Source: Rufibacter sp. XAAS-G3-1
Lineage (GTDB): Bacteria > Bacteroidota > Bacteroidia > Cytophagales > Hymenobacteraceae
Assembly (NCBI RefSeq): GCF_013623775.1
Contig: NZ_JABFAM010000016.1
Location: 1-64,000, forward strand
Direction of reading: 5' to 3'
DNA length: 64,000 nucleotides
Position numbers and translations under genes: made by a program. The notes beneath the pieces are model-generated. The model had not been told where the DNA came from and ran no database searches. It was given only the letters and a program-made list of their open reading frames with translations. Shown here piece after piece: positions 1-64,000 of the stretch; positions within the stretch are counted from its first letter, which is position 1; every line of letters starts with the position of its first letter.

Positions 1-218
1 CCCCAGAAGGGTTCCTGCTCAAGATAGTCCTGTTCCTTTTTGCCTACACAATCAACAAATGTATTTAATCGCAACTTGAGTTATGTTAGTAAGATGTTGA
101 TAAATAATTGTTTGCAAAAATATTGTAACAATCTAATTTTAATATATTTATGAAGTCAATCAACAGGGCTTTTGTTTTTACAGGTATGTTTATAACAATA
201 ATCCATTAGGAAAAAAAT

Positions 219-3125
219 ATGCAGGAATATACTCAATATAAAAGAGGGTCTGAATGGAGAATATGGGACTTGCATATTCATACTCCTGGAACTAAAAAGA
301 ACGATAGATTCGAAGGAAGTAGTTTAGAGGATAAGTGGCAGAATTACATCAATCATATAAATAATTGTTCTGAGCAAGTTTCAGTTATTGGTATAACGGA
401 CTATTTAAGTATTGATAATTATTTTATATTTAAAGATAAAGTCAAAGAAGGTGCTGTTACAAAGGTATTTGATTTGATAATGCCTAATGTAGAATTGAGA
501 GTATTGCCGGTTACAGGTTCTGCAACCCCAATCAATCTTCATTGTATTTTCAATCCAAGTATAGATAATGAGTTGGAAAGCCGATTCTTTGGCAAATTAA
601 AATTTAATCATGGAACAAGTAGCTATTCTGCTACAAGCTCCGAATTAAGAAGGTTTGGTAGGGATTTTACAGGAAATGCTAGTTTAAAAGATGAAGATGC
701 TTTAAAAAAAGGTATAGAGCAATTTATAATACAACTTGATCAGCTACAAGAAATATTTAAAAATGATCCAAGCTTAAGAGATAATACAATTGTAGTAGTT
801 TCAAATAAAAGTACTGATGGTGCCTCTGGTGTTATAAAACACATAGATTATTTAATTGAAAATGCTGGATCTCAATTAGATGCTACAAGGCAAAGTATAT
901 ATCAATTCTCTGATGCAATTTTTTCTTCTAATAAAAAAGATAGAGACTATTTTATTGGTAAAAGTGGTATAGATTCTATTGATACTGTTGTTAAAAAATA
1001 CGGATCATTAAAACCTTGTTTTCACGGGTGTGATGCTCATCTGAATGACAAAATATTCAAACCTGATGAAAATAGGTTCTGTTGGATTAAATCAGATCCA
1101 ACTTTCTTTGGGTTGAAGCAGGTGATTTGTGAGCCTGAAGATAGAGCTATTATTCAGGCCTTAAAGCCTGAAATAAAAAATGATAGGTATGTAATTTCTG
1201 AAATAAAATTTAGTGATTCTAGCAACTTGTTTGGTAACCAAAAAATTTTATTGAATGATAATTTGAATGCTGTAATAGGAGGTAAATCTTCTGGGAAATC
1301 TCTTTTATTGTATTATGTCGCTAACAGTATCGATCCAGTTCAAGTATCTAAAACGTCTAAGAGGTTAGGGTTTGAAGGGTACAAATTCTCTACATCATTT
1401 AATTTTGAAGTTGTTTGGAAGAATGGAGAAGTAGACAAATTAAATGATGTAGATCCTGCTTTAAAGTCTAGAAAGATAACTTATATACCACAGTTGTATA
1501 TAAACTACTTGGCTGAAAGGAATAACAAAGATGAACTTGGTAAGCTCATAATAAGCATCCTTTTGCAAGATCCTAATTTTAAAAGTATATATGAAGAGAG
1601 TACTACTTTGATTAAAGATATTACCTCTGAGATAAATACATTGCTAAGTGATTATTTAGAAGTACGTGCCAAATTAATTGATTTAAATACGAAGTCTACT
1701 GAGTTAGGTAAGTCTCCTGCTATTAAAAAAGAAATTGAAACAATTACTCTTTCAATTAATGATGGGCAAAGATCATCAAACTTAAGCCCTGAAGATTTTA
1801 AGATTTATAATGATTTAATCCAAAGCAAAACAAAGAATGAAGGATTGATTCTAGATCTAAGCCAAAAAAGAATTGCTTTAGGAAAGATTGTAACTGAATT
1901 AAGAACTTCTAGGGAGGATTTATTTGGAAATTATGAGATTGATGATGATTTTCCTGTTAGAGGTAAGTTAGATCGTATTTTGGATGAAATAATTGACTTG
2001 CCTCAAAATATACTGGAGCTAAAGGATAAGTGGCTATCCAATTATGATAAGATGATCTCAAGCGTTGAAAATGATATACAATTGTTAAAGTTAAGTTCTA
2101 GCTCTGAGCATTTTAATGAGCTTCTTGCTAAAGTAAATTTAGAGCTACAACCGTTTCAACTCAAGATTGCTGGTCAACAAGAACTTCAAAAACTAACAAA
2201 AAGGCTTGAAGTAGAAAATAACAGATTAGTTCAAGCAGTGAGCTTAGAAAAGCAGATTGCCATTCACATCGATGAATATAATAATCTTAGAATGCAAACA
2301 GCTAAACTAATAAAGAAACGGTTTGAATGTTATCAAAGCTTAGTAAAATACATTAATGAAAATAAAAGTTTAATTGGAACTGAGATTAAACTAAGTAGTT
2401 CATTAGTTTATAAGAAGGAAGATTTTATACTCTATGAACAAGTAAATAAGGCTTCACTTTCAAAAGATAGTTATTTTAATTCACTGTTTTCTTTTGATTT
2501 TGTTAATTATGAGAAGGTAATTGAGCTCTATGAAAAGCAATTGAAAGTTTCTGAAGAGCATTTAGTTATTGATAAAGAGACTAAGATTTCCTTAAGACAA
2601 AAGATCAGTTTAGAAGATGTGCTCAGAGGTTTGGTGAAAGATTGTTTCTCTTTAGATTTTAATATTACATATAAAGGAGATAATCTTTTGCACATGTCTC
2701 CAGGTAAGAAAGGTACAGTTCTACTTATCTTGTTTCTTCAAATTAGTTCTTCAGAGTACCCTATCTTGATTGATCAACCTGAAGATAATTTAGATAATAG
2801 AACTATTTACGATTTATTATGTAAAATGATCAAAGAGAAAAAGAAGGAGCGACAAATAATAATTGTCTCTCATAATGCTAATTTAGTTGTAGCAACTGAT
2901 TCGGAAAATATCATTGGAGCTAACCAAGCTGGTCAGGAGGCTGAAAGACAAACATCAAATTATAGATTTGAATACGTTAATGGTTCGATTGAACATAGTT
3001 ATTCAAAAGATACTGCCATTAAGGAAATTCTTTACCAACAAGGAATGAAAGAACATGTTTGTGATATTTTGGAAGGAGGTAATGAAGCATTTAAGCATAG
3101 GAAAATGAAATATTCTATTGCATAA
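219..3125 (+). CDS. TrlF-family PHP-domain/SMC-like ATPase
   Basis: 968 residues. The N-terminal third is PHP-phosphoesterase-like: DLHIHT at 17-22, GITDYLS at 58-64, NLHCIFNP near 107 and HGCDAH at 269-274 can supply metal ligands. A P-loop GGKSSGKS lies at 354-361, followed by a long helical, charged region (about 450-780) as in SMC/RecN-type ATPases. An ABC-like signature (SPGKKG, about 826), Walker B (LIDQPEDNLD, about 850) and a switch histidine (VSHNAN, about 882) complete a split ATPase head. This order matches proteins annotated as TrlF-family AAA-like ATPases. The gene and its 218-bp leader are far more AT-rich than everything downstream, which suggests horizontal transfer. It stands alone; any partner upstream lies outside the window. 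A nucleic-acid processing or defence role is inference. Confidence 0.82.
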   Translation: MQEYTQYKRGSEWRIWDLHIHTPGTKKNDRFEGSSLEDKWQNYINHINNCSEQVSVIGITDYLSIDNYFIFKDKVKEGAVTKVFDLIMPNVELRVLPVTGSATPINLHCIFNPSIDNELESRFFGKLKFNHGTSSYSATSSELRRFGRDFTGNASLKDEDALKKGIEQFIIQLDQLQEIFKNDPSLRDNTIVVVSNKSTDGASGVIKHIDYLIENAGSQLDATRQSIYQFSDAIFSSNKKDRDYFIGKSGIDSIDTVVKKYGSLKPCFHGCDAHLNDKIFKPDENRFCWIKSDPTFFGLKQVICEPEDRAIIQALKPEIKNDRYVISEIKFSDSSNLFGNQKILLNDNLNAVIGGKSSGKSLLLYYVANSIDPVQVSKTSKRLGFEGYKFSTSFNFEVVWKNGEVDKLNDVDPALKSRKITYIPQLYINYLAERNNKDELGKLIISILLQDPNFKSIYEESTTLIKDITSEINTLLSDYLEVRAKLIDLNTKSTELGKSPAIKKEIETITLSINDGQRSSNLSPEDFKIYNDLIQSKTKNEGLILDLSQKRIALGKIVTELRTSREDLFGNYEIDDDFPVRGKLDRILDEIIDLPQNILELKDKWLSNYDKMISSVENDIQLLKLSSSSEHFNELLAKVNLELQPFQLKIAGQQELQKLTKRLEVENNRLVQAVSLEKQIAIHIDEYNNLRMQTAKLIKKRFECYQSLVKYINENKSLIGTEIKLSSSLVYKKEDFILYEQVNKASLSKDSYFNSLFSFDFVNYEKVIELYEKQLKVSEEHLVIDKETKISLRQKISLEDVLRGLVKDCFSLDFNITYKGDNLLHMSPGKKGTVLLILFLQISSSEYPILIDQPEDNLDNRTIYDLLCKMIKEKKKERQIIIVSHNANLVVATDSENIIGANQAGQEAERQTSNYRFEYVNGSIEHSYSKDTAIKEILYQQGMKEHVCDILEGGNEAFKHRKMKYSIA

Positions 3126-3157
3126 ATTTTATTACTTCAACATCCTTAAAGCCCACC

Positions 3158-6100
3158 TCACCCCAACAACGCCAGCAAATCCTGCTTACTCATTGCTTTC
3201 AGCATACCGCCATCGGTCTTTACTAAATCCTTTACCAAATCTTTCTTACTCGCCTGCAGCCGCATGATTTTCTCCTCCACGGTATCGGGGCAGATGAGGC
3301 GGACGGCGACTACGTTTTTCTCCTGCCCAATGCGGTAGGTGCGGTCAATGGCCTGGTTTTCTACGGCGGGGTTCCACCACGGGTCTACCAGGTACACATA
3401 ATCAGCGCGGGTGAGGTTGAGGCCGGTCCCGCCCGCTTTCAGGCTGATGAGGAACACGCGCACGTCTTCCTGCTCCTGGAATGCCGCCACTGCGCCCTGC
3501 CGGTCTTTGGTCTGGCCGGTGAGCAGGGAGTACTTGATGCCGCGGGCATTCAGCTCTTTTTGGATTAACTCCAGCATGGATACAAACTGCGAGAACACCA
3601 GAATTTTGTGGTGCGGCGCTTTGCTTTCAATCTGCTCCAAGAGCACGTTCAGCTTGGACGAGGCCTCTCCGAAGGAAGCTTCCTCAGGCAGCAAGGCAGG
3701 GGAGTTGCAGATTTGGCGCAGTTTGGTGAGGCCGCGCAGCACGTGCATGGGGTTCTTCTGGATTTCTTCATCGGCCTGGGCCGAGATGAATTCCCGTATC
3801 TCCAGTTCATAGGCAGCGTACACTTGGCGCTGCTGAGTGCCCATCTTGCAGTAGAGCACCATCTCGGTTTTGTCCGGCAACTCTTTGGCAACCTGTTCCT
3901 TGGTGCGGCGCAGCAGAAACGGACTGATTTTGCGCTGTAATTCGGCGGCCCGTTTGCTGCTCTTGAACTGGTCAATGGGTTTGGAGTAGTGATCCCGGAA
4001 GAAGCGTTTGTTGCCCAGCAGGCCGGGACAGGCGAAGGAAAGCTGGCCGTAGAGGTCGTAGGTGTTGTTTTCCAGCGGGGTGCCGGTCATCACGATTCTG
4101 TTGCGGGCCTGCAACAAACGCACCGCCCGGTACCGCTGCGACTCGGGGTTCTTGATGTTCTGCGACTCGTCCAGGATGATGTAATTGAACCGGTATTCCT
4201 TCAGCACCAAAATGTCTGACAGCAGCGTGCCGTAAGACGTGAGCACCAGCTCATAGCCGTCCAGTTCCTGCGGATTTTTGACGCGGCTGTTGCCGTACAC
4301 CGTCAGAAGCTTGAGCGAAGGCGCGAACTTGGCCACCTCTTCCTGCCAGTTAAACAACAGCGACGTGGGCACCACCACCAGATTGGTATTGCGGGCGACT
4401 TTGCCGCGCTGCGAGAGCAGGAAAGCCAGAATCTGCACCGTTTTCCCCAGACCCATGTCATCTGCCAGGCAGCCGCCAAAGTTGAACTGATCCAGAAACG
4501 AAAGCCAGTTCAAACCCTGCTGCTGGTAGGTGCGGAGGGTGGCGTGCAAGTCTTCGGGAACGGCTACCTGGGGGATGGCTTCAAAATTGGCGAGCTTCTT
4601 CCGGTAGGTGGCTAGTTCCTGGCGTACCTCCTGGCTTAGGACTTCCTCCTCGTAGAGTTCTTCAATGGTAGCAAAGTTCATCTTGGGCGTGCGCAGGCGT
4701 TCACCCACCACCTCTGCGGACTCAAAAAAGCGTTTGAGTTTCTCTATCCATTCCTGCGGCAGAATGCCCTGGGTGCCGTCGTCCAGCTGCACGAAGCGGC
4801 TTTTTTGGCGCAGCATTTTGTGCAGGTTTTTGAGCGAGGCCTTCTGCTTCCCGAACTGCACATCCAGAGAGGTGTCAAACCAGTTGATGCCGCTGGTCAC
4901 CAGAATGGTGATTTTGACCTTGTGCGGGTTCAGGTTGGTGGCTTTGAGTTCTTTGAAGCCGAGGAGGGTGATGTCCTTGTTGCGCCAGGTGTCAAACGCC
5001 TCCAGAAACCAGTCCTGGTCTAGGAACCGGTCTTTGTGCAGGTAAAAGCAGTCCAGGTGCAGCTGTTCCTTGAAATACGGATGCTGCTTCAGAATCACGG
5101 CCAGAAACTGCAGCTCGGCTTCCTTGTCGCGGGTCACGGTGAAGGCATTGCCCAGTACATCGGTGGCGTAAATCTGTTTCTGGGAAAGCACCGGAACCTC
5201 CACGTGGCCGTAGCGCATCACTGGCGTGAGCAGCACGAAATCCTCTGATTCTGACAGATAAATGATTTGCTCCCGTCCATCGTCAAAACCCTGTTCCTCC
5301 AGTTGCTTCGGCGTAGCCGGTTTCAGGAACGAGTACGATATCTTGATGCGGGTTTCCAGACTGGCCAGAATATTCTCCCGGAACTCTTCAAACTTAGACG
5401 CATGCACCAGCAGGTAATAGCCGCGCTTCTGGAAAAAGTCGATGACCCGGCGCAAATCTGGGTTGTGCAGCAAATACAGCTGGTTCTGAATCTGGAGAAA
5501 GTGCCCGTATTTGAGTTGCAGGTGCTTCAAGGCGTACGGTTGGTCTTCAATGTGCAGCAGCGCCGTGACCGAGTAGAAATTGTCCTTCACCTGCACCTCC
5601 AGCACCAAGTCCAAGGGCGCTTTCTTCAGTTGAATGGGCGATACCGAACTGGCCGTGATGTTGGCCGAGACCTCGGGATTATGCTGGTACACCTCCAAAC
5701 CCAGCGGATTCTGCACCAAGGCTTTAAGCGCCTCCAAATCGGCCTCAGAGGGTTCGGTGTTGTAGTTGTTCTGGAAACGGGAAAGCGCCGTGTAGAACTT
5801 GAGTTCCTCGGGCTGGTTGGTCTGCCACACAAAGTCCAGCGGATTCAGCGCCTTGAGCGGGTTCTTCACTTTTCCGGTTTGCGTGGTGGCCGCCTCCAGC
5901 AGTTCCACGCTCAGGTGCTTGTAGTATTTGTGCTCGCCCAGCACTAGGATGCGCTGCGTATTTTCTTTAGGGCTGGGGCCCGAAGGCAAAAAAGGCAGTC
6001 CTTGCTTAGGAACTAATTTCTCCTTCAGAAAGGCCTGCGATTCCTCGGTGATGGGCAGCAACTCCGTTAGCCGCGGTTTGATGAGCAGGCTTTTATTCGC

Positions 6101-6550
6101 GTACTCCAGGGAAAAGTATTGGTCCAGGTTTTCCTCGTCGGCCAGGCCGTACTCTGCGGCCACCGGTCTTATTTTCTGTTTCCGGAGCGTTTCGTCAAAA
6201 AAGGCCCGTAAATCGTTCCGGTTCAAAAGCGTTTGCAGCACCTGCGATTGGTGGGCGCACAGCGCTTGTTTGGGAGCCGGACAGCCGCAGGAAAGCAGCA
6301 GTCCGTTTTTAAGCTGTTTTACCGAAACGGCCGGAAAACGACCAAACGGCGACACCCCCGACATCACCGCCCGATTAATCTCCAGATGCGTCGGCTGCAA
6401 GTCAAAGCCGAGGGTGCCGCCCGCCATGGCCTCGGCGGAAGAGTGCCGGGCAATGATGGCATACGTGAGCGTAGCCCCCGTGATGCCTTCCAAAAAGTAC
6501 TCTAAGGGGTGTACGCTTGCCTGCCTGGTTGCCTGTTCTTTCTCCGCCAT
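3158..6550 (-). CDS. SWIM zinc-finger SNF2-family helicase
   Basis: 1130 residues. A SWIM zinc finger sits near the N-terminus (C88-x-C90, then C98-x-H100). A large family-specific middle region follows, then the SNF2 motor: Walker A DDMGLGKT (about 697), DESQ box (about 793), motif III MTGTPLENN (about 825), and a helicase C domain with LVFSQF, SLKAGGTGLNL and QAIDRTYRIGQ (about 1068). This layout is typical of bacterial SWIM-SNF2 proteins, double-stranded-DNA-stimulated ATPases thought to remodel protein-DNA complexes; the exact function is unknown. Length is normal for the family and the frame is intact. It converges with the PHP-ATPase gene (32-bp gap). GC content is high, unlike that neighbour. 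Confidence 0.93.
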   Translation of the reverse strand: MAEKEQATRQASVHPLEYFLEGITGATLTYAIIARHSSAEAMAGGTLGFDLQPTHLEINRAVMSGVSPFGRFPAVSVKQLKNGLLLSCGCPAPKQALCAHQSQVLQTLLNRNDLRAFFDETLRKQKIRPVAAEYGLADEENLDQYFSLEYANKSLLIKPRLTELLPITEESQAFLKEKLVPKQGLPFLPSGPSPKENTQRILVLGEHKYYKHLSVELLEAATTQTGKVKNPLKALNPLDFVWQTNQPEELKFYTALSRFQNNYNTEPSEADLEALKALVQNPLGLEVYQHNPEVSANITASSVSPIQLKKAPLDLVLEVQVKDNFYSVTALLHIEDQPYALKHLQLKYGHFLQIQNQLYLLHNPDLRRVIDFFQKRGYYLLVHASKFEEFRENILASLETRIKISYSFLKPATPKQLEEQGFDDGREQIIYLSESEDFVLLTPVMRYGHVEVPVLSQKQIYATDVLGNAFTVTRDKEAELQFLAVILKQHPYFKEQLHLDCFYLHKDRFLDQDWFLEAFDTWRNKDITLLGFKELKATNLNPHKVKITILVTSGINWFDTSLDVQFGKQKASLKNLHKMLRQKSRFVQLDDGTQGILPQEWIEKLKRFFESAEVVGERLRTPKMNFATIEELYEEEVLSQEVRQELATYRKKLANFEAIPQVAVPEDLHATLRTYQQQGLNWLSFLDQFNFGGCLADDMGLGKTVQILAFLLSQRGKVARNTNLVVVPTSLLFNWQEEVAKFAPSLKLLTVYGNSRVKNPQELDGYELVLTSYGTLLSDILVLKEYRFNYIILDESQNIKNPESQRYRAVRLLQARNRIVMTGTPLENNTYDLYGQLSFACPGLLGNKRFFRDHYSKPIDQFKSSKRAAELQRKISPFLLRRTKEQVAKELPDKTEMVLYCKMGTQQRQVYAAYELEIREFISAQADEEIQKNPMHVLRGLTKLRQICNSPALLPEEASFGEASSKLNVLLEQIESKAPHHKILVFSQFVSMLELIQKELNARGIKYSLLTGQTKDRQGAVAAFQEQEDVRVFLISLKAGGTGLNLTRADYVYLVDPWWNPAVENQAIDRTYRIGQEKNVVAVRLICPDTVEEKIMRLQASKKDLVKDLVKTDGGMLKAMSKQDLLALLG

Positions 6551-6941
6551 GTCGCCGTTGCTTCTGCGGGTTGAAGGTAGGGATTTTCTGGCGAAGGCTT
6601 CGTTTTTGGGTTTCCGGATGAGAGAGTGGGTTCAAGCGTTTTAGGGCTGTTTTGAGAAAAAGAGGCTATAAACGGTTGAGTACCGGAAAGGGCAATCCCT
6701 TGTGGTTGCCCTCCACGCATGAACGGGTATTTTCTGGGAATTTCGTCTAAACCAGAAGACCCGTCGGGGCGGTGACGTTTTAAGTCTCATTTTTAGAAAA
6801 CATGCCCAAAACGACTCTTTCAATTTATATGGATAGTAACCGATTTGCTTATTCCAGCGCGTTTTTGCTTTGTTTTTAGTAACTTCAAGTTTCAAATCAC
6901 CCCTATGAGGTGCCTAAAGCACCTCTGATGAAACCGAACCT
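6551..6941. other. Intergenic region, divergent promoters expected
   Basis: No credible gene. It separates the leftward helicase from the rightward M3 peptidase, so it should hold both promoters. A degenerate copy of the intergenic hairpin family lies near 6640-6672, and a small GGGCAA...TTGCCC hairpin at about 6687-6708 resembles a sequence at 47605-47630. Confidence 0.5.
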
Positions 6942-9170
6942 ATGATGCGCAAACAAACTTTAGCAATTGGCAAGAAACCGAGTGTATTGGTCTTGCTGGC
7001 TTTGGTGGGCTGCACCTCCACCCAACCGCAGCAACCCACCGCCACTGTTCCCACTACTCCGGCCGTTACCCAACCGCAACAGGAGCCAGACAATCTGCTG
7101 CTGGCGGAATGGGCGGGCCCCTACGGCGGGGTTCCGGCGTTTGACAAAATGAAGCTGGCCGATATCAAGCCCGCCATGGAGAAAGGCATGGCCCTGCATT
7201 TGGCAGACATTGAGGCCCTTGTGAATAACCCGGCCGCGCCCACGTTTGAGAACACCATTGTGCCGTACGAGAAAGCGGGCGAGGACTTGGGCCGGGCATT
7301 CATTTACTACGGCATCTGGGGCAGCAACATGTCGAGCCCGGAGTACCGGAAAATCCAGGCAGAACTAGCCCCTAGAATCTCTGATTTCCGGTCGCAGGTT
7401 TCGCAGAACCCCCGGTTGTTCCAGCGCATCAAAGCGGTCTATGACAACGCGCAGAAAAACCCGCTGGCCCCCGACCAGCAGCGCGTGGTGCAGTTGATTT
7501 ATGAGGAGTTCGCCATGGAAGGAGCGGGCCTCAGCCCCGAAGCCAAGCAGCGCTACGCCGCCATCAACAAAGAACTGTCCTCGTTGTACACCTCCTACGG
7601 CAACAACGTGCTCGCCGATGAGGAAAAATACGTGACCTACATCACCAAAGAGCAACTGGGCGGTTTGCCGGAGTCGTTCGTGAAAGCCGCTGCTAAAGCT
7701 GCCACGGATAACGGGAAACCGGGCATGTACGCCATCACCAACACGCGTTCCTCCATGGATCAGTTCCTAACCTATTCTAACAACCGCGCCCTGCGCGAGA
7801 AAGTCTGGAACACCTACTATTCACGCGGTGACAACGGCGATGCGAACGACAACAACCAGAACATCACCAAAATATTAGAGCTGCGCGATGAGCGGGTGAA
7901 ACTGCTGGGCTACGACACGTACGCCGATTGGCGCCTGCAAAACCGCATGGCCAAGAACCCGCAGAACGCCATGAACCTGATGAACGCCGTGTGGCCCTCG
8001 GCGCTGGCCCGGGTAAAGCAGGAAGTGAAAGACATGCAGGCTGTCGCCAACGCAAGCGGGGCTAAAATCACCATCGCGCCCTGGGATTACCGGTACTACG
8101 CCGAGAAAGTGCGCCAGAAGAAGTACGCCCTGGACTCTGACGAAGTAAAGCAGTACCTGGAACTGGGCAACCTCACGCAGGCCATCTTCTACACCGCCGG
8201 TGAGTTGTTCAACTTCGCGTTCAAACCGGTTCCCGCTGGCTCTGTGCCGGTTTTCCACGAAGACGTGAACGTGTGGGAAGTAACCGATAAAACCACCGGG
8301 GCGCACATTGGGTTGTGGTACTTAGACCCATTTGCGCGTCCGGGCAAGCGGTCTGGAGCCTGGGCCTCGCAGTACCGCAGTTTCTCCACCTTTGACGGCA
8401 AGAAGACGGTGCTGGCCTCCAACAACTCCAACTTCATCAAGCCCGCTCCCGGCGAGCCGATGCTGGTTTCCTGGGATGATGCCACCACGTTCTTCCATGA
8501 GTTCGGGCACGCGCTCCACTTCCTGGCCTCTAACGTGAAGTACCCCACCCTCAACAGCGGCGTACGGGACTACACCGAGTTCCAGAGCCAGTTGCTGGAG
8601 CGCTGGCTGTCTACCGATAAGGTCATCAACCAATTCCTGAAGCACCACAAAACCGGCCAGGTGATGCCACCGGCGCTGGTCGCCAAAGTCAAGAAAGCCG
8701 CCACGTTCAACCAAGGCTTTGAGACCACGGAGTTCCTGGCCTCGGCGCTGATGGACATGAAATACCATACCCTACCCGATCCCTCCGGCCTAGACCCCGA
8801 CAAGTTCGAGCGCGAAACGCTGGCCGCCCTGAACATGCCCAAAGAGGTGGTGATGCGTCACCGCTCGCCGCACTTCACGCACGTGTTCTCCGGCGAAGGC
8901 TACGCCACCGGCTACTACGGTTACCTCTGGGCCGATGTGTTGACGTCAGACGCTGCCGAAGCCTTTGAAGAAGCCCCCGGTGGGTTCTATGACAAAGAAG
9001 TAGCGGCCAAACTGGTGAAATACCTCTTCGCCCCGCGCAACTCCATGGATCCTGCCGAGGCCTACCGCCTGTTCCGCGGCCGTGACGCCAAAATAGACGC
9101 CCTCATGCGTGACCGTGGCTTCCCGGTTCCAAGCCAAAAACCAACTACCCAGAAAACGTCTAAGAAGTAG
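6942..9170 (+). CDS. M3-family metallopeptidase lipoprotein (Dcp/oligopeptidase A type)
   Basis: 742 residues. The N-terminus has a lipoprotein signal ending LVGC at Cys24, followed by a Gln/Pro/Thr-rich linker. The zinc site HEFGHALH is at about 519-526, with a downstream glutamate in TEFQSQLLERW about 25 residues on, as in M3 peptidases. C-terminal motifs (FSGEGYATGYYGYLWADVL) also fit dipeptidyl carboxypeptidase Dcp. Such enzymes degrade short peptides; the lipobox places this one in the periplasm or on the outer membrane. Single gene with its own terminator. Dcp versus oligopeptidase specificity cannot be decided from sequence. Confidence 0.93.
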   Translation: MMRKQTLAIGKKPSVLVLLALVGCTSTQPQQPTATVPTTPAVTQPQQEPDNLLLAEWAGPYGGVPAFDKMKLADIKPAMEKGMALHLADIEALVNNPAAPTFENTIVPYEKAGEDLGRAFIYYGIWGSNMSSPEYRKIQAELAPRISDFRSQVSQNPRLFQRIKAVYDNAQKNPLAPDQQRVVQLIYEEFAMEGAGLSPEAKQRYAAINKELSSLYTSYGNNVLADEEKYVTYITKEQLGGLPESFVKAAAKAATDNGKPGMYAITNTRSSMDQFLTYSNNRALREKVWNTYYSRGDNGDANDNNQNITKILELRDERVKLLGYDTYADWRLQNRMAKNPQNAMNLMNAVWPSALARVKQEVKDMQAVANASGAKITIAPWDYRYYAEKVRQKKYALDSDEVKQYLELGNLTQAIFYTAGELFNFAFKPVPAGSVPVFHEDVNVWEVTDKTTGAHIGLWYLDPFARPGKRSGAWASQYRSFSTFDGKKTVLASNNSNFIKPAPGEPMLVSWDDATTFFHEFGHALHFLASNVKYPTLNSGVRDYTEFQSQLLERWLSTDKVINQFLKHHKTGQVMPPALVAKVKKAATFNQGFETTEFLASALMDMKYHTLPDPSGLDPDKFERETLAALNMPKEVVMRHRSPHFTHVFSGEGYATGYYGYLWADVLTSDAAEAFEEAPGGFYDKEVAAKLVKYLFAPRNSMDPAEAYRLFRGRDAKIDALMRDRGFPVPSQKPTTQKTSKK

Positions 9171-9189
9171 GTAGACGCGTAAAGCTATT

Positions 9190-9238
9190 AAACCCCGTGT
9201 GCTTCCGTAAAAAGGAAAGTACATGGGGCTTTTTGTTT
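9190..9238 (+). terminator. Terminator of M3 peptidase gene
   Basis: A CCCCGTGT/ACATGGGG stem with an inner CTTCC/GGAAG stem is followed by TTTTTGTTTT, 20 bp after the peptidase stop codon. Confidence 0.8.
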
Positions 9239-9268
9239 TGTAGCAGTGAATACGCTGGCTCGCATACT

Positions 9269-9473
9269 CTCGCTCGCCTCCCGGACGCGTGTGGGGTACT
9301 TTCGGTCTCTGGCCGTATTTTGGGGTAGACCTGTTTCGGGCCTGTTTTTCCAAAAACAGGCCCGAAACAGGAACTGAAAACCTTTGTGCAGTTTGAAAGG
9401 AAAGTCCTTCGTAATGTTCTGCCTAGCGGCCAGAGGCCGAAGGTACCCCATACGCGTCCGGGAGGCGAGCGAG
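9269..9473. repeat. 205-bp inverted-repeat element, copy 1
   Basis: The two ends (9269-9315 and 9427-9473) are near-perfect 47-bp inverted repeats starting CTCGCTCGCCTC. The centre (9330-9371) is a second 42-bp palindrome with 21-bp arms of the GGGCCTGTTTT hairpin type. A second copy lies at 35711-35918. There is no ORF inside. The shape is that of a non-autonomous MITE-like element or a large structured RNA. Confidence 0.8.
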
Positions 9474-9774
9474 TGGTCTTCCGTAGTTTGAGATTACTTG
9501 TCCAGGACTACCCGGTCAAGGGGCAGCTTCTTTCAGAATGCGGCAGGCTCTGAGAGAAAAACGCAATTGCCGTTTGGGGCTATATTTCTGAAAATAAGGC
9601 TAAAACAGACAAGGAAGGTCTTGCGCACCTTTCTTCGGTAGGGGCCGGGCTTCGGGAAATACTACTTTTCTGTCGGTTTACCGTATGACGCCTGTAGGTA
9701 CAAGAACTAGGTGGTTGGCACAGACAGGCGGCCAGAAAGCCTTGATAATTCTTGCAGGGCCATAAACTCATTTT
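9474..9774. other. Intergenic region before DUF3943 gene
   Basis: No credible gene. One degenerate intergenic hairpin (GTTTGGGGCT...GGCTAAAAC) lies at about 9572-9606. The promoter of the DUF3943 gene should lie here but was not resolved. Confidence 0.5.
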
Positions 9775-11334
9775 ATGAAATATACCCTTACGTTCTTCCT
9801 TTGCTTTTATTGGGTGTCTGTGTTGCAGGCGCAGGTAATCACGGCACCGGCAACGATTAAACCGGGGCTCGGCAATAGGGAAGAGCAGTTGCAACGCATC
9901 AAAGACCGTAAAAAGAGGCTTTTCGCTGATGCCCCCGGGGCAACAGAACCCGCCAACGCTTTTCTGCTGGACACCACGCGGTTCAACAGGTACGGCGACC
10001 TGCTGCATGATGATCCGGTGTACAACAAGCGGCAGCCCCTCTGGAAACCAGTGGCCCAGGTGCTGGGCGTCAACGCGGTGTTCATGGGCTTCAACCGCTA
10101 CATCGCCAAAGCCGACTACGGCTACGTGAGTCCCAGCACCTGGAAAACCAATCTGGAATCAACCCCGGAGTGGGATACCGACGAGTTCGGCATCAACTTC
10201 ATTGGGCATCCGTACCAGGGAACGCTGTATTTCAACGCCGCCCGTTCGCAAGGCTACAATTACTGGCAGTCTTTGCCCTTCGCCGTAGGCGGAAGTTTGA
10301 CCTGGGAGTACTTCGGGGAAAACACGCTGCCCTCTTATAATGACATGATTTACACGCCCCTCAACGGGGCCGGCCTGGGCGAGATTCTGTACCGCCTGAG
10401 CTCCAATATTCTGGATGACCGCACCAGAGGGCGGGAGAGGGCCATGCGGGAGATTGCGGCGGGGGTAGTGAACCCGGTACGCGGGCTGAACCGGCTGTTG
10501 CAGGGCAAAACGTTTACAGTCACAAACAAGGAGGTGTACGAGAAAGAGCCCATCAACATCACCCTCTTTGCCGGGGTGCACCGCCAGAACGAAAACCAGG
10601 ATGAGGTGTTCGGCTCCGGTGATACCAAGGGGATGGTGAACGTGCAACTGGACTACGGCAATCCGTTTGAACTGCAGAAACGCAAACCTTTTGACCTTTT
10701 CCGGCTTAGGGCCGAATTCAGCAAAGGCGGCGAGGATACCATGGCGGGCACTATCAACAACATCACCGGGTACGGAATCCTGTTCGGCCGAAACTCCACC
10801 ATTGGGAAAGTGGACGTGCTCACGGGGCTTTTCCAATACTACGATTACTGGAACACCCGCAATTTTGATTTAGGGGCCCTGGGGTTTGGCGGCGGTGTGT
10901 TTACCCGGCTTCCGCTTAGTAACCAAGTCAGTCTGTACACCAATGCCCACCTGGGCGTCATTCCGCTGGCAGGCAACAGTACCCGCTTCGCTCCCGATGA
11001 AAACGGGCTACGTGATTATGTGTACACCACCGGACTGCACGGAAAGATAGAAAGTACCCTTAGTTTGGGCCGGTATGCCTCCGCCGCCTTCGTGTACTAT
11101 CATTACTGGCTCAACACGTTTGAAGGGCTGGAAGGCAGCAACTCCATCGGGATTGTGCGCCCGCGGGTGACCGTGCAAGTCTATAAAAACCTGAGTTTGG
11201 GGTACGAACACTTCGGGTACACCACCAACCGGCGGTTAGAGGCGTATCCCACCCAGCGTGCCGTCATTACCGACCAGAAAATCTTTCTCCAGCTTTTCCT
11301 CCAAGACCCGCAACGGAAAGGGCGGTATAATTAA
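9775..11334 (+). CDS. DUF3943 family outer-membrane-associated protein
   Basis: 519 residues. A signal peptide ends VLQAQ at about residue 20. The middle (about 85-230) carries hallmarks of DUF3943: NAVFMGFNRYI, NFIGHPYQGTLYFNAARSQG and LTWEYFGENTLPSYNDM. The C-terminal half has alternating, aromatic-rich segments such as NLSLGYEHFGYTT, consistent with beta strands of an outer membrane protein. The family has no established function. It is a monocistron between two repeat-rich gaps. Confidence 0.85.
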   Translation: MKYTLTFFLCFYWVSVLQAQVITAPATIKPGLGNREEQLQRIKDRKKRLFADAPGATEPANAFLLDTTRFNRYGDLLHDDPVYNKRQPLWKPVAQVLGVNAVFMGFNRYIAKADYGYVSPSTWKTNLESTPEWDTDEFGINFIGHPYQGTLYFNAARSQGYNYWQSLPFAVGGSLTWEYFGENTLPSYNDMIYTPLNGAGLGEILYRLSSNILDDRTRGRERAMREIAAGVVNPVRGLNRLLQGKTFTVTNKEVYEKEPINITLFAGVHRQNENQDEVFGSGDTKGMVNVQLDYGNPFELQKRKPFDLFRLRAEFSKGGEDTMAGTINNITGYGILFGRNSTIGKVDVLTGLFQYYDYWNTRNFDLGALGFGGGVFTRLPLSNQVSLYTNAHLGVIPLAGNSTRFAPDENGLRDYVYTTGLHGKIESTLSLGRYASAAFVYYHYWLNTFEGLEGSNSIGIVRPRVTVQVYKNLSLGYEHFGYTTNRRLEAYPTQRAVITDQKIFLQLFLQDPQRKGRYN

Positions 11335-11969
11335 TTGCCATTGGTATGGAGAGTTTTCTTGGAGGGAGTTGCGTTTTGAAGTTATTTAAGGGAAAATGGG
11401 CTGTAAACGGGTTGGCATAGACACTTGTAGGTCTGAAGACACTACGAGCTCTTTGGAGCGGGCGATAAAGCCGAGGCACACCGAGGAAGAGCAAGACCTC
11501 ACAGATTTCCAAAACCTGTGAGGTATATAAAGTCTGCAGACGCATTGCCAATTCCCATTCTTTCCATCGAGCGCCTCGCCTGTGGCCCCTGGATAGCTGA
11601 TGAGAAGAGTAGATGGCAGGCATGGGCCTTCAGGGGCAGTGCGAGAGGGGAAGACGGGGCCAGCGCACGGAGCGAAACCATGCAGAGAGAAGCACATGAA
11701 CCCACGGAACAAACGGCAAAGCCAAGGGAACAGCGAACTGCATTCCCTAAATCAACAACTGCTTCGCCTTGCAAAATGAACAAACGTTTTAAGGCAGTTT
11801 CCGTGAAAACAGCCTTAAAACGCCTCTCTAGTCATCCTTAAAACGCATCGTTCCTGGAAATCTACGGCATCCTCACTTCCAAGCTGTATCTTTACTCCTA
11901 GAAACATTCCCAAGGCAACTCCCAACCGTTTCTTGAAGTATCACCAGGGAAAGGAAGCACCCAAAATCC
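11335..11969. other. Repeat-filled intergenic region
   Basis: No supported gene in 635 bp. It holds a CCTCACAG/CTGTGAGG hairpin at about 11498-11523 (same family as 22951-22981 and 47786-47820), the 11566-11735 repeat, and an intergenic hairpin at 11785-11822 with arms GTTTTAAGGC/GCCTTAAAAC. Confidence 0.6.
11566..11735 (+). repeat. Roughly 180-bp intergenic repeat, copy 1
   Basis: It shares with the reverse strand of 26100-26290 a 28-bp identical core (11634-11661), a left block CGAGCG..CTCGC and a right block AAGCCAAGGGAACAGC in the same order and at similar spacing. Variable segments between conserved blocks suggest a structured or mobile non-coding element. No known RNA family was recognised. 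Confidence 0.65.
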
Positions 11970-12404
11970 ATGAAAGTAATAGGCAACATCCTTGACATTT
12001 CCACCCAGCGAGACAGCCGGCACAAAGACATTGCCGTGTACCTAGATGCCATTGAATACCTCACCAGCAAGAAAGACGGCCGGTACTCCCAGGATTTTGA
12101 GTACCTGGATGAACTCGAAACCCCCTTGGTGATTACCGGCGACTGCCTGGCCCGGGTTAGTTCTAAGAAGGCAGAGGACAATGAGTATGAGTTCAAAGTC
12201 TATGACAAAGCAGGCGAGGAGTACGTCCTGAACCCGAACAAGCAGCTGTACCTGACCTTGGAGTACGACTTTGACGAAGACCTGACCATCCTGTCCTCGG
12301 CGTCTTATTACGTGACCATGCCCAACGAGGAGTTTACGAAATTCAAAACCGAGAAAGAGAAAGAAAACTCCCGCAAAAACTGGAAAGGCCGGAAGCGAGG
12401 GTAA
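11970..12404 (+). CDS. Uncharacterised 144-residue protein
   Basis: Not recognised. The protein is acidic in the middle (EYDFDEDLT) and strongly basic at the C-terminus (KNWKGRKRG). It has no signal peptide or membrane segment, so it is probably cytoplasmic. Sequence such as YLDELETPLVITGDCLARVS and KVYDKAGEEYVLNP suggests a small mixed alpha/beta or beta-barrel fold. It lies 62 bp upstream of the HipA-like kinase gene on the same strand and could be co-transcribed. Codon use matches the flanks. Confidence 0.7.
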   Translation: MKVIGNILDISTQRDSRHKDIAVYLDAIEYLTSKKDGRYSQDFEYLDELETPLVITGDCLARVSSKKAEDNEYEFKVYDKAGEEYVLNPNKQLYLTLEYDFDEDLTILSSASYYVTMPNEEFTKFKTEKEKENSRKNWKGRKRG

Positions 12405-12466
12405 GCCCGCGCTTCCAGAAAACCGGCAACAGTTTTTAAGTTATCTGATTTTCAAGAACCCAAATT

Positions 12467-13264
12467 ATGAACCATACGCAACCAGAGCTTAGAACCGTCA
12501 ATGTAGTGCGGTACGTGACCCCGCTGCGCGAAGGCGGTTCTTTGCCGGCCATTGTAGAGGCAGATGATGAGTTTCTGTACGTGCTCAAGTTCAGGGGCGC
12601 AGGACAGGGCGTGAAAGCCCTCATTGCCGAGTTGGTAGCCGGAGAACTAGCCCGAACGTTAGGACTACGCATTCCTGAACTGGTGTTCGCGAATTTGGAC
12701 GAAAGCTTTGGACGAACGGAGCCCGATGAGGAAATCCAGGACTTGCTCCGCTTCAGCGAAGGGCTGAACCTGGGGCTCCATTACCTTTCCAAAGCCATCA
12801 CCTTTGATGCCCTGGTGACCACTGTTGATGCCACGTTGGCCTCGCAGATTGTCTGGCTCGATTGCCTTATTACCAACGTAGACCGTACCGCCCGCAATAC
12901 CAACCTGCTCATGTGGCACAAAGAACTGTGGCTCATAGACCACGGTGCGGCCTTTTACTTCCACCATTCCTGGAATAACTGGCAAGAGCAGGCCAAGCGG
13001 CCTTTTGTGCAAATCAAAGACCACGTGCTGCTGCCCCAAGCCTCTGAACTGGCAGCCGTGAATACGGCTTTCAAGGCCATGCTTACCCCAGAGAAAATCC
13101 AGTCCATCGTATCTTTGATCCCAGACGACTGGCTGACCGGAGATGCACCGTTTGCCACCCCAGAAGAGCACCGGCAGGCGTACGCCCAGTTCTTGGAGAC
13201 CCGCCTGGCCCATACAGAAATCTTTGTCAACGAAGCCCAACATGCAAGAAAAGCACTTATTTGA
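12467..13264 (+). CDS. HipA-like kinase family protein
   Basis: 265 residues, shorter than classical HipA (about 440). Kinase-like elements are visible: a lysine in YVLKFRG (K41), a catalytic-loop segment NVDRTARNTNLL (D139, N144) and IDHG (D158) in place of the DFG metal-binding motif. This matches the compact HipA-family kinase proteins that pair with DUF3037. HipA proteins are Ser/Thr kinases; the substrate here is unknown. Its last 23 bp overlap the next gene, which indicates translational coupling. No HipB-like antitoxin is adjacent. Confidence 0.85.
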   Translation: MNHTQPELRTVNVVRYVTPLREGGSLPAIVEADDEFLYVLKFRGAGQGVKALIAELVAGELARTLGLRIPELVFANLDESFGRTEPDEEIQDLLRFSEGLNLGLHYLSKAITFDALVTTVDATLASQIVWLDCLITNVDRTARNTNLLMWHKELWLIDHGAAFYFHHSWNNWQEQAKRPFVQIKDHVLLPQASELAAVNTAFKAMLTPEKIQSIVSLIPDDWLTGDAPFATPEEHRQAYAQFLETRLAHTEIFVNEAQHARKALI

Positions 13265-13625
13265 GTACGCCGTTCTGCGGGTGGTTCCCCGCGTGGAGCG
13301 CGAGGAGTTTCTCAATGTGGGTGTCATTCTCTATTGTTCGTCGCAGGGGTTTCTCCAAACCGTTTTTCACCTGAACGAAGACCGTCTACGGGCGTTTGCG
13401 GGGGAGATAGACGTAGCTGAACTGCACGCCCGCCTGCAGGCCTTTGAGCGCATCTGCGCCGGAGGCAAGAACGGAGGCACCATTGGCAGCTTTCCCATCG
13501 CCTCCCGTTTCCGGTGGCTCACCGCTACTAGGAGTACCATCGTACAGAGCTCACCGGTACACCCCGGTTTGTGCGCAAATCCGCAGGAAACTCTTGCCCG
13601 ATTGTATCACCAATTGGTGCTATAG
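13242..13625 (+). CDS. DUF3037 domain protein
   Basis: 127 residues from an ATG at 13242; a longer frame starting at 13143 would lie inside the kinase gene and is rejected. Residues 6-35 (FEYAVLRVVPRVEREEFLNVGVIL) carry the typical DUF3037 start. The start codon overlaps the end of the HipA-like gene by 23 bp in another frame. The family recurs next to HipA-like kinases; its function is unknown, and a partner or regulator role is inference. No signal peptide. Confidence 0.85.
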   Translation: MQEKHLFEYAVLRVVPRVEREEFLNVGVILYCSSQGFLQTVFHLNEDRLRAFAGEIDVAELHARLQAFERICAGGKNGGTIGSFPIASRFRWLTATRSTIVQSSPVHPGLCANPQETLARLYHQLVL

Positions 13626-13694
13626 GGGAGTGGAATACCCAAAAGCGAATTCATCGGTTACAGCCTTTTGAGTATTTGGATAAATATAACATAC

Positions 13695-13790
13695 ATTCTG
13701 CCTTCCTGAAAGGATCTAGTGGGCAAGCTAGATTGCCATTACTAACTGCTACTGCCGTTCGCCACCAAGATCCTTCCAGGATGATAAAGA
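13695..13790. repeat. Roughly 97-bp palindromic repeat, copy 1
   Basis: Its ends form an imperfect inverted repeat (TGAAAGGATCTAGTGG near 13706 against CCACCAAGATCCTTCCAGG near 13762). The internal block TTACTAACTGCTACTGCCG is almost unchanged in the second copy at 35469-35566. It is a REP/MITE-like element without coding capacity. Confidence 0.75.
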
Positions 13791-13990
13791 AAAAAGCATG
13801 ACCTTCGTTTCCTTCCTATTCTACTATTGTAATTGGTGGAAAGGCAGCTTTAATGAATTCCATGGGCGAAAATGATGTTTATCTAAAGCAGCCCGTGCAA
13901 TTCATGATTCATTTAAAGTTGAAATGAGCGGCATGCAGGTTATAGCTAGTTTGAAATAAGAACTGATTAGTTCTGATAAGCAAAGATCCA

Positions 13991-14170
13991 ATGAAAATGA
14001 CAGAAGAAGAATTTGATAATAGATTGGTGGAGACATTGGATGGCTTCCTGGAAACCCTCGCTGAAAGCCCAGATGTGAACCTGGATAGGTTCTACACCAT
14101 GACCTGCTTATTGGAGAATCTACGGTTTTTCAGTCCTGTTTTGTATTCCGCTATCAAAAACAAAGAATAA
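13991..14170 (+). CDS. Small 59-residue hypothetical protein
   Basis: An ATG at 13991 opens 59 codons ending TAA at 14168-14170. The product is acidic and predicted helical (KMTEEEFDNRLVETLDGFLE, then VNLDRFYTMTCLLENLRFF). No signal peptide; not recognised. It is supported by coding-like composition and a protein-like pattern of hydrophobic residues. It stands alone between repeats. Confidence 0.5.
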   Translation: MKMTEEEFDNRLVETLDGFLETLAESPDVNLDRFYTMTCLLENLRFFSPVLYSAIKNKE

Positions 14171-14304
14171 GGTTAAAACCACTTCAGAAGTGCCGCTGGT
14201 TTTAGCGGCAGATTAAGAAGCTGGTTAGCGTTTCAGGCCTGTTTCTGTAAAAGTAGCCTTGAAAACACGGCAAGCATCTGCATGCGGCAATGTACCGCCA
14301 CACC

Positions 14305-14415
14305 TCTCGTTTTTGGCCTATTTTTATGGAAGTAGCCTAAAAACAAGCGTATAACCGGATGGTTTGCCCCAAAGGGATTGTTTTAAATGCCCGTGAATAA
14401 AAAGCTCTAAACAGG
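14305..14415 (+). repeat. Composite intergenic repeat, copy 1
   Basis: This stretch matches 59621-59730 in the same orientation and 39301-39407 in reverse. Order: hairpin (TTTTTGGCC...AGCCTAAAAAC), then GGTTTGCCCCA, GGGATTG, TTTAAATGCC and CTCTAAACAGG. Confidence 0.65.
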
Positions 14416-14421
14416 TTTTAA

Positions 14422-14464
14422 GAAAAAGCACCCAACGTGTCTCGTGCACATTGGGTGCTTTTTT
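14422..14464. terminator. Strong bidirectional terminator-like hairpin
   Basis: Perfect AAAGCACCCAA/TTGGGTGCTTT arms around a 15-nt loop, with A-rich and T-rich flanks on both sides. It lies 250 bp after the 59-codon gene and has no convergent gene, so its partner transcript is unclear. Confidence 0.7.
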
Positions 14465-14539
14465 ATTGACGGATATTGATCCATCCAGTAGCTGATATTG
14501 ATCCATCCAGTAGCTAATGAAAGGGCACTATAGCATCTG

Positions 14540-14568
14540 TCACATTTTCTTAGCCCTTCATCACATTT
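14540..14568. promoter_or_regulatory. 21-bp-spaced direct repeats upstream of serine hydrolase
   Basis: TCACATTT occurs at 14540-14547 and again at 14561-14568, exactly 21 bp apart. The same octamer core, again 21 bp apart, lies upstream of the histidine kinase gene (16302-16335). LytTR-domain regulators bind pairs of short direct repeats two helical turns apart, so this is a candidate site for the neighbouring LytTR protein. The assignment is inference. Confidence 0.5.
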
Positions 14569-14642
14569 AGTTTCCCATCAAGTAAAAGCTTGTTACCCTT
14601 GCCCATAATTAGTTCAGGTTGTACAAAATCTAACTCAAACTT

Positions 14643-16163
14643 ATGGGAACTCACCTTACAAAAATAGTACGCCCATCACAGATTCTGGGCAAGAACTCGC
14701 TTCTTTGCGGCAGTTTCTTTCTCTTGTCTATTGGTGCCCTCAGTCTGCCCGCCCGCGCCCAAAAGGCACCTGTGTCACAAACCGTTTCAATACCCGTAAA
14801 GAACACGCTACCCGGCAAATCCATTGATCTGGAACGCCTTGAATTTGTGGCTAACCTCATTGCCGAGGAACATTTAACGGCGGGTCTCATGCCGGGCATG
14901 GGCGTGGCGGTTGCCAAGAAGGGGGAAATCATCTTTGAGCGAGGGTATGGCGAAGCAGATGCGGAGATGGGCATCACTGCCGGGCCTGAAACCGTGTACA
15001 AGATAGGCTCCCTCACCAAGCAGTTTACCGCTGCCATCATCCTGCGGCTGGTGGAGGCAGGAAAAGTCTCTCTGGAAGATTCTATCACCAAATTTCTTCC
15101 AGATTACCCCACCCAAGGAAAGCACGTCACCATACGCCATCTGCTCAACCACACCTCCGGCATTAAGGCGTTCAGGGCCCTGACTGAGGAGAACCGGCAG
15201 CGGCTCAGGATAGACCTCTCGTATGCAGAGATGGTTGAACTTTTTGGGAAGCAGCCCTTAGCCTTTCAACCCGGCGAGAAGTATGAGTACAACAACATGG
15301 CCTATTACCTGCTGGGTGAAATTATCAGTAGGGTAACCGGTATGCCGTATGCAGACTACGTGGAGCGCGAACTGCTTCAGCCCCTAAATCTTAATAATAC
15401 CGTTTATTGCCATGACCAACGGGTAATCCCGAACCGGGCCGAAGGGTACGAGTACGAGAAAGGCAAGCTGATCAATGCCCGTTTCGTCAGTATGCAGGTG
15501 GCTGGCGCGGCGGGTGCGCTCTGCTCTACTTTGGGAGACCTCATCCGCTGGACGCACCTTTTACATGCTGGCAAGGTGGTGTCCCCTGCGTCACTACGGC
15601 AGATGATTTCCCCCACCGTGCTCGCCAGCGGTGATACCGTTGGCTATGGTTACGGCCTCCAGTTAGATGAATTGGGAGGGCATCCTCAAATCTTTCACAG
15701 TGGCGGGGCAAATGGCTTTGTATCGGCGCTCGTCCATTTTCCGGCAGACGGATTGACCATTGCGGTACTGGTAAACTCCAACAAAGGAAAGCCCCATGAA
15801 GTAGTGAAGGCGCTGGCCCGCGCTGCCTTGGGAATTGAGGTGCAGGACTTACCTCTGGCCGCAGAAGACATGGCCCGTTATCAGGGCACCTTCACGTATC
15901 AGTCTGAGCAGAAACTTCGGGAGTTGCGGGTGTTCAGCGAGGAAGGAAAGTTGAAAGCGCAGCTCGTGGGCGGAAAGGCCTTCCGGCTTCGCTACCAGGG
16001 AAATCACGTGTTCATCCCCGAAACAGATGACGATGTACGGATTGGCTTTACCGTGAACAACGGCCCTGCGGAAGGCTTCAAGATTCACGAAGGAAGGTGG
16101 GAGGTAACTCCCGCGAAAAGGAAGCCTGTACAAAACGTGTCGTTGGGTGCGGAGAACCGGTAA
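14643..16163 (+). CDS. Secreted serine hydrolase, class C beta-lactamase family
   Basis: 506 residues. An N-terminal signal segment (FFLLSIGALSLPARAQ) ends near residue 40. The catalytic motifs of the beta-lactamase/DD-peptidase fold are present: SLTK (S123, K126), YNN (Y215-N217) and HSG (351-353). A C-terminal domain of about 110 residues follows, as in many Bacteroidota esterase/DD-peptidase homologues. The substrate is unknown; esterase, D-amino peptidase or penicillin-binding activity are all possible, and antibiotic resistance should not be assumed. The gene lies upstream of a LytS/LytTR pair and shares its promoter repeats. Confidence 0.9.
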   Translation: MGTHLTKIVRPSQILGKNSLLCGSFFLLSIGALSLPARAQKAPVSQTVSIPVKNTLPGKSIDLERLEFVANLIAEEHLTAGLMPGMGVAVAKKGEIIFERGYGEADAEMGITAGPETVYKIGSLTKQFTAAIILRLVEAGKVSLEDSITKFLPDYPTQGKHVTIRHLLNHTSGIKAFRALTEENRQRLRIDLSYAEMVELFGKQPLAFQPGEKYEYNNMAYYLLGEIISRVTGMPYADYVERELLQPLNLNNTVYCHDQRVIPNRAEGYEYEKGKLINARFVSMQVAGAAGALCSTLGDLIRWTHLLHAGKVVSPASLRQMISPTVLASGDTVGYGYGLQLDELGGHPQIFHSGGANGFVSALVHFPADGLTIAVLVNSNKGKPHEVVKALARAALGIEVQDLPLAAEDMARYQGTFTYQSEQKLRELRVFSEEGKLKAQLVGGKAFRLRYQGNHVFIPETDDDVRIGFTVNNGPAEGFKIHEGRWEVTPAKRKPVQNVSLGAENR

Positions 16164-16301
16164 CGGCTCATAAATCCTCAAAACGGACTATTTCCTTGGG
16201 CAATTTCTTCAAAGGAGCCTTACTTTGAACGTCACAAATTGGTTTTGAGACACCAACTCTCCTCATCAGCCCCTTAAAAACTGAGATTTCTTCTGTCATC
16301 A

Positions 16302-16335
16302 GCTTTCATCACATTTTCTGCGGCTTTCATCACAT
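16302..16335. promoter_or_regulatory. 21-bp-spaced direct repeats upstream of histidine kinase
   Basis: GCTTTCATCACAT is repeated exactly at 16302-16314 and 16323-16335, a 21-bp period. The core TCACAT is shared with the pair upstream of the serine hydrolase. This is a candidate LytTR operator, so autoregulation is likely. Its closeness to the first ATG (16353) makes the alternative start at 16389 worth considering. Confidence 0.55.
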
Positions 16336-16352
16336 ATTTTATTTTTACTCCT

Positions 16353-17915
16353 ATGATTCCTATATCATTGTTTCAAAATGACCAATCAATGAACGATTTA
16401 ATATCAAATCCTTCCTACTTCAGAAAGGTAGAGTTTTGGGCCGCTACCACCATCTTTGTTTTTGCGGTGTTTTTCCTGAATACGACTCCATCGGATAAGT
16501 CCAGCCGCCTGTTTGAGGAGGCCGGAATCCCGTTCCATTATTATGAAGATTATTACTTTCCGCTGTTAATTAGGTACACGCTTATTTACCTGTCTTTCCT
16601 GTTCCTGAACTTCAAGGTGGTACCCAAGTCCATTGCCTGGACGCAGTCTAGTAGGGTAAAAGGAGTTATGTATACCTTCGTTTTATCACTCATCCCCTTC
16701 GTGATCATCGGGATGGCTTTTGGTATCACCGATACCTACGCCAAGAACTATCTGTTCACCAGATATAAAACCGAGGACGACACCTATAACGTCATCTTTC
16801 AAGACAGTTTCTTTTATGCGTTCCGCTTGCTGTTGCTGTTTGGTTTTTACTCCTTTGTCAAATACACGGGCATCTATCTGCTGTCCAGCTCAGAAGCCAT
16901 TCAATCTAAATACCGAATCATTACGCGTGACGGGGTTTCGGCAATTGTTCTCTGGATGATCAGTATGTTCCTGTTGCTGGTGGTAGATGCAGAGAAGGAG
17001 CTGGTGTTTGGCTGGGGCATAGTAGGCCCGTCAGGGATTTTGCTGTACTGCTATTCTTTCTATGCTCTTATTCCAAAATCGCTCCTTAAAAAGAATCCTT
17101 TTAGAGCGTATTTAGGGAGAGCAGTGCTGATACTGATTGCCTCTGTATTTCCTATTGCTTTCTTGGCGCACCTTTTGGGGCAAGACGATGAGTTTAACTT
17201 TCCTTTGGCAATCTTCAACGTTTTTTTTCAGTTGCTCATCACGGTGCCGCTTTCCTGGTTGCTGTACCGGCGGCAGATGTTAGGTAATGCAGAGATTCAC
17301 GTACTTAAAAAAGAACTGGGTCAGTCTACGGCAAACTTTGACTTTCTCCGTTCCCAAATTAACCCGCATTTCCTCTTTAATGCGCTCAACACCATTTACG
17401 GAACGGCCATTCAGGAAAACGCGGAGCGCACCAGCGAAGGGGTGGAAAGGTTAGGAAACATGATGCGGTTTATGCTGCAAGAAAACATGCAGGAAAGGAT
17501 TTCACTGGCCCGGGAGATTGAGTACCTGGAGAATTACATAAGTTTGCAGCGGCTGCGTACCGATGCCAACCCCAAGGTACAGATCAAAGAAGAGATTGAG
17601 CAGCCGGTAGCCCCCATCCAGATCTCGCCCATGTTATTGATTCCTTTTGTGGAAAATGCCTTTAAACACGGCATCAGTCTACGGGAGCCTTCGCACATCA
17701 ATATCACGCTGGAGACAAAAGAGAACAAGCTGTTTTTTGATGTACACAACAGCAAGCACCTAAAGCAGGGCACTGACCCCGAGAAAGACAAAAGTGGCAT
17801 TGGGTTAAGTAATGTAAAGCAGCGCCTGCAACTTCTTTACCCCGGCAAACACGAACTAATGATAAGGGAGACCGGGAAAGAGTTCTTCGTACACCTTACC
17901 TTGCAGGTAACGTAG
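16353..17915 (+). CDS. LytS-type membrane sensor histidine kinase
   Basis: 520 residues, or 508 if translation starts at the ATG at 16389 (MNDLISNP), which leaves more room for a promoter. About seven or eight hydrophobic segments span residues 25-310 (for example FWAATTIFVFAVFFL and YTFVLSLIPFVIIG). The His_kinase domain follows with SQINPHFLFNALNTIYG (phospho-acceptor His at about 339), and a GHKL ATPase domain with PFVENAFKHGI and GIGLSNVKQRL. It would phosphorylate the LytTR regulator encoded 28 bp downstream. The signal sensed is unknown. Confidence 0.93.
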   Translation: MIPISLFQNDQSMNDLISNPSYFRKVEFWAATTIFVFAVFFLNTTPSDKSSRLFEEAGIPFHYYEDYYFPLLIRYTLIYLSFLFLNFKVVPKSIAWTQSSRVKGVMYTFVLSLIPFVIIGMAFGITDTYAKNYLFTRYKTEDDTYNVIFQDSFFYAFRLLLLFGFYSFVKYTGIYLLSSSEAIQSKYRIITRDGVSAIVLWMISMFLLLVVDAEKELVFGWGIVGPSGILLYCYSFYALIPKSLLKKNPFRAYLGRAVLILIASVFPIAFLAHLLGQDDEFNFPLAIFNVFFQLLITVPLSWLLYRRQMLGNAEIHVLKKELGQSTANFDFLRSQINPHFLFNALNTIYGTAIQENAERTSEGVERLGNMMRFMLQENMQERISLAREIEYLENYISLQRLRTDANPKVQIKEEIEQPVAPIQISPMLLIPFVENAFKHGISLREPSHINITLETKENKLFFDVHNSKHLKQGTDPEKDKSGIGLSNVKQRLQLLYPGKHELMIRETGKEFFVHLTLQVT

Positions 17916-17943
17916 TTGAGGTACATAGTAAGCCACATTTTGT

Positions 17944-18624
17944 ATGAAAGCCATTGCCATAGACGATGAACCCATTGCCCTGGACATCATCCGGTCGCAT
18001 GCTTCTAAAGTTCCGTTCCTGGACTTGAAAGCCGAGTTTACCGATGCCTTTGAAGCCCTGGAATACCTGCAGAAAGAAAGCATTGACCTGCTCTTCCTGG
18101 ACATTAAAATGCCCGACATCTCCGGCATAGATTTCTTCCATTCATTAAGCAAAAAACCACTCCTTATTTTCACCACGGCCTACTCAGAACATGCCGTGAC
18201 CAGCTTTGAGATGGATGCGGTGGATTACCTGCTAAAGCCGTTCTCTTTAGCCCGTTTTATCAAAGGCTGCAACAAAGCGTTTGAGCTGTATAATTTCAGA
18301 AACGCCTCAGAAACGTCTGACCACTTATATCTAAAAACCGGCTATGAACAGATAAAGGTTTTCTTTAATGACATCCTGTATCTGGAGGCTACCGGAAACT
18401 ACGTCACCTTCGCGCTCAAAGACAAAAACATTCTTTCCAGATGCACTTTCGTGGAGGCCATCAACCTGCTTCCGATAGATAGATTCGTGAGAGTCCACCG
18501 TTCTTATGTGGTTTCTCTGGATAAGGTTGACAAGGTGGAAAGGCACCAGGTGACCATTAACCATAAAACCATTCCTTTAAGTGAGGCTTTCCGGCAGAGT
18601 TTAGCTGAGTCTCTGAACAGGTAA
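17944..18624 (+). CDS. LytTR-family response regulator
   Basis: 226 residues. The receiver domain (1-115) has the acidic pair D7/D8, phospho-acceptor D53 (FLDIKMPD), T77 and K98 (LLKPF). The LytTR DNA-binding domain covers about 130-226 (ILYLEATGNYVTFAL, FVRVHRSYVVSLDKV). It forms an operon with the kinase upstream. Probable targets are the 21-bp direct repeats at 16302-16335 and 14540-14568. Confidence 0.95.
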   Translation: MKAIAIDDEPIALDIIRSHASKVPFLDLKAEFTDAFEALEYLQKESIDLLFLDIKMPDISGIDFFHSLSKKPLLIFTTAYSEHAVTSFEMDAVDYLLKPFSLARFIKGCNKAFELYNFRNASETSDHLYLKTGYEQIKVFFNDILYLEATGNYVTFALKDKNILSRCTFVEAINLLPIDRFVRVHRSYVVSLDKVDKVERHQVTINHKTIPLSEAFRQSLAESLNR

Positions 18625-18930
18625 AACCATTATTTATCCATTTCTGCGTTTTAGCATCTTATGCTTGTTTTGAAAGGGAGACGTAGGGGGGAGTGTTGCG
18701 CATAGCGTTAGATAACGGCGAAGCGGAGTAGTGTTTTTGGCCTGTTTTGATAAAAGTAGCCTCAAAACCACGGTACCAACGAATACTTGCGGCAGTGGGC
18801 AAATAGACCTCTTGTTTTTGGCTTGATTTCTTAAAAGTAGCCTAAAAACGGTGGTGCAAACAGACGCTTGCCTATAGGAATTCTTCCCTCCAAAAAGCCG
18901 GCCCCCTTCCATTCTGCGCGCGGTAAAATC
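18625..18930. repeat. Intergenic hairpin cluster
   Basis: Two copies of the intergenic hairpin lie at about 18735-18770 and 18815-18850. They are separated by a spacer (CTTGCGGCAGTG..GCAAATA) that also occurs between hairpins at 59590-59615. No gene seen. Confidence 0.6.
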
Positions 18931-18932
18931 TG

Positions 18933-19301
18933 AGTTGATGCTGATTCTGAGTACGATGGGCGCGTAAACTTCTCCCCGGTGATTGTCTATGAAGGCGGGC
19001 TGTAGGATTACCGTGGGTTGTTTGAGTAGTTAAACCAGGTGGTGCCACCCGCGCTCAAAAAGACCATGAACTGCGAGGTGATTTTCCTCACCCATGCCCA
19101 GTGGCAGCACGAAGTCAACCTTTCCATCAACCCCAAGGCCGAAGACCTGATCTGGGCACCGCCATTCAGGAAACCAAGCAGAGCCAGTTCGGCGACATTA
19201 ACGCCTGGTACCAGCACCAGCTAAAAGCACAATGGGTACGGGAATTCAAAGAGCTTCAGCAAGAAGTAATTCCCTGGTGCGAGATCAGGTACATTTTCTA
19301 A
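18933..19301 (+). pseudogene. Decayed CDS of unknown family
   Basis: A protein-like reading runs VDADSEYDGRVNF... to VVPPALKKTMNCEVIF and HAQWQHEVNLSINPKAEDL, but it is broken by in-frame stops near 19003 and 19030. A frameshift near 19150 moves it to a second frame (AIQETKQSQFGDINAWYQ to the stop at 19301). A strong terminator follows 12 bp later. The family was not recognised. Confidence 0.5.
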
Positions 19302-19312
19302 AAAGCAGCCTG

Positions 19313-19358
19313 AAAACACGGGGCTGCTGCGTTTTATCAGTAGCGGCCCCGTGTTTTT
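19313..19358 (+). terminator. Terminator after decayed CDS
   Basis: AAAACACGGGGC.. and GCCCCGTGTTTTT arms with a short loop, directly after the stop of the decayed gene. It has been kept although the gene is broken. Confidence 0.8.
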
Positions 19359-19408
19359 CTATTGAGTAAATCAATAGGGGACATGCTATAGCAACTTTGT
19401 ACCCCTCT

Positions 19409-19454
19409 AAAGCGAAAAAGCCCTTCAAATAGATTGAAGGGCTTTTTCGCTTTG
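19409..19454. terminator. Bidirectional terminator hairpin
   Basis: AAAGCGAAAAAGCCCTTCAA pairs with its complement ending CTTTTTCGCTTT. On the minus strand it lies about 105 bp after the stop of the CE15 gene and probably serves it. Confidence 0.75.
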
Positions 19455-19558
19455 ATAGTTAGAGATATTAATGATCTATATCTTGAATGTTCTATATTTT
19501 ACTCAGTTAGTATAGATGTACTTTACCTGTTCTGATAAAATAGTAGTGCGGCCAAAGC

Positions 19559-22063
19559 TTATTTGCTTACCACTACGCGTAGCTGATCTACTTTGCTGCC
19601 CCTGATGAGGCGGCAGATGTACACGCCCTTCGCGAGAGATTGACTGTTGAGTGATACCTCATAGTCTCGCCCGCTTTCGGTTTGGTCATCATAGAGAGTT
19701 GCTACTAAGCGGCCCATGGCGTCATATACCACTAACTTGGTTTGCGCACTTTCTGCCGAGCGGAAGCGGATGGTAGCTTGGTCTGTGAAAGGGTTAGGGT
19801 AAGCACTAAATGCCAGAAGTTGACCGCCCTGGTCTTGCGCTACTTTGGCGCTAGCTAAAGTTGAGGTGTTGAGGCAAGAGCCCGTTACGTTTACGGTGAC
19901 GGTAGCGGTAGAGGAGTTTCCACGGTCATCCGTCACGGTGATCGTTACTTGATTGGCTCCCAAGTCGGCGCAGGTGAAGGTTGACTTGCTCAGGGTCATA
20001 GAGGCAATGCTGCCGCATCTGTCCCAGCTTCCCCAATCCACATCGGCGGCCTCAATGGTGCGCGTGCCATTATTATCCAAAGCAACCGTAAAGCCAGCGG
20101 CCAACACCGTAGGGCCCTCTCCGTCTACTACGTTAATGGTAACGGTTTCCGTAGCACTGTTTCCACTGTCATCCGTCACGGTGATCGTTACTTGATTGGC
20201 TCCCAAGTCGGCGCAGGTGAAGGTTGACTTGCTCAGGGTCATAGAGGCAATGCTGCCGCATCTGTCCCAACTCCCCCAATCCACATCGGCGGCCTCAATG
20301 GTGCGTGTGCCCTTGTTCGTGATGGCAACCGTGAAGCCAGCGGCCCGAATGATGGGTGGCGATGTGTCAAGGCCAGTATCTCCCATGCCCGTAATTGTGG
20401 CATTAGAAGTGGTCACCAGTAATTTATCAAGATGAGCGCCATCTTCCCGGTAGGCAATTGTAATGGTGTGCTGCCCAACAGCCAGGTTGGCACTTGTTAA
20501 CCTCATCCATTGCCAGCCAGAGGTAGCAAGTCCATTCACCGTTACAAAAGGCCCGTTGTCAATCTTTACCCAATAGCTATCGTCATTGGCTGTGGGGGCA
20601 TTGAGCCTTGTCACAAAGTTATAAGTGGCCGCACTATCTGTCATAAACGAAAATACAACAGATCCACTTGCACCTGCTGGAGCTGCGGCAGTACTGTTTA
20701 AACCACTCTTTACGGTGACATAAGACCCATTGGCAGCGGCAGTGTCAGCTACAATATTCCAGTCAGAACCTACTATGGCGCATTCTGCTTCCATCCATAT
20801 TCTCTTACCAAGCGGTTCAGCGGGTAAAACAGGGTTATTAGTTCCCCACCACTTGTACCAGCGTTGGTAATCTATCTGAGGGTAGGGATTAACTGTGATG
20901 TCAGTATTGGTATTGGCTTTATCAAGAAGAAATTTGTCCACAAAAGCTTCTATGGCAGGACTCTGGCTTGCTGGAATGGCGCAGTGGCCGTGACCGCCAT
21001 CTATATAGAAACCGAACCGGTCTCCTATACCCAGTGTCTTGTAAACCTCATGGGTTGCTCTGGCAGATACATAGGCAGACGGGTTAGCCAGCCACTCAAA
21101 GTCTGTGTTACCCGTTACCAGTAATGCTCTTGGTGCAATCATAGCCATCAACTCATGGTGGTCATGGGGGAGCCTGGAAACGTTGTTGCCGGCAAATTGG
21201 CGCATGTCTTCCCTAAACCATCTGTAATCGGTTGCACCCAGTTTTTCCACGCTACCAAGGGTCTCAGAAACCCGCCAGGCTGGAGCGCCACCCCCGCCCG
21301 ATTCCTGGGCAATGGTGAGGGCAATTCTCTCGTCTAATGCACCAGAGAACAGCGCCATTTTACCAGCGTAGGAGCATCCGGTTACAGCCAGGTGCTTTAA
21401 GTCTATGGGTAGACTTGACTGCACCAGCTCCAAGCCATCAATGAGGCGGCTGACACCCCAGGCCCAGGCACTGTATTGGCCTGCATTGTCAAGGTTCTGA
21501 TCTGGGTAAAGGCGGTAGTAGGGGTTGGTTAATTGCGGATTGCCGTACGTGGTTACCTGATTGGCGTTGAAAGCAATTCTGGCAATACTACGGCTTGAGA
21601 ATATGTTAGCGGGAACACTTCCATTCTGACTATTCATCCCAATAACCGCAGGGAAAGGACCAGTACCTGTAGGAAGTATTACCTGTGAAGTCAGAGTAAG
21701 GGTTTGGCCGTTTACCGTTACGTTCACTGTAAGTGTACCGCCGGTTGCGCTGGGGGCGAAGGCAGCCGTAATGGTTTCCGGTCGGCTGGGTTTGGTTCCT
21801 ATTTCATAGTGTTCAATTTCTGCTTTGATTTCATTGCGGCGGCGTTCCCAGTCGCTGAAATTGGTAGAACGTCCGCTACCGTCAGACCACATAAACGGAT
21901 CTGGCAAAGGTTCTATGACCGGCAGTTGACTGAAGGATGGTAAGGGAGGGGGGGTATAGCCTGCACCGGTGTTTTCAACGCTGTACACCAGTGGGACCTG
22001 CGCATAGGTTCTTTGGCAGAAAAGGCTAAGAAGAAGGGCTAAGATGGTAATTTTTGTTTTCAT
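19559..22063 (-). CDS. CE15 glucuronoyl esterase, multidomain, T9SS-secreted
   Basis: 834 residues. A signal peptide ends TYAQ at about 22. The catalytic domain (about 40-385) carries the CE15 nucleophile motif GCSYAGK (S231), a conserved acid in QESGGGG (E254) and a histidine in GGHGHC (H358/H360). A carbohydrate-binding-like beta-sandwich covers about 425-560 (RIWMEAEC..., HLDKLLV). Two nearly identical HYR/Ig-like repeats of about 81 residues follow, then a type IX sorting domain (YPNPFTDQATIRF to the end). CE15 enzymes cut ester links between lignin and 4-O-methylglucuronate of xylan. The protein should be surface-exposed or released. Two LacI-type palindromes lie 450-540 bp upstream, pointing to the xylan locus at 48-64 kb. 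Confidence 0.9.
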   Translation of the reverse strand: MKTKITILALLLSLFCQRTYAQVPLVYSVENTGAGYTPPPLPSFSQLPVIEPLPDPFMWSDGSGRSTNFSDWERRRNEIKAEIEHYEIGTKPSRPETITAAFAPSATGGTLTVNVTVNGQTLTLTSQVILPTGTGPFPAVIGMNSQNGSVPANIFSSRSIARIAFNANQVTTYGNPQLTNPYYRLYPDQNLDNAGQYSAWAWGVSRLIDGLELVQSSLPIDLKHLAVTGCSYAGKMALFSGALDERIALTIAQESGGGGAPAWRVSETLGSVEKLGATDYRWFREDMRQFAGNNVSRLPHDHHELMAMIAPRALLVTGNTDFEWLANPSAYVSARATHEVYKTLGIGDRFGFYIDGGHGHCAIPASQSPAIEAFVDKFLLDKANTNTDITVNPYPQIDYQRWYKWWGTNNPVLPAEPLGKRIWMEAECAIVGSDWNIVADTAAANGSYVTVKSGLNSTAAAPAGASGSVVFSFMTDSAATYNFVTRLNAPTANDDSYWVKIDNGPFVTVNGLATSGWQWMRLTSANLAVGQHTITIAYREDGAHLDKLLVTTSNATITGMGDTGLDTSPPIIRAAGFTVAITNKGTRTIEAADVDWGSWDRCGSIASMTLSKSTFTCADLGANQVTITVTDDSGNSATETVTINVVDGEGPTVLAAGFTVALDNNGTRTIEAADVDWGSWDRCGSIASMTLSKSTFTCADLGANQVTITVTDDRGNSSTATVTVNVTGSCLNTSTLASAKVAQDQGGQLLAFSAYPNPFTDQATIRFRSAESAQTKLVVYDAMGRLVATLYDDQTESGRDYEVSLNSQSLAKGVYICRLIRGSKVDQLRVVVSK
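19953..20435. repeat. Internal 243-bp tandem duplication in CE15 gene
   Basis: Units 19953-20195 and 20196-20435 are nearly identical over most of their length, encoding two HYR-like modules that share SIASMTLSKSTFTCADLGAN. The near identity in DNA points to recent duplication or gene conversion. Confidence 0.85.
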
Positions 22064-22514
22064 CTTTTTTGGGTTAGGGGGTTAGAAAAATGTATTAAGA
22101 GTTAAAGGAAATAATCAAACCAATGTAATTACTCGCTGTTTTCTCACTGCTCTTCGCCGCCGCCCTCTTCTGCGCCAGCCCTCATGGATGATGGGCTACC
22201 TAGGCTATGAAAATAAGATATTGCTCTGTTGGGAGCATGCCCAATGCCTGCCCTCTTGGAAGACAACTTCAATAAGCCTCTTAAGCTCATCAAAGTCTCT
22301 TCCCCCCTAACCGTGAACAAGGAGCGTTATCCTAATTATCTGCCAACTGAAGCTTTTTCACTTTGAAAGGTGAAAGTCCTAACCACTTTAAACATGTTTT
22401 TGCTTTTCCCAACTCCCGCAAGAACAACTCTAGCCCAATCAACCTAAGTTCTAATGCGTCTAACCTTCTCTTTGAAATAAACTTAGAATAATTTTACCAT
22501 AATTTTACCATAAT

Positions 22515-22528
22515 TGCAACCGATTGCA
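22515..22528. promoter_or_regulatory. Candidate LacI-family operator upstream of CE15
   Basis: TGCAACCGATTGCA matches the LacI-family pattern TGNAANCGNTTNCA at all ten fixed positions. It shares the core CAACCGATT with the susC site read in reverse. A possible minus-strand -7 element (TAAGTTTA, one mismatch to TAnnTTTG) lies about 30 bp further towards the gene. Confidence 0.6.
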
Positions 22529-22592
22529 AAAAAAAACATCATAAATTAAGGGTTTTCCAAAAAGAAGTGGCCTGTAGTTCAGATAACACTAT

Positions 22593-22606
22593 TGAAACCG
22601 ATATCA
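22593..22606. promoter_or_regulatory. Second candidate LacI-family operator upstream of CE15
   Basis: TGAAACCGATATCA matches nine of ten fixed positions of TGNAANCGNTTNCA. Its centre lies 78 bp from that of the first site, so looping between two operators is possible. Confidence 0.45.
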
Positions 22607-23668
22607 ATAATCTTTAGAGAGTATGAGAGAAGGTGATGGCAGAGTTGTACGTAATGACAAATCTGTCTCTATTTAGTAATAGGAGTAGAATCCACGCAGC
22701 CTTATAGAAAGGAGTTGAGAAAGCAAATTGAGCAGTGATTAACTGGTGTTCCGCCATTGTGCTGGTGGTTCCCGGCAAGTCTGGAGACTCGCTTCATCCC
22801 GTGGCACGAGACTGGAATCTCGCGCCAGTACTTTCTGCCTGCCTGCTTCCGTGATGCCGTCTGCTCCATAAGACCTCGTAGTGTGCGTAGCTCCTACGAG
22901 CGCCTTCACCCAACCGTTTAAGGCTAGTTTTTCTAAAAACAGCCTTAAAACCTGTGAGGGTCTCCAAGACCTCACAGGTTTAGAACCATTCTGGCCCATT
23001 TTCCTGAAACCAGTCCCAAAACGCTGGGCGAAGGGAGGCTTTCTGCACCCGCAGAAAACCAGCCGTAGAAAGCAATGCGTGCAGGGGACAAGTTGGTGCC
23101 TGATCTCTACCGAAATCTAATAACGCCGGATTCCACGTTTTGAGCCTATTTTCCGTAAAACAGCCCCCAAACCCATCGGCGGTGCTCCCCACTTTGGGGG
23201 TGAGCCCTCTTGTTGCGGAAAACCAGTGTATCCTACCGCACGTGTAGCGCTAGCATAAATGTGGTTGACATGAAACGGCACACGTATCATTCTTATAGGA
23301 GAATGGGAGGAAAGAAAGTCCTTTGCCCCACGTGTACGCTTGTGCCTGAATCCTTGTACCTGAGCTTCATGAAACAGAAAGCTGTTTCTGGCCTGTTTTC
23401 TTAAAAGTAGCCTAAAAACGATGGCATAAGGCCACGCTTGCGCCGGAACCGAAGACGGCGATAGGTCACTATGCATAATTCCTTTTACCAGAAGTACACG
23501 TGGCGGCCTTTCTTTTTCTTACCTGAGGTTCTGGAACGCCGTTAGCATCACTTACACCTGAAAGCTGTGGCAAGCCCCTTTTTCTGCCTTATTTTATGGG
23601 TGGTGAAATACCCCTGGCAGCTTAGTCATAAAAGGTCGTATACTGCATGATATTTCCGGATAAGACAA

Positions 23669-25438
23669 ATGGAGAAGGATCTTTCTAACGCTGTTTCACC
23701 CTCGCACGCGCCTAAGTTAAAAGAACTGTCGGCCACCGCTATCTGCGGGAACGATATCACTTCCTCGTGCCTCTACGTTTCGGCGCTGGCCATTATCTAC
23801 GCGGGGCAGTACGCGTGGGTGGCGCTTCTGATGGTGGGTGGGGTGCTGTACCTGTTCCGGAGCATCTATGGGGAGGTGGTGGGCGCCTTGCCGTTGAACG
23901 GAGGGGCTTACAATGCGTTGCTCAACACCACCAGCAAGAGCACGGCCTCATTGGCGGCCTGCCTTACGCTGCTATCCTACATGGCTACGGCGGTTATTTC
24001 GGCCAGCGAGGCCATGCATTACGTGCACCATTTGTGGGAAGGGTTGCCCATTATTTATGCTACCATTGGACTGCTGGCGCTTTTCATGGGCTTGACCATT
24101 ATGGGTATTGGGGAATCATCCATTGTGGCGGTCATCATTTTTATCACCCATATTTTCACGCTCACGCTTTTGGTGGTGGTGGGAGCCATTTTCCTGTTCA
24201 ACAATGGGGTTGACACGCTGTCCCTCAATTACAGCCAGCCCTTGCAGGGAAGTATTTGGAAAGCCTTGTTTTTCGGCTTTGCCGCCGCCATGCTGGGTAT
24301 CTCGGGCTTTGAGAGTTCGGCAAATTTTGTGGAAGAACAGGCACCGGGTGTTTTCCCCAAGACCTTGCGCAACATGTGGCTGGCCGTGACCATCTTTAAC
24401 CCGCTTACGGCTTTTCTGGCCATCGCCATTCTTCCTATGGCCCAGGTGGCCGAAAACCAGACGGCTTTGCTGGCCTTTCTGGGAGAGGTAACGGGCGGGA
24501 AGTGGCTGGCGGTGTTGGTCTCTGTGAATGCCGCCATGGTGTTGAGTGGCGCGGTGCTCACTTCCTATGTGGGCGTTACCGGATTGGTGCACCGCATGAC
24601 CCTTGATCGCTGTTTGCCCCAGTTTTTGTTGATCACAAACAAAAGGGGCTCCGCCTTTCTGATCATGATCAGTTTCTTTCTGCTGTGCGTTTCCATCCTG
24701 TTAATCACGAAGGGCGACATTGCGGCCTTGGCGGGCGTGTACACTATCTCTTTTCTGAGTGTGATGGCCTTGTTTGGGGTAGGGAATATTCTGCTGAAAA
24801 TGCGTCGTAACCGGCTGCCCCGCCCGGTGCGGGCCTCCGGGATGGTGCTGTTTGTGGCCATCTCCGCCGTTTTAGCGGCCCTGGTAGGCAATGCAATCTT
24901 GAACCCTCCCTACGTATGGGTTTTCCTGAAGTATTTCATCCCCACGGTATCAGTTGTGTTCATTATGCTGTTCCGGATCAGGCTGCTTCGTTTCTTCACT
25001 TACTTGTTGCAGCAGATTGAGCAGCCCCTGGAAAAGATACTCCCCATTACGTCTTATACCATGAAGCGCCTGATCAGCACCATCAAGTCTCAGGAGTTCG
25101 TCTTCTTTACCCGGGGAGACAACATCGCGAACATCAACCAGGTCATGCGCTACATTGTGGAGAATGAGCATACCAGCCGGCTTAAGATTGTGAATGTTCT
25201 TGGGGAAGGGGAGGAGCCCCCTAAAAAGCTGATGCACGAGGTGGAAGTCCTGGATCGCGCCTATCCGGAACTGGTGGTGGATTTCGTCATTATCAGAGGG
25301 AGGCACTTTGGGCCGGAACTTATTCAGGAGCTCTCGTCTAAGTGGAAAATACCTAAAAATTTCATGTTCATCGGCTCGCCGGGAGACCGCTTTCCGTATG
25401 GCTTGCAAGAATTGGGCGGTGTGCGGCTGGTTATCTGA
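23669..25438 (+). CDS. APC-superfamily permease with C-terminal soluble domain
   Basis: 589 residues. About twelve hydrophobic segments span residues 30-440, beginning with the APC-type KELSATAICGNDITSS and a conserved LPLNGGAYNALLN loop, as in amino acid/polyamine transporters. A cytoplasmic tail of about 140 residues follows (IKSQEFVFFTRGDNIANINQVMRY to RFPYGLQELGGVRLVI), with no strong resemblance known to me. The substrate cannot be read from sequence. Monocistronic; the upstream gap is long and repeat-rich. Confidence 0.87.
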   Translation: MEKDLSNAVSPSHAPKLKELSATAICGNDITSSCLYVSALAIIYAGQYAWVALLMVGGVLYLFRSIYGEVVGALPLNGGAYNALLNTTSKSTASLAACLTLLSYMATAVISASEAMHYVHHLWEGLPIIYATIGLLALFMGLTIMGIGESSIVAVIIFITHIFTLTLLVVVGAIFLFNNGVDTLSLNYSQPLQGSIWKALFFGFAAAMLGISGFESSANFVEEQAPGVFPKTLRNMWLAVTIFNPLTAFLAIAILPMAQVAENQTALLAFLGEVTGGKWLAVLVSVNAAMVLSGAVLTSYVGVTGLVHRMTLDRCLPQFLLITNKRGSAFLIMISFFLLCVSILLITKGDIAALAGVYTISFLSVMALFGVGNILLKMRRNRLPRPVRASGMVLFVAISAVLAALVGNAILNPPYVWVFLKYFIPTVSVVFIMLFRIRLLRFFTYLLQQIEQPLEKILPITSYTMKRLISTIKSQEFVFFTRGDNIANINQVMRYIVENEHTSRLKIVNVLGEGEEPPKKLMHEVEVLDRAYPELVVDFVIIRGRHFGPELIQELSSKWKIPKNFMFIGSPGDRFPYGLQELGGVRLVI

Positions 25439-25733
25439 TTAGTCTTCGGCCTTGCCGCCTTTTGCAGATGTCAGCAGAGTAGGGGTTGTTGTGTTTCAGG
25501 AAGGCATCTGCTTTGGAAAACCCATCTGCCTGGATTTGTCCGGGATGTGCTGTGTTATCCCAGCTAAATATTTTGGCTTAGGATATTCTTAAATTATCCT
25601 GTCTGAGGTATTCATGTATTGAGGCATTGGCCTGTATAGTTCAAATCAACAGAAGGGTTTGTGCTGATTTTGCAGAAAGTAAGAGAATACCCAGTAATTG
25701 GCCGAATCTTTGCCTAGCAATACCTGAACTAAG

Positions 25734-25940
25734 ATGGGTATGAGAAACACAGGGCGCACCACAGACCAAACTCCAAAAGAAAATTCTATAACTGCCTCAG
25801 GGAGCCATGCCGCTCAGTACACGGTTGTCAGGCATGGGTTTATGTTAGACAAGAGGTTTGCCAGCTTTTATGAGGCCTACATGTATGGCTTAAACAAATT
25901 CTGCTCGCAGGATTTTCTGGTGCAGAAACTTGAGCCTTAG
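25734..25940 (+). CDS. Possible 68-residue hypothetical protein
   Basis: A short frame from ATG 25734 (alternative ATG 25740). The N-terminal half is polar and low in complexity; the C-terminal half (FMLDKRFASFYEAYMYGLNKF) looks protein-like and amphipathic. Not recognised, no neighbours in an operon, so it could be chance. Confidence 0.35.
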   Translation: MGMRNTGRTTDQTPKENSITASGSHAAQYTVVRHGFMLDKRFASFYEAYMYGLNKFCSQDFLVQKLEP

Positions 25941-26480
25941 GGTATACCTATGGAATGGTTACAATTAGCAGGAGTGTGTAAATAGTGAGGGCTGGTTCTG
26001 AGATCAAATGCCGGAGGAAGAATCTCTACTTGTAGTAACGTTAACTAATACTCTTAATGGTTCCTTTTTTGTCTCTGCTTTTATGTGGAAATAGATGCAC
26101 GGAATCTGCTGTTCCCTTGGCTTGTCTGTTTTTTGCGTGGGTGCAAGTGCTGTATTGTTTCATCTGTTCCGCTAAGCGCTCACGGCCGCGGGGCCCCGTC
26201 TTCCCCTCTCGCACTGCCCTTTCGGCCTGGGAAGTCCTTTGCTCTTAGCTGAGGTCTGTCCAGGGCCAAAAGCGAGGCGCGCTCGGGGAAGACTGGAACT
26301 GGGGAATGTAAAGGCGTTAGTAACAGGAGCAAAGGCAGGAGCGGTTATTGGTTACATTGCCCCTATTCCCCTGCAAAAGCGCATTCCTCTCCTCGGAGGG
26401 GTAGGGGTGGGTTTCGCTCTCCACCATCTCCCTCCAAGTCGCACCAATCATGCATAATGGTACAAGGTAGTAACATTAAA
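25941..26480. other. Intergenic repeat region left of IS relic
   Basis: No supported gene. It contains the reverse copy of the roughly 180-bp repeat (26100-26290) and a CCTCTCCTCGGAGGGGTAGG-type hairpin at about 26388-26415, related to 47866-47905 and, reversed, 59236-59275. Confidence 0.55.
26100..26290 (-). repeat. Roughly 180-bp intergenic repeat, copy 2 (reversed)
   Basis: It is the reverse-complement counterpart of 11566-11735. The 28-bp core is identical (26192-26219), and the outer blocks GTTCCCTTGGCTTGTC and GCGAGGCGCGCTCG are conserved. Confidence 0.65.
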
Positions 26481-26481
26481 T

Positions 26482-27465
26482 AACGTGAGTTTGATGCAAG
26501 AATAACAACAAACAAGGCTTTGCGAGTAAAAGGAGGGGGAAGCCAACCTTTAACAAGCAAAGCCATGAAGAATCATAGAATTTTTTTGCCAAGTACACGA
26601 TTTCTGGAAAGAGTTCCGAGGGGAATGGGAGAAGAACTTACTTAAAGGAAAGCAGCGCAGGAGACCTTGCGGTCTGTGCATGAGCGAGGTGATGGCCATT
26701 GCTGTCCTGTTCCATCTCTCTGGCTACCGCACCTTCAAGGACTACTACCAGGGGCTAGTGCTCAGAGACTACCGCGCTTTCTTCCCGCACCTGGTCTCCT
26801 ACGGCAGTTTCACAGAGCTCATGCAGGACTGCGCAGTCCCGCTGGCCCTGTTCATGCACAGGAGCAGACTGGCGCAAAGAGGGGGAGTAGCCTTCATACG
26901 ACTCCACCTCTTTATCCGTCTGTCAGAACCCGCGCATCCACCAGCACCGGGTGTTTGCCGGCTCCGCCAAAAGAGGCAAGGCTTCCACCGGCTGGTTCCT
27001 GGGCCATAAGCTGCACGTGGTCATCAACCACCTAGGGGAGATCGTCTCCTTCTGTATAACCCCGGGCAACACCGATGACCGAAAGCCAGTGGAGCAACTC
27101 ACCCAGGGTATGTGGGGCAAGCTATCCGCCGACATGGGCTACATCAGCCGGAGCTTGAAGGAAAAGCTGAAAGCGAAAGGAGTAGAGTTCATCACCAGGC
27201 TAAGGAGCAACATGAAAAGGCAGGCCCTTGCCCAGTTCGAGCAGCTCATGCCCAGGAAACGGCCACTGATTGAGTCGGTCAATGGGCTTCCTCAAGAACT
27301 ACCTTCCAGATACAGCATACCCGCCACAGAAGCAGGCATAATTGGCTGGTAAACGTGCTCTCTGGTCTGATTGCCTACTCTTTCCTACCGCAAAAGCCCA
27401 GCCTCAAATTCTTTCAGAATAAAACTGAACTACTTACACTTTAGTCTTAGCTCGAACTTACGTTG
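26482..27465 (+). mobile_element. IS982-family insertion sequence relic
   Basis: About 984 bp, the normal size for IS982 elements. The ends form imperfect inverted repeats: AACGTGAGTTTGAtgcAAGA at the left (26482-26501) against the complement of TCTTAGCTCGAACTTACGTT at the right (27444-27463). The transposase inside is broken. No clear target-site duplication was found. Confidence 0.7.
26565..27443 (+). pseudogene. IS982-family transposase, frameshifted
   Basis: Joined over frames, the product has family motifs: CQVHDFWKEF, MSEVMAIAVLFHLSGYRTFKDYY, FPHLVSY, then DSTSLSVCQN..HRVFAGSAKRGKASTGWF (DDE region), [28 protein letters not shown], and [19 protein letters not shown]. At least three frameshifts break it: in a T7 run near 26583, near 26899 and near 27285. 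It cannot make an active transposase. Confidence 0.85.
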
Positions 27466-27540
27466 ATTAAGGCCCTCAGATTGAAAGGTAGATTGCGGTA
27501 GACAATGTAACGCCACGGGACAACAGCAACCTTGTGAGTT

Positions 27541-27575
27541 AAAAAAAGCCCCTCAGAATGAACTGAGGGGCTTTG
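27541..27575. terminator. Terminator hairpin beside tRNA 3'-end fragment
   Basis: AAAAAGCCCCTCAG/CTGAGGGGCTTT arms around a 6-nt loop. Read on the minus strand it directly follows a tRNA 3'-end-like sequence at 27578-27610, as the terminator at 32643-32679 follows the intact tRNA-Glu. Confidence 0.7.
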
Positions 27576-27577
27576 TA

Positions 27578-27610
27578 GTAGTCCGTAGGAGTAAATTATC
27601 GAACCTTATC
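27578..27610 (-). repeat. tRNA-Glu 3'-end fragment (candidate att site)
   Basis: GTAGTCCGTAGG (27578-27589) is identical to the 3' end of the tRNA-Glu gene (32682-32693). ATCGAACC then follows in both, here after a 7-bp insertion. It is a partial duplicate of the tRNA 3' end, 5.1 kb away in direct orientation. Confidence 0.5.
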
Positions 27611-27799
27611 CCCAATGATTTAATAGCTTTATATAACTACCTGCAATAGGTGAATATAAGAAGTACTTAAGTACATGTAGTTTGCAGTATAGATAATGAG
27701 CCAGTCCGAGGAGATAGATGAGGCTTTTATATTGATTAGTAAAACTTTAAGTCATTTAAAAACTGACTTAAATGGGAGTTCATTATATTGTCCTTCATA

Positions 27800-27884
27800 A
27801 ATGCACCGGGTGCTTAACACTTAGTTAGGCTGAGATGATACCCGGAACCTGATTTGGATAATGCCAGCGTAGGAATGCAGTATG
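27800..27884 (+). promoter_or_regulatory. TPP riboswitch (THI element)
   Basis: It has the conserved core of the thiamin pyrophosphate riboswitch: CACCGGGTGC, then AGGCTGAGATGATACCC, ACCTGATTTGGATAATGCC and AGCGTAGGAA, closing on a short P1 stem (ATGCA/TGCAG). On the plus strand, the first coding remnant downstream is a frameshifted methyltransferase starting about 75 bp later. Confidence 0.92.
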
Positions 27885-27959
27885 CAAAATTGTCCATTTG
27901 TACTCAATTCCATTGGCTTATGCCAGGTGAGTGGAGTTTTGTTTTAAATAAACATAAAA

Positions 27960-28430
27960 TGGATATAGAAAAAGCAGCTTTCGGATTAATCCCCAAAGCC
28001 AGCGGAACTGGCAAAACAGACCCGAATGGTTCTTTAACCGCGAGAATAACGACACCTACGAACTCTGGTATGAAGGCAGGTACAGGCGGGCAGAGGTCTG
28101 GCAGAAGAAGATAATGGAACAGCTCGTCTCCAAAGACGGGCGAATCAAAACGTTGCTTGAGTTTGGCTGCGGCACTGCCCGTTTCACCGGGTGGTGGAAA
28201 GAGATCGGGATCGAGGCTACCGGAGGGGATCTCTCGCCCCTGTTGCTTTCTCAAGCTATCCATCTGTTTGAGGGGAACCTGGTATTGGCAGACTCCCACC
28301 ACATGCCTTTTAAAGACCATATCTTCGACGCGCTTGCCTTTATAACTACGTTTGAATATCACAAAGACCCTGTAAAATTAATCCGGGAGGTGACCGGGCA
28401 AGTTCTAACCCCATTTCGTGCAGGTGCACC
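27960..28430 (+). pseudogene. Frameshifted and truncated SAM methyltransferase
   Basis: The reading starts MDIEKAAFGLIPKASGTGKTD (27960). After a 1-base frameshift near 28020 it continues EWFFNRENNDTYELWYEG..RRAEVWQKKIMEQ, then LEFGCGTARFTGWW (SAM-binding motif I), GGDLSPLLLSQA and FDALAFITTFEYHKDPVKLIREV. That is the first two thirds of a class I methyltransferase (type 11). It ends abruptly at a junction with an unrelated regulator fragment near 28420. The riboswitch upstream suggests a former thiamin-regulated gene. Confidence 0.7.
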
Positions 28431-28610
28431 CGCGCTGCTTTGAGGAGATGCAGGCAAGGTACCCCAACCTCATCCGGAACGAGCTGTGCCTGTATAGCTA
28501 CTGCCACAGCAACCTCTCTAACAAAGAAACCGGGGCCCTGCTCAACATAGAGCCTGCCAGCTTGCGGCGGGCCGAGACGAGGCCCCATAAAAAACTTCCC
28601 AGGACAAGGG
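28422..28610 (+). pseudogene. C-terminal HTH fragment of a LuxR-type regulator
   Basis: The peptide HPRCFEEMQARYPNLIRNEL, then LSNKETGALLNIEPASLRRAETR, matches the C-terminal HTH of Bacteroidota TPR/sensor regulators (usual form LSNKEIAALLNIEPASVRRAK). Only this end remains; the frame continues into unrelated sequence to 28675. It is joined directly to the methyltransferase fragment. Confidence 0.65.
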
Positions 28611-28675
28611 CGAAAGTATGCCTGATAGCGGCGCACCAAAGGCCGATTTTTCATCTATTTCAAAAAAATCATTAG

Positions 28676-28994
28676 TAATTCTCTTCCGGGCTCTGTTTCT
28701 TCTACCCGCTTTCTTAACCTCTAGAGGGTAAGTCCTTAAAGTCTGTTTTAATTCAACCAGTTGATTTTCAAAATCTTGAAAATGCTGTAAATGTTTTGCC
28801 TATTGCTATGTTTTAGGATATAACTGCTTTATTATTTAAATTAAGTTTTTTGAATATTTATAATCCGGGTATAACTTTATATTTATGGCAGACTAGCCAC
28901 AGATAAGCAGGAATAGTAAAGAAGTCCTTGAAACCCTGGGGCAGAACTTTTCTTGGGTAGCAACTACCACACTTAATTCTATTTTTATATTGAA
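28676..28994. other. Intergenic region with promoter for fibre gene
   Basis: AT-rich, no gene. It contains the promoter listed at 28850-28879. Confidence 0.5.
28850..28879 (+). promoter_or_regulatory. Bacteroidota-type promoter
   Basis: TTG at 28850-28852, a 19-bp spacer, then TAACTTTA at 28872-28879, one mismatch from the -7 consensus TAnnTTTG. It lies 115 bp upstream of the fibre gene start. Confidence 0.5.
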
Positions 28995-30446
28995 ATGAAG
29001 AGACGCCCTAATTCCATTGTCCCCGGTAAAATCAGAGCCCTGTTTAGTATGCTACTGGTAATTTTTTCCCTGGGGTACGGCTCCGCAGCGTTAGGCCAAT
29101 CTACCGGTGTGCGCATAGGCACTAGTCCCGCTGCCCCGCCAGACCCCAGCGCCATGCTAGACATTGCCGCTACTGATAAAGGCCTGCTCATTCCGCGCCT
29201 TACGGAAGTGCAGCGCCAAGCCATTGCCAGCCCGGCTACCGGCCTGATGGTTTTCCAGACCGACGGTTCTTCGGTGGGCTTCTGGTACTATGTTAGCCCG
29301 GGCGGCTGGACGGCTCTGAGCCCCGGCGGTGATAATTTAGGCAACCACAAGGCTACTCAAAACCTGAACCTCTCTGATAAAGTGCTGGTGGGGCAAACAA
29401 CGTCTGCTGCCGCTGTAAGCGCCAGCGGCTTAAGGGTAGACTCTGACGGCAAGGTGAGCATAGGCCCTAAACGGAATGCCACAGTTTACGCGGGGTTAGA
29501 AGAACATACTGGCGCCGGTATTCTTTCTACCGGAACATTTAAGTCGGATAGTGATTTTAATACCATATCAGGTGCTGGCACCAGATTGCTCTGGTCGCCG
29601 GAAAGGGCCGCTTTCAGGGTGGGCCAGGTAAGCGGTGGCCAGTGGGATGGCGCAAACGTGGGCCGTAATTCGGTAGGGATGGGCTCTGACGTCGTGGCTT
29701 CGGGCAGTAATGCCATTGCCTTGGGTAACGGAACAAGAGCTACCGGTGAAAATTCGTTTGCATCAGGCCATAACGCTATAGCCTCCGGTAATTATTCGTT
29801 TGCATCAGGCAACTCCGTAACAGCTTCCGGGCACTATAGTACTGCCATAGGTTCAATGGTATCTACAGATAATAGGCAAGGCGGAGTAATTATGGGCGAC
29901 AACGGCTCTTATGGAATGATTACTAAACCAACTGCCAATAACCAGATGATAATGCGCTTTACTGGTGGTTATATACTATACTCCACTGCAAATGCTACTT
30001 CTGGCGTAGAGGTGGCTGCGGGGGGCGGTTCCTGGAGCTCTGTTTCAGACAGCACCCGCAAAGAGAACTTCCGCCCCATAGACGCTGAGCAGGTACTGCT
30101 TAAAGTGGCAGCCCTGCCCGTCACCGAGTGGAACTACAAGTCTCAGACCCCAAATGAACGCCACATAGGCCCCATGGCTCAGGATTTTTACTCCGCCTTC
30201 CGTCTTGACGGCATCGGCCGCGACACCACCATTAACACCATCGATATTGATGGAGTGAACATGGTCGCCATCCAGGCACTGGAGAAAAGAACAAGGGAGC
30301 TGCAAAAGCAGCTAGAGCTGCTACTTCTTCAGAATGCCGCGCTGCAAGCCAACGCCCAGAAAACCGATGCCGCCTTGCAACACCTGCAGGAGCAGGTGGC
30401 CAAACTCTCAGGTGAAGTGCCTGTCAGTCCCCAAGCCCAGAAATAG
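28995..30446 (+). CDS. Secreted trimeric fibre-like protein with S74 chaperone domain
   Basis: 483 residues. A signal peptide ends ALGQS at about 36. Residues 40-140 resemble the N-terminal part of Bacteroidota tail-fibre-like surface proteins (DPSAMLDIAATDKGLLIPRLT). Residues 228-295 are YadA/Hep_Hag head repeats (SNAIALGNGTRATGENSFASG, GNYSFASGNSVTASG). A peptidase S74/endosialidase chaperone domain covers about 352-440 (SDSTRKENF, GPMAQDFYSAF), and a coiled coil ends the protein. S74 domains promote trimer folding and often cleave themselves off. The role is probably adhesion, inferred. It sits 30 bp upstream of a sorting-domain protein. Confidence 0.82.
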   Translation: MKRRPNSIVPGKIRALFSMLLVIFSLGYGSAALGQSTGVRIGTSPAAPPDPSAMLDIAATDKGLLIPRLTEVQRQAIASPATGLMVFQTDGSSVGFWYYVSPGGWTALSPGGDNLGNHKATQNLNLSDKVLVGQTTSAAAVSASGLRVDSDGKVSIGPKRNATVYAGLEEHTGAGILSTGTFKSDSDFNTISGAGTRLLWSPERAAFRVGQVSGGQWDGANVGRNSVGMGSDVVASGSNAIALGNGTRATGENSFASGHNAIASGNYSFASGNSVTASGHYSTAIGSMVSTDNRQGGVIMGDNGSYGMITKPTANNQMIMRFTGGYILYSTANATSGVEVAAGGGSWSSVSDSTRKENFRPIDAEQVLLKVAALPVTEWNYKSQTPNERHIGPMAQDFYSAFRLDGIGRDTTINTIDIDGVNMVAIQALEKRTRELQKQLELLLLQNAALQANAQKTDAALQHLQEQVAKLSGEVPVSPQAQK

Positions 30447-30476
30447 TTTATAGAAAAGCAATCAGGCGAATAGCTT

Positions 30477-31955
30477 ATGCAATTTTTAAAAGGAATGAAA
30501 GCAGCGTTGCTTTTCCCTGTTTGCCTGGGTTGTCTGGCCTCTGAGGGGCAGGCCCAGGACATCATCACAAATAACGGAGCCTCCATTTTTGTATCTGGCG
30601 GGGCGGTGCTTACCGTGAAAGGCGGTTTCGTGAACAGCAGCGTCAGCGGGGCCGCCGTGCCTTCCGTAGAGAACAACGGAACCATCCAGGTATCAGAAAA
30701 TTGGCAACTTAACAGCCCGGCTTTATATACCGGTACCGGCACCTTAGAACTAAACGGCACCGGCGCGCAGCAGATTTCCGGTACAGCGGTCCATAACCTG
30801 CAAGTAAACAATAGTGCCGGTGCTACGCATTTGGATTACCTTACCGTTACTGGCAATTTAACCTTTACCAATGGTAGTTTAACGGCCGCCGCTGGTAAAT
30901 CCATAGTCCTGGAGGGCAGCATCACGGAAAACAATGACCGCCTTTATGAAGGAGAGCTAACCAAAGTTATGCCCGTAAGCCCTGCAACTACCAGCCAGCA
31001 CTTTGGCAACATAGGCGTTACTTTTCAGAACCCAGACGGCGGTGACTGGGGCCAAGTAACCATTTCTCGGATAACCGGGGCTCTTGGCGCAATAGTCAGC
31101 CCGAACAACCCCGATGTACAAGGTATTGAACGGCACTGGGATATAGAAACGCAGTTTACGCCCGCAGACAAAACTATTGACCTTACTTTAAGTTGGCTCA
31201 CCAGTGAGAATAACGGGCTAGCCTTTCCCGAAAACCTGGCCCAGGTATGGAAAAGTGAAGACAAGGGGGCAACCTGGCTGCCCGTTGGAGGAATGGTACC
31301 GATTAACTTGTCTATGTACGGGAATTTGCAGAGCGTAACAGTGCAGACCGGGAGTTCCGCCATGTGGACCGTCAGTAATGTGCCCGTTCCTTTGCCGGTC
31401 ACCTGGCTTTCTTTTGAGGGCAAGGCCACTGCGGCAGGAATTCAACTGTCCTGGTCAACTGCTTCTGAGATAAACTCATCCTCCTTCATAGTACAGCGGG
31501 CTGTCAACGCAAAAGACTTTTCTGATCTTGGGGAAGTGGCCGCCGCCGGCACCAGTGCCCTTCTGCAGAGGTATGGATTTATGGATAACACGGCTGCGGC
31601 TGGCCAAGGCATTTTCTACTACCGCCTGCGCCAGGTAGACTTAGACGGAAACTTTGAGTACAGCAAAGTGGTGGCCGTAGAACGGAAGGGTAAATCAGCA
31701 GCGATGAAGATTTCAGTATTCCCAAACCCCTTCATCGTTCATGGGCTCGGGCTTACGGTGGATTTTGATAGGTCCGGAATGGCTGCCGGTTTCCGTCTCT
31801 ATGACCTGCAGGGGAAAACCCTATACAGCAGCCAGACAGAAGTAAAGGATGGCAGGGTGATACTGGGGGAGCTGCCTGAGCTGGCCGAGGGTCTGTACCT
31901 GCTGGAGGTCATTGCCGAGGGAACTACTCAGGTGTTCAAGCTTAGAAAGGAGTAA
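30477..31955 (+). CDS. T9SS-sorted surface protein
   Basis: 492 residues. A signal peptide ends GQAQD at about 27. The N-terminal region is rich in short beta repeats (GTLELNGTGAQQISG, LTVTGNLTFTNGSL), as in adhesin-like solenoids. A conserved PLPVTWLSFEGKA segment at about 305, common in Bacteroidota secreted proteins, leads to an IQLSWSTASEINSSSFIVQR module and a type A sorting domain (FPNPFIVHGLGLTVDF to the end). It would pass the outer membrane by type IX secretion. It is probably co-transcribed with the fibre gene upstream. No enzymatic motif. Confidence 0.82.
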   Translation: MQFLKGMKAALLFPVCLGCLASEGQAQDIITNNGASIFVSGGAVLTVKGGFVNSSVSGAAVPSVENNGTIQVSENWQLNSPALYTGTGTLELNGTGAQQISGTAVHNLQVNNSAGATHLDYLTVTGNLTFTNGSLTAAAGKSIVLEGSITENNDRLYEGELTKVMPVSPATTSQHFGNIGVTFQNPDGGDWGQVTISRITGALGAIVSPNNPDVQGIERHWDIETQFTPADKTIDLTLSWLTSENNGLAFPENLAQVWKSEDKGATWLPVGGMVPINLSMYGNLQSVTVQTGSSAMWTVSNVPVPLPVTWLSFEGKATAAGIQLSWSTASEINSSSFIVQRAVNAKDFSDLGEVAAAGTSALLQRYGFMDNTAAAGQGIFYYRLRQVDLDGNFEYSKVVAVERKGKSAAMKISVFPNPFIVHGLGLTVDFDRSGMAAGFRLYDLQGKTLYSSQTEVKDGRVILGELPELAEGLYLLEVIAEGTTQVFKLRKE

Positions 31956-31969
31956 AAATTGCCTTTTAA

Positions 31970-32413
31970 AAGAGCCAAGACCATCACGGTGCGGGACTCT
32001 GCGGGCACCACTTTCTTTACCACTGAGGTGCAATTGAAATCTTCCAGCAACAGGTATTGACTGGTGCGCAGGGCGTCAGAGGAATGGGTGAGAAACGCTA
32101 GCCGTTCACTCCGCTCCATCAACTGTATAAACTGATGGAAATTGGAGAGGTCTTCGTCAGTGGGTTGGTCCAGGTAGTATCCCTTCTGCCTTGGGCAAAA
32201 GGTAATATTAACGCCATAACAATTAAATATGTCTTTCTTATCACGCTCAAATGTTCGATAAGAAATGGGTTCCAACATTTCTTCCTCTAATCGATGCCGT
32301 AACTTCTCTTTGGTAGGGTACCGAAAGGGCGGTTGAACCAGGCGTAGGATGGCTAGGTGTCGCCTGATTATAGCAAGATGGTTCATTGATTCAATTTTGG
32401 ATACCTTATTCAT
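31970..32413 (-). pseudogene. Truncated WYL-type transcriptional regulator
   Basis: The frame (start 32413) encodes an HTH-bearing N-terminus: NHLAIIRRHLAILRLVQ, PTKEKLRHRLEEE, SYRTFERDKKDIFNCYGV, then SNFHQFIQLMERSERLAF, typical of the region before a WYL domain. Similarity ends near residue 130, and the open frame then runs into the convergent sorting-domain gene until a stop at 31928. The ligand-sensing WYL domain is missing. It may still be translated as a 161-residue protein. Confidence 0.65.
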
Positions 32414-32642
32414 AGGAAGATATGAATTTAAGCTTAAGGAACCGTGAGGGTAGCCACCTTTATATTGTTTTTCAAATAGACGATAAGCTATTAAGCCAAA
32501 CTTATAAAGTAGGTTGGAGAGCAGCAGAGAAGGGTGATGTAGTAGGAGGAATACGGTAAGGTTGGGCGAAAAGAGGCTTAGCGAACCAAGCGGGTGAACT
32601 CGCTTTTAGGCGGAGATATCGCAGAAAATGGCGGGAAAACAA

Positions 32643-32679
32643 AAAGGGGAAAAGCTGGATATTTCCTGCTTTTCCCCTC
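32643..32679 (-). terminator. tRNA-Glu terminator
   Basis: AGGGGAAAAGC/GCTTTTCCCCT hairpin directly after the tRNA 3' end on the minus strand, followed by TTTTTG on that strand. Confidence 0.75.
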
Positions 32680-32754
32680 TGGTAGTCCGTAGGGGAATCG
32701 AACCCCTGTTACCAGAATGAAAATCTGGTGTCCTAACCCCTAGACGAACGGACC
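32680..32754 (-). tRNA. tRNA-Glu (UUC)
   Basis: On the minus strand, acceptor arm GGTCCGT/ACGGACT, D arm GTCTAGGGGTTAGGAC, anticodon arm CCAGA-TTTTCAT-TCTGG with anticodon TTC, and T arm AGGGGTTCGATTCCCCT. CCA is encoded. 75 nt including CCA. Confidence 0.96.
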
Positions 32755-33173
32755 ATCTTTCGGTTTTGATGGTGCAAATATAGAAGGGTGATTCTGATCT
32801 GCCAAACATCTGAAAGAAAAAAGTTCAGCTTTTGCTTTAGATGCGGTCTTTTGATGGATAAGTGATTGGTTCTCAAAGGACGTTTCTCCTGAAAATAATT
32901 TCGCGGGCCTCCTGTTTTAGGGCTGTTTTCTTGAAAGGAGCCTTGAAACAGGGGGCGGCTTTAGACGTATTTGCTTTTTTTGTGGACAAAATTTCACATG
33001 ATTCAACCTTAGCCAGAATGCACCTTTCTCTAAGCTGCCCAAAGGAGCCTGCAGGCTTTTGAGTACTTTTGAGAAAAACAGCCTCAAAACGGGCGGACAT
33101 CCACCGTTTCTGACCTGGTATCAAACTATGCCCTGTCAGGATCACGGTTGCTTGGTGGGCAGGAGAAAGGAAG
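32755..33173. other. Intergenic region with hairpins
   Basis: No gene seen. Two copies of the intergenic hairpin lie at about 32917-32952 and 33056-33090. The tRNA-Glu promoter should lie just right of 32754. Confidence 0.5.
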
Positions 33174-34490
33174 TTAGTCAAAGTTTACCTTGCCGCCGTG
33201 TTTCTCAATGTTGTACAGGTTTCTTGCCAGTTCAAAAACGATGGGATCAGAAAGGCTATTGGCTTTGCGGGCCTCCTGTTCAGAGGTGCCTTCCTGTAGG
33301 TGATTAAGGTATTGTTGGTAGCAACTTCGGATAAGTTGGAAGAGGCCGTGGAGTGATTTTTCAGAAGTTTCTACCTGCGCTGCATCAAACGCTGTTCTTT
33401 CCACAACCTCGTCCACCAGGTAAAACTCGTCTTGCATAATCTGGTGCGTGCCTTCTTCGTCCAGCACCAGGGGTTTGTAGACCTTGAAGTAGTGCTCGTC
33501 GGCAAGGAACGTGCTTCCGGTGCTGTTGATCAGGTTGATGATGACGGGGGAGTCCAGGGCCTGTTCTGCTGATTTTTGGGAAAACAAGGCCAGAATCTGC
33601 AGGCCTTGTGGGTAATGGGCCAACAAATGTGAAAGATCACCCAGGTCAAAGCCCAGCGATACGGCTTTGGAGGCAGAACCGGTGTGTAATCTTCCCGTTA
33701 CCGTTACCGCCGTGTCTTCGGCGTAGACAATCTCCTCCATTTCAAAAGGATCTGAAAGTAAGATGGATTGGGGGGAGTAGGTGGAGGGATCAATGCCGTG
33801 AGAGGTAGAAACCGCGGGCGCAGGAAGGGTGGCTAGCTGCTCCAGAAGCTGGGCGTCTTTGTTTTCCTGCAAGAAAAGGCTGGAAACAAAGATACTGTGT
33901 TCGGCGCTATCGCCTATGGCCGCTAGTTGTTGAAGGTACATGTCCAGAAACTGAAGCTTGTTTTTGAGTTTCTTATAGATTTTGGTCTTTCTGAACGTCT
34001 TTCTATGGTAGTAAAGCAGGGTGGCCACCTCGCCGTAGCAGTCCAGTTCTTTTACCTTTTCCATTTCCTGCAGAACGGCTTCGGGCGTGGCCCTGTCTTT
34101 CAGCAGCATTTCCTCAAACAGGAAGATAGGATAGTCATGGGTGGGTTGCCCAATCTCGGGCAAGACGTTGAAGGCACTCAGCTTCTCGTTTTTGGCCTCC
34201 AGCAAGACTTCCAGGTTTGTTTTGACCGGTGCCATCAGATGCTCGGTGGCGGCCACTTGCAACTGCTGCTGGGTTTCCTGTAGCGCTTCCTCAGACAAAG
34301 GAACGGTTTCGGTCAATTGCCACAGAATCTGGAGATGGGTATGAGAGGGCGGAAGACCGTAGGCAGCCATAATGTCCTCCTCCAACTCCACCACCGATTC
34401 AAACAACTCCGTGTTTTCCTCCGGACCACCTTTCTCTTTCAAGTCCTGGTAATAGTGGTAATAAGTCCTGAGTTTTTCCGTCACCTGCAT
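33174..34490 (-). CDS. Uncharacterised 438-residue protein
   Basis: Not recognised. No signal peptide or membrane segment. The sequence is acidic and mostly helical at first (TEKLRTYYHYYQDLKEKGG, EALQETQQQLQVAATEH), then has basic KTFRKTKIYKKLKNKL near 170-185, a beta-rich part (EEIVYAEDTAVTVTGRLHTG) and a C-terminal helical part (LHGLFQLIRSCYQQYLNHLQ). The frame is intact, with codon use like its neighbours. It lies left of and on the same strand as kptA, but a 370-bp gap with a hairpin separates them. Confidence 0.75.
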   Translation of the reverse strand: MQVTEKLRTYYHYYQDLKEKGGPEENTELFESVVELEEDIMAAYGLPPSHTHLQILWQLTETVPLSEEALQETQQQLQVAATEHLMAPVKTNLEVLLEAKNEKLSAFNVLPEIGQPTHDYPIFLFEEMLLKDRATPEAVLQEMEKVKELDCYGEVATLLYYHRKTFRKTKIYKKLKNKLQFLDMYLQQLAAIGDSAEHSIFVSSLFLQENKDAQLLEQLATLPAPAVSTSHGIDPSTYSPQSILLSDPFEMEEIVYAEDTAVTVTGRLHTGSASKAVSLGFDLGDLSHLLAHYPQGLQILALFSQKSAEQALDSPVIINLINSTGSTFLADEHYFKVYKPLVLDEEGTHQIMQDEFYLVDEVVERTAFDAAQVETSEKSLHGLFQLIRSCYQQYLNHLQEGTSEQEARKANSLSDPIVFELARNLYNIEKHGGKVNFD

Positions 34491-34864
34491 ATCCTGTATA
34501 TTTTTCTGTGGTTAGAAAAAGGCTTTCGTATTCTGGACTCCCGCAAGGGGCAAGTCCTAAGACAAATGTGTTGCTACTTCATCACCCGTTCAATCCTGGC
34601 CTGAACAAATTTTCTGGCCATTGAAGCTTGTACGCAAAGCATACTCCTAAGACTTGTACTTTTAGGATAATTTGTAGCGGAGCAGATAAACGGCCGCGCG
34701 GAAGATCATAAATGGACTTGCTTTCCTACAGGAATAGGAATTGAGATACTCTGTTTTGCAGGTATTTTGAGGTAGGCAAGCACTAGGGAAACCCAAGGGA
34801 GCCATCTCTTCTGAAAAGGAGCTGTTTTCTGAAATCTGGCCCGAAAACGGGGGCATGCGTGCTT

Positions 34865-35410
34865 TTAAGAACCTGTGTAGGCTTCCAGATAGCTGGGAGC
34901 CACAGCATAAGTGAGCCAGACCTTATTCTCAGATTGATAGAATTTTACACCGTTTTGGTGCATCTGGCCACTTCTTACCAGAAAGATGAAGGGTTTCCCG
35001 TGGCGGGCCCCTACTTTGGATGCGGTTTCTACCTCAGCAGATAAATGCACGTACTGCCGGGAGTGCCGCTGCAAACCTTCTCTCTGAATAGACGCAACCT
35101 GGTGTTCTGCCGTGCCATGGTACAGAAACTCTGGCGGAGGTACGGGCTGCAACTTTAAATCTACCGGAACAGAATGTCCTTGGCTGGCCCTGATCTGGGT
35201 GTGCTTTTCATTGAAGGCGAAGCGTTGTTTGTCATTGCTCGCAACAACTTCTTCCAGTCTCTCCTGCGTTAGAGGCTTCCCTTGGGCTTGCATTTTCTGT
35301 AATAGCAGATCAACATTGGCCCAGCCTTCCTCATCTAAGTCAATGCCTAAAACCTCCGGCTTGTGCCGAAGAACCAAGCTCAGGAATTTACTGATGTCTC
35401 TGTCTTTCAT
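34865..35410 (-). CDS. kptA: RNA 2'-phosphotransferase (Tpt1/KptA)
   Basis: 181 residues, the usual size. Tpt1 hallmarks: SKFLSLVLRHKPEVLGI near the start, the FLYHGTAEHQVASIQREGL segment, RHSRQYVHLS, and FIFLVRSGQMHQNG near the end. The enzyme removes a 2'-phosphate from RNA by transfer to NAD+, giving ADP-ribose 1'',2''-cyclic phosphate. In fungi and plants this completes tRNA splicing; the bacterial substrate is unsettled. No RNA ligase gene is nearby. Confidence 0.95.
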   Translation of the reverse strand: MKDRDISKFLSLVLRHKPEVLGIDLDEEGWANVDLLLQKMQAQGKPLTQERLEEVVASNDKQRFAFNEKHTQIRASQGHSVPVDLKLQPVPPPEFLYHGTAEHQVASIQREGLQRHSRQYVHLSAEVETASKVGARHGKPFIFLVRSGQMHQNGVKFYQSENKVWLTYAVAPSYLEAYTGS

Positions 35411-35468
35411 CTAACGCAAGGGTTTTGGTTGTCAGGAATTAAGTATTTGGACAAAATAAAATAGACAC

Positions 35469-35566
35469 TTTGCCATCTTGGAAAGATCTTGTGGGCAAGC
35501 TAAAATTTCCATTACTAATTGCTACTGCCGTTTGGCACCAAGAGCCTTCCAGGATGGCAAAGAAAC
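35469..35566. repeat. Roughly 97-bp palindromic repeat, copy 2
   Basis: The left arm TTTGCCATCTTGGAAAGATC pairs with the right arm ending CTTCCAGGATGGCAAAG. The centre TTACTAATTGCTACTGCCG matches copy 1 at 13695-13790 with one change. Confidence 0.75.
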
Positions 35567-35710
35567 GGGAGGTATCCTTATTTGTGTCTCAGATATTCTT
35601 CCTGTTTTACGGCCGTTTTTTGAAAAAGACACTGGAAACAGGCTGTGAAGATGTCTCCTGTTGCATAGAAAAAGGGTAGTTCATTAAAAGTAATGATAAA
35701 CGAAAAAGCA

Positions 35711-35918
35711 CTCGCTTGCCTCTCGGCCGCGGGAGGGTTACCCGCGGCCTCTGGGCGTATTATAGGATAGCTCCGTTTCGGGCCTGATTTTCCAAAAACA
35801 GGCCCGAAACAGGAACTGAAAGCTTTTGGACTATTTGAAAGAAAAGTAAAGTCATTCCTAATGTTCTTCCTAGCGGCCAGAGGCCGCGGGGAACCCACCC
35901 TCGCCAGAGGCGAGCGAG
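35711..35918. repeat. 205-bp inverted-repeat element, copy 2
   Basis: The ends CTCGCTTGCCTCTCGG.. and ..AGAGGCGAGCGAG are inverted repeats, and the centre has GTTTCGGGCCTG/CAGGCCCGAAAC. The outer arms differ from copy 1 but covary so that pairing is kept, while the central part and the right-hand block CTAGCGGCCAGAGGCCG are almost unchanged. Confidence 0.8.
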
Positions 35919-35930
35919 TGGAATCTAGGA

Positions 35931-35985
35931 CTACCATAGAAACAGAAAAGCCCGGCTGAACCGGGCTTTTCTGTTTCTATGGTAG
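35931..35985 (-). terminator. Terminator of S41 protease gene
   Basis: Perfect 25-bp arms (CTACCATAGAAACAGAAAAG.. and its complement) around a 5-nt loop, directly after the stop of the minus-strand protease gene. The hairpin is unusually long. Confidence 0.85.
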
Positions 35986-35989
35986 GATA

Positions 35990-38900
35990 TTACTTCACTT
36001 CTTTCAGTAGCTCTTGTACGGCTACTTCCAGCTGTTGGTCTTTGCCTTTGCTTACCAGTTCGTATTCGTTCATCACTTTCACGTCTGGCTCGGTTTGCAG
36101 GTTCTCAAGGTAGCGGCCTTGCACGTCTTTCACGCCCAGGGGCGGAACACCCCAACGCACGCTGCTGTCTTGCAGGTTTTCCCAGCCGCCCCAGGTGCAG
36201 GTGCCCGGTACCGGCATGCCCACCAGTTTGCCTAACTTCAGGTCAACGTAACTGAACGCGAAGCAGTGGCCGTCTGAGTAGTTGGCTTCGTTGGCCAGCG
36301 CGATGCTGGGTTTCGTCCACCGGAAGGAAGGTTCAATGCCCACCGCGCGGTTATCCGTGGTGTAGTTCAGGAACATCTTTCCGCTCAGGAACATGGCTAA
36401 ATCTGCCACCAGGTCGCCGCCGCTGTTGTGGCGGGTGTCTACCACCATGCCTTTGCGGTTGGCGTACTTGCCCATCACTTCCTCGTACACGGTACGGTAG
36501 GCAGGGTCGTTCATGCCCGCAATGTGCACGTAACCCAGTTGGCCGTTGCTCAGGCGGTCTACCTCTTCGGCGTTGCGGCGTACCCAGCGCTTATATAGTA
36601 AGGTGTTCTCCTCACCGGCGGAGATAGGCTTTACCGTGATTTCGCGGCGTTTTCGGGAATTCGGGTCAAAAACGGTGAGCAGCGTGTTCTTGTCGGCTTT
36701 TCGGTTCAGGAACTGGGCGTAGTCTTTGTCTGGGGAAAGCGTTTCACCGTCTATCTTCTCAATGACCATGCCGGGCTTCACGTCCAAACCGGCTTTCTGG
36801 AGGGGGCCACCCAAGAGTACTTCCTCTATTTTGAGGCCGTTTCCGGTAAAGTTCTGGTCATAGAAAACGCCCAATGAAGCAGTGGCATCGGCGTTCACCG
36901 GCACGTTGGCGAAGCTGGAGCCGGAGTGGGAGACGTTCAGTTCACCCAACAATTCGCTCAGCATCTCAGAGAACTCATAGTTGTTGCTGAGGTGGGGCAG
37001 GTACTTCTCATAATCGCCTTTCAGGCCTTTCCAGTTGGCCCCGTGGAAACCGGCGGTGTAAAAGGTTTTCTGCGTGCGGCGCCATACGTGCTCAAACATG
37101 AAAGCGCGTTCCGCCGCCACGTTCAGGTTCAGGTCGCCGCTGATGCTCACGTTCTCCTGCTTGTTGGCGGTGGGGTCTAGTTTAATCACGCGGCCATCGG
37201 CAAGCAGGAACAGGTTTTTGTATTCTTTGTCCCAGTCCATGCTGGCACGGTTCGCGTTCAGGGTCACGGCCATTTTGGTTTCCTTCGTGCGCAGGTTGGT
37301 GCTCCAGAGATTGTAGCCTTTCTCAAACCGGGCCAGGTAATAGAGCGTCTCACCGTCTTTAGACACCAGGGCGTCACCTAAGGGGGCCGAGTGCAGGGTT
37401 AGGCGGGCTTTGCGGGTTTTCAGGCCTTCCCAGTCAATGGCCAGGGGCTCTTCGTCTTGTTTCTTCTTTTTGTCTTTCTCCTTCTCTTTGGCGGCTTTCT
37501 CTTCCTGCTCTTTGATGAGCGCATAATCTTCTTTGCTCAACCTGAATTTGTCATACGCTCCCTGGGTCATGAACAGGGCGAAGATGTCTGACTGGGCCCC
37601 GCCACTGGTGGCTTGGGAGCGCATGCCCTCACGGGTACTGTTCCAGATCAGCATGTTGCCCCCCGCCATCCACTGCGGGGAGTCATCCTGGTAGCCGCTC
37701 TCCGTGAGGTTTATTTTTTTACCTTTTCCATCGGCAGAGATCAGGCCTACTTCGCCATTGGCGAAACCCGGTTCTGAGAAATCAAAGGCGATCCATTTGC
37801 TGTCTGGGCTCCAGGTAAAGTACTGGTCGTTGTCGCGCATGGAGAACAGCTCATTGGTGGTGAGCAGGGTGCGTACCTTCTTGTCCTTTGTATTATACAC
37901 CTTGAGGGTGATGCGGTCTTCCAGAAACGCGATCTCTTTGCCGTCTGGCGAGAACTGGGGCTCGTAGTTTTCCTTGTCGTTGTCAATGAGGGCCGTTTCA
38001 TGGAGCAGGGTAGAGGCGTAGAAGTAAGGCTCCTCTTTGCGGCTGATCTGGGTCTGGTAGATTTTCCAGCCTTTGCCGCGCTCGGTGGCGTAAATCAGGG
38101 TTTTGCCGTCTGGGGAGAAGCTCACGTGGCGCTCCTGCTCTGGGGTGTTGGTGATGCGTTTGGTGGCGTTTCCTTCCACGGCAGAGACAAACACTTCGCC
38201 CCGGTAGATGAAGGCCACTTCTTTGCCGTTAGGCGACACCGCCAGATCCTGCACGCCGTTTCCGGCCACGGGCACAATGCGCTCATTATTGGTTTTGGCA
38301 CCAGTAGCAATGCGCACGTTCACCTTCTGCGGCGCACCGTTGGGCTGCATGGTGTACAGGTCACCGTCAAACCCGAAGCAGAGCATGCCGTTGTTAGATG
38401 CCGTCAGGAAGCGAACCGGGTGCTTGGTGAATTTGGTAACTTGGGTGGAGGTGCCGGGTTGGTCGGCGGCCAGGCGGTGCACATTGAACGTGCCGCTTTC
38501 CTCACTCAGGTAATAGATGGTTTTGTCATTGTCGGCGAAAACGGGGGTGCGGTCTTCACCGGCGTAGGTGGTGAGTTTGGTGTGCTTGCCGGTTTTGGCG
38601 TCAAAACTCCACAGGTCACGGGTAACGGCAGAAACGTGGTGTTTCCGCCATTGGTTTTCGCCGCCTTTCTTGTCTTGGTACAGCATGATCTGGCCGTTCT
38701 GGCTCAGCTTCACTTCCTCGGCGGGCGTCGTCAATACCTGCTGCACCCGGCCTCCGGCCAATCCTACTTTGTACAGCTCAGGCTGGTAAAACGTAGGGTA
38801 CTGGCGGTTGGAAGCCATGTCCAGGCGGGTAGAACCAAAATAGACGGTCTTCCCGTCGGGGCTGAACTCATACGGATACTCGTTGGCCGAGTGGAACGTC

Positions 38901-39214
38901 ATGCGCTGGGCCTCGCCCCCCGTGGCGGGCATCTGGAACAAGTCAAAGTTGCCGTACCGGTCAGACGCGAACACAATGGTTTTGCCGTCTTTGCTCCACA
39001 CCGGCATGTAATCGTGGGCCTCATGAATGGTAAGGGGCACGGCAGTTCCGCCACTGGCGGGTACCCGGTAAAGGTCGCCTTTGTAGGTGAAGACAATGGT
39101 TTGCCCGTCGGGCGAAATGGAAGAGTAGCGCAGCCACGACGGCGCGTCCTGGGCGTTTGCCGCGCTAAGCGTGGTGGCCAGCAAGGCACCGGTATAGAGT
39201 AGTTTCTTTAGCAT
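35990..39214 (-). CDS. Tricorn-like S41 family protease
   Basis: 1074 residues. A signal peptide ends ANAQD at about 22. Two WD40/PD40-like beta-propeller regions follow (repeated SPDGKTIVF, DGKTVYFGSTR, FSPDGKEIAFLED), then a Lys/Glu-rich linker, a tricorn C1-like region, a PDZ domain (about 750-840: LQKAGLDVKPGMVIEKIDG) and an S41 catalytic domain with VVDTRHNSGGD and the nucleophile in YSDGHCF at about 976. The layout is that of tricorn protease, here exported to the periplasm or surface. It probably trims peptides. Single gene with a strong terminator. Confidence 0.93.
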   Translation of the reverse strand: MLKKLLYTGALLATTLSAANAQDAPSWLRYSSISPDGQTIVFTYKGDLYRVPASGGTAVPLTIHEAHDYMPVWSKDGKTIVFASDRYGNFDLFQMPATGGEAQRMTFHSANEYPYEFSPDGKTVYFGSTRLDMASNRQYPTFYQPELYKVGLAGGRVQQVLTTPAEEVKLSQNGQIMLYQDKKGGENQWRKHHVSAVTRDLWSFDAKTGKHTKLTTYAGEDRTPVFADNDKTIYYLSEESGTFNVHRLAADQPGTSTQVTKFTKHPVRFLTASNNGMLCFGFDGDLYTMQPNGAPQKVNVRIATGAKTNNERIVPVAGNGVQDLAVSPNGKEVAFIYRGEVFVSAVEGNATKRITNTPEQERHVSFSPDGKTLIYATERGKGWKIYQTQISRKEEPYFYASTLLHETALIDNDKENYEPQFSPDGKEIAFLEDRITLKVYNTKDKKVRTLLTTNELFSMRDNDQYFTWSPDSKWIAFDFSEPGFANGEVGLISADGKGKKINLTESGYQDDSPQWMAGGNMLIWNSTREGMRSQATSGGAQSDIFALFMTQGAYDKFRLSKEDYALIKEQEEKAAKEKEKDKKKKQDEEPLAIDWEGLKTRKARLTLHSAPLGDALVSKDGETLYYLARFEKGYNLWSTNLRTKETKMAVTLNANRASMDWDKEYKNLFLLADGRVIKLDPTANKQENVSISGDLNLNVAAERAFMFEHVWRRTQKTFYTAGFHGANWKGLKGDYEKYLPHLSNNYEFSEMLSELLGELNVSHSGSSFANVPVNADATASLGVFYDQNFTGNGLKIEEVLLGGPLQKAGLDVKPGMVIEKIDGETLSPDKDYAQFLNRKADKNTLLTVFDPNSRKRREITVKPISAGEENTLLYKRWVRRNAEEVDRLSNGQLGYVHIAGMNDPAYRTVYEEVMGKYANRKGMVVDTRHNSGGDLVADLAMFLSGKMFLNYTTDNRAVGIEPSFRWTKPSIALANEANYSDGHCFAFSYVDLKLGKLVGMPVPGTCTWGGWENLQDSSVRWGVPPLGVKDVQGRYLENLQTEPDVKVMNEYELVSKGKDQQLEVAVQELLKEVK

Positions 39215-39698
39215 ACAGAAATAGAATGACGCAGTAAGTTACGGAGTGGCGCGTGGATTTGAAAACAGAGTTGTGTTGCTGCGTTTCTTTGCCTTGAGAA
39301 CCTGTTGAGAGTTTACATAAACCGGCATTTAAAGCAATTCCCCTGGTGCAGGCGTCCGCTTGTGCCGTCGTTTCCAGGCTGTTTTTACAAAAACAGGCCA
39401 AAATCAAGAGGTTTGTTTATGCTCTGGCGTAAGCATCTGCTTGTACCTCTGTTTTTAGGTTGTTTTTCTGAAAACAGGCAGAAAACCCCAAACAGCTTCA
39501 AAATAAGGGTAAAGGAACCAGGTAGTGTGACCCGTTCCAAGGAATGGAACAGAAGGCGATAGGTGGTATTAATATTAGGAGTGAAACCTGAAGGAGGGAA
39601 GCGGAAAAAACGGTCTGGGTCAAATAAGTTCCCTTACTATCAAAAAACTTTACTCTATTATTTGTAATTAATCTAAATAGGTAGTTAGTTTGTTTCTG
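39215..39698. other. Divergent intergenic region with repeats
   Basis: No gene. It contains the reversed composite repeat and two hairpins (about 39370-39405 and 39449-39486), then AT-rich sequence leading to the siderophore receptor promoter. Confidence 0.5.
39301..39407 (-). repeat. Composite intergenic repeat, copy 3 (reversed)
   Basis: In reverse complement it reads hairpin (GGCCTGTTTTTGTAAAAACA), then CACCAGGGGAATTGC, TTTAAATGCCGGTTTATG and CTCTCAACAGG. This matches 59621-59730 and 14305-14415. Confidence 0.6.
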
Positions 39699-39715
39699 TT
39701 TAGAAGTAGTCTAAA
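39699..39715. promoter_or_regulatory. Candidate metalloregulator palindrome
   Basis: TTTAGA-AGTAG-TCTAAA is an inverted repeat with 6-bp arms, and a further TCTAAAT half-site lies at 39672-39678. It lies 80 bp before the receptor start, where an iron- or manganese-responsive repressor would act. The regulator is unknown. Confidence 0.4.
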
Positions 39716-39794
39716 TAATAGCGGTGCCAAACTGACGAGTTACAGCACCGCGGTGAATAGAGTTTTCTACCACAGTTTTCAAACCCTACCCGTA

Positions 39795-42236
39795 ATGTTC
39801 AAAAAACTTACTGTCTATAGCTTCCTTCTGCTTCTCACCCAATTTGCCTATGCGCAGCGCCATACTTCTATCATTAGAGGTACGGTGACGCAGGAAAACG
39901 GAAGCCCTCTCGCGTTCGCGACCGTAGCCCTGGTGGGCACTTCCTACGGCACCTCTACGAATGACGCCGGTTACTATACCCTGAAGCCCTTGGCCGAGGG
40001 TACTTACCAGATAAGAATTTCCATGCTTGGGTTCCAGACCATTGACAAGAAGTTTCAGCTTCAGGCCAATCAGGAACTGGAGCTTTCCTTTGCTATGAAA
40101 CCCGTAGCCAGCCAGATTGGGCAGGTAGAGGTGTTTGGGGAACGGGAGAAGCAGCCCGAGAAATTGGATGCCATCACCCGCCTTCCCTTAAAGCCCATTG
40201 ACCAGATCCAGTCCATCTCCGTTATCTCAGACCGTTTAATTGAGCAGCAGGGAGCCTTGACCGTCATGGAAGCGGCTAGAAACGTGCCCGGCGTGTATAC
40301 CTACTCCACCTACGGCGGCGTAAGGGAAAGTATTTCTTCCCGAGGCTTCAGGGGAATTCCCACGCTGAAGAATGGCGTGCGCGTGCTCACCGATTTTAGA
40401 GGCATGGGCTTCTCCACCGACATGCAGGGCGTGGAGAGCATACAGGTGCTGAAAGGCGCTTCCTCCGTGACCATGGGCGCCGCCACTGACTTAGGCGGCC
40501 CCGGCGGAATTGTGAACGTAGTGACCAAAACCCCCAAGTTTGAGAATGCCGGACAGGCATCTCTGCGGGTAGGCAGCTTCGGTCTTATCAGGCCTACGTT
40601 TGATGTGCAAGGCGTGCTGAACGAAGCCAATACCTTGGCCTTCAGATTAAATGGCGCGTATGAAACCGGAGGCAAGTTCAGAGACCACATGGTCAAAGAA
40701 TCCTTCTATATAAATCCCTCTTTGGCGTGGCGGCCAGATGCCAAGACCTCAGTGGTGTTAGAGATGGATTACTACAACAACAACCAAACCATAGACGCCG
40801 GTACCGTTAACCTGAGCGTAGGCAATAAAGAGAACCAAATCTATGACCTGCCCAGAGAACAGTTCCTGGGGTTTGAATCTGACCTGTCAATGGTGAAACA
40901 TACCACGTTTGCGGCCAGAATCAAGCGTGATTTAACGGATAACGTTTACCTGCGGGCGGCCTATTTCCGTTCTAATTATGATTCAGACGCCATAAGAACC
41001 AGTTTGGCCGCCGCCCGCAGAGATGTGAGCAAAGGAATCAACGTAGATCAGAACCATATCTTCAACCGTTCCATTGCCCACAACCAGGCCCGGTTTGATA
41101 AAAGCAGCGTGTTTCAGGTAGACCTGGTAGGCGCAGATGTAGAATCGGGCTTTTTGAAGCACACCTTCCAGGTTGGTTTTGACTACAGAACGATTGATCT
41201 GGAGGAACCCGTCTTCAATTCCATTGCCGTAGACCAGATTGATGTCCTGAACCCGGCTACCATCACCAATACCCTGCCAAACAACATTGCCAACTTCCAG
41301 AGAACCGGCGGCACCCATTCCTTTGACACCAGATTAGGCCTCACCTTCCAAGATGTGATTCAGGTAACGCCCTGGGCCAGAATTCATGGCGGCGTACGGT
41401 ACAGCACCAACCAAACCAGCACCCCTGAGGGCGCTAAGATTGAGCGCTCAGATTACTGGAACCCCTTGGCCGGCATCGTGCTTACGGTAAGAGAAGGAAT
41501 CAACCTGTTTGGTTCTTACACCAACAGCACCAATCCCAGATCTGCCTCAGTGGTAGACGTGAACGGCAATGCCCTGGGTGCCGAGCGCATTGACCAGGTA
41601 GAGGCCGGGGTGAAGTCATCTTGGTTTGCGGATCGCCTCAGATTCAACCTGACCCTCTACAAGATCAACAACAAAGACATGAACCTGCAGGTGTTTAGGG
41701 TAGATGAAACCGGGGCGGTGGTAGCGGCTGGCTACTATACCAAAGGCGGTAACGATGAACGCAAAGGCGTGGAAGTGGAGTTGACCGGTAGAGTTCTACC
41801 CAACTTAGAGGTAGTGGCGGGCTATGCCTACATTGATGCCCAGTACAAAGAACACTCTACCTTTGTGCCCGGCTCATCTCCCAACAACACCCCAGACCAT
41901 ACATTCAATGCCTGGGCGAATTATTCGGTGCATGAAGGCGCGCTGAGAGGCCTGAACGTTGGGTTGGGTACCTATTACCTAGGCAAACGCCCTTACAATG
42001 ACTGGACGCTGGAAGGTGTCCAATACCACAACATTGACCCAAACACCGCCCCTTGGTATAACAAAGCCTATACCCTGGTAAATGCGCAGCTGGGCTATGA
42101 GTTTCAGGAGCACTGGGGAGTGCGGGTGTTGTTTAACAACATCTTTGACAAAGTAGGGTATGATGCGTACCGTACCAGCTTCATTGACCGCATTCAGCCA
42201 AGAAACTTCTCCGGAACCGTTACCTACCGCTTCTAA
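39795..42236 (+). CDS. TonB-dependent siderophore receptor
   Basis: 813 residues from the ATG at 39795; the longer frame from 39690 would start upstream of the signal peptide and across a regulatory palindrome. The signal peptide ends FAYAQ. A carboxypeptidase-like domain (about 25-105, IIRGTVTQENGSPLAFATV) is followed by the plug (SISVISDRLIEQQGALTVMEA, VLKGASSV) and a 22-strand-type barrel ending in YRF. The plug motifs fit the siderophore receptor subclass (FhuE/FpvA type). A PepSY membrane protein follows 86 bp downstream, which supports ferric-siderophore uptake and reduction. Confidence 0.92.
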   Translation: MFKKLTVYSFLLLLTQFAYAQRHTSIIRGTVTQENGSPLAFATVALVGTSYGTSTNDAGYYTLKPLAEGTYQIRISMLGFQTIDKKFQLQANQELELSFAMKPVASQIGQVEVFGEREKQPEKLDAITRLPLKPIDQIQSISVISDRLIEQQGALTVMEAARNVPGVYTYSTYGGVRESISSRGFRGIPTLKNGVRVLTDFRGMGFSTDMQGVESIQVLKGASSVTMGAATDLGGPGGIVNVVTKTPKFENAGQASLRVGSFGLIRPTFDVQGVLNEANTLAFRLNGAYETGGKFRDHMVKESFYINPSLAWRPDAKTSVVLEMDYYNNNQTIDAGTVNLSVGNKENQIYDLPREQFLGFESDLSMVKHTTFAARIKRDLTDNVYLRAAYFRSNYDSDAIRTSLAAARRDVSKGINVDQNHIFNRSIAHNQARFDKSSVFQVDLVGADVESGFLKHTFQVGFDYRTIDLEEPVFNSIAVDQIDVLNPATITNTLPNNIANFQRTGGTHSFDTRLGLTFQDVIQVTPWARIHGGVRYSTNQTSTPEGAKIERSDYWNPLAGIVLTVREGINLFGSYTNSTNPRSASVVDVNGNALGAERIDQVEAGVKSSWFADRLRFNLTLYKINNKDMNLQVFRVDETGAVVAAGYYTKGGNDERKGVEVELTGRVLPNLEVVAGYAYIDAQYKEHSTFVPGSSPNNTPDHTFNAWANYSVHEGALRGLNVGLGTYYLGKRPYNDWTLEGVQYHNIDPNTAPWYNKAYTLVNAQLGYEFQEHWGVRVLFNNIFDKVGYDAYRTSFIDRIQPRNFSGTVTYRF

Positions 42237-42262
42237 GATTAAAATTGCTGCCAAAGTTTACC

Positions 42263-42293
42263 AGCTGCCGGTGCGTGTGTGCCGGCAGCTTTT
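42263..42293 (+). terminator. Hairpin between receptor and PepSY gene
   Basis: AGCTGCCGG/CCGGCAGCT arms with TTTTA after. It may attenuate rather than fully stop transcription, because the next gene starts 30 bp later. Confidence 0.6.
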
Positions 42294-42322
42294 ATGCTCA
42301 AAACCATTAACCTCACACCTAT

Positions 42323-43624
42323 ATGAAAAAGGAGTTCACCTGGCGGAAATTGTTCAATGACATCCACCTTTGGCTGGGGTTGGCCAGTGGTTTGGTGTTG
42401 TTCGTGGTCTGCCTTACCGGTACCATCTTCACCTTTCACACCGAAATTGAAGAAGCGATTGAACCGGAGAAATACCGCGTAGAGATACCGGCCAATGCCG
42501 TGCCGCTTTCGCCCGATGACCTCATTTCAACCCTGCAAACCGCCCAGAAGGGAAAAGTGACGGCCCTGCAGATTCCGCAAGACCCTGCTAAGCCTTACCG
42601 CCTCACCCTCAAAAAGGAAGGAGGAAGCAAGGGCGGCAAACCCGAAGGGGAGAAAGCCAAAGGCTCTGGCGCACCAACAGTTCTGGCCGCCGGTAAAGGC
42701 GGAGAAGGAAAGAACGGCGGCAAAGGAGGCCCCGGCGGGGGCGGCGGACGTGGAACAACCTACCTGGTAAACCAATACACCGGCGAAGTGAAAGGCACCA
42801 CCGAAGGCCCGGCCCACGGCTTTTTTGAAATCGCCGAAGGCCTGCACCGTACCCTCATGGTGAAAACCGAGCCCGGCACCCTGAACCCCGGTAAGATCAT
42901 TGTGGGCGGCGCAACCATCATCTTCGTGTTCCTTATCTTGACCGGTCTGGTGATCTGGTTCCCTAAAAAACTGAAGAACTGGAAACAGGGGCTTAAAGTG
43001 AAAACCAGCGGCAACTGGAAACGCATCAACCATGACCTGCACAACTCCCTAGGCTTTTACTCCTCTTTTCTGTTGCTGATTATGGCCTTGAGCGGACTTT
43101 GCTGGTCATTTGACTGGTACCGCGAAGGAGCCAGCGCCCTTCTGGGAGACCAGATCTTCAAGCAACGGTCAGAAAAGCCGATGGATTCTGATCTGGCCGG
43201 ATTCACTGCCCAAAAGCCGACCCTGGCCAACTTCATCAGAACCGCAAATGAAATTCTGCCCTACGAAGGAAACTACCGCATCTCTCTGCCCGCCGACTCT
43301 GTCAGCGCAGTGGTGTTGAATAAATCTAAAAGCGGTTTCTTCGCGCTTTCCGCCTCAGACAAAGTGCAGTTAGACCAATACACCGGCAAAGCCTTGAAAG
43401 TGGAGAAGTTCGCAGACAAGAAGTTTAATGAGAAAATAGCGGCCAGCGTAAGAGGAATGCACCTGGGCGAAATCTTCGGGACGTTCTCCAAAATCATCTA
43501 TTTCATCTGCTGCCTCATCGCGACCAGCTTGCCCATCACCGGTACTTTCATCTGGTGGAACAAGCTGAAGAAGAAATCAACCAGACAAGTAGCTTCTTCC
43601 AGACCAGCGGTATCCAGAGCATAA
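42323..43624 (+). CDS. PepSY-associated TM domain protein (putative ferric-siderophore reductase)
   Basis: 433 residues. TM helix 1 is at about 14-38 (NDIHLWLGLASGLVLFVVCL), with further TM segments at about 190-212, 240-262 and 372-395; conserved histidines are in HLWLGL, LHRTL, HDLHNSLG and MHLGE. A low-complexity Gly/Lys insert lies at about 115-145 (GGKGGPGGGGGRG), unusual for the family. Such proteins next to siderophore receptors (FpvG-like, FoxB-like) reduce ferric-siderophores in the inner membrane. That role fits the neighbour but is inferred. Confidence 0.87.
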   Translation: MKKEFTWRKLFNDIHLWLGLASGLVLFVVCLTGTIFTFHTEIEEAIEPEKYRVEIPANAVPLSPDDLISTLQTAQKGKVTALQIPQDPAKPYRLTLKKEGGSKGGKPEGEKAKGSGAPTVLAAGKGGEGKNGGKGGPGGGGGRGTTYLVNQYTGEVKGTTEGPAHGFFEIAEGLHRTLMVKTEPGTLNPGKIIVGGATIIFVFLILTGLVIWFPKKLKNWKQGLKVKTSGNWKRINHDLHNSLGFYSSFLLLIMALSGLCWSFDWYREGASALLGDQIFKQRSEKPMDSDLAGFTAQKPTLANFIRTANEILPYEGNYRISLPADSVSAVVLNKSKSGFFALSASDKVQLDQYTGKALKVEKFADKKFNEKIAASVRGMHLGEIFGTFSKIIYFICCLIATSLPITGTFIWWNKLKKKSTRQVASSRPAVSRA

Positions 43625-43726
43625 ATAGTTATATGTTTCTGTTTTGGGGCTGTTTTTAAGAAATCGACTCTAAAACAGATTCTGGCTACTAAGGCGAAGT
43701 CCTTCGGCCAGGAGCCGGAATTCAAT

Positions 43727-43771
43727 CCAAAGGAAAGGGCTTGAACATCTTGTTCAAGCCCTTTCCTTTGG
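43727..43771. terminator. Bidirectional terminator, 21-bp perfect arms
   Basis: CCAAAGGAAAGGGCTTGAAC and its complement around a tiny loop, between convergent genes (PepSY protein and amidase). Confidence 0.85.
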
Positions 43772-43787
43772 TGGGTTCTTCTAGTCC

Positions 43788-43822
43788 TTTTAGGCCTGTT
43801 TTTCTAAAAACAGACCTAAAAC
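43788..43822. repeat. Intergenic hairpin, well-formed copy
   Basis: TTTTAGGCCTGTTTTT-CTA-AAAACAGACCTAAAA, six bases beyond the amidase stop codon. A clear example of the window-wide hairpin family; it may act as a second terminator for the amidase gene. Confidence 0.8.
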
Positions 43823-43828
43823 CGATGC

Positions 43829-45466
43829 TTAGGAAGGAATAGTCGTTTTCAGGAATTGCGGGGCTTTCCGGTTTCTGGAAACCTGCTCATAGGCGTACGC
43901 GATGCCGAGGAGTTGCGGCTCAGCGTACGCGCGCCCAAAAAAGGAAATACCCACCGGTAAGCCTTGTACCTGCCCCATGGGAACCGTGATGTGCGGATAC
44001 CCGGAGATAGCGGCCGGGGTGGAGAGACCATACCCCGTAAAGGAATCGCCGTTCACCAGGTCAATGCACCAGGACGGGCCGTAAGTAGGGCCGGAGATGG
44101 CGTCCAGGTTGTGCTCTTTCATGATGCTGTCAATGGCCTCCCGCGAGCCGGAAAGTTGCTTGGCTAGGGCCTCCTGGTACTCCTTCGTCTTCAGGTCACC
44201 CAGTTTGTCTGACATTTCCAGGATTTCCTGCTGGAAGAAAGGCATGGAAGTGGCCTCGTTCTGCTTGTTCCAGGCAATTACGTCTGAGAGGGTTTTCACC
44301 TTCGCGTTGGCGGTTGAAAGGTACTTGTTCACGCCATCCTTGAACTCGTACTGGAGAATCTTGAAGCTGGAGCCGGAGACCTCCCTAATCTTCTTCATCA
44401 CTTCCACTTCCACAATGGTAGCGCCCTTGCTTTTCAGTTGCTCCAGGGCTTGTTGCAGCAGGGCATCAATGGCTACGTGGCCTTTCAGGAAAGATTTCTC
44501 CACGCCGATGCGCTTGCCCTGGAGGCTGTTCGCATCCAGAAATTGGGTGTAGTCCGTCTGGGCTTTGCCGGTATTTTCTTTGGTGACGCTGTCGTTCGGG
44601 TCAACGCCCGCCAACACGCCTAGAAGAATAGCCGCATCGGTCACGGTTCTGGCAATGGGGCCAGCGGTATCCTGCGTATGCGAAATCGGGATAATGCCCG
44701 TACGGCTCACCAAACCCACGGTTGGTTTGAAGCCCACCACGCCACTTACCGCCGACGGGCACACCACAGAACCATTGGTTTCGGTACCAACCGCCACCAC
44801 GCATAGGTTGGCGGAAACGGCTACCCCAGACCCAGAACTTGAACCACAAGGGGTACGGTCTAGCACGTAGGCGTTTTTGGTTTGCCCGCCCCGTCCGCTC
44901 CAGCCGCTGGAAGACTCAGTAGACCGGAAGTTGGCCCACTCGCTCAGGTTGGTTTTGCCAATCAAGACGGCACCGGCGTTCCGCAGTTGACTTACTATGA
45001 AAGCATCTTTGGCGGCTTTGTTATTGGCTAAGGCCAGGGCACCCGCCGAGGTGCTCATTTTGTCGTGCGTGTCTACGTTGTCTTTCACCATCACCGGGAT
45101 GCCGTGCAGCGGCCCGCGCACCTTGCCGGCTTTACGCTCCTTGTCCATGGCCTCGGCAATCTGGATGGCATCTGGGTTCACCTCAAGCACCGAATTGGTT
45201 TTAGGGCCGCTCTTGTCCACGCTCTTGATGCGGTTCAGGTACAGTTGGGTGATGGCTTTGGAGGTCAGTTCACCAGATTGCATCTTGCGCTGTAGGTCTT
45301 GGATGGTGGCCTCGTTCAGTTGGAAATCGGTGGGAGCGGCTTCCGCTGCGGCGGTTCCTTCCTGGGCGGTGTTGCTGGTAACCGAGGTGGCGCAGGCACC
45401 CAGCCCCAAAGCCGAGAAAGAGATTCCGGCCAAAGAACCGGTTCTTAGGAAATTGCGTCTGTTCAT
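43829..45466 (-). CDS. Amidase signature family protein (exported)
   Basis: 545 residues. The N-terminus NRRNFLRTGSLAGISF..GLGAC combines a Tat-like motif with a possible lipobox (Cys25). The Ser-cisSer-Lys triad is visible: K128 (PVMVKDNVD), the cis-Ser in GSSSGS (208-213) and the nucleophile S233 (TETNGSVV). It resembles exported amidases rather than GatA. The substrate is unknown; peptide amides or aryl amides are possible. It is transcribed divergently from the P1 peptidase. Confidence 0.92.
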   Translation of the reverse strand: MNRRNFLRTGSLAGISFSALGLGACATSVTSNTAQEGTAAAEAAPTDFQLNEATIQDLQRKMQSGELTSKAITQLYLNRIKSVDKSGPKTNSVLEVNPDAIQIAEAMDKERKAGKVRGPLHGIPVMVKDNVDTHDKMSTSAGALALANNKAAKDAFIVSQLRNAGAVLIGKTNLSEWANFRSTESSSGWSGRGGQTKNAYVLDRTPCGSSSGSGVAVSANLCVVAVGTETNGSVVCPSAVSGVVGFKPTVGLVSRTGIIPISHTQDTAGPIARTVTDAAILLGVLAGVDPNDSVTKENTGKAQTDYTQFLDANSLQGKRIGVEKSFLKGHVAIDALLQQALEQLKSKGATIVEVEVMKKIREVSGSSFKILQYEFKDGVNKYLSTANAKVKTLSDVIAWNKQNEATSMPFFQQEILEMSDKLGDLKTKEYQEALAKQLSGSREAIDSIMKEHNLDAISGPTYGPSWCIDLVNGDSFTGYGLSTPAAISGYPHITVPMGQVQGLPVGISFFGRAYAEPQLLGIAYAYEQVSRNRKAPQFLKTTIPS

Positions 45467-45631
45467 TCGTTTGGATTTTGTAGAAAGATAACCCTTCCGG
45501 GTTAAAAATGAAATGCTTCTTTGCAGGCTTTTTTGAGAAAACAGCCCTAAAACAGACCATTGATTTCCGCTGGTGAGGGTAAATTATTCCAACAGAACCG
45601 ATAGATTTACCCCGGTAACCAGAAAACACGC

Positions 45632-46768
45632 ATGAAACAGGGACTACTATTTCTTCTGATGATGGTTTTAACGAATGTGACGCACGCCCAGGAACGGAAA
45701 CGCCTTCGGGAATACGGCGTCAAAATTGGCGTGCTGCCCACCGGAAAAGGGAACGCGATTACCGACGTAGCCGGGGTGCTGGTAGGCCAGGTCACCCTGA
45801 ACAAAGGCAACCAGGTGCGGACGGGGGTTACCGCCATTCTTCCGCACGCCGGAAACCTGTTCCAGCAGAAAGTACCGGCGGCGGTGTACGTGGGCAACGG
45901 CTTCGGGAAGTTGGCGGGCAGTTCACAGGTGCAGGAACTGGGGAATTTAGAATCACCCATCGTTTTAACGAATACGTTGGGCGTGGCCACCGCCATGAAC
46001 GCGGTGATTACCCATACGTTGCAACTACGCGGCAATGAAAAGGTGCAGTCCGTGAATGCGGTGGTGGGCGAAACCAACGACGGCGGACTGAATGACATCA
46101 GGGGCCGCCATGTGGGGGAGAAGCACGTGCTGGAAGCCATTCAGAAGGCGAAAGCGGGAATTGTGGAGGAAGGCAACGTAGGCGCGGGCACCGGAACCAT
46201 TTGTTTCGGCTTCAAAGGCGGCATGGGGACTTCTTCCCGTACATTACCGGCCAGGTTGGGTGGCTACACGGTGGGGGTGCTGGTGCAAACCAATTTTGGG
46301 GGCGTGTTGCAGATTGCCGGCGCACCGGTAGGAGAGGAACTGGAACGCTTTTCTTTCCGGGAACAGATTCTGGAGAAAGCCGATGGCTCCTGTATGATAG
46401 TCGTGGCCACTGATGCGCCCGTAGATGCCCGCAACCTGGAGCGGATGGCCAAGCGGGCCATGCTGGGCTTGGGCAAAACCGGCGGCATTGCCTCTAACGG
46501 CAGCGGCGATTACGTCATTGCTTTCTCGGCCCACCCGGGGCTGCGGATTCCGTATGAAAGCCGGGAGAAAACCCAGACCATGGCGCTGCTCCGCAACGAT
46601 GAGATGTCTCCTTTGTTCATGGCCACCATTGAAGCCACCGAAGAAGCCATTCTCAATTCCCTGTTCAAAGCCGAAACCACCGTTGGCCGGGACAAAAACA
46701 AAGTAGAGGCCCTGCCTCTGGAGAAAACCCTTGACATTTTAAAGAAACACCATGTCCTTAAACCATAA
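45632..46768 (+). CDS. P1 family peptidase (DmpA/BapA type)
   Basis: 378 residues. A signal peptide ends THAQE at about 21. Family motifs: NAITDVAGVLVGQVTL, VGETNDGGLNDIRG, GNVGAGTGTICFGFKGGMGTSS, and the self-cleavage Gly-Ser within KADGSCMIVV (Ser at about 253 becomes the N-terminal nucleophile). Members act as D-stereospecific or beta-aminopeptidases on amides and short peptides. The stop overlaps the next gene by 17 bp. With a divergent amidase and a class IV aminotransferase nearby, a D-/beta-amino acid scavenging role is plausible. Confidence 0.92.
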   Translation: MKQGLLFLLMMVLTNVTHAQERKRLREYGVKIGVLPTGKGNAITDVAGVLVGQVTLNKGNQVRTGVTAILPHAGNLFQQKVPAAVYVGNGFGKLAGSSQVQELGNLESPIVLTNTLGVATAMNAVITHTLQLRGNEKVQSVNAVVGETNDGGLNDIRGRHVGEKHVLEAIQKAKAGIVEEGNVGAGTGTICFGFKGGMGTSSRTLPARLGGYTVGVLVQTNFGGVLQIAGAPVGEELERFSFREQILEKADGSCMIVVATDAPVDARNLERMAKRAMLGLGKTGGIASNGSGDYVIAFSAHPGLRIPYESREKTQTMALLRNDEMSPLFMATIEATEEAILNSLFKAETTVGRDKNKVEALPLEKTLDILKKHHVLKP

Positions 46769-47600
46769 ACTGTACGCCTACCTGCACGAGGAAATACTGC
46801 CCCTAGAAAGCGCCTACCTGCACGTAAGCGACCTCTCCATCCAGCGCGGCTACGGCATTTTCGACTTTTTTAAAACGCACAATGGGCAGCCGCTGTTCCT
46901 GGAAGATTACCTGAACCGGTTCTACGCCTCGGCCTCGCTCATGGGGCTGGAAGTACCTCTTCCGGAAGACGAATTAGTCTCCACCATCACCCGGTTGATT
47001 CAGATGAACGGCCTCGCAGATTCAGGCATGAAAATGATTTTGACCGGCGGCTATTCTGAGAACGGCTACAATCCTGGCCCGCCCAACCTGATCATGATAG
47101 AGCAGCCGCTTACCTTGCCCTCTGAGGTGCAAGTCACAACGGGTATTAAGGTGATCACCCATGAGTATGTGCGGGAATTGGCGGCGGCCAAAACCATCAA
47201 CTACACCGTGGGCGTCCGGTTGATTCAGCAAGTGAAAGCCAAAGGAGCCGAAGATGTGCTGTATCACCAAAATGGCGTAGTTTCAGAGTTTCCGCGTAGC
47301 AACTTCTTTCTGGTGAAGGAGGACAACACCATTATCACTCCGGTACATGAAATCCTGAAAGGCATCACCCGGAAAAACGTACTGGAGCTAGCCGGTAAAA
47401 AGTACCGGGTGGAGGAAGAAACCGTAACGTTGGAAGACATAGCCCAAGCCAAGGAAGCCTTCATGACCAGCACCACCAAACGAATCCTGCCCATTGTGGC
47501 CGTAGACGGAAACCCCGTAGGCAATGGCAAGCCCGGGGCAGTCACTCTGCAACTGCTGAAAGATTTAGTTGCTCTGGAAGGGCGGCAAGTGAGTCTGTAA
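46752..47600 (+). CDS. Class IV PLP aminotransferase
   Basis: 282 residues, fold type IV. Signature parts: DLSIQRGYGIFDFF near the start, the PLP lysine in AAAKTINYTVG (about 141), SEFPRSNFFLV (glutamate near 178) and FMTSTTKRILPI. It resembles branched-chain/D-amino acid aminotransferases; the exact substrate is open. The start codon lies inside the end of the P1 peptidase gene (17-bp overlap), so translation is probably coupled. Not clearly ilvE, as it sits away from branched-chain biosynthesis genes. Confidence 0.9.
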   Translation: MSLNHKLYAYLHEEILPLESAYLHVSDLSIQRGYGIFDFFKTHNGQPLFLEDYLNRFYASASLMGLEVPLPEDELVSTITRLIQMNGLADSGMKMILTGGYSENGYNPGPPNLIMIEQPLTLPSEVQVTTGIKVITHEYVRELAAAKTINYTVGVRLIQQVKAKGAEDVLYHQNGVVSEFPRSNFFLVKEDNTIITPVHEILKGITRKNVLELAGKKYRVEEETVTLEDIAQAKEAFMTSTTKRILPIVAVDGNPVGNGKPGAVTLQLLKDLVALEGRQVSL

Positions 47601-47995
47601 AAAGAGAAGGGCAATCTCTGGTGGTTGCCTTTGTAGTGACAGCATGGTTTCTAGGGTTGCCGGGAAACGCCAACGGTTGGGCATTCCTATGAAAGCCCAA
47701 CCGTTGTAGCATTGGTTTCTGTTACGACCCTACGTGATACTGCCGGTGGTACCCGGCGAGACTGAAGTCTCGCGCCAGTAGGCTTTAAACCTGTGAGGTC
47801 TTGGGCATCTCACAGGTTTTCGCGTTTACAGCCTGTTTTCCGTAAAACAGCCCTAAAACGTATCGGCAGGGCTCCCCTCTCCGTGGGAGAGGGGCTGGGG
47901 GTGAGGTTTCTTTCCCGTTTTGGGTCTGTTTTCCTGAAAACAGCCCTAAAACGAGGGGGTAAAGAATCTATGCCAGCAATGAACTGCCGTGCGCC
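47601..47995. other. Repeat-filled intergenic region
   Basis: No gene. It holds a 12-bp perfect hairpin CAACGGTTGGGC/GCCCAACCGTTG (47671-47706), a CGAGACTGAAGTCTCGCGCCA repeat (about 47758-47778), a CCTGTGAGG/CTCACAGG hairpin (47788-47818), intergenic hairpins at about 47825-47860 and 47919-47953, and a CTCCCCTCTCC/GGAGAGGGG hairpin at about 47868-47892 between them. The last hairpin may terminate the GH10 transcript. Confidence 0.6.
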
Positions 47996-49123
47996 TTACT
48001 TCTTTTTAACTGCGTTCACAATGGCATGGAAGGCAGGCTTGGGTTGGTAGTTACGGTCAAAGATCATGGGGTAGCTGGTGCGGCCTTGGATGGGCCAGTT
48101 GTTCAACCAGGAATCCGCATCGGTGACGCCCCAGAAAGTGACGCGGGTGATCTTGTCTCGGTGCTTGTGGAACAGGGCGAAGAGTTCCGCGTAGCGTTTG
48201 GCCAGTTTCTGTTCTACCTCTTCCGGCAGGCCTTTGGTGTAGACGTTGTATTTCTGGTCAAACTCAAACGTAGCGTCAATGTCGGCACCCTGGCGGTTGC
48301 TGGGGTTGGGCAGCACGTCAATGTCCACCTCGGTGAACATCACCTTGCCTACTTTGGAGAACTTGATGATGCTTTCCTCAATCTGCTGGATGGTGGGGTT
48401 TTCCAAGCCATAATGCCCTTGCATGCCTATTCCGTACACTTTCAGGCCTTTGGCTTGCAGGCTTTTCACCAGCTTGAGGGCCCCGTCGGCTTTGGCGGGC
48501 TTCCATAGGTTGTAGTCATTGTAGTACAGCTCCGCTTTGGGGTCTGCCTTGCGGGCGGTTTCAAAGGCGTTGGCCAGGTATTCCTCGCCGGTGATCTGGT
48601 ACCATTTGCTGTTGCGCAGGGTGCCGTCATCGTTCAGGGCCTCGTTCACCACGTCCCAGCCGTGGATCTGCCCTTTGTACCTTCCTGCCACTGCCATGAT
48701 GTGCTCGGTCTGCCGTTTCAGAAGCTGCTCTTTGGTGGCGGGTTTGCCGGGTGCAGACTCAAACACCCAATTTGGGGTTTGCTGATGCCAGGTCAAGGTA
48801 TGACCCACAATGAACTGCTTGTGCTTTTTACCCAGCGCCACGAAATCATCGGCGGGTTTGAAGTTGTATTTGTCTGGTTGCGGGTGCACGTTCCCCCACT
48901 TCAGCAGGTTCTCTGGGGTGATGGTGCTGAAGTGCTTCGCGATGATGGCCTCCGCTTTGGGGTCTTTGCCACTGGCTTGCGGGTAGTTCAGGGCCGCTCC
49001 AATGTGGAAATCGTCCTTGAAGATTTGCTTCAAAGACGGCTCTCCCTGGTTGACCGTGCCGGCCACGCAACCCAAGGCTGCAAAGGCAATGCCGGCCGCA
49101 AACATGATTCTGTTCTTTCTCAT
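47996..49123 (-). CDS. GH10 endo-beta-1,4-xylanase lipoprotein
   Basis: 375 residues. Lipobox LGC at Cys19. GH10 catalytic residues: acid/base E161 in WDVVNEAL and nucleophile E265 in FTEVDID; substrate-site motifs HTLTWHQQTP and TFWGVTDADSWL. Single domain, typical length. As a lipoprotein it should cut xylan or xylo-oligosaccharides at the cell surface or in the periplasm. It is last in the leftward lacI-GH67-SDR-GH10 order; 178 bp and a 58-bp palindrome separate it from the SDR gene, so its expression may be modulated. Confidence 0.96.
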   Translation of the reverse strand: MRKNRIMFAAGIAFAALGCVAGTVNQGEPSLKQIFKDDFHIGAALNYPQASGKDPKAEAIIAKHFSTITPENLLKWGNVHPQPDKYNFKPADDFVALGKKHKQFIVGHTLTWHQQTPNWVFESAPGKPATKEQLLKRQTEHIMAVAGRYKGQIHGWDVVNEALNDDGTLRNSKWYQITGEEYLANAFETARKADPKAELYYNDYNLWKPAKADGALKLVKSLQAKGLKVYGIGMQGHYGLENPTIQQIEESIIKFSKVGKVMFTEVDIDVLPNPSNRQGADIDATFEFDQKYNVYTKGLPEEVEQKLAKRYAELFALFHKHRDKITRVTFWGVTDADSWLNNWPIQGRTSYPMIFDRNYQPKPAFHAIVNAVKKK

Positions 49124-49223
49124 GGACTTGATCTATTTGATGGGCTTATTGTATCTTGTGGTAGTCAAAACTAACGTTGGTATTGCAGAACGGCCCACGT
49201 CTGGAATCTTATTCGGTGGAAGG

Positions 49224-49281
49224 TTGCCTTTTCTGTTTCAGGTTTGTTTCTGGAAAAACAGGCCTGAAACAGAAAAGGCAA
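49224..49281. repeat. 58-bp palindrome between SDR and GH10 genes
   Basis: The arms TTGCCTTTTCTGTTTCAGG and the complement CCTGAAACAGAAAAGGCAA surround a GTTTGTTTC/AAAACAGG core of the intergenic hairpin family. On the minus strand it sits between two co-directional genes. Confidence 0.8.
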
Positions 49282-49301
49282 TCTGACTTGTAGAAGGTGT
49301 T

Positions 49302-50060
49302 TTAAAACCCGATGGAGTTTCCGCCGTCCACGGGCAACACGGTACCGGTCACGTATTTGGAACTGTCTGAGGCGAAGAAATACACCGCTTCGGCCACATC
49401 GGCCGGAGAGCCGAAGGCACCCATTGGGGTACGGCCCATGGCTTTGTTTTTGCGTTCCGGGTCGCTGTCCATGGCTTTGGCCGACATGGCCGTGGCGATA
49501 AAACCAGGAGCCACGCAGTTGGTTCTAATGCCCATGGGCGAAAGCTCGGTGGCCATGGCGCGGGTCATGCCTTCAATGGCAGATTTAGACGCCGTGTAGG
49601 AAATCACCTTTGGAATGCCGTACTGGGAGGCCATGGAGCTGATGTTCACAATAGAGCCTTCGCCGTGCGGCAGCATCGTTTTCACCACCTCACGGCTCAA
49701 CGCGAAAACTGCGGTTACGTTGGTCGTGTTGATGCGCTGGAACTCTTCATCGGTTACTTCCACGAAAGGCTTCTTCTGGTTGATGCCCGCGTTGTTGACC
49801 AGAATATCCAGCTTGCCGTGTTCCTGCGCCAGGCGTTCCACCAGGGCCGGAATGCCTTCCAGGTTGCTCAAGTCAAAAGACTCCGTGAGGCAAAGCTCCC
49901 CGAATTGGTCTTTCACGTCTTTCAGTTTCTGCGCATCGCGGCCAATAACAATGGTTTTGATGTTCTGCTGGATAAATTTCTCTACAATGGCCAGGCCTAT
50001 TCCTGAGGCGCCGCCGGTGACAATGGCGGTTTTGTTTGCGGGTGTGGTGTGTGGGGTCAT
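49302..50060 (-). CDS. SDR-family oxidoreductase, probable fructuronate reductase role
   Basis: 252 residues, classical SDR. Cofactor motif TGGASGIG (15-22), NNAG (89-92), catalytic S142, Y155 and K159 (YTASK), and a C-terminal VDGGNSIGF. It resembles KduD/gluconate 5-dehydrogenase-like enzymes. It lies 18 bp after the GH67 gene in the same operon. The pathway encoded here needs an enzyme between UxaC and UxuA, and no UxuB-type mannitol dehydrogenase homologue is seen, so reduction of D-fructuronate to D-mannonate is the best guess. Other sugar-acid substrates are possible. Confidence 0.85.
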   Translation of the reverse strand: MTPHTTPANKTAIVTGGASGIGLAIVEKFIQQNIKTIVIGRDAQKLKDVKDQFGELCLTESFDLSNLEGIPALVERLAQEHGKLDILVNNAGINQKKPFVEVTDEEFQRINTTNVTAVFALSREVVKTMLPHGEGSIVNISSMASQYGIPKVISYTASKSAIEGMTRAMATELSPMGIRTNCVAPGFIATAMSAKAMDSDPERKNKAMGRTPMGAFGSPADVAEAVYFFASDSSKYVTGTVLPVDGGNSIGF

Positions 50061-50078
50061 AAATTCTTTCCTTCAATA

Positions 50079-52244
50079 TTAAATCCCCGGGGCGAATTTG
50101 GGGTCTATCTTCATATACTCTTCCAAGGTGCCCTGAGGTTGCTCCAGTCCTTGCGGAATAGGCCGCTTGGAGAACGTTTGGAAATACAGCAGACAGGCAT
50201 CGCGCCACCAACGGGCGTCTTTCTCCTGGATGGCCAGGTACTGTTTCACCTGCTGGTGTCTTTCCTTGTCCACTTGTCCTGCCAGGGCATTCCAGGTTTT
50301 CTGCATGGTTCTCACGGAATCTACGCCGCCGGAGTAGCGGTAGCAAAGTTCATCCCACAGGGTTCTGCCGGACTTTGTTTTCGCGTCCCAGGCCACGTGG
50401 TGGAACCAGAGCAGGACATCCTCTGGGCAGGTAGCGGGGTTTTCCCATTGGGCCTGCACCTCTGGGGCGTACTGTGACAGGGCATTGCTGCCCGTTTTGG
50501 TGCGGTCGAACCCGATGCCTTTCTCATCGGCGCGGTGGTAGTACACCGAAGTCCAGTCGGCGCGGGGTTTGTCTTTGATCCAGGGGGCCGGGCCGTAATG
50601 GTGATCCCAGCCCATGAGGTGGTGCAAGCCCATAGGGGTCATGTAGTTCACCACGGTCTCACGGGAAGCCATCATCATGTTCCGGATGGGGGTCACCAAC
50701 GAAGGCGAACCGGAAAAGGTCATTTTAATCCACTCGTCGGCAATGTCTTCTGCCGTTAAGGCGTGATCCCAGGCCAACCGGCCGAAGGCGTACCAGTTCG
50801 CTTGCCCAAACGGGTGGCTCGTCCAGTTGATGTCGTTCCCTATGTTCGCCACGCCGGCCATGCCCGAGATAGCGTGGTTGTCCAGGCTGCCGTCTACTAC
50901 CTTGGCCACGGTAGAGCCCTGGCCTTTGGCGTACGTGTCTGATTCCAAGGTTTCTTTGAACATGGGAGCCAGATAGGCCAGGTGGGTGCCTTGTCCCAGG
51001 TATTCCTGCGTGATCTGAAACTCCATCATGAGCGGCGTTTTAGGCATCGCCCCGAAAAGCGGGTGAAATGGTTCGCGCGGTTGGAAGTCAATGGCGCCGT
51101 TCTTTACCTGCACTATCACATTTCCCTGGAAGGTGCCGTCCAGCGGCTTGAACTCAGTGTACGCCTGTTTGTGACGGTCATCGGGCACGTTGTTATCATA
51201 CACAAACGCGCGCCACATCACAACGCCGCCTTTGGGGGCAAGCGCCTCGGCCAGCAGGTTCGCGCCATCGGCGTGGGAGCGGTTGTAGTTCTGCGGGCCC
51301 GGCTGGCCCTCAGAGTTGGCCTTCACCGTAAAGCCCCCGAAATCAGGAACGTAGGTGTAGATCTCATTCACTTTGTTTTTCCACCAGGCTTTCACCTCGG
51401 GGTTCAAGGGATCAGCGGTTTTCAGTTTGCCTATTTCAATGGGCGAGCTGAAACGGGCCGTCAAATACACCTTGATGCCATACGGCCGGAACACATCGGC
51501 GAGCGCCTTTACTTTCTTTAGGTATTCCGGCGTTAGCACCAGTGAATTGGCGTTCACGTTGGTGAGCACCGTGCCGTTGATCCCGACGGAGGCGTTGGCG
51601 CGGGCGTAGTCAATGTAGCGCTGGTCAATGTAATCGGGGAGTTTGTGCCAGTCCCAGATGGAGAAACCGGCGTAGCCGCGCTCTACCGTACGGTCTAGGT
51701 TGTCCCAGTGGTTTAAGATGCGCAGTTTGGTTTTGGGGCTGTTGCTCACGTTCAGGTTTTGGATGTCCTGCTGGGTTTGCAGCAAGCGCAGCAAGTGAAA
51801 TGTGCCGTACAGAACGCCTTTCTCAGAGTTGGCGGCAATGACGGTATAGGCGTTTCCCTTGTGTTTTTGCGAAAGCAGCAGAAAACCTTCCTGGCCCACT
51901 TCTTTGAGTTTCTGATCCAGTCCCAGGTCTTTGATGAGGGAAGAAGTAGCGGGGGTGCCTGCCACCAGTCCTCCTTTTTTAGAGGCGTTGTCCGTGATGG
52001 TCACTTTGGAGCCCAGCAATCCGCTTAAGGCCATATCCAGTTCATCTTTCACCACCGCGAGGGTAGGAGAAGAGCCTTGCACGGTTACGTTGCCCAGGGT
52101 CTTCCGGTATTGTTTCAGGAGGTCTTTGTTCTGGATCAGGTCATAGCGTTGCCACAGGCGGTAGCCATCCTCGGCCTGGGCCGGTTTCTGGCCGAAGATT
52201 AGAACGACAAGGAAGGCGAAACAGAAAACTATTTTTTTGCTCAT
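50079..52244 (-). CDS. GH67 alpha-glucuronidase
   Basis: 721 residues, full length. A signal peptide ends AQAE at about 25. Family GH67 features: an N-terminal beta-sandwich-like domain, then the barrel with GFTVKANSEGQPGPQNYNRS (general acid Glu), VVMWRAFVYD, and IDFQPREPFHPLFG (acidic residues), and the C-terminal domain WDHHYGPAPWIKDKPRADWT. GH67 removes (4-O-methyl)glucuronate from the non-reducing end of xylo-oligosaccharides, so it acts after GH10. It is exported, probably to the periplasm. First structural gene after lacI. Confidence 0.96.
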   Translation of the reverse strand: MSKKIVFCFAFLVVLIFGQKPAQAEDGYRLWQRYDLIQNKDLLKQYRKTLGNVTVQGSSPTLAVVKDELDMALSGLLGSKVTITDNASKKGGLVAGTPATSSLIKDLGLDQKLKEVGQEGFLLLSQKHKGNAYTVIAANSEKGVLYGTFHLLRLLQTQQDIQNLNVSNSPKTKLRILNHWDNLDRTVERGYAGFSIWDWHKLPDYIDQRYIDYARANASVGINGTVLTNVNANSLVLTPEYLKKVKALADVFRPYGIKVYLTARFSSPIEIGKLKTADPLNPEVKAWWKNKVNEIYTYVPDFGGFTVKANSEGQPGPQNYNRSHADGANLLAEALAPKGGVVMWRAFVYDNNVPDDRHKQAYTEFKPLDGTFQGNVIVQVKNGAIDFQPREPFHPLFGAMPKTPLMMEFQITQEYLGQGTHLAYLAPMFKETLESDTYAKGQGSTVAKVVDGSLDNHAISGMAGVANIGNDINWTSHPFGQANWYAFGRLAWDHALTAEDIADEWIKMTFSGSPSLVTPIRNMMMASRETVVNYMTPMGLHHLMGWDHHYGPAPWIKDKPRADWTSVYYHRADEKGIGFDRTKTGSNALSQYAPEVQAQWENPATCPEDVLLWFHHVAWDAKTKSGRTLWDELCYRYSGGVDSVRTMQKTWNALAGQVDKERHQQVKQYLAIQEKDARWWRDACLLYFQTFSKRPIPQGLEQPQGTLEEYMKIDPKFAPGI

Positions 52245-52278
52245 GGTACTTGGCGAATTATGTAGCGAAGGAAGATCA

Positions 52279-52314
52279 GTTTTAGGCCTGATTTCAAGAA
52301 AACAGGCCTAAAAC
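52279..52314 (-). repeat. Hairpin between lacI and GH67 genes
   Basis: Near-perfect GTTTTAGGCCTG/CAGGCCTAAAAC arms of the window-wide hairpin family, 17 bp after the lacI stop on the minus strand. It may act as a partial terminator that lowers or separates expression of the two genes. Confidence 0.75.
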
Positions 52315-52330
52315 CATGAAAGCAGATGAC

Positions 52331-53383
52331 TTAGATAAGCACTACTCTTTGTTTGGGGCTTACTTTACTTTTTAGCGAAGAATCCCGGATGATTAATTCT
52401 GACCTCAGGGTGATGGTGTTGCTGGGAGCCCTTTCTTCTGTTCCGTTCATTTGCAGCAGCAAAACCCTCACCGCCATTTCGCCCATTTCCTGGCCGGGAT
52501 AGTTGATGGTGGTAAGGTTAGGTTCTATCACTCTGGAGATGGTGTCATTGTTGAAGCCTACCACGGCCATGTCTTTGGGCACCGAGATGCCGGCTTGTTT
52601 CAAGGTCTTGATACAACTAACCGCGCAGGTGTCATTAGAGACAAAAATGCCATCTGGTAAGGTCTTCATGTCCAGGATCTGTTTGGCGGCTTGCTCACCG
52701 GCTTCTTCGCTGAGGTTGTTGATGAGCACGTTGGCATCATCATAGGCAAGGTCATGGTCAACCAGGGCGTATTTATAGCCTTTCAATCTATCTGTGTAGA
52801 CGTTCCTTTTCAGATTACCGGTAATATGGACAATGTTCCGGCAGCCTTGCTCAATCAAATGGGAAGTGGCCTTGTACGCTGCCTGCAGGTTGTCAATCAC
52901 AATGCTGGTGCAATCCCGGTGTTCGGCCACCCGGTCATAGAAGATAACCGGAATGCCCCGGTTTATGAAGTTCTCGAAATGCTCAATTTGGTCGGTTTCA
53001 TAGGACAGGGAAACCAACAAGCCGTCTACCCGGCTGTCAAACATGGTTTTGGCGTTGGCCATCTCCTTTTGGAGCGTCTCCAAAGATTGGCTGATGATGA
53101 GGTTATACCCGGCTTCATTCGCCATCTTTTCCATCCCCGAAATCACCGAAGACATAAAGGGGCTGTTCAAGCGGGGCACAATGACCCCTATGGTATTGGT
53201 GCGCTGTTTTCTCAGGTTGCTGGCAAACAGGTTGGAACGGTACCCCATCTGGGCGGCGGCATCAGCGATTCTCTGCTTGGTGTTCTTGTTGACGGCCGGA
53301 TGGTCATTGAGTGCCCTGCTAATGGTAGTAGGAGACAGATCCAGTTCGCGCGCTATGTCATATATAGTAATGTCCTTCTCCAT
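52331..53383 (-). CDS. LacI-family transcriptional regulator
   Basis: 350 residues from ATG 53383 (MEKDITIYDIAREL). The upstream ATG at 53398 is not preferred because the promoter -7 element at 53406-53413 would put the transcript start almost on it. HTH: ITIYDIARELDLSPTTISRALN; hinge about 50-60; periplasmic-binding-protein-like effector domain after (IGVIVPRLNSPF, GIPVIFYDRV, AVVGFNNDTISR). It lies between the two arms of the xylan locus and should respond to a xylan- or uronate-derived sugar. Candidate operators: 53414-53427, 53682-53695, 22515-22528 and 22593-22606. Confidence 0.93.
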   Translation of the reverse strand: MEKDITIYDIARELDLSPTTISRALNDHPAVNKNTKQRIADAAAQMGYRSNLFASNLRKQRTNTIGVIVPRLNSPFMSSVISGMEKMANEAGYNLIISQSLETLQKEMANAKTMFDSRVDGLLVSLSYETDQIEHFENFINRGIPVIFYDRVAEHRDCTSIVIDNLQAAYKATSHLIEQGCRNIVHITGNLKRNVYTDRLKGYKYALVDHDLAYDDANVLINNLSEEAGEQAAKQILDMKTLPDGIFVSNDTCAVSCIKTLKQAGISVPKDMAVVGFNNDTISRVIEPNLTTINYPGQEMGEMAVRVLLLQMNGTEERAPSNTITLRSELIIRDSSLKSKVSPKQRVVLI

Positions 53384-53405
53384 CCTGATTATAGTCATTC
53401 AGAAA

Positions 53406-53427
53406 CAAATATATGAAATCGATTTCA
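53406..53427 (-). promoter_or_regulatory. lacI promoter with overlapping LacI-type operator
   Basis: On the minus strand, a perfect -7 element TATATTTG (53406-53413) is directly preceded by the palindrome TGAAATCGATTTCA (53414-53427), which fits TGNAANCGNTTNCA at all ten fixed positions. The placement implies autorepression. No good -33 TTG was found. Confidence 0.65.
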
Positions 53428-54048
53428 TTAAATGAAATTACAATTTCCGTAATATACTCAAACAACGCCATTGGTAAAACCATAAGTTTCAGGGCGTAGT
53501 GGGTGCCTTGGTTCTTTATTTAATTGAAAAGGAACTTAAATAAGTTAAATATAGGTTTGTGGCATCAGCGGGGAATCCTTTGAAATCTAAATGGCAGGCA
53601 GGTTTCTGCTGAAAACCGCCTGCCATTTAGATTCTTCCAAAAATGTAGCGGATGGCCGGGTGTTTCTTTTGGAAAAATTTATGAAATCGGTTGTAATATT
53701 TGAAATTTATATTCAAGTTTGTAGAGTCAGAAGGAGGTGCGTCTCCTATTGCTCCTTCTGGAGAGGGTAAAAGGAGGGTGTGATTGGGTTTTCTGGCTGT
53801 TTTAGTAGAATTGCCTTGAAAGCAACCCATGTTGAGGCTGGATGAAATCCTCCAGAAGTTAACCTGTACGGCCATGGAGGCAGAATTTACCAAAATGATA
53901 AAAAGCGGTAGTTTTTAGTTGCCAGCCTAGGGTTGCTCAGGAACTGCAAGGCAAGGCAGAAAGCAGGCTTATCAGGAATCACAAACCATACTATATATCT
54001 TCTCCATTCTTACCCTTATTAGCACAATTAACCTAAACAACTGTATGT
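53428..54048. other. Regulatory region between lacI and susC
   Basis: No supported gene. It contains the susC promoter/operator and a leader of about 320 bp with a degenerate intergenic hairpin at about 53788-53822. A TATAGGTTTG sequence at 53550-53559 is a further possible promoter but lacks a well-spaced TTG. Confidence 0.5.
53682..53721 (+). promoter_or_regulatory. susC promoter with LacI-type operator
   Basis: TTG at 53691-53693, a 20-bp spacer and CAAGTTTG at 53714-53721 (one mismatch to TAnnTTTG) form a Bacteroidota-type promoter. TGAAATCGGTTGTA at 53682-53695 fits nine of ten fixed LacI-operator positions and covers the -33 element. Confidence 0.55.
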
Positions 54049-57000
54049 ATGAAAGGTAATATTACTCAAAATCCCAGGTCTACGATTTTCCATCGTTCTG
54101 GGGCTGAAATCTTGAAACTAGCCCTTTTGCTGGTGGTTTCTCTTATGATGAGCGTGCCAGCCATGGCCCAGTCGGTTACCATTACCGGAAGGGTATTGGA
54201 TAATACCGGTTCCGGTATGCCGGGTGTTACTGTCCTGCTGAAAGGCACCACTACGGCCGCACCTACAGATGTGCAAGGGAATTACTCTCTGTCTGTGCCT
54301 AGTGCCACTGGTACCTTGGTGTACTCCTTTATTGGGTATGTGACCCAGGAAGTAGCCATCAATGGAAGAACTACGATCAATGTGACCCTAGCGAATGACC
54401 AGCAGACCATTGATGAGGTGGTAGTAGTAGGGTATGGCGTTCAGAGGGCAGAGGCGGTGACCGGCTCCGTTGCCTCTATAAGTGCAGAAGAGATCAACCA
54501 GGTGCCGTCTGGTAATATCACGCAGGCCTTGCAGGGACGTTTGCCAGGTGTGGAGTTTGCGCAGTCATCCTCTCAGCCAGGTGCCTCCATGCAAATCCGG
54601 ATTCGCGGTACGCGCTCCATCTCTGGCGGAAATGATCCCTTGGTGGTGCTGGATGGTATTCCCTTCCCAGGGGCTATCTCAGATATCAACCCCAATGACA
54701 TCCAGAGCGTTGATATCTTGAAAGATGCATCGGCCACCGCTATTTATGGCTCGCGTGGTGCCAACGGCGTAATATTGGTTACCACCAAAACAGGGAAAGC
54801 AGGGCAGAAGCCACAAGTAAGCTACAATGGCTTTCACGGCGTGAAGAATGTTTTTGCCAAATATGACATGATGAACGGCCCAGAGCTTTTTGCGCTGCGT
54901 CAGGCGGCCGGAGCCGGGCAGTTTGCGGGCCGTTTAGGGCTAGACGAAGCGGAAGACGTAGACACAGATTGGCAAGACCTGCTCTACCGGACGGCTATCA
55001 CCACAAACCACAACGTAGGTGTGACCGGTGGTACAGAACAAGGCCGCTACAACTTCAGTGTAGGGTATTTCAAGGATCAAGGTGTTATCCCTACCCAGCA
55101 GTTCACCCGTGGCTCCATACGGGGTGGTCTTGATCAGGGAATTGGGAAACATTTCCGGGTAGGCTTCACTACCTTCAACAACTACAGCTTGTCTGAAGGC
55201 TCTAACGTGGGGCTGTACAATATTCTGAGCATGTCTCCGCTTGCCAATCCATATAATGCTGATGGCTCTTTGAAAAGAACCGTAAGAATGCCTTTGGATG
55301 AAACCTGGCTCTATACAAGAGACATGTTGGAAGATGGAGGTCTGGATGATCTATGGTTAAACCAAACCAGGGCTTTTGCCACCTACAACACCCTTTACGC
55401 GGAAGTGCAAATCCCGGGAGTGGAAGGCTTGAAGTACCGCGCCAACGTGGGCCTTAACTACCGCCAGAGCAATGGAGGCGCTTACACGGCAGCAGGGATC
55501 AACAACATCCTGGCAACCACCCCTTCCACTGCTTCTGTGAGCAACCAGGCAACCACTGACTGGACGATTGAAAACATATTGACCTACGACCGCACTTTTG
55601 CCGAAAAGCACAACGTGAATGTAGTAGGCTTGTACTCTGCCTCTGAAAATAGACTGAACGGCTCAAGCATGTCTGCTAGGGATATTCCATCAGACGCTTT
55701 CCAATTCTACAACCTTGGACAGGCTGCCGGAGAAATCACGGTTAATCCTGATAATCAGCCCTATAGGCAATACGGCTTGCTGTCCTGGATGGGCCGTGCC
55801 ATGTACTCCTACGATGACCGCTATATGATCAGCGCAACCGTACGCTCCGATGGCTCCTCCAGATTGGCTCCGGGATACCAATGGAATACCTATCCTGCCG
55901 TATCTGTTGGTTGGAATATCGCCAGAGAAGCCTTCATGGAGAATATCACCGCAGTGGATATGTTGAAACTGCGGGTGGGCTACGGAATAACCTCTAACCA
56001 AGGCATTGCTCCCTACTCTACTCTTGGACGTTTGAGTACCAGACCTTACAACTTTGGCCCTGATAATTACGCAACCGGGTACTACCCTACGGAACTGCCT
56101 AATCCTAGATTAGGATGGGAGTTTTCTAAAACATGGAACTACGGGTTGGATTTCGCCCTCTTAAACAACCGCCTGTCTGGTACAGTGGAATACTATGTCA
56201 CCAATACCGAAGACGTACTGCTGAGCCTTACCTTGCCTCCTACAGCAGGTGTGAACAGCTATACGGGAAATATAGGGACAATTCAAAATAAAGGACTGGA
56301 GTTCTCGCTTAATGGTCTCATACTGGACAACCTCAACGGTTGGACTTGGGAAGCCGGTGTTAACCTCTACGGCAACCGCAACAAAATCACCTCGCTTTCT
56401 TCGGGAGCACCTGATGATAGAACTAACTGGTTATTTGTTGGTCAGCCCGTCAATGTGATCTATGATTATGAGAGACTTGGCCTCTGGCAGGAGGAAGACC
56501 CGTACAGAAGCATCCTTGAACCAGGTGGAACCGTGGGTATGATCAAAGTGAGATACACGGGAGAGTACAATGCCGATGGTACCCCTGTAAGAGCCATAGG
56601 GCCTGATGACCGGCAAGTCCTGAACGCAAATCCTGATTTCCAGGGCGGTTTCAACACCCGGGTTGGGTTTAAGGGTTTTGACCTGACCATGGTGGGAGCC
56701 TTTCAGAGAGGTGGGCTTCTCAACAGTACGCTTTACGGAGCACAAGGCTATTTGAACATGTTGAACGGACGTCGTGGAAACGTTGCGGTTGACTACTGGA
56801 CACCGGAAAACACAGACGCCCGCTATCCAAATCCGGCCGGCATAAGAAGTGGCGATAACCCTAAATATGCCAGCACCCTGGGTTACTTTGACGCCTCCTA
56901 CCTGAAGATACGCACCATCACGCTTGGTTATAACTTCCAAAGTAGCAACTGGTTGCAGAAAGCTGGTGTCAGCAATCTGCGCCTTTACGCTACCACGCAA

Positions 57001-57177
57001 AACCCATTTGTGATGTTCTCGCCTTACCACAGAGAATCTGGTATGGACCCTGAAACCAACTCCTACGCAGACCAAAACGTGGCGGTAACAACCGGTACCC
57101 CAGCCCGTCTGCTTACTATTGGCACTAATGCACCTTCTACGCGCAACTACCTGTTTGGTCTCAATATCACATTCTAA
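54049..57177 (+). CDS. SusC/RagA-family TonB-linked outer membrane protein
   Basis: 1042 residues. The signal region ends AMAQSV at about 41. A carboxypeptidase-like domain (about 42-125, ITGRVLDNTGSGMPGVTVLL) is followed by the TonB-box-like DEVVVVGYG, the plug (GNITQALQGRLPGVEF, VLDGIPFPGAI, ILKDASATAIYGSRGANGVI) and a barrel ending LNITF. It pairs with the SusD protein 12 bp downstream to bind and import oligosaccharides; the locus indicates glucurono-xylo-oligosaccharides. The LacI-type site at its promoter suggests substrate induction. Confidence 0.96.
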   Translation: MKGNITQNPRSTIFHRSGAEILKLALLLVVSLMMSVPAMAQSVTITGRVLDNTGSGMPGVTVLLKGTTTAAPTDVQGNYSLSVPSATGTLVYSFIGYVTQEVAINGRTTINVTLANDQQTIDEVVVVGYGVQRAEAVTGSVASISAEEINQVPSGNITQALQGRLPGVEFAQSSSQPGASMQIRIRGTRSISGGNDPLVVLDGIPFPGAISDINPNDIQSVDILKDASATAIYGSRGANGVILVTTKTGKAGQKPQVSYNGFHGVKNVFAKYDMMNGPELFALRQAAGAGQFAGRLGLDEAEDVDTDWQDLLYRTAITTNHNVGVTGGTEQGRYNFSVGYFKDQGVIPTQQFTRGSIRGGLDQGIGKHFRVGFTTFNNYSLSEGSNVGLYNILSMSPLANPYNADGSLKRTVRMPLDETWLYTRDMLEDGGLDDLWLNQTRAFATYNTLYAEVQIPGVEGLKYRANVGLNYRQSNGGAYTAAGINNILATTPSTASVSNQATTDWTIENILTYDRTFAEKHNVNVVGLYSASENRLNGSSMSARDIPSDAFQFYNLGQAAGEITVNPDNQPYRQYGLLSWMGRAMYSYDDRYMISATVRSDGSSRLAPGYQWNTYPAVSVGWNIAREAFMENITAVDMLKLRVGYGITSNQGIAPYSTLGRLSTRPYNFGPDNYATGYYPTELPNPRLGWEFSKTWNYGLDFALLNNRLSGTVEYYVTNTEDVLLSLTLPPTAGVNSYTGNIGTIQNKGLEFSLNGLILDNLNGWTWEAGVNLYGNRNKITSLSSGAPDDRTNWLFVGQPVNVIYDYERLGLWQEEDPYRSILEPGGTVGMIKVRYTGEYNADGTPVRAIGPDDRQVLNANPDFQGGFNTRVGFKGFDLTMVGAFQRGGLLNSTLYGAQGYLNMLNGRRGNVAVDYWTPENTDARYPNPAGIRSGDNPKYASTLGYFDASYLKIRTITLGYNFQSSNWLQKAGVSNLRLYATTQNPFVMFSPYHRESGMDPETNSYADQNVAVTTGTPARLLTIGTNAPSTRNYLFGLNITF

Positions 57178-57189
57178 TCAAAGAAGAGC

Positions 57190-59139
57190 ATGAAATTCAT
57201 AAAATATAAAGCTTTTATAGGGACAGCGTTGACACTGGCATTGTCCATGTCAGCCTGCGAAAGTGTGCTGGAAGAAGAGCCCCGTTCTACTTATACCCCT
57301 GAGTTTTTCAAAACTGAACGAGGCGTCCAAGGTGGAATAACCTCAATGTACGCCCACCTGCGCTATATCTACGGACAGGCCTACTACTACAACGCCACCC
57401 AGACCGGTACCGATGAAGTGACCTATGCGCAGAGTGCAGACCAGAACTTTTTGGTAATGGATCTTTCCGGCCGGGGCGAAATCACGCCTCAGGACAGCCG
57501 GGCCGATGTCTTGTGGGGAGCCGCCTTCTCTAACATCAACACTGCCAACGGGGTCATTGAAAATGCCGCCGCAGTAGGAACCATCTCAGATGCACTAATT
57601 GCCGAAGCCAGGTTCTTCCGCGCCTTCGATTACTTTGAGCTGGTAAAAACGTTTGGCGGCGTGCCTTTGGATTTGGGCGCAGGGGAGTTGAAGTTTAACA
57701 TCAATCCCTCCAGAACCTCTGTCCGCAATACGGTACCCGAGGTTTATACCAGAGCTATCTTCCCTGATCTGCTAAAAGCGATAGAAGATTTACCGGCAAA
57801 TCCACGGGTGACCGGGGGCGTAACAAAAACTGTGGCGCGTCTTTATCTGTCAAAAGCCTACCTCACGTACGCCTGGTGGTTGGAGAACCCTAAAAATATT
57901 CCTACCTACCCAGAAACTCCCCGTACTGACCCAGATGGCAAAACTGCCCAGTGGTATTACCAGCAGGCATACGACGTGGCCTTGGCAGGCATCAACAATC
58001 CAGGACCTTACCGTCTGCAGGGTACCTACTATGATGTAAACCTGGGATCAAATGACCGCAACAGCGAAACCATGCTGTACGCCGACCATACGGAAACCAG
58101 CGAATTCTATAACGCATCTAGCCTTACCTTTTCCAACGGGGGAGCCCCTGAAAATTTTGCCGGCTGGATGATGACCTGGAACTACACCAACCTTAGAAGC
58201 GGAACCAACCCAAACTGGTCTAGTACGGTTAGTTCTGTGCAACGCGAAGCCTCGCAAGATTTAGGACGTCCCTGGACACGTATGGCTCCCACCATCGGGG
58301 TATTCACCAATACCTTTGCCGACAAGACAAACGATTCTCGCTACGATGGTACCTTTACAAGCGTTTACCGGGGCAACTGGCCTAAAGCAGGTGTCACGAC
58401 AGAGGTGTTATACAACGCGAACGGTTTGCCCGTTAGGCCGGGTGATGCAATCCTTACGTTCCTGAACGAAGAGCCGGCTACGGCTATCACGTATCCTGCC
58501 GGAGCAGGTAGAAGTGGTGTGGGGGCAGGTGAATTGCCGGGACGGTCAGACTTTGTGATTTCGCCAAGCGGCATCAGCAGAATCGTGTATCCTGGGCTTT
58601 GGAAACTTGGCCCTTACCGTACAGACAATGGCACCGGCTTAGGTCAGCCAAACGCCGCCAGTACCCGTCCCTTCAACATTGCCAAGTTCTCGGAACTCTA
58701 CTTTGTAGCCGCTGAGGCAGCCGTGAAGGGAGCAACCGGAAGCATGAGCGCCAGAGAATTGATCAATGTTATCCGGGCACGTGCCGGTAAGTGGCGCTTT
58801 AACAATAACGCGAATGTGGTGAAAGTGCAAGACAACAGCGCGGCCATGGTGGCGGCCACGCCAGCTACCATAGACATCAACTATATTCTGGCTGAGCGTT
58901 CGCGTGAGTTTTATGGCGAAGGGTACCGCTGGTTTGATTTGGTTCGCACCCAGAAATGGGAGGAGCTCGCTTCTACTTACCAAATTGGAGGAAACAGCTA
59001 CGGAAACCATACGCCTCAAACGGTAACACGCAACATTAAACCCTATCATTATCTTCGCCCCATTCCGCAAGGGCAGCTAGATGCGATGGAAATGAGCGCA
59101 GCAGAAAAAGCGGCATACCAAAACCCTGGCTATTTATAG
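57190..59139 (+). CDS. SusD/RagB-family surface glycan-binding lipoprotein
   Basis: 649 residues. Lipobox SAC at Cys23. N-terminal SusD-like segment (EEEPRSTYTPEFFKTERGVQ), tetratricopeptide-like helices (LIAEARFFRAFDYFELVKTFGGVPL, ARLYLSKAYLTYAWWL) and the RagB C-terminal pattern ILAERSREFYGEGYRWFDLVRT and YLRPIPQGQLDAM. It forms the lid of the SusC transporter and binds the glycan. A strong terminator follows 17 bp after the stop. Confidence 0.96.
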   Translation: MKFIKYKAFIGTALTLALSMSACESVLEEEPRSTYTPEFFKTERGVQGGITSMYAHLRYIYGQAYYYNATQTGTDEVTYAQSADQNFLVMDLSGRGEITPQDSRADVLWGAAFSNINTANGVIENAAAVGTISDALIAEARFFRAFDYFELVKTFGGVPLDLGAGELKFNINPSRTSVRNTVPEVYTRAIFPDLLKAIEDLPANPRVTGGVTKTVARLYLSKAYLTYAWWLENPKNIPTYPETPRTDPDGKTAQWYYQQAYDVALAGINNPGPYRLQGTYYDVNLGSNDRNSETMLYADHTETSEFYNASSLTFSNGGAPENFAGWMMTWNYTNLRSGTNPNWSSTVSSVQREASQDLGRPWTRMAPTIGVFTNTFADKTNDSRYDGTFTSVYRGNWPKAGVTTEVLYNANGLPVRPGDAILTFLNEEPATAITYPAGAGRSGVGAGELPGRSDFVISPSGISRIVYPGLWKLGPYRTDNGTGLGQPNAASTRPFNIAKFSELYFVAAEAAVKGATGSMSARELINVIRARAGKWRFNNNANVVKVQDNSAAMVAATPATIDINYILAERSREFYGEGYRWFDLVRTQKWEELASTYQIGGNSYGNHTPQTVTRNIKPYHYLRPIPQGQLDAMEMSAAEKAAYQNPGYL

Positions 59140-59156
59140 TCTGATGAATAAGGATT

Positions 59157-59197
59157 GAAAAAATTGGTTGCCCGAATTGGGCAGCCAATTTTTTTTA
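59157..59197 (+). terminator. Terminator after susCD
   Basis: AAAATTGG..CCC/GGG..CCAATTTT arms followed by a run of T. It separates susCD from the catabolic genes downstream. Confidence 0.85.
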
Positions 59198-59876
59198 CCA
59201 TGGTATCCTATCTCTGACCTTCCGCAGAAAGCGACCTCACCCCAGTCCCTCTCCAACGGAGAGCGGAGCCCCGCTGATGCGTTTTGGGGCTCTTTTGCGG
59301 AAAACGGGCCCAAAACGCGAATGCCTGCCTGTGAGGTCTCCAAAGCCTCGCCGGTGTAGAACCTACTGGCGCGCGACTCCAGTCTCGTGACAAAGGATGA
59401 AGCGGGTCTCCAGACTCGCCGGGAGTTACCGGCAGGGTTGCGTAACATCAGCTATTAAGTTATGTTCTGTCCTCCTGAAAGGAGGACAAAGAAAAAACGT
59501 ATCATTATTTGTGTCTCTTTACTTATTGAAGCTGTTTAGAGTTTTACGTCTGTTTTCCTAAAAACGCCCTGAAAACGGCGGTACAAGCGCATGCTTGCGG
59601 CAGTATGCCAATAACGGCTTCTTGTTTTTGGCCTGTTTTCATAAAAGTAGCCTAAAAACCAGAGGCATGACCGGAGGTTTGCCCCAGAGGAATTGCTTTA
59701 AATGCCGGTTCATGAAAAACTCTAAACAGGTTCATTATTAATTGTTGCTTTGGAGGAAGAGTAAAAAGTGCTGGCCACATATCCTAGTGTAAGGTTTGGT
59801 GCTGACCAATTTAGAGACTCCAGTTTCTACTTTGGCAGGACATTCAGACCCAGTCTTGCAAACCAATTTTATAAAA
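59198..59876. other. Repeat-filled intergenic region before GH43
   Basis: No gene. It includes a reversed CTCACCCCAGTCCCTCTCC hairpin (about 59236-59275), hairpins at 59281-59317, about 59543-59578 and 59624-59659, a reversed CTCGCCGG..CGAGACT repeat (about 59375-59425) and the composite repeat. The GH43 promoter should lie between 59731 and 59876, but no clear operator was found there. Confidence 0.55.
59621..59730 (+). repeat. Composite intergenic repeat, copy 2
   Basis: It matches 14305-14415 over its whole length (hairpin, GGTTTGCCCCAGAGG, TTTAAATGCC, CTCTAAACAGG) and, reversed, 39301-39407. Confidence 0.65.
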
Positions 59877-61628
59877 ATGCGCATGAATCAGAAAAGTCTC
59901 CTTAAAAAAGCGTTCTTATTACTTACCTGTTGCTTTTGCCTTTTCAGTAGGCCCACCTTCGCACAGGACAATCAGAAGTTCCTGAATCCTATTTTGGCAG
60001 GTTTTTACCCAGACCCCGCTATCTGCCGGGTGGGAGATGACTATTACCTCATTCTCTCTTCCTTCGCCTACTACCCCGGAGTGCCTATTTTCCACAGCAA
60101 GGATTTGGTGAACTGGAGCCAGATAGGCAACATTCTGGACAGGCCAGAACAACTCAACCTGGATAAGCACCGGATAACCAGAGGCATCTTCGCCCCTACG
60201 CTTTCCTACCATGCGGGGGTATACTACATGGTAACCACCCTAATTGACCGAGGCGGGAATTTTGTGGTGACCGCCACCAATCCGGCGGGCCCGTGGTCTA
60301 ACCCGGTTTGGCTGAAGGATGTCCATGGCATTGACCCCTCCTTGTTTTTTGACGAGGACGGAAAAGCCTATATCATCTACAACAGCGATGCACCCGATAA
60401 CAAGCCGCTCTACGATGGGCACCGTACCATCAAGATGCAGGAGTTTGACTACAAGAACCTGAAAACCACCAGTGCACCTATCATTCTGGTAAACGGCGGC
60501 GTAGACATTTCAAAAAAGCCGGTCTGGATTGAGGGCCCGCACCTGTACAAAAAAGACGGCTACTACTACCTCATGGCGGCAGAGGGCGGCACCAGCGTGA
60601 ACCACTCAGAGGTAATCCTCAGAAGCAAAAAAGTGAACGGCGACTTTGTGCCCAACCCGAACAACCCAATCCTGACGCAGCGTCATTTACCGGCCAACCG
60701 CAAGAACCCTATCTCTGCCACCGGCCACGCCGACCTGGTACAGACGCAGAACGGCGAATGGTGGGCCGTGTTTCTGGCTACCCGCCCTTATGACACCGAA
60801 GACCACTACAACATAGGCCGCGAAACCTTCCTGGCGCCTGTTACCTGGAAAGACGGCTGGCCTATTATCAACCCTGATTTTGAGGAGGTGCAGTATTCCT
60901 ACCAACGTCCAAAATTGCCCCAGGGGAAGGCCCCTAAGCTTCCGGTAAACGGAAACTTCACCTATAGAGAAGAATTCAAGGAGAATAAACTACCCATGTA
61001 CTGGCTGACGCTCCGCACCCCGCGCTCTGAGTGGTACAGCCTGAGCAAACCATCAGGGAGCCTGACGCTGGAGGTAAGGCCGGAGACGGTTTCCGGTTTA
61101 GATAACCCTTCGTTCGTGGCCAGAAGGCAGCAGCATATCTACGGGAATGCCAGCGCTAAAATGGATTTCAAACCAGCGTCCTCAAACGAGTTCGCCGGGA
61201 TAGTGGCGTTACAGAGTGAGCAGCATTACTATGCCCTGGGCAAGACCATTTCCAACGGCAAGGAAGTAGTGCAGCTGCGGAAGTCACAAAAAGCTGCCGA
61301 ACCGGGTAGTCCGGAAACAACCGTGCTGGCGGAGGCTCCTTTGAAAAGGAAAGACACGAAAAAGCCGCTCTACCTCAAAGTGGAGTTCAAAGCCGGTCAA
61401 TACGCTTTCTACTATGGCACAAAAGAAGGAGACTGGGCGCTGCTACAAGATCATGTGGACGGAACCTTCCTGAGTACGCGCATAGCAGGGGGCTTTGTGG
61501 GAGTAACCCTAGGCATGTATGCCACCTCGCAAGGAAAGCCCTCCACCGGAAAGGCAACGTTTGACTGGTTTCATTACGAAGGCAAAGACCCCATATATGA
61601 GACCATCACAACTGCGAAGGCTAAATAA
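59877..61628 (+). CDS. GH43 beta-xylosidase/arabinofuranosidase-like enzyme
   Basis: 583 residues from ATG 59877 (or 59883); the longer frame from 59796 would put 27 residues before an evident signal peptide (KKAFLLLTCCFCLFSRPTFAQ). Five-bladed propeller with catalytic acids: base Asp in FYPDPA, pKa modulator Asp in HGIDPSLFFDEDG, acid Glu in WIEGPHLY. A C-terminal beta-sandwich follows (about 380-583, GH43_C2-like). It would trim xylose or arabinose from oligosaccharides. First gene of the third unit, 137 bp before uxuA. Confidence 0.93.
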   Translation: MRMNQKSLLKKAFLLLTCCFCLFSRPTFAQDNQKFLNPILAGFYPDPAICRVGDDYYLILSSFAYYPGVPIFHSKDLVNWSQIGNILDRPEQLNLDKHRITRGIFAPTLSYHAGVYYMVTTLIDRGGNFVVTATNPAGPWSNPVWLKDVHGIDPSLFFDEDGKAYIIYNSDAPDNKPLYDGHRTIKMQEFDYKNLKTTSAPIILVNGGVDISKKPVWIEGPHLYKKDGYYYLMAAEGGTSVNHSEVILRSKKVNGDFVPNPNNPILTQRHLPANRKNPISATGHADLVQTQNGEWWAVFLATRPYDTEDHYNIGRETFLAPVTWKDGWPIINPDFEEVQYSYQRPKLPQGKAPKLPVNGNFTYREEFKENKLPMYWLTLRTPRSEWYSLSKPSGSLTLEVRPETVSGLDNPSFVARRQQHIYGNASAKMDFKPASSNEFAGIVALQSEQHYYALGKTISNGKEVVQLRKSQKAAEPGSPETTVLAEAPLKRKDTKKPLYLKVEFKAGQYAFYYGTKEGDWALLQDHVDGTFLSTRIAGGFVGVTLGMYATSQGKPSTGKATFDWFHYEGKDPIYETITTAKAK

Positions 61629-61728
61629 AGGCTATTTAGCGCATTCCGGTAGGCAAGTATGGAATCCAGAGGCTGTACAAATAAGAGGTGCTTTGCTGCT
61701 CAAGATTTCTTTAAATCAATTATTACCA

Positions 61729-61744
61729 TCAACGTAACCGTTGA
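61729..61744. promoter_or_regulatory. Palindrome upstream of uxuA
   Basis: TCAACG-TAAC-CGTTGA, 6-bp arms, 22 bp before the uxuA start. It does not fit the LacI-type pattern found elsewhere in the locus. It may be an operator for another uronate regulator or a small RNA hairpin. Confidence 0.35.
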
Positions 61745-61765
61745 CCTTTAAACTATCTAAAAACT

Positions 61766-62935
61766 ATGTCATTACTTCAAAGCTGGAGATGGTACGGGCC
61801 CAGTGACCCTGTCACCTTGCAGGATGTGAAACAAGCCGGTGCCACCGGAATCGTGAGTGCCTTACACCATATTCCGCACGGGGCGGTGTGGCCCCTAGAG
61901 GAAATCCAGGAGCGGAAACGCATCATTGAGGAAAGCGGGCTTGTGTGGGCAGTGGTGGAAAGCGTGCCGGTACACGAGTCCATCAAAACCCGCGCGGCTG
62001 ATTGTGAGCAGTATTTGGAAAATTACCGCCAATCGCTCCGCAACCTGGCTGCCTGTGGCCTAACCACCATCTGCTACAACTTCATGCCCGTGCTGGACTG
62101 GACTAGAACCAACCTGGCCTATGAACTGCAAAACGGGGCCAAAGCCCTCTACTTTGACTGGGTAGACCTAGCCGTTTTTGACCTGTTTATCTTAAAAAGA
62201 GAAGGAGCCGAGCAGGATTACGCCAAGGCCGTAGTGCAGCAAGCCAAAGTCCGTTATGCCTCTTACACCCCAGATAAGCTGGAGCAGCTAAGCGAGATCA
62301 TCCGGATGGGCGTGCCCATGGAGGGCTTCATTTCGCTGGAACACCTCACGCAGAGCATCGGCATTTACAAAAACATGGGCCATGCCGGACTTCGCGAAAA
62401 CCTGGCGTATTTCCTGGAGTCTATTATGGACGTTTGTGAGGAAAACGGGCTTAAAATGACCATCCACCCAGATGATCCGCCTTATCCCATTCTAGGTTTG
62501 CCAAGAATCGCCTCTAACCAAGAAGACCTGGAGTTCATTCTGAGCAGGGTAGACCGGGCACCCAACGGTATCTGCTTCTGTACCGGTTCATTGGGAGCCG
62601 GTGGGCACAACAACCCGGTGGAGATTCTGAAGTCTGTAGGGCACCGCGTGTACTTCGCGCACTTGCGCAACGTGCTGAAAGACGAGAACGGCAACTTCTA
62701 TGAGTCTGACCACCTGGCCGGCGACGTGGACATGTACGGCGTGATGAAAGAATTGGTAGCCATTAACCGTACCCGGCAAGAGCCTATCCCGTTCAGGCCA
62801 GACCACGGGCACCAGATGCTGGACGATTTGCACAAAATCACGAATCCCGGCTATTCGGCCATTGGCAGGTTGCGGGGCTTGGCAGAACTGAGAGGTTTGG
62901 AAATGGGCATTGAAAGAACCGTTTACCCTTCATAA
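61766..62935 (+). CDS. uxuA: Mannonate dehydratase
   Basis: 389 residues, normal length. TIM-barrel UxuA with MSLLQSWRWYGPSDPVTLQD at the start, TIHPDDPP (metal ligands), ICFCTGSLGAG (Cys ligand), YFAHLRNV and FRPDHGHQMLDD. It dehydrates D-mannonate to 2-keto-3-deoxy-D-gluconate in the cytoplasm, using Mn2+ or Fe2+. It lies 11 bp before uxaC, the enzyme two steps earlier in the route. Confidence 0.97.
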   Translation: MSLLQSWRWYGPSDPVTLQDVKQAGATGIVSALHHIPHGAVWPLEEIQERKRIIEESGLVWAVVESVPVHESIKTRAADCEQYLENYRQSLRNLAACGLTTICYNFMPVLDWTRTNLAYELQNGAKALYFDWVDLAVFDLFILKREGAEQDYAKAVVQQAKVRYASYTPDKLEQLSEIIRMGVPMEGFISLEHLTQSIGIYKNMGHAGLRENLAYFLESIMDVCEENGLKMTIHPDDPPYPILGLPRIASNQEDLEFILSRVDRAPNGICFCTGSLGAGGHNNPVEILKSVGHRVYFAHLRNVLKDENGNFYESDHLAGDVDMYGVMKELVAINRTRQEPIPFRPDHGHQMLDDLHKITNPGYSAIGRLRGLAELRGLEMGIERTVYPS

Positions 62936-62946
62936 TCAACACGACT

Positions 62947-64000
62947 ATGCCAGAGAGCATCTTATCTTCTTCCCCCGTTGCTTCTCGTAACACCCAACCT
63001 TCTGCGGGCCCCTTCCTGCAGGAGGACTTTTTATTGCCCACCAACGCGGCCCGGCAACTGTACCATGAGTACGCCAAAGGGTTGCCCATCATAGATTACC
63101 ACTGCCATCTATCGTCGCAGGCGATGGCGGAGAATAAGAACTACCCCAACCTCACCAGCATCTGGTTGGCCGGAGACCATTACAAATGGCGGGCCTTGCG
63201 CACTTTGGGCATTGACGAAAAGTACATTACCGGGAGCGCCTCAGACGAAGAGAAGTTCCTGAAATGGGCCGGAGCGGTTCCGTACACAGTACGGAACCCG
63301 TTATACCACTGGACGCACATGGAGCTGAAGAACCCGTTTGGGGTGAATGAACTCTTAACGGAGCAAAACGCCCAGGACGTGTACGCGCACTGCAACCAAC
63401 TGCTGCAAAAACCCGAGTTCACTCCGCAGGGACTGCTAACGCACTTCAACGTAGAAATGGTGGGCACCACCGATGACCCTGCGGATGACCTTGCGTTTCA
63501 CCGGTCTTTAGCCGAAAGTAGCCTTAAAACGAAAGTGCGGCCTTCGTTCAGGCCAGACAAAGTGTTCAACCTTTCGGGCGGAGATTCTTTCCGGGACTAT
63601 ATTAGGCTGCTGGCCAGCATCACTGGTTCTGAAATCTTCAACCTGGATACCCTGTTAGAAGCGCTGGAGAAGCGGGTGAACTATTTCCATGAACACGGCT
63701 GCCGCATTGCTGACCATGGGTTGACCAATATGCCCAACGTCTGGGCGGCCGCGGTGAACCTGGAAGATGCTTTCCTGGGTGTATTGGCCGGGAAAGACCA
63801 GGAAGCTGCCCAACACCAGGAGGCCTTTACCTCTTTTCTGCTACTAGAACTGTGCAAAATGTACTACCACAAAGGGTGGGTGCAGCAATTCCACGTGGGC
63901 GCCATCCGGAACAACAACAGCCGCATGCTTCAGGTGAACGGCCCAGATACCGGCTATGACTCCATTGGGGATTATCCCCAAATTCAGAGAATGGCCGCGT
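62947..64000 (+). CDS. uxaC: Glucuronate isomerase (partial, cut by window end)
   Basis: The ATG at 62947 opens a frame that runs to the window end (351 codons visible; the family is about 470). UxaC motifs: IIDYHCHLSSQAMAENK (His metal ligands), WLAGDHYKWRALR, VEMVGTTDDPADD, FRPDKVFN, RIADHGLTN and FHVGAIRNNNSRM. An N-terminal extension of about 25 residues precedes the usual start. It converts D-glucuronate to D-fructuronate. Same operon as uxuA. Confidence 0.96.
   Translation, partial: MPESILSSSPVASRNTQPSAGPFLQEDFLLPTNAARQLYHEYAKGLPIIDYHCHLSSQAMAENKNYPNLTSIWLAGDHYKWRALRTLGIDEKYITGSASDEEKFLKWAGAVPYTVRNPLYHWTHMELKNPFGVNELLTEQNAQDVYAHCNQLLQKPEFTPQGLLTHFNVEMVGTTDDPADDLAFHRSLAESSLKTKVRPSFRPDKVFNLSGGDSFRDYIRLLASITGSEIFNLDTLLEALEKRVNYFHEHGCRIADHGLTNMPNVWAAAVNLEDAFLGVLAGKDQEAAQHQEAFTSFLLLELCKMYYHKGWVQQFHVGAIRNNNSRMLQVNGPDTGYDSIGDYPQIQRMAA

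Follow-up and report, generated by a model that had tools for sequence, protein, structure and literature searches.

A LacI-family regulator of a Rufibacter glucuronoxylan locus probably also controls a stand-alone CE15 esterase gene 30 kb away

Main finding

The LacI-family regulator encoded at 52331-53398 of the window (the whole 64-kb stretch of DNA analysed here) would locally repress a dispersed glucuronoxylan regulon that includes a CE15 esterase gene 30 kb away, a reading to which we give a probability of about 0.85. LacI very probably controls the CE15 gene too, because the same kind of site lies in front of both the glucuronoxylan genes and CE15 and is kept in related bacteria. The evidence comes from sequence comparison, which showed where the predicted sites lie, that they are conserved, how they differ from the operators found for LacI paralogs, and how far they stand from promoter-like boxes. 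An earlier note had proposed that one LacI co-controls ester cleavage, import and uronate catabolism as a single split locus. The common regulator is supported, since the sites are conserved and the paralog operators differ, while the split locus gives way to a dispersed regulon.

The glucuronoxylan locus and the CE15 gene

Pfam searches confirmed the gene setting described by the earlier note, in which CE15, lacI and susC genes neighbour the sites. The genes concerned are as follows.

19559-22063, minus strand, CE15 glucuronoyl-esterase-type gene, 834 aa (PF22244, E=4.5e-72; PF18962, E=6.1e-13)
47996-49123, minus strand, GH10 xylanase (PF00331, E=7.8e-99)
49302-50060, minus strand, SDR oxidoreductase with a putative uronate-pathway role (PF13561, E=3.3e-61)
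50079-52244, minus strand, GH67 alpha-glucuronidase (PF07488, E=1.5e-156)
52331-53398, minus strand, LacI-family regulator, upstream of the same-strand GH67, SDR and GH10 genes (PF00356, E=1.3e-11; PF13377, E=1.1e-33)
54049-57177, plus strand, SusC-like TonB-dependent transporter (PF07715, PF13715)
57190-59139, plus strand, SusD-like glycan-binding protein (PF07980, PF14322)
59796-61628, plus strand, GH43 of beta-xylosidase type (PF04616, PF17851)
61766-62935, plus strand, UxuA mannonate dehydratase (PF03786, E=1.8e-118)

The regulator has the N-terminal helix-turn-helix and the periplasmic-binding-like core of the LacI/GalR family, and its best solved chains were CcpA entries (E=2.6e-54). Its start codon is probably at 53383.

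According to passages of a study on Dyadobacter (PMC11096219), CE15 enzymes cleave the lignin-glucuronoxylan ester, and some are encoded outside recognised clusters, with their natural role open. The CE15 protein of the window carries an HYR-like region and a T9SS sorting tail (Pfam), and its best solved chain was 8trx_A, a CE15 glucuronoyl esterase (E=2e-127). Its catalytic-serine motif is GCSYAGK, in comparison with GXSRXGK for the family, and is invariant in seven aligned sequences including the window's; a Tyr stands beside the catalytic serine where most CE15 enzymes carry Arg. Passages of PMC11345330 describe the same Tyr-for-Arg change for PrCE15 (8TRX), whose structure is solved and which comes from a rumen fungus, and for 26 of 35 sequences from anaerobic gut fungi. 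Because the solved rumen fungal CE15 shares this Tyr, the predicted activity of the window enzyme on glucuronoyl esters is likely. The gene adjoins an amino-acid permease, lies ~32 kb from the susC gene, and is not clustered with SusC/SusD and GH genes in the manner of a PUL.

Palindromic sites in the window

Scanning the window with the motif of the earlier note reproduced its four palindromes, both in their coordinates and in their fixed-position match counts: TGCAACCGATTGCA at 22515 and TGAAATCGATTTCA at 53414 had no mismatch, and TGAAACCGATATCA at 22593 and TGAAATCGGTTGTA at 53682 had one each. Taken as predicted operators, they are the following.

22515-22528, minus strand, predicted proximal CE15 operator, TGCAATCGGTTGCA in the CE15 sense, exact motif, 23.4 bits
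22593-22606, minus strand, predicted distal CE15 operator, TGATATCGGTTTCA in the CE15 sense, 15.9 bits
53414-53427, minus strand, predicted lacI operator, exact motif, directly followed by TATATTTG
53682-53695, plus strand, predicted susC operator, retained at all 13 genus loci, with TTG 20 bp from CAAGTTTG

Matches overlooked by the earlier note were a third exact one at 21223, within the CE15 coding sequence, and one-mismatch ones at 14987 and 55473. The loose consensus by itself is of little proof value, and conservation is the basis of the case. With up to two mismatches the window held 43 matches versus 32.7 expected, and with up to one mismatch the 5.30-Mb genome held 202 places versus 182 for the reversed pattern, which makes the consensus too loose as a genome-wide test. 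Exact matches numbered 8 in 5.30 Mb, 3 of them inside the window. One of those on other contigs is flanked by a GH43 gene and a GH2 gene. Three more, at C47:338555, C47:413562 and C69:31693, checked for nearby reading frames only, were set aside as not of the AAYCGRTT type.

For scoring, an operator matrix was built from 56 sites that precede the LacI ortholog by no more than 500 bp at 30 loci of relatives, with the window excluded; because the training sites were chosen with a degenerate pattern near the motif of the earlier note, full independence from that motif is not given. The top five scores in the window were 23.4 bits at 22515, 22.9 at 53414, 20.1 at 53682, 18.4 at 21223 and 15.9 at 22593, and the sixth was 13.2 bits. 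The score at 22515 was never equalled in 300 shuffles of the window, and that at 22593 was equalled or bettered 0.157 times per shuffled 64 kb. A second, partial CE15-domain match in the genome (C14:109801) had no site above 6.1 bits in the 3.5 kb examined, and the operator therefore does not accompany every CE15-like gene.

21223-21236, minus strand, exact motif match in the CE15 coding sequence, 18.4 bits

This third exact match recalls lac O2, an internal operator. It was rejected as an internal operator since it overlies conserved codons, those for G-A-T-D-Y, and was absent in all six relatives whose codons were compared; it is probably due to chance.

Conservation in the genus and the family

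A LacI ortholog was present in 13 of 16 genus genomes, including the window's; it was full-length with 79-87% identity in 11 others, and in G011 the gene is split over two contigs. Both the lacI and the susC operator were kept at all 13 genus loci holding the upstream side, and a central-CG palindrome at the regulator's own promoter, as is typical of LacI/GalR proteins, was thus found by sequence at each of them. No operator was seen at the locus that holds only the C-terminal part of the G011 lacI (L028). Outside the genus, 23 family genomes had a LacI ortholog, and 18 of these loci were examined: at 17 a site lay no more than 100 bp from the LacI match, with a mismatch in one case, and all 18 had at least one site within 1.5 kb upstream of lacI. 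The 14-mer at 22515 itself recurred upstream of lacI at 9 of the 18, near the gene or ~270-300 bp away.

CE15 orthologs were found in four of the 16 genus genomes, namely the window's, G015 (86%), G005 (78%) and G003 (73%), and three others matched in the C-terminal repeats only. Each of the four has two sites upstream of CE15, so the conservation in relatives on which the earlier note had made its link depend was found in all three of the other genomes. In the window the two sites are 78 bp apart and precede the CE15 start by 452-543 bp, a distance that tells against their control of CE15; across the genus the pairs are 77-78 or 150-152 bp apart. Read in the CE15 sense, the proximal sites of the four genomes are TGCAATCGGTTGCA, TGAAATCGGTTGCA, CGCAATCGGTTGCA and TGAAACCGATTGCA, with counterparts of the window site in G015, G005 (one mismatch) and G003. 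The distal site at 22593 is weaker and consistently off-consensus, scoring 15.9 bits in the window and 10.6 in G005. It reads TGNTATCGGTTKCA in all four genomes, with T at position 4 in every one; the off-consensus T is therefore itself conserved.

The genes beside CE15 vary, being a permease in the window, pgk in G015 and G005, and a divergent SASA-type esterase in G003. When window positions 22000-23700 were compared with these three genomes by BLASTN, the start-codon leader and the proximal operator were collinear (E 3e-6 in G015, 5e-10 in G005, 0.02 in G003). Collinear matches at the distal site were not significant (E 3.2 in G015, 0.26 in G005), some non-collinear, repeat-like matches in the region reached similar E values, and the G003 distal site gave no match to this query.

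Instead of serving as a looping partner, the distal site could also be left over from a divergent promoter that has been lost, and we rate this somewhat short of an even chance. The model is G003, in which CE15 and the divergent SASA-type gene flank the two sites and the SASA-type gene starts ~60 bp away from the distal one; a relic of such a gene was sought in the window and in the G015 and G005 stretches compared, and no trace was found. Against this, the distal site has been kept in three genomes without a SASA-type gene beside CE15, which argues for a kept role.

Operators of the LacI paralogs

LacI paralogs with ~27-40% identity occurred in all 16 genus genomes, and the window genome has four additional ones at E<=1e-40. 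Of 79 LacI places in the genus, 51 loci (one a duplicate) were compared, and the proteins formed five groups plus one fragment. Upstream of the window regulator's group the palindromes were TGAAACCGATTTCA and close variants. Group 2 showed GGAAATCGATTTCC or CGTAATCGATTACG, group 3, located beside xylose genes, showed TGCCAACGTTGGCA at 6 of 8 loci, and group 4 showed TGCAAACGTTTGCA at one of two loci. For group 0 no common operator was found in the upstream regions compared.

The CE15 sites might accordingly be read by another paralog with a similar palindrome, CE15 then being controlled by a LacI protein other than the window's. Besides the number of paralogs and the lack of a common operator for group 0 in this comparison, it is group 2 that lends this some force, as GGAAATCGATTTCC has the core in common and the group 2 matrix gives a score of 16.3 for the window's own lacI site. 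We nevertheless consider it improbable, because all eight CE15 sites scored at least 2.9 bits better with the matrix of the window LacI than with any paralog matrix tested (that of group 4 being built from one site). Moreover, the CE15 sites share an asymmetric AACCGATT core with most lacI and susC operators of the window LacI type, and outside the genus they accompany that LacI type.

CE15 sites beyond the genus

Among 204 family genomes, CE15 was found in 33 (E<=1e-100) and the LacI ortholog in 36 (E<=1e-95), and only the four genus genomes had both. The family scan covered 30 of the 33 CE15 loci. Of the 29 other CE15 carriers, 26 were examined and had no exact match within 1 kb upstream; nine of the 26 showed one-mismatch palindromes, several of them of other LacI-like types. 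At a contig-end locus (L154) no site was present in the 829 bp upstream of CE15.

A named set of 55 CE15 loci (L187-L241), overlapping the family set in species, was scanned as well, with L242-L253 left out (21-63% identity over 24 to 346 query residues) and with short upstream stretches at L228 and L231. A site of at least 18 bits within 600 bp upstream was present at 11 of the 55, two from Rufibacter and nine from others: Niastella (two), Segetibacter, a Bacteroidales MAG, two Prolixibacteraceae MAGs, a Williamsia-labelled MAG, Hymenobacter gummosus and a Bacteroidetes MAG. Such sites thus occurred in 9 of 53 non-Rufibacter stretches of up to 600 bp, in comparison with 3 in 331,151 control positions, and of these three the L212 site lies just upstream of CE15 and the L204 site just upstream of a LacI homolog.

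The LacI search covered seven of the nine site-bearing genomes (all but those of L203 and L212) and 40 site-less CE15 genomes, those of L215, L228, L231 and L237 not being among them. All seven encoded a LacI of 50-61% identity, whereas identity of at least 50% was reached in 5 of the 40 (Fisher p=1.3e-5, uncorrected for kinship, at a cut set after the first results). At a 47% cut the site-less count was 7 of 40 and p=5.5e-5, likewise uncorrected for kinship. The picture is less simple on the regulator side: an 18-bit site was seen upstream of an examined LacI homolog in only three of the seven distant genomes (G207, G208 and G210), the Niastella homologs had a 13.5-bit variant upstream, and one distant homolog was truncated at the end of its contig. 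Central-CG palindromes upstream of CE15 numbered 67 versus 26.8 expected at 50 loci, a count of little weight since it mixes types and GC-rich genomes.

That the CE15-upstream palindromes are chance matches or relics without regulatory role is very unlikely: loose matches are abundant (202 versus 182 reversed) and the good match inside the CE15 gene itself is missing from the six relatives compared, yet the site pairs recur in all four genomes, the 22515 score was unreached in 300 shuffles, and sites of at least 18 bits are far denser upstream of distant CE15 genes than in the control.

With control by the window's LacI type as the preferred reading, a wider proposal seems to us about evenly balanced, namely that this LacI subfamily and the TGMAAYCGRTTKCA operator form a phylum-wide code tying stand-alone CE15 genes to glucuronoxylan use. 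The operator would follow CE15 through changes of neighbours, and where the regulator is missing, as in Hymenobacter, CE15 promoters would have been rewired to other LacI-type palindromes.

Members of the regulon across the genus

A refined pattern, TGNWAYCGRTTKYA, run over the 16 genus genomes gave 171 strand matches versus 113 for its reversed control, and single-strand matches are therefore mostly background. Strict palindromes, which match on both strands, numbered 40 by hand count, and 36 of them lay by xylan or xylose genes. The genome-wide background scan that the earlier note had suggested thus cut both ways, with loose matches common and strict ones mostly at xylan or xylose genes. 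The 36 sites were distributed over lacI (13), susC (3), CE15 (3), GH43 (9), GH9-type (4), a T9SS-tailed GH10 (1), GH3 (1) and xylose genes (2), the families being assigned by Pfam on one member each and extended by similarity. Without lacI, susC and CE15, which had shaped TGNWAYCGRTTKYA, 17 of 21 strict sites lay by xylan or xylose genes. Of the four remaining strict sites, two stand in front of a response-regulator gene, one in each of two genomes, the third falls inside a G014 reading frame, and the last is in G012. A regulon that is dispersed, with some members on other contigs, fits better than a two-part locus.

Proposed regulation and known systems

We infer the following course of regulation, including binding, repression, operon structure, inducer and looping. 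LacI would bind TGMAAYCGRTTKCA palindromes lying across the -33 or spacer region of its target promoters, which would be those of lacI (with GH67, SDR and GH10), susC-susD, an unlinked GH43 gene and CE15, where two LacI sites 78 bp apart may allow looping between them. On entry of a xylan-derived sugar, the inducer presumably being a glucurono- or xylo-oligosaccharide or xylose, LacI would release the DNA, and ester cleavage, import and uronate breakdown would rise jointly.

The XylR xyl-box regulons of Xanthomonas and Caulobacter, as described in passages of PMC10380989, likewise have a repressor of the LacI family that acts on xylan and xylose genes, and a central-CG operator of 14 bp at several loci. 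Their xyl-box, however, is TGGTAGCGCTAACA, in comparison with TGMAAYCGRTTKCA here, and the sites described here do not qualify as xyl-boxes; the xyl-box passages of that paper do not mention CE15. The XylR systems belong to another phylum with another promoter type, and they are compared here by operator and target genes. In Bacteroides, the uronate regulators UxuR (BT1434), UxaR, KdgR and UxmR are likewise LacI-family proteins of Bacteroidota acting on uronate pathways, according to parts of PMC3878776. Those pathways are for monosaccharides, whereas the window LacI is encoded among GH67, GH10 and SusCD genes; the comparison is by description only. Xylan PULs of Gramella flava likewise list lacI with xylanase, GH67 and SusCD, and the passages concerned (PMC5306329) give neither an operator nor a distant member. 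CE15 genes of Dyadobacter fermentans also lie outside the PULs recognised by the PUL database, in the relevant passages of PMC11096219, which leave their regulation open, whereas a candidate operator link is available here. A literature search, with subscription papers mostly outside its reach, found no work tying CE15 to a LacI operator and nothing on LacI regulation of xylan use in Rufibacter.

An operator that places a stand-alone CE15 gene in a glucuronoxylan regulon, here predicted from sequence, would be direct evidence of the role of CE15. It also suggests that a xylan locus of Bacteroidota can reach unlinked genes through a simple LacI switch, and operator searches would then reveal more regulon members.

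Promoter geometry

Boxes resembling the Bacteroidota -33/-7 promoter accompany the predicted operators. They were located by means of a chosen pattern, the spacings are given without a null, and orthologous promoters are not independent; read in this way, the susC half-site TTG lay exactly 20 bp from CAAGTTTG (12 loci) or CATGTTTG (1 locus) at all 13 genus loci, and three of the four CE15 promoters, those of G015, G005 and G003, had N20 from the half-site to TANNTT. GH43 promoters had N20-22 in nine of nine cases, one with TTT for TTG, and the GH9 operator stands just after a TATCTTTA box. Such varied overlap of operator and promoter boxes fits a repressor, as far as sequence can suggest.

The window CE15 promoter is the one that deviates, and it contains the following repeat.

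22488-22515, minus strand, 11-bp tandem duplication between the operator and the CE15 -7-like box (period 11, 2.5 copies, 100% match)

Because of this duplication, the distance from half-site to TANNTT box is 31 bp in the window, in comparison with 20 in the three relatives, or about one helical turn extra, and the window CE15 promoter may behave differently as a result.

Predicted operators at CE15 genes of other genomes

In R. immobilis (locus L109, 9052-11010), a gene for a SASA-type carbohydrate esterase is divergent from the CE15 gene, and both predicted operators lie in between. CE15 and a LacI homolog occur on one contig of a Flavisolibacter MAG (L204, 1318-1405), with 74 bp separating the LacI match from an upstream TGTAATCGGTTGCA site. 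Hymenobacter CE15 promoters (L143, L144, L146, L157, L163 and several of L195-L211) are mostly without the predicted operator of this LacI, while CGCAATCGTTTGCA and other LacI-like palindromes are frequent there; this suggests a change of regulator.

Other palindromes and a second CE15-like match

Palindromes at other genes are listed below.

Palindromes at genes other than CE15
TTATGCCAACGTTGGCATAA, upstream of 9957 in L112 (G000:C4, the genome of the window), also in L106 and L117: xylose-type genes
Strict operator-type palindrome, 4001-4014 in L094 (G000:C73:107463): directly 5' of response-regulator GTG
Strict operator-type palindrome, 4001-4014 in L113 (G015, another genome of the genus): directly 5' of response-regulator GTG

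TTATGCCAACGTTGGCATAA is a perfect palindrome unlike the CE15/lacI operator, is kept in three genomes at xylose-type genes (kinase, isomerase, transporter), and probably serves a LacI paralog as its operator. The response-regulator palindrome is present in both genomes despite diverged DNA farther upstream. A second, partial CE15-domain match in the genome of the window (L083, G000:C14:109801-110301, 121.7 bits) showed no operator-like site above 6.1 bits when the 3.5 kb fetched was scanned with the matrix.

The CE15 protein of the window (gene at 19559-22063, minus strand) carries the nucleophile motif GCSYAGK, in which Tyr replaces the usual Arg, and this motif was invariant in the aligned sequences (7/7). 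Downstream of the amino-acid permease, a putative transposase-like gene in broken pieces was noted by eye at 26660-27360.
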